This document shows positions 1 through 64,000 of a DNA stretch of 64,000 nucleotides, piece after piece (positions within the stretch are counted from its first letter, which is position 1; each line of letters opens with the position of its first letter). Origin of the DNA: Choricystis sp. odSpoLacu1 (Eukaryota; Chlorophyta; Trebouxiophyceae); assembly GCA_958009055.1 (NCBI GenBank), contig OY253652.1, positions 372,001-436,000 on the forward strand. The letters are read 5' to 3'. The position numbers and the translations under genes are program-made. The notes beneath the pieces are model-generated. The model did no database searches. It was given only the letters and a program-made list of their open reading frames with translations, and was not told the origin of the DNA.

Positions 1-2
1 TG

Positions 3-1094
3 GATGTGGCTCTCTGGGCGGGCGCCCCTGACGCGGTCGCAGCTTGGACGGCCGGCCCCCTGCCCTGGGATGGCGTGGGGCGGGAGGTGGTGGTGGAGTA
101 CGCGACGGATTTGTTGGAGAGTGCGGGGGGCGGCGGCGACCCCACCCCTCCTGCCATCCTCCACACCGACTCCAACGGCCGCCGCCTGCTGCGCCGGGTG
201 CAGGACGCCCGCCCCTCGTGGTCGCTGAACGTGGCGGAGCCGGTGGCGGGCAACTACTATCCGGTGGCAGCGTTGGCTGTCGTGAGAGGCGACGGCGGCG
301 CCACCCCCTCCTCCGCCACCTCTTTCGCCGTCGCCGTCGACCGCGGCCAGGGCGCCGCCTCCCTGCGCCGCGGCGCCATCGAGTTCATGCTGCACCGCCG
401 CCTGGCGGTGGATGACACGCGGGGCGTGGTGGAGCCGTTGAGCGAAACGGCGTGCGGGTGCCGGAGTTGTGGCTGCGGCGGCCTGGCGGTTGCAGGCCAC
501 CACGTGCTGGCCGTGGCGTCGGGCGACGAGGCTGGCGCCATTGCCGCCCGGGAAGCCGCGCTGGCGGCGTCCAGACCGGTGGTGCTGGTGTTTGGGGAGG
601 GGGCGGCGGTGGCGGCGGCGCGGCGCGCAAACACGCGCCTGGCCACCACCCCTCCACCCGTCGCCTCCCTGCCCGCCAACGTGCACTTGATGTCCTTGGA
701 CCCGGTGGACGGGGATGGTGGCGCTGTCATGATCCGGCTGGCCCATTTGTACGGGGCGAATGAATGTGGGAGTGGAGGAAAGGACCCCCCCCGCTCCGAC
801 GGGCGCACACTTATCACCCCACCACCCTCCACCGCCTGCTCCCCCACCACCGTCGACCTAAGCGCCATCGTCCCAGGCATCCTATTCGACAGCGTGACCG
901 AGACGACGGTGGCCGGGGTGCGCAGGTTGAGCGAGGTGCGGCGCGCGCGGTGGCCGGTGGACGGGGAGGAGGCGAGTGAAGAAAACAGCGCGCAGCCCGC
1001 ATTTTTTGAGTGCGATAGCGGCTGCCACAGCAAGCCGCTGGCCGTGACGCTGGAACCGCTGCAAGTGCGCACGTTTGTGGCGAGAGTGAAGTAA
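3..1094 (+). CDS. Lysosomal/vacuolar-type alpha-mannosidase (GH38), C-terminal part
   Basis: The frame is open to the left edge, so this is the last ~363 residues of a protein of roughly 1000. The segment TDSNGRRLLRRVQDARPSW, then EPVAGNYYPV, DRGQGAASL and EFMLHRRLAVDD, is the typical C-terminal beta-domain of GH38 class II alpha-mannosidases that trim N-glycans in the vacuole, lysosome or Golgi. A cysteine cluster (ACGCRSCGCGG) interrupts the region after the EPLSET motif and looks lineage-specific. The protein ends in VRTFVARVK, like plant homologues, followed by TAA. The catalytic Asp and zinc ligands lie outside the window, so activity cannot be judged. Family assignment is firm; the exact compartment is inference. 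Confidence 0.85.
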   Translation, partial: DVALWAGAPDAVAAWTAGPLPWDGVGREVVVEYATDLLESAGGGGDPTPPAILHTDSNGRRLLRRVQDARPSWSLNVAEPVAGNYYPVAALAVVRGDGGATPSSATSFAVAVDRGQGAASLRRGAIEFMLHRRLAVDDTRGVVEPLSETACGCRSCGCGGLAVAGHHVLAVASGDEAGAIAAREAALAASRPVVLVFGEGAAVAAARRANTRLATTPPPVASLPANVHLMSLDPVDGDGGAVMIRLAHLYGANECGSGGKDPPRSDGRTLITPPPSTACSPTTVDLSAIVPGILFDSVTETTVAGVRRLSEVRRARWPVDGEEASEENSAQPAFFECDSGCHSKPLAVTLEPLQVRTFVARVK

Positions 1095-1177
1095 GAAAGA
1101 CGACGGTGTAACGTGGCTTAAAAGGGGGGTTTAAAAACGACCAACAAAAAAACCTAAAGAAACGCTCTCTCTCCTTC

Positions 1178-1726
1178 TCACGTCGCGTCCGCAATGGACG
1201 GCACCGCCCGCGCCGACGCCGCCGCCGCCACCGCGGGCAGCAGGGGCACGTCGGCGGCCGGCATTTCATAGTCGTTCAGTTTGGACACGTCGACCCACGC
1301 CAAGGCTTGGCCCTCCGCCCCCACAGCGCCCACACTCCCCGTCCACTCAGACACAGAGAACAGTGGCATGATCAAGTGGATGCCGCCCTCGTACACGTGG
1401 GACGCAAAGGTGAGGGGGGTGAGGGCGGACGGGGCGACGGTGACGCCCAGTTCTTCACGCAGCTCACGCACCAGGGCGGTTTCCAGGGTTTCGCCGGGGG
1501 CGAGCTTGCCGCCCGGGAATTCCCACAGGCCGGCCATGTGTTTGCCGGCGGGCCGTTGAGCCAGCAGGACGCGGCCGCGGTCGTCGAACATGGCGGCGGC
1601 AGCGACAAGGGTGGGGGGTGGCGTGGGCGACGCCATGGCGGTGGCGGCAAAGGCGGTGCGACGACGAGTGGCGGGGGGAAGGAGGCGGGAGGCGAGGCGG
1701 GAGGTGGAGACGAGGGAGGGGCGCAT
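1178..1726 (-). CDS. MutT-like NUDIX hydrolase with organelle-type leader
   Basis: Single-exon, 182-residue protein. The NUDIX box GX5EX7REUXEEXGU is complete at residues ~73-95 ([20 protein letters not shown], then ELGV). The flanks [28 protein letters not shown] and the late [13 protein letters not shown] are those of bacterial MutT-type (d)NTP pyrophosphatases, closest in feel to alphaproteobacterial ones. Such enzymes remove oxidised nucleotides such as 8-oxo-dGTP. The first ~35 residues are Arg/Ser/Ala-rich without acidic residues, like a mitochondrial or plastid presequence; a second Met at residue 31 could give a cytosolic form. It is convergent with the mannosidase gene and lies upstream of the U4 gene on the other strand. 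Substrate is inference. Confidence 0.85.
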
Positions 1727-2020
1727 GCTGCTGTCACGTCGAGTTTGTGCTGCTGGTTTTCGGTCGTCCGCGCTTCAAACCCTCTTAACCCACGGGTCAC
1801 CCTTTTTTGGCTTTGGAGGTTGGTCACACCCCCGTCGACGATCTTCCAGCCATCAATCCCAGTCGACAGCAAAACATTTAACTCAAAGAAGCTCACCAAG
1901 TGGTGCTGGCCCCCGCCAACCACCCAGCGATGATCACACCCCACCCCTACGTCATAGGTGTTACCCGCCGCCGCTAACCGCATCGCCATAGATCAAGCTT
2001 TTGCCTGCCCTTCCTTCCCT
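1727..2020. other. Spacer between NUDIX start and U4 snRNA
   Basis: About 290 bp without a convincing gene and with lower GC than the coding regions. It should hold the NUDIX promoter and, at its right end, the upstream control region of the U4 gene. The long open frame running through it on the minus strand is only an upstream extension of a NUDIX shadow frame. Confidence 0.5.
1953..1966 (+). promoter_or_regulatory. snRNA upstream element of U4 (CATAG at -68)
   Basis: CATAGGTGTTACCC starts 68 bp before the U4 5' end. The same CATA[G/T] core occurs at -66 (U1), -65 (U2) and about -63 (U5). U4 and U5 share more: CATAG, TTAC, CTAAC and ATCG in the same order. It is probably the algal counterpart of the plant USE or metazoan PSE, judged by position and recurrence only. 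Confidence 0.5.
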
Positions 2021-2160
2021 ATCTTTGCGCATGGGGCACTGACATGATCTGTGAGGTCTTACCGAGATATGTCGTTTGCTGATTGAAAACTAAACCAAGC
2101 CCCACCCGAATAACACCTCTGTGTTGTCGGGAAATTTTTCTTCGTCCCCAAAAGGGATAC
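2021..2160 (+). ncRNA. U4: U4 spliceosomal snRNA
   Basis: The RNA starts AUCUUUGCGCA, the U4 5' end that pairs with U6 (stem II). The 5' stem-loop carries the 15.5K/Snu13 k-turn, GUGAGGUCUUACCGAG (canonical AUGAGGUUUAUCCGAG). Next comes UUUGCUGAUUGAAAACU, matching the U4/U6 stem I segment UUGCUAAUUGAAAACU. A perfect central stem follows (CCCGAAUAACAC / GUGUUGUCGGG, loop CUCU), then the Sm site GAAAUUUUUCU and a terminal hairpin GUCCC-CAAAA-GGGAU. Order and spacing match U4 throughout. The 3' end is approximate. U4 carries U6 into the tri-snRNP. Identified by eye from remembered consensus; no covariance model was run. Confidence 0.92.
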
Positions 2161-2359
2161 CTTTTCAATCGAAGACAGTGGGAAATGGCGGCGTTGGCGT
2201 AGTCAGGGGGGGTTGGTGGGCCTGGCGGGTTTGCACGGAATCGCACACAACAAACGCTGAGAACTGTGATAATCAGACCCCCCAGCCCAGCTGGGCCGAG
2301 CTGGGCGCCCGGAGTGACCCTTGGCGGAAGGGGAAGCTGGAGTAGGCTGCGTTGACTTT

Positions 2360-2476
2360 GAGAGGTTGGCCTGTAGCCATGTAAAAATTGATGACGCTGC
2401 TTTTATAGCTGACTTCTCAGAAAATCCGAGAAAAAGGCGCGGGTTTTGGATGAAGAAACCAGCTGCAGCTTGGTTC
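2360..2476 (-). ncRNA. U5: U5 spliceosomal snRNA
   Basis: Read on the minus strand. Nested stems GCUGC/GCAGC, AGCUG/CAGCU, CUUC/GAAG, AAAA/UUUU and CCG/CGG close an 11-nt loop CGCCUUUUUCU (2429-2439). This is the size and sequence of U5 loop I (canonical CGCCUUUUACU), except that the near-invariant A is U. The outer strand reads CUGGUUUCUUCA, as in other U5 RNAs. After the stem come the Sm site CAAUUUUUAC (2381-2390) and the 3' hairpin UGGC-UACAG-GCCA. U5 loop I holds the exons during both splicing steps. The U5 3' end faces the U4 3' end about 200 bp away. Both ends are accurate to a few bases only. Confidence 0.85.
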
Positions 2477-2524
2477 GAGGATGAGAAGTGGAAAGAATAA
2501 AAACAACTGGGTCGATGTTAGGTG

Positions 2525-2538
2525 ATGTAATCGCTATG
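2525..2538 (-). promoter_or_regulatory. snRNA upstream element of U5 (CATAG at about -63)
   Basis: CATAGCGATTACAT on the minus strand, about 63 bp before the U5 5' end, then CACCTAACATCG. It matches the U4 element in core and in the order of the following TTAC, TAAC and ATCG blocks. A T-rich TTTTTATTC stretch lies near -30, where plant Pol II snRNA genes carry a TATA box. Confidence 0.5.
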
Positions 2539-2915
2539 TTTTCGTTTTTTTGGTGAGAGAGGGAGAAGTCGGTCGCTGCCCCCCTGCCGCGTCGCGGCAG
2601 CAGGGGCAGCAGGCCACACAAAAAAGCATGTGTTTGTGTCCTGATTGCATCGTGCTGGGGCAGAGTGTGGGAGGAGGGAACGACTCTGTTTTTTCAGGCA
2701 GAAATTGGGGTAAACAATGACCCCCACCGCCGCCGAGCCGCAGGGAGGGAGGGGCGGCAAAGGCAAGGATGGGCTTGGGGGGAGGGAGGGTGGTGGTCGT
2801 GCGTTGTGGATAGGGAGCGTAAAAATGGTTGATAAAAAAACACGCGTCGAAACCGACGCGGACCGAGACGGGCGCGTTTGGCGCCTTTGTCCCCGTCGAT
2901 GACGTGCCCGCCGAC
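2539..2915. other. Spacer upstream of U5 and of the small ORF
   Basis: About 375 bp. It holds short frames in all directions but none with family resemblance. It contains purine-rich GGGAGG runs and the presumed promoter of the ORF at 2916. Confidence 0.4.
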
Positions 2916-3185
2916 ATGGTGATTGGTGGTGTCGACCACTACCTGCTGGCGGTGCCGATGGCGCGCCCCGTGATCCGGGACGCCGTCGTGCGCGAGGGGT
3001 GGCCCGCCCTCGAGCGCGCGGCCGAGGCCGCGCGCGCCGGGGGGGCGCCGCTGGCAGTGCCGGCGCCGTTGGAGGTGGCCTACGACGCTGAACTGGCGGC
3101 CGCGGAGGCGGCCGCCAACCAGGCGGAGTCGATCGCTGACGAGGAGGACGAGGGGGAGGAGGACGTAGTTTGTGTGGCGGGATAG
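2916..3185 (+). CDS. Small hypothetical protein with acidic tail
   Basis: From the ATG at 2916 this frame encodes 89 residues. It begins MVIGGVDHYLLAVPMARPV, has an Ala/Glu-rich helical middle, and ends in the acidic run DEEDEGEEDVV before TAG. The frame is open further upstream without an ATG, and the upstream residues (AFVPVDDVPAD) also look coding, so an unseen 5' exon may supply the true start. I do not recognise the family. Support is codon use, length and plausible composition only. Confidence 0.35.
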   Translation: MVIGGVDHYLLAVPMARPVIRDAVVREGWPALERAAEAARAGGAPLAVPAPLEVAYDAELAAAEAAANQAESIADEEDEGEEDVVCVAG

Positions 3186-3981
3186 GGCGATGAGGAGGAT
3201 TGGGCGTACTTTGCTGCTTTAGAGGCGGCGCTGGAGCGTTCAGATTCAGAGTGATTGCCTGTGTGTGCGTGTGTGTCTGTGTGTGTGTGAAAACGGACGA
3301 ACCCTGCTCTTTTTGTGTAGGAGAGAGGGAGGGAGGGAGAGAGTGTGTGTTGCATAATGACGAAAACTATTTTTTCCCCACCACCGCCCCCCACTTGCTT
3401 CTCCTGCTGCGATGGCGGCGTCAAGGGGGCTAGAGTGAGCGTGTGTATGTGTGCCTGTGTTAGAGAAAAAATCACGCCTTTTGGGTGTTTTGGGCGGGCG
3501 GAGAGAAGAGCAGAGAGGGGAGAGAGTTGCTGGGTGTAGGAGGCAAAAAGAAAAAAAAAAACGCGCCGCCGCCGCCTCCACTCTCACTCTCCTCCTTCCA
3601 GCCCGCCGGCCCCATCCTGGCCGGCACATCAGCCTCTCTATCCACACCAGCAGCATGGAGCTAGCCTTGGCGGCGGCGGCCGCGCCGACGCAAAGCTGGG
3701 AAATCGGCGCCGGCGCCGGCGCCTGTGCGCCCGCCCCAGTGCCTGCTTCTGCGTCAAACACGGGGCGCTCACCCCAGCGCCGGACGCTGCACCGGGCCAG
3801 ACTCACAGCTGAAGCAGCGTGGCTCACATAGCGCCAACCGCCACTTGTTCGCGCGCGTGTGCGTCGAGTTGGGCGTGGCTCTCGTCACAACTCGTTTTCT
3901 AAAGTTTGTAGATTCTCGATTAAAACCTCGAGCCCCCCCTTTCCAAGCTCCAAACACAGCAGCACACTCTCCACCGCAGTC
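3186..3981. other. Intergenic stretch before NAA40
   Basis: About 800 bp with no recognised gene. It holds a short TG-rich microsatellite near 3257-3290, an oligo-A run near 3549 and a GCC-rich patch near 3670-3730. A 59-residue frame from the ATG at 3655 (MELALAAAAAPTQSWEIG) has no family resemblance and I do not call it. Confidence 0.45.
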
Positions 3982-5056
3982 ATGGCGCCGTCCGCGAAAG
4001 ATCGGAAGCAGCGGCGCAAGGAGGTGAGAGGGCCAACCGACGCGCCGTTTTTTGAATCCCTTCGCGCTCCCCCCCGTCCACGCCCACGCTCCCTCCCCCC
4101 CACCACACACACACCAGGAAGCGGCCGCCCTGGCCCAAGCCCAGCAGCTGGTCAACCGGTTGAACGAGGTGAGAGGGTGTTGGTGAGGAGGGCGCGCGCA
4201 TCGAAGCCCGATGCGAAATGCTGCAACCTCCCTCTCCTCTCTCACACGCGTCACACTCCACACACACAGCAACCCGACATCTTCGCCGACTTGCCCGCCT
4301 TCCGCGCCTACGCCCGCCGCGGCCTGGACGTGGAGCTGTCGTTTGCCAATGCAGCGGACTTGAGTGCTGCGGACGCGAAAGCCGTGTTTGATCTGTGCAA
4401 GGTAAGGATGGATGGGGGTCCTGGCCTGCTGGTTGGTGCAGGCGGTGGGATGGGTCGGACAGCGGGGGCGATCACGGCAGGAGAAGGCACACCCTCACTC
4501 TCCCCTCCCCACCCCCCCACCCCACCTCTCTCAGCTCAACATGGAGGCCGCCTACAACACCGCCTGGGGCTGGTCCGACGCCGCCAAGCGGGAGGAGTTG
4601 ACGGCGGACGCTGCCCGCTTCATCCTCGTGCGCCCGCGCGTTGCGGACGGCACACCCCCTGCCTCCCCCCCTCCTCCCCCTCTGGCCTACGCGCACTTCC
4701 GCTACGAACTGGCCGACCACCCCGCCACAGACGCCGTGCTGTATGTCTACGAAATCCAGCTGGCGGCGAGTGTGCAACGTGCCGGCCTCGGCCGCTTCTT
4801 GATGCAGCTCCTCGAACTCACCGCCCGCCGCGCAGGCTTAGCCGCCATCACGCTCACCGTGCAAGACATCAATGAGAGTGCGCGCGCGCTGTACGCGGGG
4901 CTGGGTTATGTGAAGGATGAAGGGTCGCCGGAAGTGGGGGATGAGGAAGGGTTTCACATTTTGATCAAGAAGCTGCCGCCCAAGGTGGCGCAGCCGGCGG
5001 CGGTGGGCAAGGCCGCGGTGGCGAGCGTGGCCACTGTGGTGGCCAAGTGCTTGTGA
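3982..5056 (+). CDS. NAA40: N-alpha-acetyltransferase 40 (NatD)
   Basis: Four exons, all phase 0: 3982-4023, 4118-4168, 4270-4401 and 4535-5056, giving 248 residues (human about 237). The basic N-terminus MAPSAKDRKQRRKE leads into a GNAT fold. Exon 4 has the acetyl-CoA loop VQRAGLGRFLMQLLE, an RxxGxG-type motif, followed by LTVQDINESARALYAGLGY and EEGFHILIKKLP, as in NAA40. NatD acetylates the N-terminal Ser of histones H4 and H2A co-translationally. Three introns use GTGAG or GTAAG donors and C-rich tracts with CAG acceptors. A Pro-rich loop (residues ~110-115) is inserted in the catalytic domain. Activity is inferred from the family. Confidence 0.9.
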
Positions 5057-5547
5057 AGAGGGAAATGGTGGTGGCGGTGATGGGGGAAGGAGGCGACAAC
5101 GCGACGAAACCAACAAAAAATCCACACTCACCAAAAAAATGCAATGAACTCTGCTCACTGTTGATTTCAATTTCTAGGAGGCAGCGCAAACGAGGGAGCC
5201 ATGCTTTGGCGTGCCCTGCGGACGGCAAAACCAGGGCAACCACAAACCACGATACAGTGCGCCGACCGAAAAAACGACGGCCCACTCTCTTTCCCCCTTC
5301 TTTCTGGCGCCCCGCTTTTCCCTCTCCCTCCCCTCCCCGCACCGCGTCTCGGGAGGGGGCCCCCACACATACCCTCTCACGGCCGCCGTGCCCTGGGAGG
5401 GAGTGGGACGGCTGGAGAGGCCTCCCCGCCCCCCCACATCGGGCAACGGCCGCTCTCATTTGAGGGCGACCGCTCGTTTCAAACGCCCCGCCCCGGGCCT
5501 GCGGCCAGGCGTCTCTCCTGACCGCGCACCCGGGGACCTTAACCAAC
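5057..5547. other. Intergenic stretch without a gene
   Basis: About 490 bp, C- and purine-rich. Long overlapping frames on both strands reflect GC bias only; none resembles a protein family. It must hold the NAA40 terminator and the promoter of the next gene. Confidence 0.45.
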
Positions 5548-8199
5548 ATGCCCACCTCCAACGCGGACGAGGTGGCCCTGCCCGACGGCGCGCCGTCTGA
5601 GGGCGCGGGCGAGCACGGCGACGGCGGCGGCGCGAGCTACGGCAGCCCGGTGAGTGGTTGATTGGGTGGGGTGTGGGGGCGTCCCGCCTCCCATCGCGAC
5701 AAGCAGGCGCGCACGCGTGTGGCGGTCTGTCGTGACACTGTCGGAGAGGGGGAGGAGAGGAGGCGAGGAAGAGAGGAGACGCGCCGCGGGACCGCAAACC
5801 GAAAAACCGACCCCCTTTTCCCTCCCTCCCCTTCCCCCCGTCCACAGCGCATAGCCCGGTCCCAAGTCTCCACCGCCGTCTCCTTTGGCGACGCGAGGCG
5901 CCCCCCTCCCCAGGCCGCCGGGTCGGCGGCGGTGGGATCACGGTCGGGCGGTGAGTCGGCGCTGTCTGCGGCGGAAGCGGCGGGGGACGACGCCAAGCCG
6001 CCTGATGGTGAGAGTGGTGTTGGTTGGCGTGTGGTGTCAGCAGTCGTCGCGCTGTGCTTTTTTTGCTAACCTCTTTTTTCCCCTCCCACAGCCGAGGACT
6101 CATCCCTCCCCGCCGCGCGCCACCACCCCGCCTCCCCCGCGCCTCCACCAGCCGGCCCATCCTCCGCCGCCCAACCAGCAGCAGGCACGCCGGTCGCCCC
6201 CATCCTCCTTCATCCACCGCCGCCGCCGCCGCCACCCCCGCTTCCGGGGCCTGCGGCGGCGGCGGCGGCCGCGTTGTTGCAACAGCCCGCATTGGCAGCT
6301 GCCACATCCGTCCTGTCGTCCGCGTTGCGGGACGCTGCTGCGGCGGCCGCTTTACCACCGCCTCCGCTCACCGCGCTGCGTGGCACGGCCGCCAACGCCG
6401 CTGCACTCGCAGCCGCGCGCCCCTCCTCCCCTCCCGCGCCGCGCTACCCTGCCTCGCCCTCTGCGAGAGCAGGGTCCAACATGTCGCACACAGCGGCCGG
6501 ACGGTCGCGCGGCGGCGGTGGTGGTGGCCGGGGCGGCGTCACCGCCGCGCGCGGCGCCAGCGCGGCCGCGCCGCTGCCGCCCGCGGCGCGCGCTGCGGCG
6601 CCTGCCCTGCTGCCCACTCTGGTGCCGCCCCCACGCGCCCCGCCCTCTGGCCCGGCAGCCGCCATGCTGATGGATGGCGCGGCCGCGGGAGGCGGTACCC
6701 CCAGCGTGGCGGGCGGGCCGCTGCCGCCTCCGCCGCCGGCGCGGGCGGTGGCGCTGCCGCCACCACCACCACCACCCGCTGCCGTGCCCCAGCCTGCTGA
6801 CGCGCGTGGGTTGAGCCAGCACCCACCTTCGCCGTCTACGTCTGACGCGGCGGGAGCGCGTGCGCCCTCGGCAGGAGGCGGCCTTCCTCCCCTCGCGCGC
6901 CCCGCTGCCGCCCGCGTCGTTTTCGGCGGCGGTGGTGGCGGCGGCGGCGCCGGCTCCGTTGTTATGGCAGGAGGCGGAGGCCATGGGTCGGTGGGCGTCG
7001 GTGGCGGCCAAAACGCCGGCGGCAACACCTCGGCCGTGCTTGGCGGCGGTTCCAGCGACCGCCGGCCCGCCCCCCCGGGCGCCGGCTCCGTGGCGGGTGC
7101 CACCCCTCACCACCATGTGGGTGACTTTGGGGGTGGCCAGGCCGCGTCTGCGGCCGGCCTGGACCGCCGCACCCTTGCCTCCGCTGCCGTCGACGCGCCG
7201 CCAGAGAACGCGGCGTCCGCGGGCGACCCGCCCGTCGGGTCGGCGGCCGCGCCGCCTGTCTTGGCAGCAGTGCCCGTGGTGGCGCCCGCGCCCGCTGTGG
7301 CCGCGGCCGCCGCGGCCGCGCACGCGACGGCTCATGCTGCTGCCTCTGTCCACGCCACCGTTCTCTCCGAGGACGACGGCGGCTCCGGCGTGGTCACCGA
7401 CTCCAGCAGCCTGCGCCGCCGGGGCGAGGGCAGCGAAGGCAGTGGCGAGTCGGGTGGTGTGGGTGGAAGGGCGGCCGCGGCCGCACCATCACCTCCCGCC
7501 CCTCCTCTCGCCTCCCCCCTTGCTCCACCTCCCGCCGCCCCGGCCATCGCCACCATTGCTGCCAGTGGTGCCGCCGCTGGCGGCGGCGGCACCGCGTCTC
7601 CGCCCCCTCCCGCCGCGTCGCGTCGCTCTGCGCCGCCCTCCCCCCCTCGCGACGCGGCCACCCCGCCCCCCGCCACCACGCCGCGCGCCGCGTCCACGTT
7701 GGCGCCCGCGCCCCGTCCCCCCGCGGGCGCGGTGACGTCGCCCCAGCGGGCGCGTGCGGATGGTGTGGCTGCCGCCGCAGGCGACACGCCGCCTGACCAC
7801 CGGTCGGCGCGGTCGTCCGCGGCGGCTGCGCCCGTGCCACCGCCTGCCTCTGGGTCGCGTGGCACCCGCCGCTCAGCCCGCGTCGCGTCGGTGGGGGCGG
7901 CCGTGATGGCGGCCGCAGCGAGCGCGGCTGCAGCCGCAGCATCCGCGGCCACTGGCACAGTCCTCGACGCCGGCGGCCGCCGCGGCGGCCGTGCCCCGCG
8001 CGCTGTGCGCCCCCGCCCCGCCCTCACCGTCGTCATGGCGGCGGGTCTGCCCAGCGGGGCGGAGGATGGGGGCGACTCGCGCGCGCGCGCACGGGGCGGT
8101 GCTGGTGCTCCAGGCCCCAGCGCGCCGCGCACCGCTGGCGCCCGCCGCAGCGCCCGCATCAACCCGCCGGCTGCGAAGCGGCGCAAGGAGGGTGGGTGA
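5548..8199 (+). CDS. Ala/Pro/Gly-rich low-complexity protein, probably nuclear
   Basis: Three exons (5548-5649, 5848-6007, 6092-8199) join in frame to 789 residues. The protein is almost wholly low complexity: poly-Pro, poly-Ala and poly-Gly tracts separated by Ser/Thr-Pro sites, with no folded domain I can place. Two copies of the motif RRSAR[VI] stand near the C-terminus (GTRRSARVASV and GARRSARINPP), and the protein ends PPAAKRRKEGG, a likely nuclear localisation signal. The intact 2.1-kb last exon and correct junction phases argue for a real gene. Function unknown; a chromatin- or RNA-associated scaffold is a guess from composition. It lies just upstream of SPT6 on the same strand. Confidence 0.65.
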
Positions 8200-8740
8200 T
8201 GAAATGAAAGCAACGTTTTTTTGGCTCTGGGCCCACTCTTTTTTATTAGCATCATTCCCCCCCCCTCCCCACACACTATGAAGAAAAAAACAAACCCACC
8301 CCCACCCCCCACCACCGTCCGCACGGCTTTGCATTGATGTTGGCTCGGCAACATGAGAGAGGTTTTTTGAGCAAGTGATGTGAGACGCCGTGGTTCTTTT
8401 TTCTTTTTTCGGTCCCCAACCCTTTTTTTCCATTCCCCCGTCTTCCTCCCTTTTTTCCCAACAACTGCGCCCCCCACTTTTTTGTTTTCGATGCTTTTTT
8501 CGGACGAGCGTCGAAAGGGGGCAGCGGATCGCGCTCCCCCCCCCCGGCGTGTGTGTGTGACTAGAGAAGCGCACGACGGTCGAGAGCGAAAAGAAAAAAC
8601 TGAAGAGAGGTGCTCTCCCATTCTCCCTTTCTTTTTCTCTCCGCACACACACGCACCGCGCCAGCCCGCCGCGTTTGCAGAGAGGCGAGGCTCTCGCAGC
8701 CCCTTCTCGCTTCCCCAGGGCAGCCCCCCCTCCCTCTCCA
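8200..8740. other. Spacer with T/C-rich tracts before SPT6
   Basis: About 540 bp. It holds T-runs around 8215-8250 and alternating T- and C-runs around 8396-8460, consistent with a 3' end and then the SPT6 promoter. No gene recognised on either strand. Confidence 0.45.
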
Positions 8741-11700
8741 ATGGACGAGGACGCCGCTGCCGCCGCCCCCTCCTCCCCGGCGCCGCCGTCGCCGTCGCCC
8801 GAGCCGGAGGCGACGACGGCGGGCGCGCCCGTGGGCGGGCGGCTGCAGTCACCGCCGCGACGCACCGCTGGCGGGGCGCGGGTGAGTTGGAGGAGGGGAG
8901 GGGGGAGGGGCACAGCACGCCGATCCTGCCGTGGCGCGGAAGCGGGAGCTGCTCTTCTTCCTTGCTCACGCCCTCCCCACTTCACCCCCACTCACCACCC
9001 CCATGTGCAGGCCATCATCGTCGACGCTGCTGAAGAGTCGGACGACGCGGTGAGTGTGAGGGTTTGGGGTACAGAAAAAGAGGCGGCACCACACGCCGCC
9101 GCCGCCGTCACGGCACTGCTGCACGCACTGCGCAGCTGACACCCGCGCACTCGCCGTGTGTGCGTGGCGCCACTGTGACAAATGCTGCACAGTGTGGGCG
9201 GCTGGGGTTTGGAGAGAGGAGCGGGGGAGAGATCGTGCAGCAGCGACGCATTGGCTCACCTCCTCCTTCTCGCACCCACCCTCCCACAGTCCGGCGGCTC
9301 CGACGGCGAAGGCGACAGCGACGACGACAGCGAGCTGGGCTCCTTCCTGGCCGACGACGATGAAGAGGAGGACGACGGCGACGGCGACGGCGACGCCACC
9401 ACCACCAAGCGCAAGCGCAAGCGCAAGCGCCGCCGGGGCGCCGTCGACGTCAGATTGGATGACGATGACTACGACATGTTGGAGGAGAACCAGGTGGAGG
9501 GCGTGAAGCGGCCCCCCAAAGCGGGGGAACGGCGGCGCCTGCGCAAGCGTGGCGACGCGGGGGCGGCTATTGCCGTCGACGCGCCCGCCGAGCCGCAGGC
9601 GGCTGCACCCGGCGTCGCTGCCTCCAGCGCGCGCGACCTGGAGCGCCAGTTGTTTGACGATGAGGAGGAGGGCGACGACGGCGATGGCGCGGCCGCGGCC
9701 GCCGCCGCGCGCGCCACCGCCGCGCGGGCGCGCCGGTCTGAAACCCCCGACGCCTTCCGCGTGGACGATGCTTCCGATGACGACGGCCTGGGCGACTTCA
9801 TTGCCACCGACGATGACGATGAGGAGGGTGGCCAAGGTGCCACCCACCGCAGGTCGCCCCCCCTGCGCAAACAGCGCCGCCGCCGCCCCCGCGCCACGGA
9901 CGCGGTGGCCGCCGAGATCGACGCCCTGTTTGGGGCGGCAGACGTGGACGCCATGCTGGCTGCTTATGAGGCGGCGGCAGGTGGAGAGGCAGAAGGCGGG
10001 GACGCCGAGACCGCCGACCTGCGAGACACCGACTTTGACGACGTCACAGCCGCCGCCGCCTACCGCGCTGAACGGTCTGCAGGGCGGGCCGCCACGGCGG
10101 CCGCCAAGGCGGCGGCTGTCGTGGAGCCGGCGGCGTTGGAGGCGGCCATGCTGCGCCCGCAGGACGACGCTGCCTGCGCGGCCGACATCCCTGAACGCGT
10201 TCTGACGGACGACGTCCCTGAATCCGTCGCCTGTGGCGGCCCCTCCTCCGAGGCTGCGTTAGACGCCGCTGCTGCCTGGGTTGTGGCCCGCCTCTTTGCC
10301 CCCGGCGCGCCGCGCTCCCTTGCGAGCGTGCTCGTCGCGCGGGGGGTGGCCGAAGTCGACGGCCCCCCCACCGACGGCCGGGACGCCTACGACAGCGACG
10401 AACTGGCGGATGGGGCCACCGATCTGAGCCTTGGCAGGCGCGGCGTGCGCCGGCCGCGGCGCGCGGGCGGCTCGACGGAATCGCGCTGGCGCGCAGATGC
10501 CAGTGCTCAAGCCCGCCTCGTTTCTGGTGTCCGCCACCTGTTGGCCCGCATGTGGGTGGACCGGGCGGATCCGGCTGCCGTGGCGGCGCGCGACAAGGCG
10601 GCGTTGGCCGATGTTTTAGCCCTAGCTGACGCCGACGCCCCTGTCCTGACGACGCGTGACGATGCTGCCCGCCGCGCTTCCGCTGGCTGGCCCGCCTTCC
10701 CAGCCGGCACCGTCCAAGCCGCCGGCCGCCGTGTGCGCCGGTGGGACGTGCTGTGGGCGGTGGTGGATGAAGCGCGGCGGTGGGCCGCGCTCGCGCGCAG
10801 GTCGGCCGTGCGGCGGCGCGTGTACGCGGCGACTGCTGCCGCGCCGGATGCGCCGGCCGAGCTGGTGGCTGCTGCTGCGGCCGCCGTGGACACACTGGCC
10901 GGCGCCTCCTCCATGGATGAAGTGGCGGACGCGGACACTGCGTTTGAGCTGGCAAGGGCGGCGGCGGGGGCAAAAGGTGGTGGCATCACCACCTCCACTC
11001 GCGCCCCCGCGCCGCGCGCGGCGGCTGCCGTCGCCCTGTGCGCCCGCGCCGGCCTGGACGAACTGGTGGCCGGGTTTGGCATGGAGCCCGGGGTTTTGGC
11101 GGACAACGTGGCGAAAGGCTACAGGGCGGTTGACCCGACCGACGCGGCGGAAACCCCCGACGCGCTCTCCGCACGCGTCGCGGCCACCGCGCCCCCACCC
11201 TTTGACAACCCGGCCACCGCGTTGCGGGCTGCATCGGCTTTAGTCGCTGCCCGCCTGGCCGCGGAACCCGGCCTGCGCGCCCACGTGCGGCGCTATGTGG
11301 CGGCGCGTGGCGTCGTCACGACCAAACCCACGCGCGCGGGGGCGGCGTCCCCCATGCTCGACCCCTTCCACGCCTACGGCCACGTCCGCCGCCTGGAAGC
11401 CAAGCCTCTGGCCAACTTCGAGGCACGCGACCTCATGCTGCGCGTGGACGCGGCGGAGGCTGCCGGCTTGATTGACGTGACGATCACGCTGTCGCCGCGC
11501 GACGCCGACGCGCTCGAGGCCGACACCTCGGACGCCTACCTCTCCCCCGCCGCCACGCCCGCCGCCCTGGCCTGGAATGAAGCCCGGCGGGCCGTGCTGC
11601 GGGACGCGCTAGCTGTGTTGGTGCGGGGTGGTGCCGCCGCCGCGCGCCGCGCTGCGCGCGCTGCAGCCCGCGCCGTCGCGGCAGCAGAGTACGAGGCCGC

Positions 11701-14416
11701 ATTGTGGCGCCTGGCCACCCGCCCCCCCCTCGTCATCACGCGGGCGGATGATGATGGCGTGATTGATGCGCCCGTGTTTGTTGGGGCATCGCATGGCGGC
11801 GGTGGTGGCGGCGGCAACGGCACCGCGCCGCCCTCCACTGCATTTGTGGCTCTTGACGAGCGCGGCGCCCTGGACCGCGTCCTGTACACGGCCCGCCTGT
11901 CGGGCAAGCTGCGGCCGCCCCGGCCCAGGACGGCGGGGCCGGGCGGCGCTGGGCCGGGTCCGTCTGCGCTGACTGATCCGCGCACCGCCGCTGATGCCGC
12001 CTCCCTTCGCGCCTTTATCAAAGCCACCCAACCCGCCGCCATCCTGGTGGGTTGCGCCTCCTCCGACGGCGTCGCCCTGCGCGACGTGGTGGCGTCCGTG
12101 CGTGAAGACCTGCTGGAGCACGACCCTGCTTTCTTTACGCGGCACGAGGCTGGGGACGTGGCTGTGGCGTTGGTGGACGAGCGGCTGGCGAGTCTGTGGG
12201 CCGCGTCTGCGACAGCTTCTGCTGAACTGCCCGACGCCCCACCTCCTGTCCGCCGCGCTGTCGCGGTCGCCCGCCTGGGGCTGGACCCGCTGGCCGTGCT
12301 GGCATCGCTCGCAGGCCGTGGCGGCGAGATCGCTGCTCTTTCCCTGACTGACGCTCAAGCCGCTCTGGGCCGCGACGCCCTGCTGGCCTGCGCTCGCCGC
12401 GTGCTGCGCAGCGTGACGGCGCAAGTCGGGGTGGACCTCGCCAAAGCGGCCGCCGTGCCGTGGCGGGCGGCCGCGCTGGAGTATGTGCCGGGGCTGGGGC
12501 CGCGCAAGGCGGCCGCGCTCGCGCGCGCGGTTGCCGCCGCGCCCGGCGGCAAGCTGGCGTCGCGCACTGATTTGACGGGGGTGGGCGGACTGCCTGCCCG
12601 CGTGGCGGATGCGGCCGCACCCTCGCTCTACATCAAGGGGCGGCGGGCGCCCCCACTCGACGCCACGCGCATCCACCCCGACGACTACTCGCTCGCGCTG
12701 CGCGCCGCGCGCGCAGCGGCGGGGGCGGACGCCCCCGAAGTCGCGGACGCGGCCGCTGACAAGGATGTGGTTGAGAAAGCCCTGGCCAAGCCGCGCACGG
12801 TGGAGGGCGTGGATTTAGTGGCGGTGGATGAAGCGGTGTGCGCGGCCGCCGCGACGGCAGCCGCGGCAGCAGCGGCCCCCGACGACGACGACGGCGACGC
12901 CCCCCCTCCACCCCCTCCTCCCTCCCGCCTGACCACCCTCATCGATGCCTCCTTTGAGCTCATCGCCCCCGCGGGCGAGCTGCGCCCCGCCCTGGACCCG
13001 GCGGTCGCTGCGGAGGACGAGTTTTGGTTGGCTGCAGCGGCCACCCCCGCCACCCTGCGCGAGGGGCTCCCTGTGGATGTCCTCATCCAGCGCGCCGGCC
13101 AGTACGACGCCCGCGGCTCGCTTCCTGGCTTTGGAGACATCGAAGCCGTCCTGCCTGCCGACGTCGTCTCATCCTCCGGCCCCGTCGACCCACGCGAACA
13201 CCTGCGGCGCGGCGATGTCGTCGCTGCCCGCGTGACGCGCGTCTCCCCCTCTGAACGCTGCGTCTACGTCACCACCGCGTCCGCCGCCCTCAACGATGCG
13301 GCCCATTGGGAGGCCGACCTGTGCGGCTCCGACCCGCACTACGTGCTGGCGGCTGATGCGGAGAAAGCGGCGCGGCCGAAAGTCTCGCGCACCGCGTTTG
13401 TGGATCGCCGCATCGACCACCCCAACTTTGCCAACGTGTCGCGGGACGACGCGGCGGTGCGGTTGTCGGACCCAGGGATTGAGGTGGGCCAGCCCAACGC
13501 GGCCCTGTTGCGCCCGTCCCCCGCGGGCCCCTACCGCCTGTGCCTCAGCGTCAAGCTGTTCGACGGCCCCGGCACGGGCCCCATCATCCTGCACCGCGAT
13601 GTCCACGAGTCGCGCACGACGGCCGCCTCCGCCACCCGTCGCGCGGGCGCCCACCTGCAGCTGAAGCCTCCGCTCACCGTGGGTGTCGGGGCGGCAGGGA
13701 TGACGGACGCGTTTGATGACGTGGATGAGTTGCTCGCGCGGTATGTCGACCCGCTCGCCGCCTGCGCGCGCGACGTCGCCCGCCACCGCCGCTACGTGGA
13801 CGACGGCGACTGGGACGCGGTGAAAGCGCGGCTGCTGGCCCAGTTTGAGGCGGGGGGGCGGAGGACGCCCGCGTACTGTGTGGCGGCAGACTCTGCCCGC
13901 CCCGGCTTCTGCTACGTGGGCGCCGTCCTCCCCACCCGCTCCGCCACGCCGCGCCGCGAACACTTTGCGCTGACCCCGCGCGGCGTGTACTACCGGTCGC
14001 GGTTGTTCAAAACCCTGGAGCGCGCGCTGGCCGAGTTCAAGCGGGACCCGCAGGGCGTGCGGGATGCTGGGGAGGAGCGCGGGCGCGGGCGCGGCGACGC
14101 GACGCCGCTGCACGGGGATGATGCAGCGGGGGCCGCGGACGCGTTTTTGGGCGGCCTTGGTGCTGGTGGCGGCACCCCCGCCCCCGTGGCTGCAGCCGGT
14201 GGCTGGGGCGCACCCCCACCGCCGCCAGAGAGTGCGTGGCCGCCCGCGCCCCCCGCCGCCGCGGGCGGTGTGGCGGCGGCCGCCGCGATCGCGGCGCGCT
14301 ACGCGGCGGAGGCTGCAGCCCGCGGCTGGGCGCAGCAGCAGCAGGTGCCTGCGGGCGCCAGCTATGCTGACGTGCCGCCGCCGCCGCCGCCGCCGGATGG
14401 TGGGTGGAGGCGGTGA
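8741..14416 (+). CDS. SPT6: Transcription elongation factor / histone chaperone SPT6
   Basis: Three exons (8741-8881, 9011-9049, 9290-14416) give about 1768 residues, close to plant and animal SPT6. Domains in order: acidic D/E-rich N-terminus with a KRKRKRKRRR nuclear signal (~60-110); helix-turn-helix and RNase H-like (YqgF) region (~300-1000); helix-hairpin-helix EYVPGLGPRKAAALARA (~1123); HPDDYSLALRAA segment (~1190); S1 domain around GDVVAARVTRVS (~1363); tandem SH2 domains (~1437-1643), the first with HPNFANVSRDDA, the second with REHFALTPRGVYYRSRLF. SPT6 travels with phosphorylated RNA polymerase II and reassembles nucleosomes. The tail is Ala/Pro/Gly-rich. Family assignment is firm; edges are estimates. 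Confidence 0.95.
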
Positions 14417-14662
14417 GAAGAGAGAGAGAGAGAGAGAGGGGGTTGGAGAGAGACTGCGCGTGTGTGTTTTGCATGGAAAAAAAGCAAGTGCTGCCTTGAG
14501 GGAAATGTGTGGGTTGGCCTCTCTCTCTCTCTCTGTGCTTCCCTTGCCGCATTGACGCGGCCTGAGAGAGCGCCCTTGGCGCAAAACAAACAGACGTGCG
14601 TTTTTTTCCAGGTCACAGTTTTAATGACAAGTGCTTCCCCTCTCTCCTCCTCCCTCTCTCTC

Positions 14663-15529
14663 TCACGCCAGCACCTTCTGCTGCGCTGCCGCCGCAGCTG
14701 CCGCCGCCGCCCCCGCCGGCACAAACAGGCGGAACTCGGGGGGCACGTCCCCTGACGCCCCCGGCGCGCCCGGCGCGTCGGCCGCACAAAAATACACGCG
14801 CCGCAGCCGGCAGCACGCGTGCACCGTGACGCGGGTTGTTTCCACGTAGGTGGACCCGTAGGCGGCTTTGATTAAAGCCGCCAGGTCGAGTGTGACCCGG
14901 TTCCAACCGGGGGAGAGGCGGAGAGGGAGGCCAGCGACGTCCGCCCCAAACCGCGGCGCCGGCTGAAAGTTGGACGCCCGGAACCGGAGCCGGGAGCCTC
15001 GGTCGTCGCGCACGGCCACCTCAAACGACACGTAGCGTCCCACGTTTTTGAGGAGCAGGGTGAGGATGGGGAGGGTGACGCCGAGTTCGGACCGCGGGTC
15101 GGCGGGGCACGTGGCCGCCGTGGTGGCCACGTTGGCGCCGTCCAGTTCCACGGCGGAGGAGCGCAGGGTGTCGTCCAGGACGCGGGTGACGTGGCCGTCC
15201 CGTTCTGTTGGGTGGGTGTGGGGTGGGGAGGGTTACGACACATGCCGATTGGGGGGCGTGGGGGCGGCTGCCGATCAACAACGCGCCCGGCGGCGGCTGG
15301 CGCCGCGGAGGACGTGGTTGTGGAAGGCTCTGTGACCATCGCCCGCGTGGAGATGAGGGGAACGCGGCGCAAGGCAGCGCCGCAGCGGCCACCTTTTCGT
15401 GTTTCCCGTTTCGGCAACACGCGAGCGACCGACCAACCTACCTTGGGTCGACCACAGCTGCAGCGGCTTGGACCCCACCGCGTTCAGTATGGACAGGTAG
15501 CCCGTCTGGTGGAACATGTTTCGGAACAT
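14663..15529 (-). CDS. CFAP20: CFAP20/BUG22-type ciliary protein
   Basis: Two exons (15442-15529 and 14663-15204; donor GTAGG, phase 1) give 209 residues (human 193). Exon 1 begins MFRNMFHQTGYLSILNAVG, then KPLQLW, and joins to GHVTRVLDD. Exon 2 carries CPADPRSELGVTLPI, RFRASNFQ, WNRVTLDL and RRVYFCAADAP, matching CFAP20 along its length. The C-terminus has an extra Ala-rich tail. CFAP20 lies in axonemal inner junctions and basal bodies and is needed for ciliary motility and tubulin modification; it also has nuclear roles in animals. The gene is divergent from the TPR/beta-helix gene, with 187 bp between the starts. Confidence 0.93.
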
Positions 15530-15716
15530 GAGGTGGTTTGTTGGGGGGCGTGTGGGCGCAGCCCACGACGGAAGAAAAGGGGCGAGGAGAGTAAGTGTGT
15601 TTTTGTTGTTTCGTTTCTCTCACACCCCTCCCCCAAAAGTAACGGACCCACCGCCGCGCCATCCACCCGACGCGATCATCTACAGACTCTCACACACACC
15701 GCCCTCTCTCTCTCCC

Positions 15717-17502
15717 ATGACCACCACTGCCTCCCTCCACCCGCCCGCGGCGCCGCTCCCCGCCGCGGCCGCCGCGGCGCGGGACGCGGGCAACGCGGCG
15801 ATGGCGGCTGGCGATGCGACCAATGCGTTACAGGCGTATGGCCAAGCGCTGGACGTGGTTGGATGGAAACAAGGGAAGGAGGAGGGTGGGGTGGCGGCCG
15901 GCGCTGACGCACCCACCACCGCTGCGCGCGCCCTGCTGCTGTGCAACAGGGCGGCCGCCCTTATGGAGTTGAAACGGTGGAGCGAGGTAAGAGAAAGGGG
16001 CGGGATAGGGGTTGAAGAAAGGGGCGTTGTGTGTGGGAGAGAGCCGACCCTTTCCCCCCTTTCCACAGGCCACCACCGACGCCCGTGCCGCCACCCGCCT
16101 GGCCCCGTCCTGGCTTCGCCCCTGGCTGCGCCTGGTGCGTGCCCTGGACAGGGGTGGGGATGTGGCAGGGGCGGCGGCTGCGGGGAGGGCCGGCACCGCC
16201 GCGACGCGGGCGACGCCGACGGCTCGTGCGGCGCTTCGAGACGCGGTGGACGCGGCCGCCGCCGCGGGCGCAGCTCGCGGCAATTATGGCGGCTTTGATG
16301 GGGACGTGCTGGTGGTGCGGCCAGCCGCGGCCGGGGAGGAGTGGTTGGGGGGGGCGGCGCCGCAGGAGGAGGGTGAGGAGGACGATGACGACGGAGACGG
16401 CCGCCCCGCGCTGCCGTGCTGGGACGCCGTCGCGGCCAGCGAGAAAGTGCTGGCTCTGGCGAAAGGTGAGTGGTGTGGAGGGTGGGGTGTGGACGGAGAG
16501 AGAGTCGGGCAGTTACCGACGTTTTCTCCTTAACCTCCAGCCCCACGCCGCACCTCCTTCTGCTCCATCCACGCCGCCCTGGCGTCCTGCCGCGATGGAG
16601 ACATCATTGTGTTGCTTCCTGGCATTCACAACGGACTGGGCACATCAGCCTGTGTGACCAAGCGGGTCGTGATTGTGGGCGGGGAAGCGAGAGCGCTAAC
16701 CTCGCCCCTTCCCACGCCGCCCGCCACCCTGGATTTCAGGGGCAATGCGCCTGATCTGCGGTTTGAGAGGGTGGCGGCTGTGGTGAGCGTGTCCATTGAT
16801 GCGACTGGATGGCGCGAAGCGGTGCGGGTTGATGGGCCGCCGTCGGTGACGGTGTCGCTGGCCGACTGCACGATCACAGCGTCTGGAGACGATGGTGTGC
16901 TAGTGGCGGGTGGTGCGACGGCCACACTTACCCGGTGTGCTGTCAAGGCGGGGCGGCACGGCGTCGTGGTGGCGCAGCGTGGCAGTGCTGCCTTGCACGC
17001 CACAATTCTCAAGTCCTGCGGGGGATCCGGCTGTGTGGCCACCCAGGATGGGTCTGTCACGCTGTCCCACAACACCATCATCACCGACTGCGGCGCAGAC
17101 GGCGTGCGCGTGAGTGGGCGCGGGCGCGTGGAGGTGGCCGCCACCCGCGTCGCGCGCTGCTCTGGCCCCGCGCTCGACGTCAGCAGCGACGGCCAAGCAA
17201 CAGTCGGCGCCGGCTGTGAGTTCACAAGCTGCGCTGGCGGCGTGTGGGCGTGGGGTGGAGGGCAGGCGGCGGTCGGCGCGCGCGCGCGCGTCGACGGTGG
17301 GGAGACTTTTGCTCTCCTATCGCACGGATACGCGAGCCTGGTTGTTGATGCTGCTGCCATTGTCTCGGGCGCAGTGTCCGGTGCTGCCGCATCGACTGCA
17401 GCCTCCGCCTGCTCCTCCTGGATGCGGCCACCAGGGTACGTGGGCCCCCCGCCAGAGGCCGGCCCGTTTCGGTGGGACGGCGACGACGTGAGGGACGCGT
17501 GA
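15717..17502 (+). CDS. TPR plus right-handed parallel beta-helix protein
   Basis: Three exons (15717-15986, 16069-16465, 16541-17502) give 542 residues. The N-terminal ~130 residues are TPR-like: ARDAGNAAMAAGDATNALQAY, then LLLCNRAAALMELKRWSEA and DARAATRLAPSWLRPWLR. A central acidic linker EEGEEDDDDGDG follows. Residues ~240-500 are short repeated strands of the pectate-lyase/FBXO11 type: VSLADCTITASGDDGVLV, TLTRCAVKAGRHGVVVA, LHATILKSCGGSGCVA, TLSHNTIITDCGADGVRV. Similar beta-helices occur in FBXO11 and SHCBP1 and in polysaccharide lyases; no signal peptide is seen, so an intracellular binding role is more likely. No catalytic motif recognised. Confidence 0.8.
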
Positions 17503-17608
17503 GAGAGAGAGTTTTTTTGATTTGAATGAAAATGAAACGCACAGATTGATTGTTGCAGAGCACAGGGGAGCAAAAGAAAGGAGGAAACACACAAAACGCT
17601 CTTCCCTC

Positions 17609-17887
17609 TCAAGCCTCGACCTGCTCGCGCAGGCGGCGGATCGTCGACCGCACCGTCACCGCCGACCCCGTGTGCAGCGTGAACGCGCCCCCGGCGGACG
17701 TCTTGCGGCAGCCGCGGCACGTCCAGATGCCGACGGCGGCGCGGCGGACGGCGTGTTTGCCGCAGTGTGCGCACAGGTAGCGCGCGTGCTGGGACACGTC
17801 CATCTTCTTGACCAGCTTGCGCAGGGACGCGCCGTAGCGGGTGCCGTACTTACCGACAATGCCGACCTTTTTGGTGCGTTTGGACAT
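17609..17887 (-). CDS. RPL37A: 60S ribosomal protein eL43 (L37a)
   Basis: Single exon of 92 residues, the family's usual length. It starts [20 protein letters not shown] and contains the four-Cys zinc ribbon CAHC-x14-CRGC (residues ~39-60), then [20 protein letters not shown]. It is a component of the cytosolic large subunit. Many plant homologues have an intron after the first codon; here the coding part is uninterrupted, though a 5'UTR intron is possible because a GTACGT donor-like site lies near 18430. Assignment is certain. Confidence 0.97.
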
Positions 17888-18590
17888 GGTGTGTGGGTGG
17901 TGGGGGGGAGGAAAAACCTGTGTTGAGGGCGGGTGAGGGAGGACGATGAGCGAGTCGGGGGCGCGGGGCGGTGTGGTTTTGCGGGATCGGCACGCGGTCT
18001 GACGCAGCATCGGGCGGATGGCCCGCTGAGTTGAAGTACAGAGCACGCCCGCGCGCGTTGCGGGGGGGCGGGGGGCAGAAGAGAAGCGGGAGTGGTGGGC
18101 AGGGCGCACGTGCTGCGGCGGCGGCCGATCGCGAGCGCGGGTGCGCGTCGCCAAAGCGCGGCCTCTCCCCCGCACGCTCCGCCGCCTGCGACCCCAGGCT
18201 GAAGCCTGGTGCTAGGTGCGCGAGCGTGGATGGGGAGTGTGGACGGGAGTGTGTGCAGGGCAGCACACACAGGCAGCCGGCGCGGGCCGCGGCCGGGGGG
18301 CCGGCTCCGCGCGCGCGGTGTGGGCGGGCTGCCACCCGCGCCCGGGACTCGCCGACGCCCGATGCGTGGACAGCGTGCTATCACACGGCTTGTGGGAGCG
18401 GGGAGAAGGAGGCAGGGGGCGCGACACGTACCTGGACCGCCGAGGAAGAGAGTTGTGTGAGAGCGAGCCGGCGGCGGCGGCGTTTTTTCCTCCCAACCTC
18501 CACAACTCTCGCCAATCCCTCTCTGCTTCCCGCGGGGCGGCAAGCCCACGCCGACGCCGCCTCTCTTCTACGCGGGCGTCTTGACACAAA
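17888..18590. other. Divergent spacer between eL43 and PRP40
   Basis: About 700 bp, extremely GC-rich, between two divergent starts. It should contain both promoters. Long open frames on both strands here look like composition effects; none resembles a known protein. Confidence 0.45.
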
Positions 18591-20282
18591 ATGTCCGCCC
18601 CACCGGCCTCCCCACCACCCGGGGCGGCGGCGCCCCTGCCGCCGCCCCCTCCCCTGCCCCACCACCCCCCAGCCTTCACGCCTGGGCCCGGTTGGCGCCC
18701 GCCGCCCGGGTTTGGGGGGCCTCCGTTTGGGGGTGGTGGGCCGTCAGGGCCCCCGCCCTTTGCTGGTGGCCCGCCCCGCCCGCCACTTCCGCGCCCTGGC
18801 CCACCTCCCTCTCCCTGGACCCAGCACACGCGGGACGGCCGCCCCTACTGGTACAACGCGGTGACTAAAGCGTCGTTGTGGACCAAGCCTGAGGAGTTGA
18901 TGACGCCGGACGAGCGCGCTGAAAAGGCGTCGCGCTGGCGCGCGGTCACTCGCCCCGCCGACGGCCGGGTCTACTACGTCAACAGCGACACCAAGGAGAC
19001 GACGTGGACGTTGCCGGCTGCGTTGGCTGAGGCGTGGGCCAAGGAGCGGGCGGCTGTTGTGCCACCGCCCGCACTCGCTCCACCCCCCACCACTTTTGCG
19101 ACACGTGCCGACGTCGTCACCGCCTTTGGTACCGCGTTGATTGCTGCTGGAGTGCGCCCTGATGGCTCCTGGGAGGCCGCCCGGGCAGCAGTCGCCGGCC
19201 ACCCCGCTTTCGCTGCCCTGCGTGGCGAGGGCGACCGGCGCGCTGCCTTCGACGCCTGGGCTCTGGCCGCCCGCACCGTTGCCATGGCTGCCCGCAAACA
19301 AGCTGCCGAGGATGAGAAGAAGGCGGCAATCGAGGCGGCGGGGGAGGCGGTGGAGAGGTGTGCGGGGCTGGGGGTCAGTGCCCCGCCGCGCCGCCTGCCC
19401 GCGTCCGCGCCCAAAGACGCCATCATTGCGGCGGGCGGAGAAGCTCTGATCACCCTGTTGCCTGCCGACCGTGAAACCGCCATCACAATGTGGCGCTCGC
19501 GCGCCCGCACGGGCGAAACCGCCGACGCGGCCGCCGCGCGCGCTGAAGCCGCCGCCCCGCTCGCAACCCTCTACGCCTCCCACCCTGGCGTCCGCCGAGG
19601 CACCCCCTGGCGCGACACGGTGGCCGTGCTGACCGGGGATGCCGCCTTTGAGGCGGCGCGGCCGTTGGTGAGGCTGGAAGCGTTTATTCTGCACCAGCGC
19701 GAGTGCCAGCGCAAGGCGCAGTCCGAAGACGCTGCCGCCAACGCCGCCAAGTTAAGGGCTGAGCGGCGCGTGCGGGACGCGTTCCGCGCTTTGCTGGCTG
19801 AAGCTGTCGCCGATGGCCGCCTCACGCCGCGCTCCAGGTGGCGCTCATTCCGTCTCACCATCGAGGGCCACCCCGCCCTGGCCGCCCTGGACGCCGCCCC
19901 GAGGGGGGCGCGCGCCGCAGACTTGTTCCTGGACGCGGTGGACGTGCTGGATGCTGCGTATGATGGGGATCGGAGCGCGTTGTTGGCCGCGGCCAAGGCG
20001 GGCGGGGTGGATGCTGAGACAGCGGCGGGGGGGGAGGGTGCGGCTGCGTTCGATAAGGCGGCTGCGGCTTTGGGTGGCGCAGCAGCAGCTGCTCCACCAG
20101 CGACAAGGGCGCTTGTGTTGGCAGAGTTGGCTGCCGGTGGCCGCCCCCCGAGGTCGACGCGGAGGCGTGGTGGCGGCAAAACCAAACACGGTGCCAACGC
20201 GTCCCGGTCAGTGACGCCGGACGACGCCAAGCGGAGGAGGGTGAGGTCGGTGAGTGAGGAGCCGGAGGAGGGCCAGTTGTGA
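18591..20282 (+). CDS. PRPF40: Pre-mRNA-processing factor PRP40 homologue
   Basis: Single exon of 563 residues. A Pro-rich N-terminus (1-74) is followed by two WW domains: PWTQHTRDGRPYWYNAVTK (~75-102) and SRWRAVTRPADGRVYYVNSD (~115-142). FF-type helical repeats follow (from ~165), for example VVTAFGTALIAAGV with HPAFAALRGEGDRRAAFDAW, and GRLTPRSRWRSFRLTIEGHP. The C-terminus is basic with Ser-Pro sites (SVTPDDAKRRRVRSVSEEPE). PRP40 is a U1 snRNP-associated factor that bridges the 5' splice site to branch-point proteins and binds the RNA polymerase II CTD through WW/FF domains. A duplicated piece of its 3' end occurs downstream. A U1 RNA gene lies about 2.2 kb beyond its stop. Confidence 0.92.
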   Translation: MSAPPASPPPGAAAPLPPPPPLPHHPPAFTPGPGWRPPPGFGGPPFGGGGPSGPPPFAGGPPRPPLPRPGPPPSPWTQHTRDGRPYWYNAVTKASLWTKPEELMTPDERAEKASRWRAVTRPADGRVYYVNSDTKETTWTLPAALAEAWAKERAAVVPPPALAPPPTTFATRADVVTAFGTALIAAGVRPDGSWEAARAAVAGHPAFAALRGEGDRRAAFDAWALAARTVAMAARKQAAEDEKKAAIEAAGEAVERCAGLGVSAPPRRLPASAPKDAIIAAGGEALITLLPADRETAITMWRSRARTGETADAAAARAEAAAPLATLYASHPGVRRGTPWRDTVAVLTGDAAFEAARPLVRLEAFILHQRECQRKAQSEDAAANAAKLRAERRVRDAFRALLAEAVADGRLTPRSRWRSFRLTIEGHPALAALDAAPRGARAADLFLDAVDVLDAAYDGDRSALLAAAKAGGVDAETAAGGEGAAAFDKAAAALGGAAAAAPPATRALVLAELAAGGRPPRSTRRRGGGKTKHGANASRSVTPDDAKRRRVRSVSEEPEEGQL

Positions 20283-20296
20283 AGAGAGAGGGGTAG

Positions 20297-20660
20297 AAGG
20301 GAGGGAGGGAGGGCTGTCTGTGTGAGACGAAGAAACGCAAAAAACAATGAAACAAATACGCCCGCCTTCTCTGCCACCCTCTCCTCCTCCTCCTCCCTCC
20401 CTTCCTGGCCGCCCCCCGGTGATGATGGGAGGGGGTATAGGGTTAGGGTTGGGTAGGCAGGAGTAGAAACGCAGAAAAGAAAACATCACGATCACCCCCT
20501 TGTGCGTTGCCGCCGCCACCTTTGCCGCCATTCTCAACGCCCTGACCGCCACGGGGACCGGATGAAGAGGATCGGGTTAGGGTTAAGTAGGCAAGGAAGA
20601 AACGCAGGCAGTGAAGGTCGGTGACTACTGACGACGCCAAGCGGGGTGGAGGGCGAGGAG
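20297..20660 (+). repeat. Degenerate ~134-bp tandem repeat derived from the PRP40 3' end
   Basis: The word AGAAACGCA recurs at 20331, 20465 and 20598. GGGTTAGGGTT recurs at 20440 and 20574. Both give a period of about 134 bp. The last copy runs into a diverged copy of the PRP40 C-terminal coding sequence: GACGACGCCAAGCGG is found at ~20220 in the gene and at ~20630 in the repeat. The TTAGGG-like words are only two units each. The whole 480-bp spacer before DNAJC17 is this repeat plus the DNAJC17 promoter. Confidence 0.6.
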
Positions 20661-20763
20661 TTGAAGCAAAACAAAAACCAAACACAACCCAATCGCGGGC
20701 GGCGCCCGCACGCGCGCTGTGCGGGGCGCGTCTCCTCCCACTCCCTCATCTTTAACCACAACC

Positions 20764-21777
20764 ATGGACCCACTCCAACCCACCGCGTATGACATGCTGG
20801 GGCTGGCGCCGCCCACGGCCGCCGGCACGTCCCCTTCCGACGCCGACATTCGGCGCGCGTTTCGCAAGCTCGCGCTCATCAAGCACCCCGACAAACAGCC
20901 CGACAATCCACGGGCTGCTGCCGAGTTTGATGAGATTCAGAAGGCTTATGCGCTGTTGACTGATGCTGAGGCGAAGGCGGCACTCGACGGCTTGCTGGCC
21001 GCGCGCACGGCGGCGGCGGCAAGAGACGCAGAGAGGACGGACAAAAGGCGCAGGATGGCGGCTGACCTGGACGCAAGGGAGCGGGCTGGCGTGATTAGAC
21101 GAAGCGCCACCGCCGACCGACCCGCGGCTGACGACCCGGTGGCGGCCGCGCGGGCGCGGTTGGCGGCAGAGTTGGAGCGGCTGAGGAAGAAGAGCGAGAG
21201 CGCGGCCGCGGCGGCTGCTGCTGCCGCACCACCTCCACCACCACCACCTCCTCCTCTCGACGACGAACTGAACCGCACCGTCAAGCTGTCGTGGGCGCTG
21301 GCGGATGGAGATTACAGTGCTGCTGAGCTGACTGCTGCTCTCGCCGCCGTCCCCGCCACCCCACGCGACATCATTCTCCGTGCCTCCAAAAAACGGGGCA
21401 CCGGGTCTGCTGTCGCAGTGCTAGCCAGTGTGGCGGACGCGGTCGCTGCGGAGGCGGCCCCGCTAAGCGGGGTGCATGGGCCGCTACTGGTTGTGCCGCT
21501 GCGCAAAGGCGGGGGTGTGGCTGGCCGGGATGAGGGTGTGGCCGCTGTCAAAGCGGGTCCTGCACCTTCAGCCGTGCCTGCGCCCTTGAGGCGGCCTGTG
21601 TCGGGCGGGCGGCCCGTGTTTGCGGCGGGGGCGGGGGGGGCGGGCGCGGGCGTGCCGGCGCCAGCACCATTCCCCAGCTTTGCGTCGGCGCCAAGGCCGC
21701 CGCCCCCTCCTCCTGATGCTGCGGACGCAGAGGCCGACGTGCTGGCCAGGATGCGAGCGGCAGGCAGGAAGGAGTAG
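20764..21777 (+). CDS. DNAJC17: DNAJC17-type J-protein with RRM (spliceosome-associated)
   Basis: Single exon of 337 residues. The J domain occupies residues 1-75 with AFRKLALIKHPDKQPDN; the HPD motif is at 41-43. A helical coiled segment (~85-150: RRRMAADLDARERAGVIRRS, then LERLRKKSES) is followed by a poly-Pro run and an RRM-like domain beginning LNRTVKLSWALADGDYSAAE (~172 on). This order is diagnostic of DNAJC17 (yeast Cwc23, fission yeast Cwf23), a co-chaperone of spliceosome assembly or disassembly. The C-terminus is Gly/Pro/Ala-rich. Stop TAG. Confidence 0.9.
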   Translation: MDPLQPTAYDMLGLAPPTAAGTSPSDADIRRAFRKLALIKHPDKQPDNPRAAAEFDEIQKAYALLTDAEAKAALDGLLAARTAAAARDAERTDKRRRMAADLDARERAGVIRRSATADRPAADDPVAAARARLAAELERLRKKSESAAAAAAAAAPPPPPPPPPLDDELNRTVKLSWALADGDYSAAELTAALAAVPATPRDIILRASKKRGTGSAVAVLASVADAVAAEAAPLSGVHGPLLVVPLRKGGGVAGRDEGVAAVKAGPAPSAVPAPLRRPVSGGRPVFAAGAGGAGAGVPAPAPFPSFASAPRPPPPPPDAADAEADVLARMRAAGRKE

Positions 21778-21856
21778 TGGGGGTGCGGGGGCGCGGGCAG
21801 TTGCGGGCGCCCTCGATCCGTCTCTGTAAAACATGTTCAAGTGCGCCAGTTTTCTC

Positions 21857-22400
21857 TCATGCAAACACAGTGGTGGTGCTGGCGGCCGTTAGGCGCGGTG
21901 AGTGGGGAAGAAGGATGGGGCCTCTGCAATGGCGCGTGTCGTGGCACGCTCGAAACGCACGCCGAAACAAACTCACCCCCCGTGGCCTCCAAGCGACAGC
22001 TGAGGCGTGTCCACCGCATTGTGGGTTGTGAAGGCGCACTGAGAAAGGGGGGCGGAGGATGCGGTCTTGTCTACAAGGGGGAGAGGGTGGGAGGCCGCGT
22101 CCACAGGGGAGCGGACGGGCTGCGGCCGAAACGTGGAAGGGCGCCCCCCCCCTTTAAACTGAACATCAAGCTCCTCCAGCGCGGTCAGGCGGTGCGGCTG
22201 CTAGGTGCCCGCGTCCAGGGCGGCGCGCAGGAAGAAGGGGTCTTCCGTCGCGACCGCCTCTGACGTCGCCGCATAGTGAACAAGTTTCAGAGCTCGCAGC
22301 CGCCCCAGCGCCGCGTCGCTCGACCGACGGGCACAAGGGTGATGGAGCCGTGCCAAATGCCGCTACGTGACCAGCGACGCGGCGTGTGGGTGTTGTGGGG
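21857..22400 (-). pseudogene. Decayed LRR-like gene (in-frame TAG, upstream frameshift)
   Basis: On the minus strand a frame reads ALGRLRALKLVHYAATSEAV, then EDPFFLRAALDAGT, a TAG (about 22202), then HRLTALEELDVQFKGGGRP and VDTPQLSLGGHGG. A GTGAGT donor and TTGCAG acceptor then join in phase to PILLPHSPRLTAASTTTVFA and TGA at 21857. The LRALKLV and LTALEELDV blocks resemble leucine-rich repeats. Upstream, SGIWHGSITLVPVG lies in another frame without room for an intron. Read together this suggests a gene with one nonsense codon and one frameshift. GC-rich DNA gives many protein-like frames, so this is tentative. Confidence 0.35.
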
Positions 22401-22499
22401 TGTGGCTGTGTGGGGGTGGTGGACCCGCGCGGCCCGCCGCGGCCGACGCCGACTCTCACCAGCCTATCTTTCACTCGCGCGCGTCTGTTTTTGATTCAA

Positions 22500-22666
22500 A
22501 AGGGGGTGGGCAAGCGCGCGAACGCGACGAGCCCCAATCAAAGATTATACGGTCTGCGCCGCCCCTTGGGACGTGCAGCGCAGGGTGAGGGGACCAAGTG
22601 CAATGTCCACCCACCCAACGGACGGGGCGCCTCCTTGATCGCGCACCGCCCCCGCCAGGTAAGTGC
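22500..22666 (-). ncRNA. U1: U1 spliceosomal snRNA
   Basis: Read on the minus strand. The 5' end GCACUUACCUGGC holds the 5' splice-site recognition sequence ACUUACCUG in full. Stem-loop I has the U1-70K-type loop GAUCAAGGAG (canonical GAUCACGAAG). Stem-loop II has the exact U1A-binding loop start AUUGCAC between GGAC and GUCC. Stem III is closed by CUGCGC/GCGCAG. A single-stranded GUAUAAUCUUUGAUUGG stands where the Sm site AUAAUUUGUGG is expected, and stem IV has the UUCG tetraloop in GCGUUCGCGC. All four stems occur in the correct order over about 167 nt. Most donors in this window are GUGAG, so position +3 pairs with U1 by G-U wobble. Confidence 0.9.
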
Positions 22667-22718
22667 TTTGAAAAGAGGCGCCAAAATGGTTTCATACTAA
22701 GAAGCAAAAATTGAGGCA

Positions 22719-22732
22719 AGGTTAAAGATATG
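22719..22732 (-). promoter_or_regulatory. snRNA upstream element of U1 (CATATC at -66)
   Basis: CATATCTTTAACCT on the minus strand, 66 bp before the U1 5' end. It shares the CATA core and following TTAACC-like block with the elements of U4 and U5, at nearly the same distance. Confidence 0.5.
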
Positions 22733-23100
22733 GGGGGTGGTGCACGGGTCAAGGTGTGGAGAGCAGTCAGGAGGGGGTTGACGTCCGTCGCCAACTGCCG
22801 CCCAAACAATCGATCCAGCCGATCTGCAGCCCGATCCCATTCCCCCATAAACGACGAAAGGGCACGATTCGAGATCATCCACGGCGAAAATTGGAGATGA
22901 TCAAGACGGCGGCCCCTCTGGAGAGGGACCACCTGAAACCAGTCGTCGCAATTCGGACAAATCTTTCCCCCCGCGCCACGCGTTGGTTTCACCGTCGACT
23001 CCCTGGTCCACCTCCGCGTTATTTGTACAGGCTGTTTAGGTGCTTCTAGCAAGATTGGGGGATTGTGAGACGGTGGTCACTCGGGGTGAGATTACCACGG

Positions 23101-23114
23101 CATATCAGCTTTCA
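23101..23114 (+). promoter_or_regulatory. snRNA upstream element of U2 (CATATC at -65)
   Basis: CATATCAGCTTTCA begins 65 bp before the U2 5' end, the same offset as in U1 and close to U4 and U5. A T-rich stretch with GTTTTATTTTG follows near -30, a possible TATA-like position. Confidence 0.5.
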
Positions 23115-23165
23115 CTTTTAACTTTTTTTTGTTTTATTTTGTTCGTCGCCTCCTCCTTCAACTTT

Positions 23166-23335
23166 CAACCGTCTCAGCTTTTTGGCTTAGATCAATTGTA
23201 GTAAAAGTTCTAGTTTCTTTGACAAGAAACTGCGGGCCCACTCGGGCCCGCAACTTATGTCAAATTAATTTCTCACGGGGGTGAGAACCAAAGGCGTGCT
23301 TGCACGTCGGTCTTCACACGCGTGCTGGTGTGCCT
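23166..23335 (+). ncRNA. U2: U2 spliceosomal snRNA (divergent)
   Basis: The 5' part reads CUUUUUGGCUUAGAUCAAUU then GUAGUA (23198-23203), the branch-point recognition sequence, 32 nt from the 5' end as in other U2 RNAs (canonical CUUUUGGCUAAGAUCAAGUGUAGUA context). Stem I (CUCAGC/GCUUAG) is present. Stem IIa is AGUUUCUU-UGAC-AAGAAACU (23212-23231). Stem IIb is a 9-bp perfect hairpin UGCGGGCCC-ACUC-GGGCCCGCA (23231-23252). AACUUAUGUCAAAUUAAUUU follows where AAUAUAUUAAAUGGAUUUUU is expected, then hairpin UUCUCAC-GGGG-GUGAGAA. The Sm site is weak (AAUUAAUUUCU instead of AUUUUUG), so this could be a variant or decaying copy. The 3' end is approximate. Confidence 0.83.
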
Positions 23336-23610
23336 CTGCACTCCCGCCACCGGCGCGCACCCTTCCCTTTTCAAAGTCAAAACAGTGGAGAGAGGCACTA
23401 GGGGAAGTGGGAGTCGGTGGCGGGGCAGTAGGCGCCTGCCCACCCCACAAGCGCGGCGACGGGTTTTCGCTGAAAACCACACCGGCGCCGCGCAGGCTCC
23501 CCGCGCACACCCTGCCCCTCCTTCCCACCAGGTACCGGCACCGACTCTCCATCTCCCAGCCCTCTTTTTTCTCGCCAACACGAGTTATTGACACGCACAC
23601 AAATTTCCCG
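23336..23610. other. Spacer between U2 and HisIE
   Basis: About 275 bp between the approximate U2 3' end and the HisIE stop. No gene recognised. The first bases may still belong to the U2 3' domain. Confidence 0.4.
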
Positions 23611-24762
23611 TCACTTCCCCCCGCGCGACGCTTTCTCCACCACGCCGCTCACCCCCTCCCTCCCCCTCAACACCGCCCCCACCTCGGCCAGCGACACGCC
23701 CCCCGCCCTCAACAACACGGCAGCATGGTAGATGAGGTCGGCTGCCTCAGACGCGACCCGGTTGGCGCCTTCCCGGTCGGCCAGCGCACGGGCTAGCTCG
23801 TCTGCTTCCTCTCTGACTTTGGAGCAGAGCAACGTCTCGTTGGCCAGCAGGCGCGCGGTCCAGGACGGCTTGGCGCCGTCATCCGGGGGCGGTGCGGTGG
23901 CACGGTCAGCGACTGTTCGCTCGAGAGCCAGCAGGGAAGGCAGAGGGGCGGCAGCGCGGCCTTTGAGCGTCGCAACGCCGTCTCCGGCCGGCAACGCCGC
24001 CGCAAACCAGCAGGAAGGTGCCCCCGTGTGGCATGCGGGGCCGGCGGGCGTGGCCAGGTAGACGAGGGAGTCGCCGTCGCAGTCTGCGTGGACAGAGGCG
24101 ACGGTTAAATACGAACCTGACGTCTCTCCTTTGCACCAGCGGCCGGCGCGGGAGCGGGAGTAAAAGGTGGCCAGGCTGGAGAGTATGTGTGGGGAGATGG
24201 GCGTGGTGGGAGGGAAAGTCAGTTTTATTGACGTGAAGAAGAGTGACGAGAGACCGCCCTTATTTGTCAAAACACACTCCACACTCCAACACTCCCACCC
24301 ACACGCACCCCGTCTGCAGCGTCTCGCTGACGGCGGTCCTGTCGGCAAACGCTTGCATGAGTAGCTCCCCCGTGTCGATGTGCTGGGTGGGATTTGGGGG
24401 GTGGAAGGTGGTTGGGAGGAGGGGGGGAAAGGGGGTTGGCGGCGTCGGCGTCCACCACCAGCCATTCTCTCCAAAACAAGATCCACACCAGTCCTCCTGC
24501 CCATCCCTCTCTCTCTCTCTCTCACCTGCACGATCGCCACCAACAAGCCATCGCTCTTGCCAAACTTCAGACTGTCCAGGAAGGGGGTCAGCCCCGGCAC
24601 CTTGCTCTCGGCCCGCATTTCGGCGCGCCGCGGCGGTGGAGGAATGGAGTTTGTAGAGGAGGCTGCCACGACCACAGAGAACGGGGCAGAGCGGCGGCGC
24701 AGGGCGGTGGCAGAGCGCGGCGGCGCGAACGGGAGCGTCGGGCGGAGGAGGAGGGGCCGCAT
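23611..24762 (-). CDS. HISN2: Histidine biosynthesis bifunctional protein HisIE, plastid
   Basis: Three exons (24526-24762, 24309-24382, 23611-24175) give 291 residues, close to plant HISN2. Residues 1-35 ([20 protein letters not shown], Arg/Ser-rich) look like a transit peptide. The HisI cyclohydrolase part has [44 protein letters not shown] and the zinc-type GPACHTG. The HisE pyrophosphatase part has [15 protein letters not shown] and [14 protein letters not shown]. Together they convert PR-ATP through PR-AMP to ProFAR, steps 2 and 3 of histidine synthesis in the plastid. Intron 1 joins in phase 0, intron 2 in phase 2 (donor GTGCGT). A 299-bp spacer separates it from the divergent mL43 gene. 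Confidence 0.93.
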
Positions 24763-25061
24763 TGTGTAGGTGCTAGGTGGGCTCCGCCCCCGATGTGTGG
24801 TCCTGGTGTGCGTCGCCACACGTGTCTAGTTTGTGGGGCGGGCGCGCGCTAGCAGCAGAGGCAGATAGTGTTTTTCTCTAGACGTTCACTCTATTCGAGA
24901 AATCGGTGACGACTGCTGCCGCGTGCGTGCCTCTCCCCGCACTCTCCTCGCTGCGCGCACACGGGCTGCACCTCTCTTTCACACACACGCCTCCCTCCAC
25001 CCCAGCTGCACGCGCGCGCGCGCCGACCCTCCTCCCTCCCCCCCCCACCCCCCCCCCCCCA

Positions 25062-25529
25062 ATGTCGCGCCGCGGCGTCTGGCAGCTGCAGCGCCTCACG
25101 CTAGCCTACTGCGAGCACGGCGGCAGCTCGGCCGGAGCACGGTGAGTGTGAGAGGTTGGGTAGAGGCTGTGAGAGGGGCGAGTTTGACGGGCGCGACCAA
25201 CCCCCCCCCCCCCCTCCCCTTACAGCTCCTTCCTCCAAACCCACCTGCCCTCCCTGCGCACCACCTACCCCCACCTCGACATCGCGGTCACGCCCCGGCC
25301 GGGGCACCACCCCTTTTTGCGCGGCGACTACGCCAACGGCAACCACCGCGTGCAGTGTGTGCGCGGGGCAGACGCGCAGGCAGTTGCGGAGGCCGCGGGC
25401 GCGCTCGTTTCCTGCGTCGGGCGCAAAGCCTCGGTGCGGCTGCCTGCGCGGCGACATGTGCCCGCGCTGCGGGGGCCGGGCGGGGAGGCGGTGGGGGTGC
25501 AGGGCGGGTGGGTGGCGGGTGGCGGGTGA
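25062..25529 (+). CDS. MRPL43: Mitochondrial ribosomal protein mL43
   Basis: Two exons (25062-25141, 25226-25529) give 127 residues. The start MSRRGVWQLQRLTLAYCEHG with GGSSAGARSFL is typical of mL43 in the L51/S25/CI-B8 thioredoxin-like family. It continues HHPFLRGDYANGNHRVQCV and VSCVGRKASVRLPARRHVP. It belongs to the mitoribosomal large subunit. The intron contains a run of about 16 C before the acceptor, and the 5' leader directly before the ATG is also nearly pure C. The last residues (GVQGGWVAGGG) replace the usual GTW-type end. Confidence 0.9.
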
Positions 25530-25841
25530 AGGAGGCGGGAGAGACACACAGAGCGCGTTGGCGCCCGCCTTTCCCGTCTCTTGCGCACAGTCTGTCTTTG
25601 TGTGGTGTGGTGTGTAAAGGATGCAATGGAGAGACACTGTGTGATAGACAGGGGGGAAGGAAGGCGGGTGGGGTGTGGGTTTGGCGGGTGAGGGCAAACA
25701 AAACGACGAGCGAAGAGTGATTGGGCGGCGACTGCGCGTTTTTCGTTTTTTCATTCCCGCCCCCGCCTCTCCCCACACGCCAGACGCCATGCTTGGAAAA
25801 ACAAGTCGCACACGCACTCGCGCACGTGGTGTGGTGTGTCT
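25530..25841. other. Convergent spacer mL43 / IPP isomerase
   Basis: About 310 bp between two stop codons. No gene recognised. It should contain both polyadenylation regions. Confidence 0.4.
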
Positions 25842-26684
25842 TTACACGCTACCCTCCCCCCTCCCCTCTCCCCTCACCACCACTTTGTGCACCGTGCCCC
25901 AGTCCCCCCCCTCCCCCCTCCCCACCACGCCCTCCAGATCCCCCCACCACCCCCTCAACCACGTGCCCGCAATGATGCGGAACCAGGGCGACCATTTGAG
26001 GCCGGTGGAGGGGGCCATCATGGCGTCCAGGTCGGATTGAGACACCCAGCGCGTCGCGTCGACTTCCTCTGGGTGCGGCGCCAGCGGCAGCGTGGCTTCG
26101 GCGCCATCCACGCGCGCCAACAGGATGTAGTCCACCTCGTGCTCGCCCCAGGGTGAGGCAGGCCCATGTGTGTCTGTGTCGGGGGCGCAGTAGTGGAGTC
26201 GGGTGACAAAACGAAAGGCGGGGTCGGGCACCGTCCCGCTCGGGATGCCCAGCTCGTGCTCCAGCTTGCGCTGGGCGGCAGCGATGGCGCCCGGGGCGTG
26301 GCCGGCTTCGACGTCCTTCAAGTCATCCACTTCGTCCAGCGTCTGGCCGTGCAGTTGGTGGGAGCAGCACGTGTTGGTCCACACACCCGGGAACGTGATT
26401 TTGGAGGCGGCGCGCTGTTGGAGGAGCAGGCGGCCACTGACACCGTCGAACAAAAACACGGAGAAGGCGCGGTGTAAAGCTCCTGACGGCGTCGCAGCCG
26501 AAAACGTGTGCGCGTCGCGCTTGGAGGCGCCACCGATGATTGAATCATTTTCGTTCACCGTGATCACTTGATCCGTCAGCATCAGATCCGCCTGCGACGC
26601 CGCCCCACTCCACGACGCGGGGCGGCGCATGGTGGGTGGTGGCGCGGTGGTGGTGGCGGCCGTGTTGGATGGGGTGGACGCCAT
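25842..26684 (-). CDS. IDI: Isopentenyl-diphosphate delta-isomerase (type I)
   Basis: Single exon of 280 residues from the ATG at 26684; the frame is open upstream, so a longer leader is possible. It has the type I IDI core: MLTDQVITVNENDSIIGGAS, then LHRAFSVFLFD and LLLQQRAASKITFPGVWTNT followed by CCSH with the catalytic Cys. It continues with AQRKLEHELGI, the NUDIX-derived helix with metal-binding and catalytic Glu, and WGEHEVDYILLARV, then LKWSPWFRIIAGTWLRGWW. IDI interconverts IPP and DMAPP for isoprenoids. The Ala/Thr/Pro-rich N-terminus may be a weak plastid leader. The final ~35 residues (Gly/Val-rich) extend beyond the normal WW end. Confidence 0.93.
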   Translation of the reverse strand: MASTPSNTAATTTAPPPTMRRPASWSGAASQADLMLTDQVITVNENDSIIGGASKRDAHTFSAATPSGALHRAFSVFLFDGVSGRLLLQQRAASKITFPGVWTNTCCSHQLHGQTLDEVDDLKDVEAGHAPGAIAAAQRKLEHELGIPSGTVPDPAFRFVTRLHYCAPDTDTHGPASPWGEHEVDYILLARVDGAEATLPLAPHPEEVDATRWVSQSDLDAMMAPSTGLKWSPWFRIIAGTWLRGWWGDLEGVVGRGEGGDWGTVHKVVVRGEGRGEGSV

Positions 26685-27151
26685 GGTGAGGCGGCGGGGG
26701 AGGCGCAGGCGGGTGGTGTGGCCTGAGAGAGAGCCGAGAGAGAGGTCGGGTGTGTCGGAATCGGCGCGCCCCCGCCCACCTTTCGATTGCGCTCCCACAC
26801 TCGCTTCCCCACACTCGCTTCCCCACACACACCCACGCGTGCAACCTCACCTGCACGCAGCGCGCCGCGCAGCATGCGCGGCGAACCAACGGGTGGCGAG
26901 AGGCGGGGGATAGCACACACGCGCGGAAACAAAAACAGAAAACGGTTTTGGCCGACCGAAACACTCTCGAGCCGGGGTTTTTTGGTGTCGACGGCTGTCC
27001 CTTTTTCCTGGTGTCGGCGCGTCCGCTTCCTCCTCCCCCACCCCACGCTCCACAGAGCGGACATCGACACACTCACAGACTACGTGAAGAAGAAACGCGG
27101 CCGCCGGCCACCAGCCACAAAAAAACACCACCCCATTCCTCCCCCCCCCCC
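26685..27151. other. Divergent spacer IPP isomerase / small acidic protein
   Basis: About 470 bp. It includes two close copies of CACACTCGCTTCCC near 26797-26825. No gene recognised; both promoters should lie here. Confidence 0.4.
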
Positions 27152-27538
27152 ATGCACGCCCGCCCCCGCCCTCCCCTGCCTCCACCGGCCTCCCCCTGCA
27201 TGTCGACGCTTGTGTCAGCTGCAACGGTTGCCCGTCGCCGTCTGCTCCCCACCACCCCACTGGCCGCCGCGCCGCCGCCGCGCCCGCCGCGCGGCGGGGG
27301 GCGTCGGGGGCGCGCCACCGCCACCCGCGGCTCCGCCAAACAAGGGCACAAACGTGCGGCACGAGGGCCGGACGGGAGGGAAGAGGAGTCGAGTGATGAT
27401 GACGACGACGAAGACAGTGATGTGGAGAGTGAGGAGAGTGGGGGGGAGAGTGAGGCGTCGTCGTCCGAGTCGTCATCGTCGTCCGAGTCGGAGGGCGAGG
27501 ACGAGGGTGGCAGGCAGGGCAGAGTGAAGGCGAGGTGA
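27152..27538 (+). CDS. Hypothetical protein with basic leader and acidic Ser-rich tail
   Basis: 128 residues from the ATG at 27152; a second ATG 48 bp downstream (MSTLVSAATVARRRLL) would give a presequence-like start. The first two thirds are Arg/Pro/Ala-rich. The last third is acidic and Ser-rich: SSDDDDDEDSDVESEESGG then SSSESEGEDEGG, a set of likely CK2 sites. No domain is recognised. The strong switch from basic to acidic composition is unusual for a random frame, which is the main support. Location cannot be told from the sequence. Confidence 0.4.
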   Translation: MHARPRPPLPPPASPCMSTLVSAATVARRRLLPTTPLAAAPPPRPPRGGGRRGRATATRGSAKQGHKRAARGPDGREEESSDDDDDEDSDVESEESGGESEASSSESSSSSESEGEDEGGRQGRVKAR

Positions 27539-27895
27539 GAGCGGTGTGGCGTTGTGCCCCCGCCGGCGCGTGTTGCCGGGCAGTCAGGAGAGGAAGCTGC
27601 CCCGCTTTGATGGATCGTGTTTTGCGTTAATGTTGATTGTTTTTAGTCGCACTTGTTACTTATGTTGTACCACACGCCGTTGTGCTTGCTCAGAGTCGGG
27701 TTGGGAGGCCGGAAACAGGAAAAAACGAGGGGAAAGGCGATCTTTTCGGGTAAAAACAGTACACACCCGTCCTCGCCGTTCGTTTCACTTTTCACCCACC
27801 TTTCCGTTTGGCTCGCCCTCTTGGCCGGCCCCCCCCCAGCCCTCTCGCGCATTCACACGCACACACACACACACACACACACACCACACCTCCCA
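27539..27895. other. Spacer with CA microsatellite
   Basis: About 357 bp. A (CA)n run of some 26 bp lies near 27861-27886, immediately before the next gene. No gene recognised; an A/T-richer patch sits near 27600-27660. Confidence 0.45.
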
Positions 27896-28977
27896 ATGGC
27901 GTCCTCCCTCTACCGCCTCCTGTCCGCGGGGCGCGGCTCGATGGACGCCCCCCGCGACGGCGGCGCGTCCGCGCCGACCACGCCCCGCTTCTCGTCCTCC
28001 CTGCCCGCCTCCCCCTCGCTGAATGACTTCTCCATGGGCGCCGCCGCCGAGTTTGAGGAATCTTGCGTCCCTTCTCCCGCGTCCGCGCTGTCGCCGCGCG
28101 CGTCGCTGGACTCGCAGGGCGGCGGGCGGTTTTCCTTTGATTCAGCGCGCCCCGGGAGTGACGCCGCGCAGCACGCGGCCGACGTGCGCAGCCTGCTGTG
28201 GCGCAACTCGATGCCGGCTGGGACGCCAGGTGAGTGGGAATGTGTGGGGAGGACGAGGTGGGAGGAGGCGGTCGGCTGCCTCTGCATTGTGCGCCCTCGA
28301 CCCCCCCGCGGCCAAAACGCCTCTGCCTCGGCTGGCCCGCCGCGCCGACCCAGCCCCGACCGCGCCCCACCGCTTTCCCCGGTCGATGCACACTCATCTT
28401 CCGACACGCCGGGGGTGGATTGCGGCAGGTGGGCTGGACCGGGTCGGCCGGCGTCGGCGCGGTTTGCCGGGGGTTCTTTCCGGCTTGCAGTGTCAGCATG
28501 ACCGGACGACCCCCGCCGCCGCCCCCCCAACCCGGGCGCCCTGCTCCCACCACCACGCCCACGAGCGGCGCGATAATGCTGGCGACCGCTGTGCGGGTCG
28601 CGACCGGGGCGGGGAGGCGCGGGTCGCGGCTGGGCCGCGACCGCGCCGGTCAGGCACACGCTCTTCAGGCCGCAACGCAGAAACCGACGCCCAAACCCTC
28701 CCCCCACACTCCTCTTCACCCAGCCTACGGCCCCCCGCGCACGCCCGCGATGCCCATCCCCTCTCCCAGCGGCACGCCCGTGGCCCTGGCCCCCCTGTCC
28801 CCCCGCCCCGTGGAGGCGACGTCGCCCGCCCTCACCCCGGCGACTCCCCCTCCGTCGGCGACCGCCGACGTGGCGTCCACCAAGCTGGGCGCCCGCCGCG
28901 GCCGCCGCGGCGGCGGCAAGATCGATGGCCTGGACTACTACGAGTATGTGGAGCTGATCCGCGCGTCCAGCCTGTGA
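27896..28977 (+). CDS. Ser/Pro-rich protein of unknown function
   Basis: Two exons (27896-28229, 28724-28977; phase 1 junction) give 195 residues. It starts MASSLYRLLSAGRGSMDAP and is rich in Ser-Pro sites (TPRFSSSLPASPSLNDFSMG, then PASALSPRASLDS), so it is probably heavily phosphorylated and largely disordered. The C-terminus turns basic and then ends in a tidy motif KIDGLDYYEYVELIRASSL, which looks like a short conserved interaction element. The 494-bp intron is long for this window and GC-rich. I do not recognise a family; junction phase and composition support a real gene. Confidence 0.55.
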
Positions 28978-29832
28978 ATGATGGAATGCGTTCTTTAGAC
29001 TTGCGGAGACTTGCGTGAGGTCGTGTTTTTAACTCATTTTTTTTGACCGCCCACCTTTTTTCCAACCCCCTATTTTTGTGCTTGTCTTTGGGCTGGGGAT
29101 TTTTGCCCAGCGGAGGCGCAGGGGAGCGATTTTTCATCGATGTGCTCACCTTGCTGGTGCCTTTTTTACTTGTTTCGCTCCCCCCTCCGCGCCCCCCACT
29201 CCCCCCACCACCCAAACAAGCCCCGTCCCCCCTCCCCCTCCCCCCCTTTTTGTCCGCTACAAACATGAACAACACACCACCCTTTTCCGTCCTTTGTGCC
29301 CAGCCCTGAGATAACATCATTGTCGCACTTGTATCAAACACCCCCCCCCCTGGGCCCTGTACACCCCCCCCCTTTTTCCATCCCCGCCCCGAGAGAGAGA
29401 GAGAGAGAGAGAGACGAGCACCATAATCGCACCTTCCCCCACCTTTTTTTTGTGCCTTCAAGCCGCGAGTCGAACCCAAACAAAAAAAAAACGCCCCCCC
29501 ACACGCCGCGCGCGCCACGCTTTTGCCGGACCTGCGCCGCGCCCTCCCCCCCCCCCCCCTCCCCCCAACCTTGACTGAGCGATGGGGATGATTATATGCC
29601 AACAAGAAAAGAACCGACTCGTGTGTAAAACAAACAAAAAAGATTTCGAGAGAGAGAATGATGATTACAAAACGAAAACACACCAACACTCTCGCCTTTC
29701 ACCCCCCGCCGTCTGCCCGCCCGACTGTGAAAAAACGCGTCGCTCCCCCCCCCCCCCCCACACACCCCGTCCGGTTGCAGTGTCTCTGGGCCCACATCAT
29801 TTGCCCTCGAAGACACACACACACAAACTCTT
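28978..29832. other. Gene-free stretch with simple repeats
   Basis: About 850 bp, the longest gene-free stretch apart from the snRNA regions. It is rich in poly-C and poly-T blocks, has a (GA)n run of some 22 bp at 29392-29413, C-runs around 29340 and 29548, and a lower-GC patch at 29580-29690. I see no gene on either strand. Confidence 0.5.
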
Positions 29833-30368
29833 TCACCCGGCCGTCCCCCCTCCCGACCGGAAAAAACGGGTCGTCGCCCCCCGCACCCCGCCAGGTTGGA
29901 GGGTTTGGGCGATGTCGTTAGCTGCTGTCAAAGCGTTGTTGATGGCTTTCGTCCTCACCTTCAGCGGACCCGCCGCAGTGGGCGAAACAGGGCACGCCGT
30001 GCACCCCGGCAGCGGCACGCCGGCCGACCGCAGCGCGGGCACGGCCGAACCCGCGATGCCGAGCAGGTTACCCGCAGGATCGAAAAAGGGGCCAACCATG
30101 CCGGCGTCCAGGGTGAGGGTGTTGGCAAAGCGTTCGTCGGCCAGGAGGGCGCGGTGAGAGAGCGACGGCGACGACGACTCACGCAGCGCGCGGCGTGGAA
30201 AAGGCGTCGAGTCAGCACCGACGGCCACAGACGTCAGCAGCAGGGCCAGCGTGGCGACCAGCAGGGGGCGGTGGAGGGGCGGCTGGAGGTGGTGCGTGTG
30301 TGTGCGTCGGGTCCCGTGCGCGCTGCAGACGCGCGCTCCCCGCCTCTCTCCACCCCCGTCCTCTCACC
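29833..30368 (-). CDS. Small secreted/ER protein of unknown function
   Basis: Exon 1 supplies only the ATG (30366-30368). A GTGAGA donor and a CCTCCAG acceptor join it in phase 0 to exon 2 (29833-30282), giving 150 residues. The mature start is MPPLHRPLLVATLALLLTSV then AVGADS, a good signal peptide with a likely cleavage after GAD or VGA. The rest includes LTLDAGMVGPFFDPAGNLLG and PLKVRTKAINNALTAANDIA, ending in a Gly/Arg tail. No family recognised. The start exon is inferred from splice signals; the signal peptide is the main evidence for the reading frame. Confidence 0.5.
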
Positions 30369-30530
30369 ATCAGCACGCTGTGCCCTATGCAAGCAGCCTT
30401 ACGACCAGTCTTCCTATACAGTGTCTACAGTGTCACCACAGGGAAATGAAACCAAGCAAAAAAAAGGCGCGAGTGTGTGTTGTTGGTGTTTTGTCTCTCT
30501 TCTCTTTTCCTTCTACTCTCCCTCTCCCAC

Positions 30531-32715
30531 TCACAGCAGCACCACCAACCGGTCCGCCACCGGCGCCACCGCCGCCCTCCACGGCGCCAGCCTCGCCGCC
30601 AGCGCGGCCACGGCGCCCGGGTCTGCGCCCGCCGCACTCACCAGCTGCCCCAACCGCAGCAGGCGCCCCCCTGCAGGCCGAGTGGTGGCCAATGGAGGCG
30701 CCCGCCCAGCCGCACACGTGCCTGGAGGAGACGTGCCCGCCATGGGGGGGGGCGGCGACCCTGGGGCGGGCGGGCTGGAGCCAGCCGGGCGGGCGCGCGG
30801 GCTGCCGCCCGCGACGCCGCTGCCACCCTGCATGTACACCAGCGTGTTCAGGGCGGCGACTCGGTCGCTGCCGCCACCATCGGCTGGCGGTGCCTCCCAC
30901 CCTTCCACCAACGGCGCGCGCGGCCTGCGCGCCGCGCGGTCCAGCGTGCCCCCGCGCGCCGCCACCCACGCGCCGCTCACGTTGCACCTCAGGTCGGAGG
31001 GCGCGTACTCCACCTTGTACGTCATCTTGGGGCAGGACGCGATGTAGTACCCCATGTAGTAGTGGCGGGCGGGGGGCAGGGGAGGCGGAGACGGGGGTTC
31101 AGGGGGCAGCGCGGCGGGAAGGGGAGGCGACCGGGTGGGCGTGCGCACAGCCGCGACCGCCCCAATCTCGCGCAACGCCACGACGCGGCCCAAGGACAGG
31201 GGGGCCAGTTCGGGGTCCCAGAAACAGTAGACCGAGGACAGGCCGCCAGGGAGGACGTCGACGACGCCGACGGCGGCGAGTTTGTCTGATGATTGAGGAA
31301 AAAAGGTGTTTCAAAAAACGCTCTCGCTCTCCCCACTCCCTCCCCCTCCTCTCTTCCCCCCTCAACTCTTACCATCGATCCAGTACTGCTGGTGAAATGT
31401 GCCATAGCCCCCCGGTGGCGCTCCCGCCCCGCCCCCAGGCGCCAGCGGTGTGTCGACCAAAAAACGTCGAAACGCGGCCACACTCGCGTCACCCGCCGGC
31501 TCCCCATGGTGCCGCGTCTGGTAGGCAGCATACAGCGGGTACTCGTCCGCCACCACGGCCTCCGCGGACGCGGGCAGGGCCAGCGTGACGACGCGCAGGG
31601 ACCGCGGGCGGCGGGGGTGGGGCGCGGCGGGGGGAGGGGGGAGGCGTGCGCGGCGCGCGAGGGCCGAGGCGGCGGCCGCCGCCACCGCGGCGCGGGAGGG
31701 CGTGGGGGCGACGGGAGGGCGCACACGCCCGTCCCGCCCAAAGTTGAGGTAGCCGTTGCCCGCGGCGGCGACGGTCCAGCCGTCGCCGAGGGTCGCGGCA
31801 ACTCGCGGCGCCAGAACAGCAGCCAACGCTGCCGCCCCCACACCCACGCCGCCCTTCCTGGCGGCTGCCGCCCACGCCAGGGGCAGCGGGCTGCACAGCA
31901 GCACGTCGGGTGGCAGGGTGCGTGCAGCGGCGGGGGTGGGCGGGGTCACAGTGGCGCGCGGCGGGGCGGGGACGGGCGGCAGGTCGCCCGCTGCGACCGC
32001 GTCAACGACAGCCGCTTGCAACGCGGCGACAGAGTCATCCACGTCCACATCCACGCCTCCACCGCCATTCAGCGAGGACGACGACATGTCCAGCCCGCTG
32101 GCCACGCGCCTGGGCACGCGCGACGGCGGCGGCGCGGCCGCGCGCCGGTCGCCGCCCACCGTGCCCGTGGGCGTGTCCTTGCGCTTGCCCAGGGCGCCGG
32201 GCGGATGCTGGGCCCTCGGCGTGACGGCCGCGCTGCCGCCGCAGGCGGGGGAGGCAGCGCGCAGGGGGGACCCACCCACTGGCGACGCGCCGCGCGGCGG
32301 CGCCCCCCCCGCCAAACGGCGCCCCAAACGGGGGGGACGCGCCCCGTGCGGCTCTTGGAGTGGCGCCTCCGCCTATGCCGGGCAGTGGGCCGCCAGCCAA
32401 AAAGGCCTCAAACCGCGTCTTCGCCCTCCGCTGTGCCTTCGACGCACGAAACGCGCGCGCGTCCAGCCGAATCGTGTGGGCCACGCAGCACGTGGCTTCC
32501 GCCACCGGCCTGTACAGCCAGCACCCCGACCGTCGCCACCCCGCGTCCAGCAGGGCGGCGTACGTCTCCGGGTGCAGCCTGTGCGCCCACATGCCGACGC
32601 ACACGGACGTGTCCCCCGGTCTGCCGCAGTAGCCGCAGGGGGCGTCATAGGTACCGCAATTGTCCACCACGGACAGCAGGGCGGTGGTGGTGGAGGTGGG
32701 AGGGGGGGACGACAT
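30531..32715 (-). CDS. ATE1: Arginyl-tRNA--protein transferase (ATE1), frameshifted as assembled
   Basis: Starts at 32715 with MSSPPPTSTTTALLSVVDNC, then DAPCGYCG and RRSGCWLYRPV, the Cys-containing N-domain. The C-domain has VADEYPLYAAYQTRHHGEP, YGTFHQQYWID, VGVVDVLPGGLSSVY and HYYMGYYIASCPKMTYKVEY. One intron (31286-31372) is clear. From 32715 to 31373 there are 1343 coding bases, one more than the frame allows. The shift lies between ~32340 and ~32300, where there is a G7 run (32330-32336) and a C8 run (32303-32310). Either a sequencing or assembly indel or a real mutation is possible; both halves look intact, favouring an error. ATE1 adds Arg to N-terminal Asp/Glu for N-degron degradation. 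About 698 residues if in frame. Confidence 0.88.
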
Positions 32716-32999
32716 TGGCAAAGAGGGCGCTGTGTCACCCAATTGGCGCGCAGAGTTTGTGTTTTTGTTTGTGTCCTGCGGCTGTGCGCGCGCCGTGCCG
32801 CGCTCAGGCGGTGGCGCGCACGGGCGCAGCAGACTGCGTCCGCATGTGAGGGGAGGGGGGGAGTTGAGGGCGCGGGAGAGAGAAAGGGGTGTTTTCGCGC
32901 AGTTTTTTCGGTCGAAGGGTGTGATTTTGCTCTCGCCGCTCTCTGCGACCTGCGACCCTAGTCTGCCGCCCGACCAAACAGCCCCGATCAAAACACACA

Positions 33000-34825
33000 C
33001 TACTCACCCAACACGTGCTCCGCCACCACCTCTGCCAGCGCGGCCGCGGCCGCCGCCACGTCCCCCGCCCGCACCCTCTCGCGCGGCGTGTGACTCACAC
33101 CACCCTCATCCCGCACAAACAGCATGGCCCACGACAGGGCGCGTGACAGGGCCAGGGCGTCGTGACCTGCACCGCTGGCGAGAGGGGTGGGGGCCACAGG
33201 CAGTGAGCGTGGAGGGTCGGCGGCAGCGATGGCGGGCACGGTCTTTGCAACACGATCCCACAGTCCTTTTGACGCCTGCGCCGCCCTTGTCACGGCCGCC
33301 GTCAACGCCCAGTCGGCGATGGATGCATTGGCATCATGCACGGGGAGCAGATCACAGTCAACACGGCGCGCCGCGCACGCGCGCTGGATGGCCAAAGTGA
33401 TCTCGCCCACCGCCGCCACGCGGTCGGCGTCGCGCGGCGACCGCACGTCAATCGTGGCGACAGAGCCGCCCGCGATGACGTTGGACACGCCCGGGGTCAG
33501 GGTCAGGGAGCCCACGGTGCAGACGAGGCCGGCGCGCGTGTGTGGGGACGCGCGCGGCCACAGGGCGGCCGCAGCGGAGGCGACACGGGGTGGCACGGCC
33601 GCGGCGGCGGCTGCCACCGCGGGCACCAAGACGCGGCCCACTGCTGCCTGCATGGCTCGGCCGATGCGTCCACCCGCGGGCACTGCCGCCGCCCTCCAGC
33701 GTGGCGGGCTGCCGCCGCACACGCGCTCAACTGCGACCACCGCCGCGGCGGCCGCGGCGCCCGCGTCGCGCCGATCACTCATGGCCACGGTGCCTGCGTG
33801 CCCCGCTTCCCCGGTGACCGTCAGCACCAGTCTCGTCTGGCCAGAGATGGCGGAGACGGCGGCGAGGCGGGAGGCGGGGGTCTCCGCGCCCCGCTCAAGG
33901 CGGGGTGATTGTTCAGCGTGCGCCTCCACATACCCACGCACCGTGCCCGCGTCCACGGCTGCTGCTGCCACGTCAGCAGGCGTGACCGAGCCCAGCGCCT
34001 CCCCCAGCGTGACGCCGGCCGCGTCGACGGCGGTGGCCAGGGCGCCAGAGGGGAGGAGGGTCCCCGCCAGCGCGCCCGACCCCAGAAACGTCGTCCCGAA
34101 CCGCACCCCCTCCTCATCCGAGAAGGCGGCCACCTCCACCCCGCGCGCCCAGCGGTCGGGTGGAATGGCTTCGGACACCGCTGCCACGGCCGCCAGGGCG
34201 GCCACAATGCCGAGGGCGCCATCGAAGCGGCCTCCGTCGACGACGGTGTCATAATGTGATCCCAGGATCAGTGTGGCACGTGACCCCGGGGGAGACAGGG
34301 GCCCCACCCCGCCGCGGACGTTGGCCACGGCGTCCAGGGTGGTGTTAAGGCCGGCGGCGCGGAACCAGGTGGTGAGCTGGGAGGGTGTGGGTGTGGGTGT
34401 GGGTGATCGTCGCGCCTGTTTTTTGTTTCCCTCGATCAGAGAGGGCGACACACAAAACATCACTCTCTCTCTCTCTCTCTCTCTCTCAAAAAACTCACCA
34501 GAGCAGCGGCCTGCCTGTGGGCGGGGCTCAGAAAGGTGCGCGTGATGGCGGGCGGCGGGCCGTCGGAGACCTGTGTTTGGGAGGAGGGTAGGTCGAGGTC
34601 AAGGCATTGGGTCGTGTTTTGCCGCTCCCGCCCTCTCTCCCTTCCCCTTCTCCCCACACGCACACCCGCACACACCTTGGCCAGCCCCTCCAACCGCGCC
34701 GTCGGCTGCTCCAGCAGCAGGTGGGCCAGCCGCGCGTCGCTAAGTCCCGCCGCCCAGTGTCGCGCTTCGCCCCCGCCCGCCGCGCCGGTGGCCAGCAGGG
34801 CCAGCAGGGCGGCCGCCAGGCGCAT
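33000..34825 (-). CDS. AAH: Allantoate amidohydrolase-like M20 metallopeptidase, secretory
   Basis: Three phase-0 exons (34676-34825, 34499-34570, 33000-34376) give 532 residues; an ATG at 34849 would add eight. MRLAAALLALLATGAAGGG is a signal peptide, matching the ER location of plant AAH. The M20 dimetal site is visible: LILGSHYDTVVDGGRFDGAL, VAAFSDEEGVRFG, VEAHAEQSPRLE and VTGEAGHAGTVAM. GLVCTVGSLTLTPGVSNVIA and the late SGAGHDAL complete the pattern. Allantoate amidohydrolase releases ammonia from allantoate in purine breakdown; related beta-ureidopropionases and carbamoyl amino acid hydrolases look similar, so substrate is inference. The stop TAG sits inside GGGTGAGTAG, a donor-like sequence, so a further exon cannot be excluded. 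Confidence 0.85.
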
Positions 34826-35056
34826 GGTTGCGTGGGAGTGGGAAGGCATGGGGGCGTTTTCCTTTTTATTCAGACGCAGAGAGTGATCGAAAGAAAAACA
34901 GTTTTCTGTTTTTACAGCGCAGGTCACCCGCGACGCCTCCAGCAGCGCGCGACGCAGATGGTCGATGCAGACAGAACACAAGCAGTTGCCTGGCCAAAAA
35001 AGCAAAACATGACGCGGACTCACCCCACCCACCTCCCCCACCCTCTCCTCTCACTC

Positions 35057-35401
35057 TCACCCCTGTGGCCTCCCCCCTCCCGCCGCCGCAAACTCCCACG
35101 GCCGCCGACAAAAGGGACACCTCTGGTCCCCGCCCTGCGCCCCCAACCACTTGGTGATGCACTGCAGGTGGAACGCGTGCTTGCACGCGCCCCACACGAC
35201 GGGCGCGTCGTCCCCGGGGAACCGCGCGTCGGGGGGGACGCCGTCGAACGGGGCACGACATATGCCGCACACGTCGTCCCCCGCGTCCCACGTCCAGGAG
35301 GCGACGGCGCGCCAGTGCTTGATTTCGACGGAGAAGGCGTTGTCGCCGACGACGGGGGGGGGGGAGGGCGGGCGTGGGTGGGGTGGGGGTGGGGTGGACA
35401 T
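35057..35401 (-). CDS. APC11: Anaphase-promoting complex subunit 11 (RING-H2)
   Basis: Single exon of 114 residues. After a Pro-rich leader (1-25) comes VEIKHWRAVASWTWDAGDD and the RING-H2: CGICRAPFDGVPPDARFPGD, then APVVWGACKHAFHLQCITKW and QRCPFCRRPWEF. The Trp-rich lead and the extended loop between the first Cys pairs distinguish APC11 from RBX1. It is the catalytic RING of the APC/C ubiquitin ligase and recruits the E2. The frame ends at TGA within GGGTGAGAG, also a possible splice donor; a short downstream exon is conceivable but homologues end near the same point. It is divergent from WDR61 with a 340-bp spacer. Confidence 0.93.
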   Translation of the reverse strand: MSTPPPPHPRPPSPPPVVGDNAFSVEIKHWRAVASWTWDAGDDVCGICRAPFDGVPPDARFPGDDAPVVWGACKHAFHLQCITKWLGAQGGDQRCPFCRRPWEFAAAGGGRPQG

Positions 35402-35741
35402 TGGGGGCCGCGCGCGCGTGTGTGTGCAGTGGGAAAATGAGGTTGCCGGGCGGGCGCGACAGCAGGGGCCCGCGAGCGACAAGAAAGGTCGCGCGATGGG
35501 CGAACGAAGCGTGTTTTTCGCGCAGTCTCTTCGTCGGGTTTCTTCTTCTGCTCCTGCGGCGCCCGGCTCTGAGACACACCTGCCACACGTCCCTTCTCTC
35601 CCACCTCACACGCCCGCACCACACTCCCACCACGCCCGCGGGTCGCGTGTGACCGCGCAGCGGAGCACACAGCGCTTCGCCGGCACACCCAATTTCTGCC
35701 GGCCCGTCTTCTTCGCTCCCCACCCCCACACTCGCCCCACC
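35402..35741. other. Divergent spacer APC11 / WDR61
   Basis: 340 bp between two start codons, presumed to hold both promoters. No gene recognised. Confidence 0.45.
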
Positions 35742-36917
35742 ATGCGCCTCACCCGCACCCTCAAAGTGGACGACGCCCATGAAGACGCCGTCTGGTGCTG
35801 CGCCTGGGCGCCTGGCTCCTCCCGGTCCCTGGTCACTGGCTCCGTCGACGAATGTGTCAAAGTGTGGGACGTCTCCACAGCCGGCGGCCCCGACGCCCCT
35901 GCCCCGGAACCCACGCACACGTACACCGGCCACACGCTGGGTGCGGTGTCGGTGGCGGTGGACGCGGGGGGCGCGTACGCGGCGTCCGCTTCGCTCGACT
36001 CGTTTGTGCGCGTGTGGAGTCTCAAAGACAGCTCGTGAGTGTTTTGGTTTGGTGTTGAGAAGAGGGAGAGGGAAGGAAGGAACACGCAAGCAGAGTGGTT
36101 GTGCGTGTTGGCGGCTGGGAGTGAGGGGGCAAGCGAGGCTGACAGACGTACAGTCCTCACCCTCCCCATCCACCCTCCTCCCCACCCACCCATCAAAACA
36201 CACCCTCACAGCACCAAAGCCGTCATCGAGACCCCCCCCGGCGAAACCTGGCAGATCGCGTTCCCACCTGTGCCCCCTGCATCCGGAGGCCTCCTGCTCG
36301 CCGCGGCCGGCGGCGCCGCCAACAAGGTGTCCATCTGGTCCGCCGACGACGCTGCCTGCGTGGCTGAGTTGTTGCTGCCTGAGCGCACGGATTGCGGTGG
36401 CGCAGGTGGCGGCACTGGCGCGTCCTCCGCGCCATCCGGCCGCGACGCGTTTGTCCTCTCCGTTGCCTACTCCCCTGACGCCTCCCGCTTGGCCTGCGGC
36501 TGCGCCGACGGCCGGGTCGCCATCTTTGATGTGGCGGGAGGCGCCCTGCTCCACTCCCTGACCGGCCACCACCGCCCCGTCCGCTCGCTCGCTTTTTCCC
36601 CTGACGGGTCCCGTCTGCTGACCGCGTGTGACGACATGCACGCCCGCGTGTATGATGCTGAGAGTGGGGCGTTGATCGACACGCTGGGTGGCCACGAATC
36701 ATGGGTGACCAGTGTGGCGGTGCATCCGGGGGGCGGGTTTGCCGCCACCGCGTCTGCGGATGGCAGTGTGAAACTGTGGGACCTGACCACCAGGGCCTGC
36801 ACACAGACCTGCAGGGAGCATGGGGACCAGGTGTGGTGTGTGGCGTTCTCATCGGATGGAGGGGCGCTCGCGAGCGTGGGCGACGACCGCGCGGTGTGCG
36901 TGTACGCGTGCGGGTGA
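35742..36917 (+). CDS. WDR61: WDR61/SKI8 WD40 protein
   Basis: Two exons (35742-36034, 36212-36917; phase 2 junction) give 332 residues. Seven WD40 blades can be followed: AHEDAVWCCAWAPGSSRSLV, SVDECVKVWDV, GHTLGAVSVAVDAGGAYAAS, VLSVAYSPDASRLACGCADG, GHHRPVRSLAFSPDGSRLLT, GHESWVTSVAVHPGGGFAAT and DQVWCVAFSSDGGALASVGD. Length, first-blade start and the last blade ending in DDRAVCVYACG match SKI8/WDR61 (plant VIP3), a shared subunit of the PAF1 transcription complex and the SKI exosome cofactor. Other single-domain WD40 proteins are possible but fit less well. Confidence 0.85.
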
Positions 36918-37092
36918 GGAAGGAACACGTTTCTTTCCTGTTGTTTGTTTGTTTGGAAACATCGATTGTGTGGTCACACGTGGACGCAGGCAAGAAGGAG
37001 AGTATAACGAATAATATCACCGCACGCCGCCGCCGCAACACCCGCTAACCACGGAGAAGAAAAACGAAACACCCACCCTCCTCACAACCCAC

Positions 37093-40000
37093 TCACTCGC
37101 CCACCGTGCCCATCAAAAACGCAAACTCGGGCCGCCCTTTGAGCGACTGAGGCAGCGCAACCGAGCCGCGGCAGCAGGCCTCGATGCGGTCGAGTAGGGA
37201 GACGCCGGGCGCGGCCGAGTGGTAGGGGCGGGGCGCTTGGACATAGTGGCGCGCGGCATCAGTCAACAACCGGCGCGGCAGGACAAACGCAGCCACGGGG
37301 TCCAGCAGCAGGGCGTCGCCTTCATCGTCTGATGAGGCGCCACCGTCCAGGGAGGCGGCGGTGGGGGCGGCGGGTGGCGGCGCGGCAGCCACCGCGCGTT
37401 TGAGTTCGGCCAGCAGGGCCAGCGTGCCGCCGCCGGCGCCCGCGCCGCCGACCGCGCCATCCAGCCAGTCGTCGTGCGCGTGCTCGGTCAGGCGGTAGAC
37501 TTGGTCCAGCGTGAGCGAGGGGCACAGGCGACGCAAGTCGGGGGAGACGTCGAAGCCTTTGGCCGCGCGGCGGACGCAGTCGTCGCGGCCGGTCAACAAG
37601 TAGCGCGCCGCTTGGGCCGCGTGTTCGAGCGCGGCGTCCGCGTCGGCGCCGTCGCCCGCCCACTCCGGCCCCACGTACGCCACCCAGGCGCGCACGTCGG
37701 CCAGGCCGGCGGCCAGGGCTTTGACGGCGGAGGTGGAGCAGCAGTCGCGGCGCAGGAGGAGGGCGTTGAGGAGGTGAGCGTCCAAAGCGCGCAGAGCTGC
37801 GGTGACGACAGCCTGGCACGCGGGCGGGGGCGCCCCCTCCCCACGCAGCGTTTCCAGCACGTTGCTCAGGCCGCCCAGCAGGCCCTTCCAGGGGGACGCC
37901 ATCAACTCTTCGTACGACCGGGCGGCGGCGGCGTCGCCGTCAAAGGGGGCGGCGGTCGCGCCCGCGCGGCGCGCGGTCGCGGCCGCCGCGCGCGCCGCGC
38001 GTTTCGCATCCTCCCCCAGCAGCTCGCCCGCGGACAGGGGCAGCGCGTCCGTGACGGAGGATGCCAGCAGGGCGTGCAGCCCCGCGAACTGGATCATGTC
38101 GTCGCCCGCGCGGAAGAGGCCGCCACAGTCGCGGCGCCCGATGGAGCGCACTTTCAAAAGGGCGCCGAGCGCGAGGGACGCAGACAGCCAGTAGGCTTGG
38201 CCGGCCAGCCCTTCCCCGTCTGCGGCGGCCAGGACGGCGTCCCTCAGCCTCCCTGCGGCAGCATCCACCTGGGCGGTGCGCCAGGAGGAGGCCCACGTGA
38301 GGAGGCACTCGCCGACGAGCCACGCCGCAAACGGCAGGCCGACCGCGTCGCCGGGGGACGACCCGTGCTGAATGTTGACGATGGGCAGGCGGCGGGGCAC
38401 GGCGGCGGCGGCCAGGGCGGCCAGGGCGGCCTCCTGGTCGGGGGCGAGGCGGCCGGGGGGGGCGCCTGCCGCCGCGGCCGCGACCACGCGCGGCGACAGG
38501 GGCGGCGAGACGCGCCCGTTGGCGCGTGGCGAAGACGGCGCGCGCGGCGACCGCGCCCCCGACGCCAGGGCGGCGCGCAGGGCGTCCAGCTCGGCCGCCA
38601 GCTCGCGCTCCCGGGCGGCAGCGTCGCGCCCCGCTTTCTGGAGGGAGGCGACGCGCGAGTTGAGCGCGACAACGCGCGCGGAAAAGTGCACGTTTTTCTC
38701 GCGCGCGTCGCGCAGGCCCACCGCCTTGGCTTCAGCTTCAGCCAGCGCCGCATCCAGCCGCGCCTGCATGGCGGTCCTCGCGGTGGCGACCTCCGCCTCC
38801 ATGGCGTCGCGCAGGGCGTCGATCTCGGCCTGCAGCATGGCGCGCGCAGACGCGGCCTCCGCGCCCAGCGCCCCCACAGCAGCATCCTTGGCCGCCAGTT
38901 CAGCCGCATACTCCTCCGCGGCCGCGCGTTGAGCGTCCCACAGCCGGTCATTGTCCGCCTGCTTGGCCGCCAGCGCGGCGGCGGCGTCGTCGGCGGCCGC
39001 GCGCGCGGACGCCGCGTCGGCGCGCGCTTCCGCGGCGCGCACGTCGGCCGCGCGGGCGGCCTCCTCGGCGGCCGCTTTCTGGGAGCGCAGCAGGTCCAGC
39101 TCTTCGTGCAGGGCGGCGGTGGCGGCCGCGTGGGCGGCCTCCAGCTCGGCCAGGGCGCGGGCGGGGACCGCGTCGGCGGACGCGGCAGCGGCAACACCCG
39201 CCGCAGTCGCAGCAGCCATCGCTTCGCGCGCCGCTGCGGCCTCTGCAGCAGCAGCCGCCAGGTCGGACGCCGCCCGCGCGCGGGCAGCATCCGCAGCATC
39301 GGCGCGAGCTTCGGCGGCGGTGAGTGCGGCGCGCAACTGCGCCACCTGCGACTCGAGAAACGATTTGCTTTCCTCCAGATCCGCCCACTTGGCCGCCTGG
39401 TCGCGCAAGGCGGCCACCTTGGCCCTGGCCGCCGCCCCCCGCCACGCCGCCTGGATGCGGGTGGCGGCGGCGGCCCGGGCAGCGTCCTCGGCCGCGCGCG
39501 CGGCCTGGCGGCGCCCAAGCTGGGTCGCGCGCCGAAAGGGCGTGCGCGCGAGCCAGCCGCGCGCGTATCGCTGCACCGTGGTGGCGCGCCGGTTGGCGAC
39601 GTGGAGCAGGAAGACACGGCGCTCGGCCCGCGCGCGCCAGGCGGCCTGGATGGCGCGCGCGGCGTCGTCGCGCGCGCCGGCCGCGCGCGCCTTGCGCGCG
39701 GCGTGCCCGCGCCACGCGGCCGCGATGCGGGTTGCGGCTGCGCGCGAGGTGGCCAGCTCGCGCCGGGCTTCGCGCGCCCGCCACGCGGACTGGATGACGA
39801 GGACGGCCTGCGTCAGGCGGCGGCCGCGCGCGCCTTCGAGCGTGGCTAGTTGGCCCGCGCGCAAAAAGACACGCGTTTTGCCGGCCTGCCAGCCGACTAG
39901 GCCGGCGCCGTCCAGGATGCGGGCGGCGAGGGCGGCCACGGACGCGTCATCCGCGTCATCCAGGGAGCCAGGGTCGTAGTGTGCCGACGCCGGCAGCAAC

Positions 40001-42728
40001 AGCCCATACCGCCACACAAACGCGCGAAACGGTTTGCGCGTGGGGAAGCCCGCGCACGCGATGCGCACCGCTTCCAGCACGCCGCCCGCGCGCAGCTGGT
40101 CCAGCACATAGGCCAGGTCCAGGGACCCCGGGGCGGAGGCAGGGTTGGGCTTGACGCAGCGGATGTAGTGGGGCTGGCACTCGGACAGCGCGCCGATGAG
40201 TCCCCCAAGCTGGCGCCGAAACTGGGCCCCCACCGAGTTGAGCTTGAAGGCGGCCCGGCGGTCGCGCCCCGGGGCGGGGCCGCCGGCCGCTGCGTCCGCG
40301 GGTTCGGCCGCGTCTTCAAAGAGGGCAGCAGCAAAAGGGTCGCTCGACCCACGGAGGAGGGCCGCGTGCTCCGCAACCGTGAAGTCCCGGTTCTTGGCCA
40401 TGAGGGTGGCGGCGGAGTAGGTGACGCGGCCGGCGTAGTGGTCGACGGCGAAGCTGAGGGGGTTTCGGGTGGTGGGGTTGGTTTCATCCCTCTCTCTTTC
40501 CTGCGCTCCCCCACCCCTCTCTCTCCAACTCACCAATCCTGGGGCCGCTTGGGCGCCGTGAACCGAGCCCTGTCCGCCAGCCGCGTGCGCAGCGTGTGAG
40601 CCAAATCATCGGCCGTCGCGCGCGGCAGGCGGCACGCTTCATCGATCAGCGGGAACACGCCCGAGCTGCCGCCACCAGCACCCCCACCCTCCAGCAAGTC
40701 CAGCACGTCCTGGTTGTCCACAAACTCGATGTAACTCCAGTCGATGCCCTCCGCCGCGTACTCGGCCTGCTCCCCCTTGAACACGTGCGCGTTGAACTGT
40801 TGCTGCAGCCGCTCGTTGGCCAGGTTGATGCACAGTTGCTCAAACGAGTTGTCGTCAAAGCACTCAAACCCATAGATGTCCAGAATGGCGATGGATCGGG
40901 TGGCGCCGGCCGCGGAGGCGGCGGCCGACCGCGCCGCCGCGTCGGCGCTCGCCGCCCCGAGCGCCGAGATGCGCCTGTTGACGGCGGCCACCAGCCAGTC
41001 GAAGACGCGGGCGTACAGCGTCTTGGCCAGCGCGTCCCGGGATTCAGCGGTGGCGGCGGGGTCGAGCCTAGTGTCGATACGTTCGCCGCCTGCGTCGATC
41101 GTGCGGACGGTCAAAGCGCGCGCGGCCACGGCAGCATCCACCCCCAGCAACGCGCACGCGGACGCCAGGGCCTTGGTGGCCGCCTTGTCGGCGGGCTTGG
41201 CGCCCTCGCCGTCGGGGGCAAAGGTGACGTTACCCAGGTGGAGGACTGCAGCGACGACGCGCAGCACGGCGTCGACGTCCGATTCAGCCAGCCCAATGAC
41301 CGCCATCGCGGCCAGCGTGGCCCGGAACGCGTCGCCATCGTCAATGCCAGCCAGCGTGGTGGCGGCGCCCGGGGTGGCCAGGTAGCGAAAGGAGGCGGGG
41401 GAGGCGCCGTCGAGGTGCAGCGCTTTGCGCGCGCGCTTGTCCGCGCCCGCCAACAACTGGTAAAATATGTGGTACGACCTCTCCCCCGCCGCCACGCGCA
41501 CCACGCGCGACCGTTCCAGCAGGTAGGTGGCGATGGAGGCGCCGCCCACGCGGCCGGCGACATCGAAATCGATCTCGGTGAACTTGCCGAACCGCGAGGA
41601 GTTGTCGTTGCGCACCGTCTTGGCGTTGCCGAACGCTTCCAGCAGCGGGTTGGACTCCAGCACCTGCTCCTCGATTGGGGCAGCTGAAGCGCCGCCCCCC
41701 TCGGACGAGGTGAGGCGCCGCGCGGTGACGCGGGACGCGGATGGGGCCAGGCTCCCATCCCCCGCCGCCCGGTCGGCGCGGGCGGCCAGGTACTGCATGA
41801 CCAGCTTGGCGGTCTCGGTTTTGCCGGCGCCCGACTCCCCGCTGATCAGCACGGCTTGGCGACCGTCCTCAATCATCATGGCAGAGAACGCGGCCTCAGC
41901 CACCGCGTAGGCATGCGGAGATAAATCCCCCAGGGGGGCGCCCCGGTAGGAGGCCATGGTGCGGGGGCCGTACAGGTGGCGCAGGCGTTTGTGGGGGTTG
42001 GCCTGCGGAGGGGAGGTGGGGAGGGGGAGGTGGGGTGGGTGTGAGCGGTGGTTGTGAGCGTCAGCTCTTCCTTTCTCTCCCAAATCAATCACACGGCCGT
42101 ACCGCGATCAGGATGTTGCCGGAGTAGGTGTAGATCATGTCCAGCTCATAGCGCACGCGCAGCGTGTGCAGGATGCTGTGGTGTGGGTGTGTGCCTGACG
42201 TTGGATGGTGGGGTGACGCTTGCACCCTCTCTCCTGCGCCCCCGCGCCCCCAATCTCCCCCCTCCCAATCGCGGTGCAACAGGCCGGCCTCTGTCTCCCT
42301 CCTCCAGCTGGCCGGCCGGCGACCAGTGCGAGATTCCAACGAACAGCACCGCGCGCGCGCGCCAATCGCGAGGCGACAAAGGCCCCTCTTCCCGCCTCCC
42401 TCCCTCCCACACCGCCTCTCTCTCTTTCTCACCCTGGCTCGTGCAGAAAGTCGGCCCGCACCAAGTCGTCCAGCGTGTCGTCCCGCGCGTTCTGCAGGGG
42501 GCAGTCGGCCGCGCGCACGCGCGTCAACGCGCGCCCGTCCCCCGTCTCCAGCGCCAGCACCCTGTCCCCGGGCGGGCCCTCCACCCCCGTCACGCGCGCC
42601 TGCAGCCAGGTGGTGGGCAGGGCCCGCCCCGAGGGCGTGGCCTTGGGCGGGCCGTCCGCCACCCACACCGCGGCGCCGACGTGGTACGCGTCGTCAGAGG
42701 CGCCCGCGGGCGCGTCGCGACGCGCCAT
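37093..42728 (-). CDS. Class XI-type myosin heavy chain
   Basis: Four exons (42433-42728, 42103-42175, 40534-42002, 37093-40453) give 1732 residues. N-terminal SH3-like part (AAVWVADG) then motor: P-loop GESGAGKT (~178-185), switch I NDNSSRFGKFTEID, switch II DIYGFECFDDNSFEQLCINL, actin-binding HYIRCVKPNP. About six IQ motifs span ~830-970 (LVIQSAWRAREARRE, ATRIAAAWRGHAARKARAA, AIQAAWRARAERR, TVQRYARGWLARTPFRRATQ). An Ala-rich coiled coil follows (~970-1190), then a DIL-type cargo domain (~1330-1700). This order marks plant/algal class XI, which moves organelles along actin. Convergent with WDR61 (175 bp) and divergent from FAM98 (212 bp). Confidence 0.95.
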
Positions 42729-42940
42729 GGGGGGAGTGTGTGTGTGTGTCTGGCAGAATGGGCTGGGGAGTGTGTCTGCCCTGGGACGAGAGGGAGGAGT
42801 GCGCAGACGCAGAGTGTTGTCGCGCCCAATTGTTGTGAGTTGGCGCCAATCGTTTTTTTTCTTTCCCTCAGAAATCGCCCTCATTTTTTCTTTCCACGCG
42901 CGCCCGCGCCCTCGCGGTCCTCCCTGCGACGCAGGCAGGC

Positions 42941-44123
42941 ATGGACGACCGAGTCAGCGACGTCGTGGACCTGCTGCAGACACTGGGGTGAGACTGAGGA
43001 GAAAGAGGAGAGAGGGTGAGCCCCCCCCCCACCGGTCGACGACGGCTAGACGTCTCACCTCCCCACCCACACACCACCCAGCCTCACCGACGCCTCTCTC
43101 ACCGAGGACGACCTGCTGACGCCGTCATCCGCACGAGCCCCCCTGCGTGACGCGGCTGCCGCCCTGGCGGCGGCGGCGGTGGGGGTGGCCCCGCTGCCGC
43201 CCGTCGTCGCGGCCGCGCGGCGCGTGCGTGGCGCGGCGGCCGACGCGTCCGCCCCACCCTGCACCCTGGATGCAGCGTTAGGCTCGCTCAATGCTTCCTT
43301 TGGAGGGGACGTGGGGGACGGCAGGCTGGCCAGCGTGGAGCGGGTGGCCGCCCGCGTCGCGGCGGCGGGGTTGTGCGGCGGTGGCGGCGACGCCGCCGAC
43401 GACGCCCCGATGCCGGACGCTCCCTCCACCACGCAGTCCCTGTCGGCCGAGGACGCAGTGCAGTTGTCTACCAGCGTCCGCCGGGCGGCTGCGCTGCTGG
43501 GCGTGCCGCCCGCGGCCACGGGGGCCGCGACCGCGGCCGCGGCCGCGACTGCGGCCGCGGCGCTCATCGCTGCCCTCCCCCCCAACCTCGACTCGACACC
43601 TCTCGTCCCCCGGGCCTCGGTGCCACCGAGTGCGGCCTCCACTCTCGCCGACGTGGGGGCTGCCCTGGATGCCGAGTACGGCCTGCGCCGCCGCCTGCTC
43701 GCGGGGCGCGCGGCCGTCACGCTGCGCTCGCTGCTGGCCTCCCCCCGCCTGGCGGCCGACCCGCGCGCCGCGGCCGCCGCCAGTGAGGTGGGGAATGCTG
43801 CCATTGCGGCGCTGCAGGCGGCGGCGGAGGGGGTGGGAGAGGCACCGATCGAGGTGGACGCACTTTTCGGGGTCACGGTGGGCGACGTTCTCTCAGCGGG
43901 CGCCCCCACCTGTGGCGGCGGCGACGGCACCAGCTCTGGCTCCGCCCTCAAAAAGATCACGGTGGGCTCCGTGCCCGACCGGGGGGGGCGGGTGGGGGAC
44001 GCGCGCGGCGGGGCGGGGCCCGCGTTTGCGCCGCGCGTGGCGGGTGGTGGCGGGGGCGGGCGCGGCGGCGGCGGCGGGTGGCGGGGCAAGGGCAAGCGCC
44101 ACAAAAAAGGGGAAGCCAAGTGA
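42941..44123 (+). CDS. FAM98: FAM98-family protein
   Basis: Two exons (42941-42987, 43082-44123; phase 2 junction) give 362 residues. It begins MDDRVSDVVDLLQTLGLTDA like the N-terminal calponin-homology-like FAM98 domain. Diagnostic parts are LDAEYGLRRRLLAGRAAVTL and ITVGSVPDRGGRVGDARGG; the VPDRGGR motif is the family hallmark. The C-terminus is Gly/Arg-rich (GGGGGGRGGGGGWRGKGKR), as in animal FAM98A/B. FAM98B belongs to the tRNA-splicing ligase complex with RTCB, DDX1 and CGI-99; FAM98A binds PRMT1. RNA ligation is the likely context. The middle is Ala-rich and diverged. Confidence 0.8.
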
Positions 44124-44314
44124 AGTGTGTGTTTGGTGTGTTTTTGATTTTCATCTGTTGTGCGCACTGTTCTTTTTGCTGACGCAGACTGAGGGAGCGT
44201 GGGAAGGAAGACGGCAGAGGAGAGGCAAGCAGAGGGAGAGAGTGGGCCACAACCTCTCCTATCTTCCCTCTCCCTCCGCTCCGCCCCCCCGGAGCGAACG
44301 GCGCTGTCCCCCAC

Positions 44315-46073
44315 ATGCGCCCCCCTCCCCGCCACAGCGGGCTGAACGTCTCACACTCTCGGCCCCTGCTGCCCACCGCCCGCCGCGTGCGAGCCACACG
44401 AATGCCTCCCCGCGCGGCCACCGCGCCCGTCGCCGTGGTCACGACGGCGGGCTGCCCCCACTGCGCCCGCGTCAAGGCGGCGCTGGCATCGTCAGGCGTG
44501 GTGAGTGCCGGGTGGGATTGGAGTGGTGGGGGAGAGGGGCAGGGAGAGCAGGGGGCGAAGCTTGGCCGAAAACGCACACCTCACCCCCTTTTTTCAACCC
44601 ACCCTCCTCCTCCCCTCCCCCCCACACCAGACCTACGACGAAGTCGACCTCGCCACCGCCCCCGCCGCCCTGGCCGCCGTCAAGGCCGCCTCCGGGCTGG
44701 CCACCGTGCCCCAAGTGTTTGTGGGGGGGCGCCTGCTCGGAGGCGCTGACGACACTGTTGCTGCGTTGACCTCCGGCGCCCTCGCAGCCGCCGTCTCCGC
44801 CGCAGGAGGCGCGGGCGCCCTCCCCGCCGGCATCGCGGTCGCCCTGGGCGCCGCCGCGCGCGGCGGCGGCAGCGAGCGCGTGGTCGGCGACGCCGGGCTC
44901 CAGCCCGCCGGCATGGACGCCACCGCGTACGCCGCCCTCAAAGCCACGGAGGCCCGCATGGCGGGCGTGGTGGGGAAGGCGCCGATCAGTGCGGACGCGG
45001 TGGGTGGGGCCTCGTTTTCGCGCGAGGCCGCGCTGGCGTGGCTGACCGCACACTGCGGCGACGGCGGCACGCCAGTCGACGCTGCCACAGCCGCCACCAC
45101 TCTAGACAATCTCATGTCAGCCCACCTGCTGGCCCACCCGTACGGCCCCGCCGTCGACGACGACGCCCCCCTGCTCCTCGCGCGCCGCGCGCGCGCCGCG
45201 CCGTCCCCCCTCCCTCTGAATGCTCGTTTTGCCTGGGCGGGCCCCGCCCGCCCCCCCGCCACCGTCGCCTCCGACTTACGCTCCCGCGCGCTGGCCCTGT
45301 ACGACGCCCACCTGGCGTCTGATGGGCGGGGCGTGGACTATCGGGCGTTGGCGGCTGACCCCGCGTTTTCGGCTTACACCGCCGCCGCCGCAGAACTGCA
45401 GGCCGTCCCCCTGGCCTCCCTGTCCGCCCTGCCCCCCAAATCTCGATTCGCACTGTTTGTCAACCTGTACAACAGCCTGATTGTGCACGCGATCGCGGAG
45501 AGGGGGGGGCCGGGAGAGACGTCAAGCGCGCGGTCTGCGTTTTTTGGGGGCGGCGCCTCCTACAATGTCGGCGGCCTCATCTTCTCCGCGGACGACATTG
45601 AGCACGGCGTGCTGCGCGGCAACCGGCCGTCCCCCGGGTCGTTGGGTGGCGTGCTGAGGCTGCCGTGGGCCAAACACTTTTCGCGCGCCGACCCGCGGTC
45701 TGCGCTGGCCCTCCCCTCCCTCGACCCCCGCCTCCACGCCGCCCTCAACTGTGGTGCCCGGTCGTGCCCCCCCATCAAAGTGTATGCGGAGACCGGGCTG
45801 GATGAAGCGTTGGATGGGGCGATGGGGGCGCTGTGTGGCGACGCGTCGGTCAACGAGGCTGCACGCACCGTCACCCTGTCCTCCATTTTTAAATGGTATG
45901 GGCGCGACTTTGAGGCGACGGGGGCGACGCCCTTGCTGCCCTACCTGGCGCGCTACCTGCCGCCCGCGCCCGCGGCGTTGTTGGGGAGGTTGCTGGGGGA
46001 TGGCGGCCCGCCGCCGAGGATTTTGTATGCACCCTACGACTGGGACGCCAACGCGGCGGGGGTGAAAGATTGA
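44315..46073 (+). CDS. Glutaredoxin - DEP-like - DUF547 fusion, plastid-type leader
   Basis: Two phase-0 exons (44315-44500, 44631-46073) give 542 residues. The first ~35 residues are Arg/Ser/Pro-rich without acids, like a transit peptide. The glutaredoxin part has VVTTAGCPHCARVKAALASS with a CPHC dithiol site, TVPQVFVGGRLLGGAD and a final Gly-Gly motif. A DEP-like helical module follows (SFSREAALAWLTAHCGDGG, then LDNLMSAHLLAHPYG). The C-terminal half is DUF547: RFALFVNLYNSLIVHAIAE, NVGGLIFSADDIEHGVLRGN, LNCGARSCPPIKVY and SSIFKWYGRDF. This architecture is known from algae and other microbial eukaryotes; the biochemical role of DUF547 is unknown. Confidence 0.88.
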
Positions 46074-46310
46074 TGAGCGAGCGAGCGAGAGAGGGTATGT
46101 GAGTGAGAGAGCGATGAGAGAAGAAAGAGAGAGAAAACAAAGAAATCATGTTTTTTTTTTTTAATGTTCGGTGCCGTTTTTGTGTGTCACACGTTGTTAC
46201 CCTTGCTTCCTCCCACCTGCAGCTGTCATACAAACACATTGGAGGCACGCGGGCCAGCGCGACACAACGGTTTTGCCAGCGTTTGACCGTCATTTTTTTT
46301 TCCTTTTTTT

Positions 46311-47374
46311 TCACTTTTTCGGCAGTTCGCCAGAGTCGACAATCACAATCTTCTTCGACGGAGTGCCCGACGGCGATCCGGCGGCCTCGATCTTCTTGAC
46401 CACCGTGTCATAGCCTTCCACCACCTCCCCGAACACGACGTGGCGGCCGTCCAGCCAGGCGGTGGGGGCGACCGTGATGAAGAACTGGGATCCATTCGTG
46501 TCGGGGCCCGCGTTGGCCATGGACAGGAGGCCAGGCTTCTCGTGCTTGATGACGAAGTTTTCGTCCGCGAATTTGGCTGGAGAGGAAGGGACAATAGAGG
46601 TGAGAGATGGAAACAGCGGTTGGTGGTGTGCGTTGCCCCCCCCCCCCCCCCCCCCCCACCCTCCACACTCACCACCGTAGATCGACTCCCCCCCCGTCCC
46701 CGTGCCGTGCGTGAAGTCGCCCCCCTGCGCCATGAAGCCGGGGATCACGCGGTGCAGGATGGAGTCTTTGTAGTAGAGCGGCTTGCCCGACTTGCCGTCG
46801 CCCTTCTCCCCCGTGCAAAGGGCGCGAAAGTTCTCCACCGTCTTGGGCACCGTCTTGCCGTAGAGGCCCATGACGATGCGGCCTGTGTGTGGGAGGGATG
46901 GGGAGGGAGGGAAAGTGAGTGTGCGATTGAGACGCGTGCGGGCTTTTGGTGTGTGTGTGACGGTTTTGGCGCTCCCAAGCTCTCCCGACGCACCCGCGTC
47001 CTTGCCGTCGATCTCGATGTCGAAGTAGACCTGGGGGAGGGTGGAGAGGAGGGGGCGTGAGGCCAGGGATCGGGCTTTTTTGTGCCTTCCCGCTTTCGCA
47101 CGATGCGCGCGCACGCGCGGAGCCCACGCACTCCTGTCCAGCCCCCGCGCAGACACCCCCGCTTCTCCGAGGCCGCGAATGCTTCATCTTCGTGTACAGC
47201 GGCCTGGATAGGCGGGCGCCGACACAGATAACACAACCAACCATCACGCACCTTGTTTGTGATCGTCTTGTCCGCGGTGACCTTCTTGGCGCGCTTGGCG
47301 CCGTCCGCCACGTCGGCCACGTCGGCGGCGGCGACAACGATGAGCAGGAGAGCGATGGAGTGGCGAGCCTTCAT
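46311..47374 (-). CDS. Secretory-pathway cyclophilin (peptidyl-prolyl isomerase)
   Basis: Four exons (47252-47374, 46994-47030, 46673-46882, 46311-46576) give 211 residues. [20 protein letters not shown] is a signal peptide. The catalytic domain is complete: [49 protein letters not shown] with the catalytic Arg, [39 protein letters not shown]. No KDEL/HDEL follows the end ELPKK, so ER retention is not shown. This is the cyclophilin B group. Intron 3 contains a run of about 20 C on the plus strand. Introns 1 and 2 use GTGCG donors instead of GTGAG. Confidence 0.95.
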
Positions 47375-47502
47375 GATCGCGTTTGTGTGGGGTGACGATA
47401 ATAAGAAATATGACTGGAGGGGAGTGTGGGCTGCTGTTGGAGCGAGACTCTCACTTGACGTCGTCGTTTTTTCTTCCTCCCGCTCCCTCTCATCGCGCCG
47501 CC

Positions 47503-48462
47503 ATGCAGGCCCTCACCAGCCGCCTGGGCGGCCTCTCCGTGTCGGTACGTTTGCTTGAGTGGTGGGACTCGCGCAGAGCGACGGGCGGGCGGGCGCCAGG
47601 CGCGGCACCCCGCACCCGGGGCCCTGCGACCGGTCCGGCCCGGTCGCCGCGCAGCCCAGCCCTCGCCTGGCCACCAGCCTCCACAACCACGCGTGCACGC
47701 GGCCACGCTTGTGGGGCGTCAATGCGTGGTGGGGACGGGGGGCGCCGCCTCTCGAGGCCGCACAGCAGCCACCCACCCTCCGCACCTGCTCGCCACGCCG
47801 CCCTCTCTCGGAGCGCGTCGGGGGGCAGCCCGCCCCGCCCCCCTGTGCACGCATTCCACGCGTCCGACCCTCAGAGCCGACGCGGGCGTGCTCACCGCGT
47901 GGGCTGGGGGGGTGTGTGATGGGGGAGGGCATGGGCGAATGAGCCCGCCGCGGATGCTGCGCCGACCAAGCGAGAGAGCCGCCGTGCGAGGCGTGCTCGA
48001 AACCACCTCGCACCCACCCCCCTCCCCCCAAACCAGCAGGCCCCCGCCCCCCCCCGCCGCGCCGCCCCCGCCCCCCGCCGCGGGTCCCTGCACGTGGTGG
48101 CGGCCCGCGTGGCGGGCGTGGAGATTCCCAACGCCAAGAGGATCGAGTTTTCGCTGCAGTACATCTTTGGCGTCGGGCCGACGATTGCCAAAACCATTCT
48201 GTCGTCTGCTGGCATCGACAACAAGCGCACCCGCGACCTGACGGAGGCCGAGCTCACCACCCTGCGCGACGAGGTGGACAAGCACACGGTGGAGGGCGAC
48301 CTGCGCCGGTTCAACGCGATGAACATCGCGCGGCTCAAAGAGATCGGGTGCTACCGCGGCCGGCGCCACATCAATAACCTGCCCGCCCGGGGGCAGAGGA
48401 CCAAGACCAACGCGCGCACGCGCAAGGGCAAGGCCAAGACGGTGGCCAACAAGAAGAAGTGA
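47503..48462 (+). CDS. RPS13: Plastid ribosomal protein S13 (uS13c), nuclear-encoded
   Basis: Exon 1 (47503-47544) encodes [14 protein letters not shown]; a ~490-bp intron leads to exon 2 (48037 or 48040-48462). Total about 155 residues. After an Ala/Pro/Arg leader ([19 protein letters not shown]) the protein is bacterial S13: [57 protein letters not shown] and [15 protein letters not shown]. It belongs to the plastid 30S subunit head, contacting tRNA and S19; a mitochondrial version is less likely given the leader and plant parallels. The acceptor choice differs by one codon (CAG^CAG). Exon 1 lies 128 bp from the divergent cyclophilin start. Confidence 0.92.
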
Positions 48463-48697
48463 TTGGTTGGGGGTTGTGTGGGTGGAGCGAGAGCGAGGGT
48501 GGTTTCTTGCTTCCGTGTTTTTTTTTGCTTCGTTGGTGTCGCCGGTGGTTTTTGTCCTCACCGCGCGCCCCAGCAACACACACTTGTGAGCGTCGCATTC
48601 TTCTTTTTTTCTTCTTTCTGTTTTCAAAAAACAACACACGAGGTGTGTCTCCGGGGCAGGAAAAAGAAAAAACAGGCACAGACCCCTCGCCTGCCCC

Positions 48698-49570
48698 CTA
48701 TCCATTCATCCCCACGACCGCGTCCGAATCGTGCAGCAACGCCCCCACCTGGGCCGCCCACGCGCCCAACGAGTAGCCCAGCCTGACTTCGTCCGCGCCC
48801 AGGCCGGGCGTGCCGCGACTGCCACCGCCGTTGCTGCCGCCGCCGCCTCCGCCACCGCCACCCACATCATCCGTCGCCACCAGCACCGCCCCCAGCGGGG
48901 TGGCGCCCGCCGTTGTGGCCATGGACGACGTGGGCGGGTTGCCCACCACCACCATCGCGTGGTGCAGGAAGAGGGTGTGCATCGATGACAGCACTGTCTC
49001 CGCCCCACCGGGACCGCGCGCCCCCCCCCCGACCGACGTGAAGGCGGCCCCCACCTTGCCCCGCAGGCGGGGACCGTCCGCCGCGGACTGGAGGGGCCCC
49101 CACGCGTCCAGAAACGCCCTCATCTCGGCGCACACGCCGCCCTGGCGCGCGGGGGCGCCCATAATGATGACGTCAGCACCCTCGACTGTGGCGACGCCCA
49201 CCACGGGGGCGTCCAGGACGCCGTCCTCGAAGGCCGAGTCGGGGCGGACGGGGTCGGCGACGCGGTGCACGGTGACGCGAGCGCCCGGGACCTGTGGTGA
49301 GTTGTGTGGGTGGTTGGAGAGTGGTGTGGTGGCGACACCCCGACTGACGCTTTGCAACGCGTGCATTGCGCACTTGAGCAAGTTTGTGCGGTCGCGGCGT
49401 GCGCGTGGGCTGCCGCCCGGGCAAAGGGTCTAACCAGGCGCACGCAGCGTCGGGTGCCCATTCCCCCTTTTTTTTTCTCTCACCGACTTGGCGCCCTCCG
49501 CTATCACGTTGGCCAGCGTGACCAGGCGGCCCTGCTGGCTGTAGTACACCACCGCCACGGTGAACGGCAT
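48698..49570 (-). CDS. WrbA/FQR1-type NAD(P)H:quinone oxidoreductase
   Basis: Two phase-0 exons (49484-49570, 48698-49291) give 226 residues. Flavodoxin-like start VAVVYYSQQGRLVTLANVIA with the FMN phosphate loop in altered form (SQQGRLV instead of STYGHV). Then ADVIIMGAPARQGGVCAEMR, GKVGAAFTSVGGGARGPGGA, TVLSSMHTLFLHHAMVVVGN and a final LGYSLGAWAAQVG, all as in WrbA. These FMN enzymes reduce quinones by two electrons and protect from redox stress; plant FQR1 is auxin-induced. A Gly-rich insertion ([15 protein letters not shown]) expands a loop that in other members is GASPYG-like. No targeting signal seen. Confidence 0.88.
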
Positions 49571-49700
49571 GGCGCGGAATGCGTGTGCAGAAAGGAGTCT
49601 TCGTTTTTGTCGACAAACCTTCGCGTCGTTTTTTTGTGTTCGCTCCCTTGATTGGGCCCCGCTCCACGGCCGCCAAACGCGTGCTCCGACCCACACGCAC

Positions 49701-50530
49701 ATGACTGACACCTCACGCGCCGCCCCCGCCCTGCGCACCGGCAGCGGCGTCCCCCCCCCCGCCCCCGCGGCCGCCCCGTCCCACGCCGACCGCTGGCTCG
49801 GCGTCCTGGGTCTCGCCCCCGACCGCGCCCACTCGCTGCGCCTGCGCAAGCGGGTGCCTCTGAGCCGCTCCCTGATGGGGGAGGTGGGGGTGGCGGCGGA
49901 TTTGCGGACGGGGGGGATCACGCGGCACGCGGCGGTAACAACAGACGTGCGTTGGGAAATGATGTCATCCCTGTGTGTATTAGCAAGCCTTTCCGCGTGT
50001 CTATGGGCGCAATAACTAGCACCCACACCAACCCACACACAGCTCTCCATCCACGGCCGCCCGCTCGTGGCGCTGCGCGTCACGCCACACGCGGCGCAAG
50101 CCTCCCGCACCTTCACCCTCTCCCTGCCTGGCGGCATCGCCCTCGCCCTGCGCGGCGTGGCGGGCCTGACCTTGTCCGACTCCCCCGTGTTTGGGGTAGA
50201 CGTCGACTCTGTGTCGCCGCCGCCCCTCGTCGCGGCGGCCGCGGCAGGGCTGCTCGCGGCGGGAAAGCCGCTGGCGGGGGCCAAGGCTGTGCCCCTGTGG
50301 ACTGTCAAGGTGCCGGGGCTGTACGACCCGTGGACAGCATTGGTGAGTGGGAGGGTGGTGGTGTGTGGAAAGAGGAGAGGTCGATAGAAAACGGCCACAC
50401 AAGCACTCACACAATCCTTTCCCCACTCTCTCTCTCTCCCTCACAGGCCGAAGTGCGGGCGTGCGTGCAGAAGAAGGGGGGCGGCGTCACCGCCGATCTG
50501 CGCGAGCTCAACTTTGTGCTGGACGTGTGA
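49701..50530 (+). CDS. Uncharacterised beta-rich protein, possibly OEP21-like
   Basis: Three phase-0 exons (49701-49934, 50043-50342, 50447-50530) give 205 residues. After a Pro/Ala-rich leader the protein alternates polar and hydrophobic residues in strand-length blocks: SLRLRKRVPLSRSLMGEVGV, then AADLRTG, RPLVALRVTP, SRTFTLSLPGGIALALRGVA, and the C-terminal GGGVTADLRELNFVLDV. The opening and closing strands recall the plastid outer-envelope channel OEP21, but I cannot confirm homology. Intron 1 has a GTAAC donor. It is divergent from WrbA (130 bp) and convergent with the next gene (81 bp). Function unproven. Confidence 0.6.
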
Positions 50531-50611
50531 CGGGGGTGATGGGAAAGTGAACAGCCAGTGTGATGAAAAAAACGTCGTTCATTCTCTGTTAAAAACTCTC
50601 TCTCTCTGTCT

Positions 50612-52263
50612 CTACAGCACAAACACGGACGGTGGGTACACAAACGCGTAGTCGTGGTCATCGGGCGACGCGGTGGCGTTGGCCACGGCCGCAAGCGCGG
50701 CCCCCGGGCCGATGGAGACACTCGTGACCGCAGCGCCGCCGCCGCGCGAGGACGCGACCTTCTCGGCGCGCAGCGCGGCCACGCGGGGTGGCCCACCCGG
50801 CGACGCGGGAGGGGCGACCCGCACCAGCGCGTCCCACTGCTCAGTGGTGGGGCCAGAAGCATCCAGCGTGGCCACCGCGTTGGCGCCGTCGCCACCCTCC
50901 AGCGGCGCGCGCGTCACGTCGAGCCGCACACGCACAAACGCGACGGCCTCCGCGCCCGCCCCGTCCAGGCGCAGACGGGGGGGGGCGCCACCGGCGCCAC
51001 CGCCGCCGCGGGCGGCGCGGGCGGCGGCCAGCAGCTCCGCCAGGGCGGCGTCGGCGCGGGCGAGGCGGGAGCCGGTGACGCCCGCCAGCGGCCACGCCCA
51101 CGCGGGGGACGCGGGGGCGGCCGCGTCGGTGGCGGCGTCACCACCTTCTCCGCCCTCCTCTGCCACGCGCGGCTCCAGCGTCACGGTGCCTCCCTGCGCC
51201 AGCCTGGCTTTCAGAGGGACAGGAGGCACGCCATCGACCAGGGAGGCGACCTCCAGGCGGGCGCCGGGGGCGGACATGTCGAGGACGACAGTCGGCGCGG
51301 CTCCGCCCTCTGCCGCGGCGCGCGCGCCCGCGGCCGCCGCCAGGGCGCCCGCTGCCAGGGGCACGTCCACGGCACCCGGCGCCACACCGTCCACGGGCAC
51401 GCCGTACGCGTTGGCCAGCCAGGCGGGGGGAGGGGCGCCCAGGGAGAGGGGCGCGGCGAGGCGCGCGGTGGACGCGCCCACGACACGGACGCGGACGCCC
51501 GCCGGCAACATGACGCGAGCCGCGTCCGGCACCTCCACGGAGCGTGGCAGCATGAGGCGCAGGCTGTCAACCGACGCCAGCTGCAGGGTGAGGGGTCCGG
51601 CCAGCGTGAAGGGTGTGAGCGCGAGCGCAGACGGCGACGCGGGTGGCGGCGTCGCGCCAACCGCTGGCACTGCAGCGTCATCCTGCCCCACCACCGTCGC
51701 TGCAGCGGACAGCGGCAACGCGGCGGGCGCACCATCATCCCGCCCCGCGACGACGGCGGCGGCAGCGGCCAGAGTGGCCGCGAGCGCGGGCGTCGGGGGC
51801 GCGCCTCTGCGCGGCGCAGGGGGGGCCGCGTCCACGCCGTCCAGCTCGTGCATAGTCAGCTTGTAGGGCGCGTCGTCGATGGTGAGGGTGATGGATTGTT
51901 CGGAGCCGGTGGTGATCTGGAGTGGCGGGTGGGTGGGTGAAAGGAAGGTGGGAAGAAGGGCCCGGAGTGTGGTGGGCGGGAGCCCCGCTGCTCCCCGCCT
52001 CCGCTGCCCCCGATTTCTGCGCCCCTCGACAGCTGCTTTCTTTCCCCCACTCTCAATCCCCAAACCGGACTCACCACCAAGGACGCGTCGTGCACCCCCG
52101 CCAGCGTGACCTTGGACGCGCGCGCGCCGCTGTCCGCCTGCAGCGCCGCCAGGGCCGCGTCACCGGCCAGGGACGCCATGTTTAATACGTGGGGGGCGAG
52201 CGGGGCTGCTGTCAGCTGGGTGGCCAGCAGCAGCGCCAGCAGCGCGACAATGGTGGGGCGCAT
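50612..52263 (-). CDS. Secreted Ala-rich protein of unknown function
   Basis: Two phase-0 exons (52075-52263, 50612-51916) give 497 residues. MRPTIVALLALLLATQLTAA is a clear signal peptide. The mature part is rich in Ala, Val, Pro and Gly and looks like repeated beta strands: ITLTIDDAPYKLTMHELDGV, LTLQLASVDSLRLMLPRSVE, VTLEPRVAEEGG, RLRLDGAGAEAVAFVRVRLD. No cysteine pairs, catalytic motif or transmembrane anchor stand out, and no family is recognised. A cell-wall or luminal role is a guess. Its start is 384 bp from that of the deaminase-like gene. Confidence 0.7.
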
Positions 52264-52647
52264 TGACTTTGTTTTGTGGAGCGGTTCCGCGTGTTCCGCG
52301 CCACAGGTTTCCGCTCAGGCGGCTGGTTGGTTGGGGCGAGTGTCGGTGTGTGTGTGTGTGTGGGACCAGTGACGGGCGCGGAGCGCACAGGGACGCGGTG
52401 TGTGGCGGAGGAGAGAGAGCAACTTGCGCGTTTTCCTTGGCGAGGCGCTGTCTCTCTGTGGCTCACTTTTTCTCGCAATAAAAAATTGACACAACGCCAA
52501 AGGCAGAGCGCGGGGCGTGGTTTGGTGTGATCCACCCCTCTCTTGTTCCTGTCCACGCCGCACCCTAAAACCACAGCCGCCAGGTTAACGGGCGTCGCGG
52601 GTGGACGCTGTGTGGACACACCCAGTTTTAAGTTTCACAAAACCATC
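52264..52647. other. Divergent spacer, secreted protein / deaminase-like
   Basis: 384 bp between divergent starts. It has a short (GT)n run near 52347-52362 and an AATAAAAAATTG patch near 52478. No gene recognised. Confidence 0.4.
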
Positions 52648-54739
52648 ATGGCCTCCTGGCTCACCATCCCGCCACCCGGCCAACCCTACATCCTGCACAA
52701 CGCCTTCATCCCGGACGCCTGCGTCGTGGAGGCGGGAGGCGGCGCCGGCCCTGGCTCCCCCCCGCGTGGCGCGCGCTCACTGCGCCGCACGATGTCCACC
52801 TCCCCCGACGTCGACTCCCTGCTGCACGTCGACATCAGTGTGGGAGCGGACGGTGAAGTGACCGACATCGAGCCCGCGCGGCCGCGGGGGGGTGGGAGCC
52901 GCGTCGCGGGGGGCGTCACGCTGGTGGACGCGCGGTGTGGCGTCGTGCTGCCCGCATTCTGCGACCTGCACACGCACATAGGTGAGAGGGTGGAGGGAGA
53001 GAGACATGTGCTGTGTCGCGGTTGAGGGGAGAGCGCAGGGTGGCGGGCTGGGCGGGGAGGGGATCGATGGGGCAGGCCGACTAGACAAAAAAGGAACCTG
53101 CGAAACCAACGGTCCACCCTCACCCACCCACACAGACAAGTCCCACACCTGTGAACGCTCCCGCAACGCGTACGGCTCCCTCTCCGGAGCCGACCGCTCC
53201 ACCGCGCGCGACGCGGCGCTGTGGTCGCCGGAGGATGTGGCGCGGCGCATGGAGTTTTCTGTTGCCTGTGCTTACGCGCACGGCACCGCCGCCCTGCGCA
53301 CCCACCTGATCAACATGGACCCCAAGCAGGTGGAATTGACGTGGCCCGCGTTTGCGGCGGTGCGGGCCAAGTGGGCGGGCAAGGTGAGTGGAAGAGAGGG
53401 TGGGGTTGGGTGGGGGGGAGGCGTCTTCCGCGGGGGTGCGTGTTTTCTTTTTTCGCAACTCTCCCCACCCCCCACCCTTCACAGGTCGAACTCCAAGGCG
53501 TGGCCCTGGTCGTCCTCTCCTACTTCCGGGATGAAGCCGCCGCGTCCGCGCTGGCGGACACGGTGGCTGCACATGGCGGCGTCCTAGGTGCCGCCGTCTG
53601 CTGCGCGGAGAACGGGGGCGACGCGGACGACGAGTGGACGACGTGCCCGGGGGACCGGGATGAGCTGCTGGACCGGTGAGTGTGGGGTTTGGGCGTGTGG
53701 AGGGAGCGAGCTGCTGTTGTGGTTTGGCCTGTTTTTTCAGCCCTCCCCTCTCAAACCACACACACACAGCATATTCGCCCTCGCGTCCTCCCGCTCCCTG
53801 GACCTCGACTTCCACGTCGACGAAAACGGCAACCGGGGCGCCACCGGCCTGCGCGACGTCGCGCGCGCGGCGGTGCGCGCGGGTTTCACCGGCCGCGTCG
53901 TGTGCGGCCACGCCTGCTCCCTGGCCGCCCTCTCCCCCGACGAGCTGGCCGCAACGTTGGCTGTCGTGCGTGCCGCCGGCATCACCGTCGTCTCCCTCCC
54001 CCTCGTCAACGAGTGGACGCAGGACCGCGACCCCGCCGGCCGCCGCACCCCGCGCTGGCGCGGCGTCCCCCCCCTCCTCGAACTCGCCGCCGCCGGCGTC
54101 CCCGTCGCCCTGGCCTCCGACAATGTGCGCGACCAGTTCTACCCGTACGGCGACCACGACATGCTGGCCGTGCTGGCGCGGGCGACGCAGTTGGCGCACC
54201 TCGACACCCCCTACAGCGCGTGGCCTGCCTCGATCACGCGCACCCCCGCCGACGCCATGCGCCTGCCCCATCTAGGCCGTGTTGCCGTGGGCCAGCCCGC
54301 CCACTTTGTCGTGTTCCGGGCGCGCGCGTATTCAGAGTTGTTTTCGAGGCCGCAGGGGGATCGGGTGGTGGTGCGCGGGGGGAGGGCGATCGAGGCGCGG
54401 GTGCCGGACTACGAGACTCTGTACTCGGCGGCTGCCTCCGTGGCCCCACCCCGCGGGTTTGGGGGGGCGGGGTATGGCGGGCGGCTGAGCCCTGCGCCCT
54501 CGGGCGGGCTGGATGGAGGGGTGGGCGGCAACAGAGCCGCCACCACCAACGGCGGCGCGCGGGGCCTGGACGGTGGCGTCGTCACCGACGCGCGAGCCCT
54601 GCACGGCGGCAAGGCCAGGCTGGCCACCGTGCCCGAGACTGGAGGGCGGGGTGGGGAGGGGGTGCGCCTGGCGGCGGCTACAGCGGTCGGCGCGGCGGTC
54701 GGGGGGGGCGTCGCGTGGGCGCTGCTGCGGCGCAAGTGA
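52648..54739 (+). CDS. Cytosine-deaminase-like amidohydrolase with C-terminal tail anchor
   Basis: Four exons (52648-52981, 53136-53383, 53485-53675, 53770-54739) give 580 residues. The amidohydrolase metal site is visible: LPAFCDLHTHIDKSHT, LDLDFHVDENGN, RVVCGHACSLAALS and VPVALASDNVRDQFYPYGDH followed by DML. This set matches the bacterial CodA/TrzN-like branch of cytosine deaminases, which release ammonia from cytosine or related rings; substrate is inference. After the barrel comes a Gly/Ala-rich linker (~140 residues), then the hydrophobic RLAAATAVGAAVGGGVAWAL ending LRRK, which fits a tail anchor in an organelle or ER membrane. Such an anchor is unusual in this family. Confidence 0.85.
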
Positions 54740-54881
54740 GAAGAATTTTGTATTCTGTTGCTCTCAAGGCCTGATCACTTTTCATTGAGTAAAACTACAT
54801 GCAGTTTAAAAAAATCACAGACGGTGTGTGCGGAGTGGGCGTGGCAGAAACACACTCACACAACCGCGCACCCCTCACAAT

Positions 54882-55325
54882 TCACGTGTCCCACGCGTCC
54901 AAGCCCCACACCGCGTCATCAGGCAGCAGGGACACATGCACCTCCGCATACCCGGCCGGCACGGCGGCCACACACGCGCGCACAACGGTCGGCGCGCCGT
55001 CAAGGCCGCCGTCCAGCGCGCCGCTGCGCCTCACCTCCACCTCACACACGCCGCACGACCCGGTGCAGCAGCCCAGCACGATGGGGGACATGGCGCCCGC
55101 GTCTCCCGCTGCTGCGGCGGCTGCGTCCACGGCTTCCAGCAGGGGGTCGCCAGGCACCGCGTCGACCGACGCGCACCGCCCGTCGGGCAGCGTGAACGTC
55201 AGTTTGACAGGTGGCGTGGCGTGGACGGCTGGAGAGCATGCCCATGTGGATGGCCGTGACCTGTGACTGGACGGAGCCAGGCGGGGCGGGGGGCGGGAGA
55301 GTGCGCGTGCCGGGAGGGTGCGCAT
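54882..55325 (-). CDS. 2Fe-2S ferredoxin-domain protein
   Basis: 147 residues from the ATG at 55325. The leader MRTLPARALSRPPPRLAPSS with HRSRPS is basic and Ser/Pro-rich, like an organelle presequence. The ferredoxin fold follows: VKLTFTLPDGRCASVDAVPG, then MSPIVLGCCTGSCGVCEVEV and TVVRACVAAVPAG. Cluster ligands fit C-x4-C-x2-C plus a distant Cys. The pattern is closer to short plant FdC-like or YfaE-like ferredoxins than to photosynthetic PetF, which has a longer loop. Electron partner unknown. The gene is convergent with the deaminase-like gene (142 bp between stops). Confidence 0.82.
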   Translation of the reverse strand: MRTLPARALSRPPPRLAPSSHRSRPSTWACSPAVHATPPVKLTFTLPDGRCASVDAVPGDPLLEAVDAAAAAAGDAGAMSPIVLGCCTGSCGVCEVEVRRSGALDGGLDGAPTVVRACVAAVPAGYAEVHVSLLPDDAVWGLDAWDT

Positions 55326-56057
55326 CTCTGGCCGTCGTTTCGTTGTTTTGTTTGTGACCCTCTCTTTTCTCGGTTGCCACACAACCACAAAATTTTCAAG
55401 GGCCCGTGTGTGGGTGGCGGGAGCCGTCCTCATCGTGTGATGACGCCCCGTTCCCTCCTTTGTGCTTGCAAAAAGAAAAAAACCGCGCTAGGGGGAAAGC
55501 GCGCAGGTTGTTCTGTGTGTGTTGCGAGCAGGCGACGCGGGGTGCGACGTGCGCGCACACCGCGGTGGCCCATTTTTTGCCACCACGATGGATGTGTGAG
55601 TGCCCGGAAAGTCCCGACCAAACAAAAACCAAGAAAGGCCAACGTTGCGCGAGTTGTGGGAGCAAAGGAGGGTGGGGCAAGAGAGCGACATCAACAAAGA
55701 TCCGTCAAACGCATGAGGGGTGAGCGCGAAAGGTGTGTTCCAGGTCCAAGCTCTAGAGTCGGCAAAGGAAGAATCGAGGAACGGGGGCCCGCGAGCCAGA
55801 CACCAAAAAAAGGAGGAGGGGGGGCATTGTCGAGGTAGGGTAGAGAAGCGTTCCAACCGTGTGATGGTTGAAACAAGGGAGGGGGGGTGGGGGTGGATTT
55901 CGGGCGGGGCAGAGGCAGTCACAACGGGAGGGCCCAAGTGTGCTCATCGTGGGCCCTCCAGACACGCGGTGTGTGGAGCAGAGATGGTATGGGGGAGAAA
56001 GCAGGGGGGGCTTGGGGGGGGGGCAAGGCACAACTCAAGGCCACGAACCATATCAAC
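55326..56057. other. Spacer with inverted repeats
   Basis: About 730 bp. At 55928-55960 a perfect 9-bp inverted repeat GGAGGGCCC / GGGCCCTCC encloses 15 bp. Hairpins CCAACC/GGTTG (near 55855) and CCAGACAC/GTGTGTGG (near 55959) flank it. A T7 run lies on the minus strand at ~55804. I do not recognise an RNA family. No protein gene. Confidence 0.4.
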
Positions 56058-57507
56058 TCAGCCCTGGCACCCGCCGCCCGACCCGCACGCCATGGGGGAC
56101 GCGGTGGCGTCCACGTACGCGGCGCGCGCTCTCCTTTCAGCGGCCAGGCCGACGGTGGCGGGCAGCAGGATGCCGGTGAGGGTGCGCGCGGCCAGCGTGG
56201 CGAGCGCGCGCGCGCGAACGATGCACCCGCGGGCGGCAGCACCACCGCCAGGGCCAGCACGACCGCGTCCGCGGCGCGGCGGGTGGTGCCCAGGTTGCCA
56301 GCCGCCAGGGAGGCGAGGAGGAGGGGGCCCGCGGCGGAGGTGGTGGCGGACCGGGCGGCGAGGAGAAGCGCCGCAGAGCGGGCGATCCGCACGCCGGCAG
56401 CCACCCCTTCCCGCGTGCCGGCAGCTGGTTTGACAGCCGCCAGCAGCGCTGTCATGACAGCCAAAAACGCGGCATCAGCAACAGATGCCCAGGATGCAGG
56501 CGCGGGCGCCGCGAGCGCGCCGCGCGCGCGCGCAGCCGCGACGGCGGCCGCCGCGACCGCCACCGCGCCATCGGTCACGCGCCGGGACGCGGACCACGCG
56601 TCCCGGAAGGAGGCTTCATCGCCACGCTCCGCGAACTGGGGCACGGAGAGGAGGGTGGAGCCGCGCGCGGTGAGGCGAGCCGAAGCAGGTGTGGGCGGCG
56701 CCACAGCAGCCGCGGCGCCACCCGCCACCCCTCCTGCCTTGACCGGCTTGTCCACGGGCTCTTCAGGCACCGCCTCCAAAGCAGCCAGCAGGTGGGGCGC
56801 GCCCAACGACCGGGCGGCGCCGGAGACAAGGGTGCAGCCGGGGAGGGCGGCGGCGGCCAGGCGCGCGGCCGACGCGGCGGGGGGGCCTGCGACACAGTAT
56901 TGTCGCGTGGCGCCGGAGCCCAGCAGGGCGTCGCCCAGGGGGCCGACATCGATGCCGATACACAGGCGGGCGGGAGGGGCGCCGGGGGGAGGCGGGACCT
57001 GGGGAAAAGGGAGGGCGGGGAGGAAGGGTGAGGCGGGAAACGCTTGGTTCGCGGGCGTCGCCCTCGTCTGTCGTGCCGCACGCCGCCCGCGCATTCCGCG
57101 CCGGGGTGGCACAGTCGCCCTCCTCTCACCCTCCAAGCACGCCCACTCACCGTGTTCACCGCCTGGTGCAAGTCCGCAGCCAGGCGCAGCAGCGCGTCAA
57201 CAGACGGCGCCACATTGGCGCCGCCGCCGCTGCTCGACGGCCCCGGGCCAGCGGGCTCGCCCTCGCCCCGCGCCTCCGCAGGCGGGCCAAATATGACCGC
57301 AGTGAAAGGTGCAGCGGGCAATTCGGGGGCCACGCCTACGCGGGTGACGCCCGCGAGCGCCAAAACGGCGTCGACGGCACAGGTCACGGCGTGGGCCCAT
57401 GCAATCGCTTGGGTAGGCACGAGCATTGACATGTTTGGAGCATCCAACCTGCCCGCCAAGACGGCAGAGCCGGGGTAGACTCCAAGCTCCGCAACGGGCG
57501 CCTGCAT
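56058..57507 (-). CDS. Nucleotidyl-cyclase-like domain fused to hydrophobic membrane region; frameshifted as assembled
   Basis: Two exons (57151-57507 and 56058-56998). The N-terminal half resembles a class III cyclase homology domain: GVTRVGVAPELPAAPFTAVI, ADLHQAVNT, LCIGIDVGPLGDALLGSGAT and YCVAGPPAASAARLAAAALP then CTLVSGAAR. The usual two metal-binding Asp are not clear, so it may be inactive. The C-terminal half has four to six hydrophobic segments, e.g. DAAFLAVMTALLAAVK and ADAVVLALAVVLPPAG. Within a (GC)n tract at ~56205-56217 the coding frame shifts: downstream, the good frame is ALATLAARTLTGILLPATVG with a stop at 56058, not the frame in which the gene arrives. A two-base repeat change would explain it. 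Confidence 0.6.
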
Positions 57508-57772
57508 AATTTGGGGCGGCGCGTGTGTGGGAGTTGCGCGCGATGTGCGCAGACTGCCTCTCGCGGGCTGGCCGCCGTCAATTGAGGGAGGGAGCTCGGG
57601 CGCGCGCGCCCCGTGCGGGGAAGGTGGGGCGGGGAGGGGCACCTCAGTTGGGGGGACGGGGTGTGTTTCGCCGCGGCGACACAAAAACTGGGACGGTCTC
57701 TGGGGCGCGCAGTTTGTCGTAGACACTCCCCGCAAGGAGAAGCCTCCCCAAAAAACCGGCATCCCGGGGGGC

Positions 57773-58714
57773 ATGCGCGCCACGGCCGTTCACCGCGCCA
57801 CCCTGCGTCTCATGTCGTCGACAGCTCACGCAGCTGGCGACACTGCCCGCGCGCCCGCCCGCGTAACGGTCGCCCGCCTCCCACACCGCGTCGCAGTGGC
57901 CCAGCTGTCGTCCACAGCCGACGACACACACGCCAACTACGACGCAGTGGCGTCCGCAGCAGCAGCTGCCACCGCTACGGGCGCATCGTGCCTGTTCCTG
58001 CCCGAATGTTTTGCTTTCCTCGGCCGCAGCGGTGCAGACACGATTGCTGCTGCGACTCCACTGGAGGGCGACGGCAGTGGCCTCACCCGCTACCGTGACC
58101 TGGCCAAATCCACCGGCTTGTGGCTGTTTTGTGGCGGCTTTGCAGAGGCTGGGGCGCCAGACGGGCGCGTATTTAATTCACACGTCGCAATAAACTCCGA
58201 CGGCGCCACCGCCGCCGTCTACCGCAAAACGCACCTCTTTGACGCTGAATCGTTGCGCGAGTCCGCGTCCACCGCGCCGGGCGGCGAGCTGGTCACCGTG
58301 GACGCCCCCTGTGGCCGCGTCGGCCTCACCGTGTGTTTTGATCTGCGCTTCTCGTCTCTCTACGACGCCCTCGCCTTCAATCACGGCTGCCGCGTCCTGG
58401 CCATCCCTGCCGCTTTTACCATTCCGACAGGGGAAGCACACTGGGAGGTGTTGCTGCGCGCGCGCGCCGTGGAAACGCAGTGCGCCGTCGTGGCGGCCGC
58501 CCAGGTCGGGACACACAACGACAAGCGCGCCAGTTACGGTCACTCGATGGTTGTGGACGCGTGGGGGCGCGTCCTGGCCGACGCGGGGGGCGAGGCAGCG
58601 GGTGGGTTTGTCGTGGCAGACCTGGATGACACCACCGTCGAAGCGGTGCGGCGACGCATGCCGATCGCGCGCCACCGGGAGGCGGGGCGGCGTGCGCTGG
58701 GGTGGCCGGTGTGA
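57773..58714 (+). CDS. NIT1: Nitrilase-superfamily amidase, NIT1-type
   Basis: Single exon of 313 residues, with a ~30-residue Arg/Ala leader and a second in-frame Met (MSSTAHAAGDTARAPARVTV). The Glu-Lys-Cys triad is visible: CLFLPECFAFLGRSG (Glu), AAVYRKTHLFD (Lys), GRVGLTVCFDLRFSSLYDAL (Cys). HWEVLLRARAVETQCAVVAA and YGHSMVVDAWGRVLADAGGE follow the NIT1 branch, whose members hydrolyse deaminated glutathione (metabolite repair); NIT2 (omega-amidase) is the nearest alternative. A mitochondrial or plastid form from the first Met and a cytosolic form from the second are plausible. Its start is 265 bp from the divergent cyclase-like gene. Confidence 0.9.
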   Translation: MRATAVHRATLRLMSSTAHAAGDTARAPARVTVARLPHRVAVAQLSSTADDTHANYDAVASAAAAATATGASCLFLPECFAFLGRSGADTIAAATPLEGDGSGLTRYRDLAKSTGLWLFCGGFAEAGAPDGRVFNSHVAINSDGATAAVYRKTHLFDAESLRESASTAPGGELVTVDAPCGRVGLTVCFDLRFSSLYDALAFNHGCRVLAIPAAFTIPTGEAHWEVLLRARAVETQCAVVAAAQVGTHNDKRASYGHSMVVDAWGRVLADAGGEAAGGFVVADLDDTTVEAVRRRMPIARHREAGRRALGWPV

Positions 58715-58855
58715 GGCTGTGTTTTTTGGGTGGCGTGTGGGTGCTGTGCAGAGACATTCATTGTCTGTGTGTTTGCAGAAGAAAGATTGAGTGGAACGAA
58801 AAGAAAAAAACAGTCTGCTAAAAAAAAACGTCCTTCCACCCACCCTCCCTCCATG

Positions 58856-61800
58856 CTACCCTTTCGTCCTGATTTCGTGCCGCACCAGGGTCAAATTCTG
58901 CGTGAACTTGTCCCGATTCTTGGGCTCCAGGCTGCGCGCCACACCGTCCATCAGCTTGGCCAGGGCGGCCGCGAGCGGAGCACGCCGGTTCGGGGGCTGG
59001 GCGGCGACGACGCGCGCGGTCAAAGCTTCGTACACCCCCTCATTCACCAGGATCAACGGCAGCATGGGCCGCGACAGCGACCACTGGTTGGGACAGTCCT
59101 CAAACAGGGCCACGTCGAACAGGGTGGCCAGGAGGCCGGGGAAGAGGGCGGGGCGGGACGCGAGGTGGGCGCCGAGCGCCGTCGCGGAGGGGAGGGGCGG
59201 GTCGGCGCCGACCCCCCTGAAGTAGAAGCCTGCCAACGCGTCCACGACGGCGGCGCACTGGGACGAGACGACCGCATCCAGCGACTTGAGCCCCGCGTCC
59301 AGGGAGGCCACAATGGCGGCCAGGGTGTCGGTGTCGCGCGCAGCCAGCGCGGGCGCGTGGCCGTGGGCGAGGACGTCGACCAGGCCAAAATAGGCTTTGG
59401 CCACCTTTTTGTGGGCCAGCACGTCGGCCAGGGGCATGGCCAGTGCCAGCCGCAGGGCGACGTCCAGGGCATCGGCCAGGGCGCGGTCGCCGTAGAGGTC
59501 GAAGACAGCAAAGTTGACGTACGAGCCGGAGAGCGCGCGCGTGAGGGCGGTCAAGCACACCCAGGCCCCCTTGTACCAGTTGGTGTAGGGGTCGGCGGCT
59601 GGAATCGGGGTGGCCAGGGCGCGCGCACCATAGGCAACGACGGCGGCCGACACTTCACGAAAGAGGAGGATGCCGCTGGGCGACGACGCGTCAAACGCGA
59701 GGCGCTGCGCCTTGTTCAGCACCAGCTCTGCGTACAGTTTGAGCAGCGGCACACACACCCCCGGGTCGGGGGCCCACGCCGCCACCGCAGCCCTGAGGAC
59801 GGGCGTGTGGGCCGGGTGCAGCCAGTCGAAGACGGCGCCATAGGTGCGGCGCGAGTTGGTGGCGGCCACAACGCCGCGCACGTCGCGCGCGGCGCCCGCG
59901 ACGACGGACGCTGGCACCGCCGCCCTCAGCGCCGCGGGGTCTGCCCCACCCCCACACGCGCCCGCCATCGCGGCCAGCGTCGCCTGAATGGGGGCCACGA
60001 ACGCGCGAAACTTGGGGGGGGTGTCGTCCGCAAAGAGGAGGCGGGCCAGGGTCGCGTGCAGCCCCGTGCGCGCGCGGCCGTGGCGCGCGTCCGCGAGAAA
60101 GGGGAACTGGTCGGCGGTGTGGTGGGCCAGCAGGTAGCGGGTGCCGTCCAGCTGGAGGAGGAGCTTGCCCGACATGTAGCCGGAGGACAGGTCCTGGGGT
60201 TTTGTGGGGTGGGGTGGGTGGGGGTGGGGGTGAGGGAATGAAGAAAAAAAAGACGGCAACCCACACACACACTCCTCCCCTCACTTCCTCCAAACACTCA
60301 CGCTGAACAACTCCAGCGTCTCGTCAATGACGTCGGGCGCCCCCCCAAACGCGCGCAGGTTGGCCGCCACCTTGGCCAACATGGCGTCCAGGACTGCCAA
60401 GTGGTCGCGCAGCCCCGCCCCACTGGCCAGCGCGGCATACACTTTGGACGCGTGGGCCACTTGTTCGCCGACGTACACCTTGCGAAAGGCTTGGCAGAAG
60501 GACAGGAAGGCGAGTTCGAGGCGTTGGCGGGAACGGTCGGCCGCGCGCGCGGGGGCGGCCGCGTCTGCGGTGCGCGAGAGGGCAAAGGCTCGCGCCGCCA
60601 GGTCGCCGTCTGTGCCTTCCTGCGCTTCAGCAGAGGAGGATGATAACAGACGTCCCTTGACCACGGCGCCAATGATGTGGACGAGCCAGGCGAGCTTGCC
60701 TTCCAGGCGGGACAGGTCGGCAGTGGCGGACGGGTTGCCGCCCATGCCGTTGGCAGCTGCCGCCACCGCGTCCGTGTAGGCAGCGGCCAGCGGGTCAAAC
60801 AAGCCTGTCAACAGGGCTGCAGTGCTGCCATACTGGAAGCGGCAAAGGTGGGGCAGGGCGTCCAGCTGGTCGGAGAGCGACCCCTCATCCCCATCGAGCG
60901 GGGACCCATCGTCGCTGCCCAGGCACGACGCCCCCCCCTCCAGCCTCGAGCAGATGTAGGCGCGCGTGATCTTGGGCACGTGCTCATCCAGGAGGGAGGG
61001 GGCGCCCCCTTTCAGGTAGGGCATCGACGTCACGAGGCGCGACCACAGGCCGAGCAGGTAAAACACAGACCCCGCCGCCCACTCCCAGGACGCGAGCGAC
61101 GACACGGTGAAGTCGGCCACCGCACTGATCCAGACCGCGTACCCGTCCACCGCCACCAGCTCGGACAGCTGGTAGTTGGTCTTCAGGCGGCCGAGCAGGC
61201 GGCAAAACTCGTGGTAGCACCCGTGGTCTGTCAGGCCCCTCCGCGCCGCCAGAATGGCCAGGGTGCCGTCCACCAGGGAGGCGAGGTAGGTGCCGCGCTC
61301 TGTGTCGCCGGCGAAGAGGGAGCGGCGCACGGATGCGAGGCGGACGAGGCACTCGAGGCAGAGCGTGGCGAGGGGCGGGGTGGAGGACGCATAGATAGCG
61401 AAAAATAGAGAAGGCGTCGACGGCGACGCAGCGGACGCACGCCACGAAGTCGGCACCTGAATTGTGCCCAGGTCGTCCGCCGATTCATCGACGCACGTGC
61501 CCACAAAGTCAAAGGACAGGCAGGTCAGCGCGGTCGCGGCCGCCGCTTCGCGCAGGCGCCCGTCGTCCCCCGCGCCGTCGGGCGGGGGGCCCAGGGCGCG
61601 CAACTCGTCCAGGGAGGTGGTGAAGATGGCCAGGAGGGAGGTGTCGCGAAAAGAGACGGCGACGCGGCTGGTGGGTTGGACAGGAGAGGGTGTGAGTTTT
61701 TTGTTGTTGTTGTTTCGCGTTGCCCGTGTTTCTTCTCCCCCCCACTCCACACACACTCACCGGTGCTGCGTCAGGGTGCGCCCAGGGCACGGCACGTTGA

Positions 61801-62731
61801 ACTCGGCCACCAGGCCGGCCACCAGTTTGAACCCGGCCGCGTACGCGGCCGCGTCCCCACGCTCCCGCGCCCTGCGCACCGCTGCCGTCGCCGATGCAGG
61901 CGTCGTGCGCGCATCATCGTCATCATACCAGGACAGCTTGGTCAGGCGGGCCACCAGCTGGACCAGGGCGGCGGAGACAAAGGGGGCGAGGGTGGAGGCA
62001 CGGGCATCAAGGTACTGCAAAAAATAGGCGCGCGCATCGCGGCGGACGGACAGCTCCAGGGAGGCTTCCGTCACCGTTTTGAGGAGGGAGGAGGCGGCCA
62101 GGAGGCAGGCGTAGGGCGAGGTGGAGGCGTCGAGCAGGGACTGAGAGTGAGAGGGTGAGTGAGGGTCGGTCGAGTGTGCGTGTGCACGCGGCCTCCTCTC
62201 TCCCCCCGCATCGCGTGATTGGCGCCTTGAACGCACACGCCAACCTGCGAGCCAGCGGGCCAACCCCTCTTCTTTCCCACCTCTTTTTCCTCATCTCACC
62301 TTGCACGCACCGATGCTGTCCACACCGCCGCGGAACGGGGCCAGCGTCTCCTCGGCGGACGCGCGCTCCGCCGCGTTCTGTGTGTGTGGAATGAAGTGTG
62401 TGTGGATGAAGGCGACAGGTTGAGTGTGAGAGGACAGGGCGGCGCGAGCAAGACCACGGTCGCGTTTGCCGATTGGGAGGCCGGGGCTGCGCGGCGCCCC
62501 ACGCCTCTAACCCCCTTTCCCCGTCTCTCTGCGTGCCCCGCGCTTCACCAGTCGCCAGCAGCGTCCCGCAGACCCGGCTCAGCGGCCGTGTCCGTCGTGG
62601 GGCGCCGTTTTTTGGGTCTCCACCCCCCCGCCCCGCCCCATCGTTTCTGCTCTCCAACTCACCTGGCTCACGTACAGCCGCTCCGCCGCGGCCTCCACCT
62701 GCGCCAGAGCCAGCCCGGACGACGCGTCCAT
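58856..62731 (-). CDS. XPO7: Exportin-7 (RanBP16-type karyopherin)
   Basis: Five exons (62663-62731, 62300-62377, 61761-62140, 60302-61667, 58856-60193) give 1076 residues (human 1087). It starts MDASSGLALAQVEAAAERLY, an importin-beta N-terminal helix, followed by FRGGVDSIGACKSLLDASTS. Diagnostic C-terminal blocks: SFDFVGTC in the first third, LKLYAELVLNKAQRLAFDAS then SPSGILLFREVS, ALSGSYVNFAVFDLYGD, LFEDCPNQWSLSRPMLPLIL and TKNRDKFTQNL. All match exportin-7, a RanGTP-dependent nuclear transport receptor. Five GTGAG introns of 100-170 bp are phase-consistent. It is divergent from the pyruvate kinase gene (177 bp) and convergent with the nitrilase gene (141 bp). Confidence 0.95.
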
Positions 62732-62908
62732 GTGACGCGGATGGCCTGGCAGCAGCACACGCGGGGGTCGCGCCAAAGGAAAAAAAAACGGATGGGTGCC
62801 CGAAAAAAGTGTGTTTCAGTGGACCTCCTTTTTCTCTCTCTCTCGTCCCCCGCACACCTCTCTGCACACACCCCTCCCACCCGACACACACACACACACA
62901 CTCCCAAC

Positions 62909-64000
62909 ATGCGGCTGCACGCGCCCGTGCGCCTCCCGCGCGGCGCGGTCGCCCTCCCGCCGCGCGCGTCGGCCTCGCCCGCGCCACGCCGGCGCGCACC
63001 GCCGTCACGCCGCTCCCCCGCCACGCCGGCCGCCACCACCAAGGAGGTGACGCCCAAGAAGGATGCGCAGCCGGCGGCGTCGGCGCTGGAGGTGGACTCG
63101 GTGCTGCAGCAGGAGCTGGCCGAGAATGGTGAGTTGGAGGGTCGACACAAAGCGGAGGCTCGCCCGCCCCACCCCTCCCCTCCGCCTGCGTCTGCTCTTC
63201 CTCGCTGCAAGCAGGCGACACGACTGCGCGGCGTGTGGGGGGAGGGTGGGAGCAGCAGCGGTTGCCACGCGCGCGGCGCTGGTGCGCGTCGCCCTCAATT
63301 TTGTTTTCCTCCCCTCTAGCCGACCTCGACCCTCTCTCTCCTCCCTCACCATTCAGGCTTCCGCTCCACGCGCCGCACCAAGATCATCTGCACCATCGGC
63401 CCCGCCTCCTGCTCCCCCGCCGTGCTGGAGGAGCTGGCGGCGTCCGGCATGAACGTGGCGCGGCTGAACAGTGAGTTTGGTGGGGTGGTGGGAAGGGAGG
63501 GATGGAAAAAAAAAAAAACACGCCGAGAAAAACACGACTCACAACCCCTCCCTCTCTCTCACAGTGTGCCACGGCTCGCGCGAGTGGCACAAGAGCGTGA
63601 TCGACTCCATCCGCCGCCTGAACAAGGAGAAAGGGTGAGTTTGGTGGTGGTGGTGGTGGCGTGGAGAGAGACAGACGAACCAAAGCACACCCCTCTCACA
63701 CACACCCTCCTCTCTCCTCCCTCCCCCAGCTACTCTGTCGCCATCATGGTGGACACCGAAGGCTCCGAGGTGCACACCTCGGAACTGGATCACCCCCTGA
63801 AAGCGGAGGCGGGCGCCGAATTCATCTTCACCATCCGCGACCCCGCCACCGCCTCCACCGGCGCCACCCACGCCATCGGCGTCTCCTACGACGCTTTTGT
63901 GGACGACGTGGAGCCCGGAGACGCCATCGTGGTGGATGGCGGCATGGTGTCGCTGGAGGTGACGTCCAAGGCGGGGCCGGATGTCGTGGCCCGCGTCGTC
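62909..64000 (+). CDS. PKP: Plastid pyruvate kinase, N-terminal part
   Basis: Four exons seen (62909-63128, 63357-63470, 63565-63634, 63730 to the edge), phase-consistent, about 225 residues before the window ends. The first ~45 residues ([20 protein letters not shown] then [15 protein letters not shown]) form a transit peptide. The catalytic start is [40 protein letters not shown] and [20 protein letters not shown]. The [10 protein letters not shown] form is typical of plastid pyruvate kinases (cytosolic ones have NFSHG). The B domain is under way at the edge ([20 protein letters not shown]). It makes plastid pyruvate and ATP for fatty acid and isoprenoid synthesis. Confidence 0.95.

Follow-up and report, generated by a model that had tools for sequence, protein, structure and literature searches.

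Genes for four major spliceosomal RNAs, U4, U5, U1 and U2, lie close together in a 64-kb stretch of algal DNA, which we call the window (C4:372001-436000, part of a 19-contig assembly that totals 14,593,115 bases; GC content of the window, 69.2%). The locus raises the question of whether these are all the genes of their kind in the genome and, if so, why they sit together. We think it very likely that the complete set of Pol II-type major snRNA genes, so far as it was detected, lies in this stretch as single genes, with U4 and U5 paired convergently, U1 and U2 divergently, and a linkage that was probably retained. The four-gene observation, made in an initial annotation, is confirmed: the parts are ordinary and the grouping is unusual.

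Identity and layout of the genes

The genes and their neighbours were placed as follows, with scores from the Rfam covariance models.

2021-2157, plus strand: U4 snRNA gene (RF00015, 90.8 bits against a cut-off of 46, E=5.2e-19)
2363-2470, minus strand: U5 snRNA gene (RF00020, 39.1 bits against a cut-off of 40, E=0.0047), with loop GCCUUUUUC and Sm-type AAUUUUU
9182-14416, plus strand: SPT6-like gene, between the pairs
18591-20282, plus strand: WW/FF protein gene, between the pairs; best solved-structure matches PRP40 and PRPF40A
20719-21777, plus strand: DnaJ protein gene, between the pairs
22507-22666, minus strand: U1 snRNA gene (RF00003, 94.0 bits against a cut-off of 69.5, E=3.3e-22), with ACUUACCUG near the 5' end
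22667-23165: U1/U2 intergenic region of 499 nt, presumed site of both promoters, with an AT-rich patch before each modelled start, at a distance of 20-36 nt
23166-23365, plus strand: U2 snRNA gene (RF00004, 103.0 bits against a cut-off of 46, E=1.1e-19)
23611-24819, minus strand: gene for a HisIE-like protein

At gathering cut-offs, the three Rfam matches in the 64 kb of the window are U2, U1 and U4. No other family reaches its cut-off there, U6 included, in agreement with the initial annotation, which had found no U6 in the window. On bases 1-30000 at E <= 5 there are 27 matches, among which U5 ranks fourth; the other 23 comprise 22 microRNA-family matches and one sR53, all below their own cut-offs. 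The types, strands and pairing proposed earlier (U4 plus and U5 minus convergent, U1 minus and U2 plus divergent) agree with the models. The earlier span covered the same genes, but its end at 23335 falls 30 bases short of the end of the U2 model at 23365. Scores below threshold for two or more of the four genes had been named as grounds for abandoning the grouping; only U5 is below its cut-off, by 0.9 bits. The convergent genes are 205 nt apart and the divergent ones 499 nt apart, with 20,036 nt between the two pairs.

PRP40 is a U1 snRNP protein, and it is curious that a PRP40-like gene lies 2.2 kb from U1, a single case that shows nothing. For the HisIE-like protein, among the best 120 of 1448 matches, the best ones with an organism name are green algal (for example Chlamydomonas leiostraca, Micractinium and Elliptochloris), at 51-57% over about half of the query, and a metagenome protein matches at 84% over half.

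Copy number in the genome

A single covariance match was found genome-wide for each of U2 (all 23 candidates scored), U1 (41 of 187 first-look candidates scored), U4 (41 of 216) and U5 (46 of 199, at E up to 10). When the four RNAs were joined as one BLAST query against the genome, the four matches returned were all to themselves and no second copies appeared. The many better copies elsewhere that would have made the four mere chance neighbours were thus absent from both the model and the BLAST searches. U6 gave one strong match, of 90.7 bits, on contig C7 (47 of 295 candidates scored), in a gene that terminates in a T-run; a second match, of 14.4 bits, is weak and below the cut-off. Since U1, U2, U4 and U5 have single matches and U6 lies elsewhere, all detected Pol II-type major snRNA genes fall within 21.3 kb. 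The suggestion that a compact genome might have its full or nearly full set of these genes here is therefore supported, with one detected gene each for U1, U2, U4 and U5, all of them here, and a strong U6 elsewhere.

The same type of genome search gave no match for U3 (28 of 28 candidates scored), though U3 should exist, nor for U12 of the minor spliceosome (42 of 219 candidates scored). As U3 was missed by its model, divergent RNAs can escape such searches, and absence in them is not proof.

Features of the encoded RNAs

U1, U2 and U4 all score above their gathering cut-offs. In U1, ACUUACCUG is aligned near the 5' end, where ACUUACCU was the sequence sought. U2 retains the branch-pairing sequence GUAGUA, whose flanks deviate (AAUUGUAGUAAAAGUUCU against AAGUGUAGUAUCUGUUCU in the model), as does its Sm-type site, which reads UUUCUCA where the model has UUUUUgg. 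Folding z-scores against 200 mononucleotide shuffles are -1.5 for U4, -2.9 for U5, -1.5 for U1 and -4.5 for U2.

Pairing with the U6 from the other contig was compared with 1000 shuffles. U4 and U6 can form a stem II of 14 base pairs (-22.8 kcal/mol; 1 shuffle of 1000 was as low), and the two stems together reach -30.8 kcal/mol (19 of 1000 as low); stem I alone is not above shuffles (214 of 1000). Helix II between U2 and U6 has 6 bp (6 of 1000 shuffles), and helix I of U2/U6, taken alone, does not stand out (378 of 1000). The strands of helix II are CGUCUC in U2 and GAGACG in U6; relative to the human strands, CGCUUC in U2 and GAAGCG in U6, the alga would have two matched changes.

A myosin gene in the window is seemingly split by a short intron, read by eye as GTGAGT...CAG. 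From this apparent intron, splicing is probably in use in the alga.

Signals around the genes

Upstream, an AT-rich patch at -36 to -20 is present in all four Pol II-type genes. The AT fraction at -36 to -24 is 0.58 in U4, 0.83 in U5, 0.75 in U1 and 0.83 in U2. Among 12-mers, 8.1% reach 0.58 AT at random in the window and 31% do so locally; four at the local rate have a probability of 0.009, for a patch location picked from 28 windows after looking. A shared ungapped motif was sought in 150 nt upstream at widths of 10, 14 and 18, and none beats 30 shuffles; this candidate promoter motif was dropped. The plant USE has no match above shuffles in any of the five genes, U6 included. As no upstream motif rises above shuffles, we claim only the AT-rich patch. 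A SNAPC3 homologue is found on contig C6 (57 bits against a cut-off of 23.8, covering profile positions 103-198 of 199).

Downstream, the genes have the following 3' boxes.

2162-2178, plus strand: U4 3' box, TTTTCAATCGAAGACAG (pattern match at C4:374162-374178)
2347-2362, minus strand: U5 variant 3' box, CTCAAAGTCAACGCAG (outside the pattern; resembles the U2 box)
22485-22501, minus strand: U1 3' box, TTTTGAATCAAAAACAG (pattern match at C4:394485-394501)
23368-23385, plus strand: U2 3' box, TTTTCAAAGTCAAAACAG (pattern match at C4:395368-395385)

In U4, U1 and U2 the pattern TTTTSAAN2-4AARACAG follows the modelled 3' end after 2-5 nt. Written after the genes had been inspected, it has five matches genome-wide, three of them at U1, U2 and U4, and its reversed control has two. 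Of the two remaining matches, one has no Rfam family at E <= 1 and the other, on contig C18, is near a tRNA. In U5, the 18-mer that starts 1 nt past the gene end matches 13 of the 18 letters of the U2 box, the offset of the others being 5-7 nt. At each of the widths 10, 14 and 18, the strongest motif shared downstream scores one letter above the top result from 30 shuffles.

These signals suggest how the genes may work. Each would have its own snRNA-type promoter, with a TATA-like patch near -30 and probably the help of SNAPc, and the four are probably expressed by polymerase II. The common 3' box would end the transcripts through cutting by an Integrator/DSP1-type complex; in Arabidopsis, PMC5079582 describes a DSP1 complex with CPSF73-I that processes snRNA 3' ends, the 3' box being needed for recognition of the cleavage site. 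U6, on its own contig, is probably transcribed by polymerase III.

Status of U5

U5 is the gene that asks for most care. Its score just misses the Rfam gathering cut-off, and its loop GCCUUUUUC differs from the Rfam sequence GCCUUUUAC by one change, A to U, in a 9-nt loop that PMC2784804 describes as invariant. Together with the fact that only 46 of 199 U5 candidates were scored genome-wide, this would fit a decayed or divergent copy, with the working U5 absent from the assembly or missed by the searches. We regard this as very improbable. The Sm-type site AAUUUUU is aligned after the main stem, the variant 3' box stands just past the gene end and the folding z-score is favourable, at -2.9. 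Moreover, a pattern joining the U5 loop and the Sm site has its sole genome match at this gene (one match for the reversed control pattern), so that model and pattern both single out 2363-2470. Being the only U5 match in the genome, this gene is strictly U5-like, and U5 is its likely identity.

Origin of the grouping

By an analytic approximation, four random points would fall within 21,345 bases of 14.6 Mb with a probability of 1.3e-8, and any four of five snRNA genes would lie that close with a probability of 6.3e-8. With the pairs taken as units, two would lie within 20 kb with a probability of 2.7e-3. All these values were calculated after the fact, the grouping having been noticed first. 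We think that the tight grouping probably represents retained local gene linkage, in which each close pair may share open chromatin; the two pairs may lie within 20 kb of each other by chance, or they may form a single snRNA transcription domain.

The main rival explanation is that chance alone brought the pairs together: rearrangement of a small genome would have left two old snRNA gene pairs near each other, and nothing beyond the pairing itself would be meaningful. We give this slightly less than an even chance. The value for pairs as units is not remarkably low for something noticed post hoc, the SPT6-like, PRP40-like and DnaJ genes separate the pairs, and pairs of different composition occur in other lineages. 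Against it, none of the detected Pol II-type genes is left out and all four are involved. That same completeness, and the 3' box common to the genes, would suit a single snRNA transcription domain, selected for shared factors as a linear stand-in for Cajal-body clustering. In human cells, snRNA loci are found clustered at Cajal bodies; when the bodies are taken apart, the clustering of the genes is disrupted and U sn/snoRNA gene expression is suppressed, as reported in PMC4802181. However, the pairs are 20 kb apart with other genes between them, and no upstream motif is common to the four genes, so we hold a single domain to be doubtful. The boldest form of the idea, in which the alga pared its Pol II snRNAs down to a single gene each and brought all four into one selected domain, position doing the work of the three-dimensional gathering by Cajal bodies, seems to us somewhat less probable still.

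In a eukaryote with one gene per major snRNA and four of them in 21 kb, simple edits could ask whether position matters for a balanced supply of snRNPs, a question masked by redundancy where copies are many, as in Arabidopsis. The gene group also offers a minimal set for studies of promoter and 3'-box use.

Comparison with known snRNA gene linkages

The initial annotation had called the locus unusual because snRNA genes are usually scattered or in single-type arrays. The claim was too strong, as linked snRNA genes are known from Arabidopsis, Drosophila, Euglena and hake. For Arabidopsis, PMC545797 counts 11-18 copies each of U1, U2, U4 and U5 and describes seven clusters of the U1-U4 type and one of the U2-U5 type; it also mentions four snRNA clusters reported in Drosophila. 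Twelve convergent U3-U5 linkages are described in Euglena (PMC2784804), and in hake the clusters of U1 and those of U2 map together (PMC4696792).

As in the alga, different Pol II types adjoin in Arabidopsis, U1 and U4 at 180-300 nt and U2 and U5 at less than 200 nt; U1 lies upstream of U4 there, and U2-U5 is termed a tandem array (PMC545797). The alga differs in its single detected copies, in its partners (U4 with U5 and U1 with U2), in their convergent and divergent orientations and in having four types within 21 kb. The downstream termination signal given for Arabidopsis, CAN3-10AGTNNAA (PMC545797), is fitted only in part by the 3' box of the alga: read by eye, the fixed letters of AGTNNAA agree at five of five in U2 and at four of five in U1, U4 and U5, and in this by-eye reading neither U2 nor U4 showed a CA at the plant-signal spacing. 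Euglena and the alga both have small-RNA genes that converge across a short intergenic spacer; the Euglena linkages are multi-copy, join U3 with U5 and belong to a distant lineage (PMC2784804). Ostreococcus tauri is likewise a green alga with a compact genome, of about 13 Mb, in which U1, U2, U5 and U6 were annotated and U4 was found later in a newer assembly (PMC7671301).

Stray contigs, used as precedents only, gave further cases. A U2 pattern scan had no matches in viral contigs and found five stretches from four contigs in a prokaryote set. Rfam confirms U2 in four of the five stretches and U1 in two of the four contigs, and neither U4 nor U5 is above its cut-off in the five stretches. On the MAG contig JAOZOU010000036.1, U2 (minus) and U1 (plus) are divergent as in the alga, 199 nt apart; unlike the locus studied here, that contig is 5.6 kb long, sits in a bacterial bin and has the pair beside 5S and histone stem-loops. 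On another contig U2 and U1 are 1.3 kb apart. Among the papers listed in a literature search that covered few subscription journals, a single-copy U1-U2-U4-U5 grouping is described in no title or abstract opening. In summary, snRNA gene pairing recurs across lineages, and the variant presented by this alga is one detected gene for each RNA, with four types at one locus.

Features of the window (position, strand, identity)
2363-2470, -, U5 snRNA gene
18591-20282, +, PRP40-like WW/FF gene
23166-23365, +, U2 snRNA gene
40454-40533, -, putative myosin intron, read by eye

The loop of the sole detected U5 reads GCCUUUUUC in place of the GCCUUUUAC of the Rfam model. In the branch-pairing region of U2, GUAGUA is retained while the flanking letters depart from the Rfam consensus (AAUUGUAGUAAAAGUUCU), and alignment to the Rfam model indicates a weak Sm-type site. 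Across the whole genome of this alga, no match was obtained with the Rfam models of U3 snoRNA (28 of 28 candidates scored) or U12 (42 of the 219 candidates scored). A stretch of about 80 nt with the ends GTGAGT ... CAG, as read by eye, is probably an intron of the myosin gene.

The distance between the PRP40-like WW/FF gene and the U1 gene is 2.2 kb, and a DnaJ gene occupies part of this interval. The product of the PRP40-like gene is likely a U1 snRNP-associated factor.

Eukaryotic U1 and U2 matches were also observed on two contigs binned as bacterial, L013 (1-1441, from JAOZOU010000036.1), which additionally carries a 5S match, and L015 (1-1690). The presence of these eukaryotic RNA genes in bacterial bins is probably due to contamination. 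Both contigs provide a precedent for the linkage of U1 with U2.
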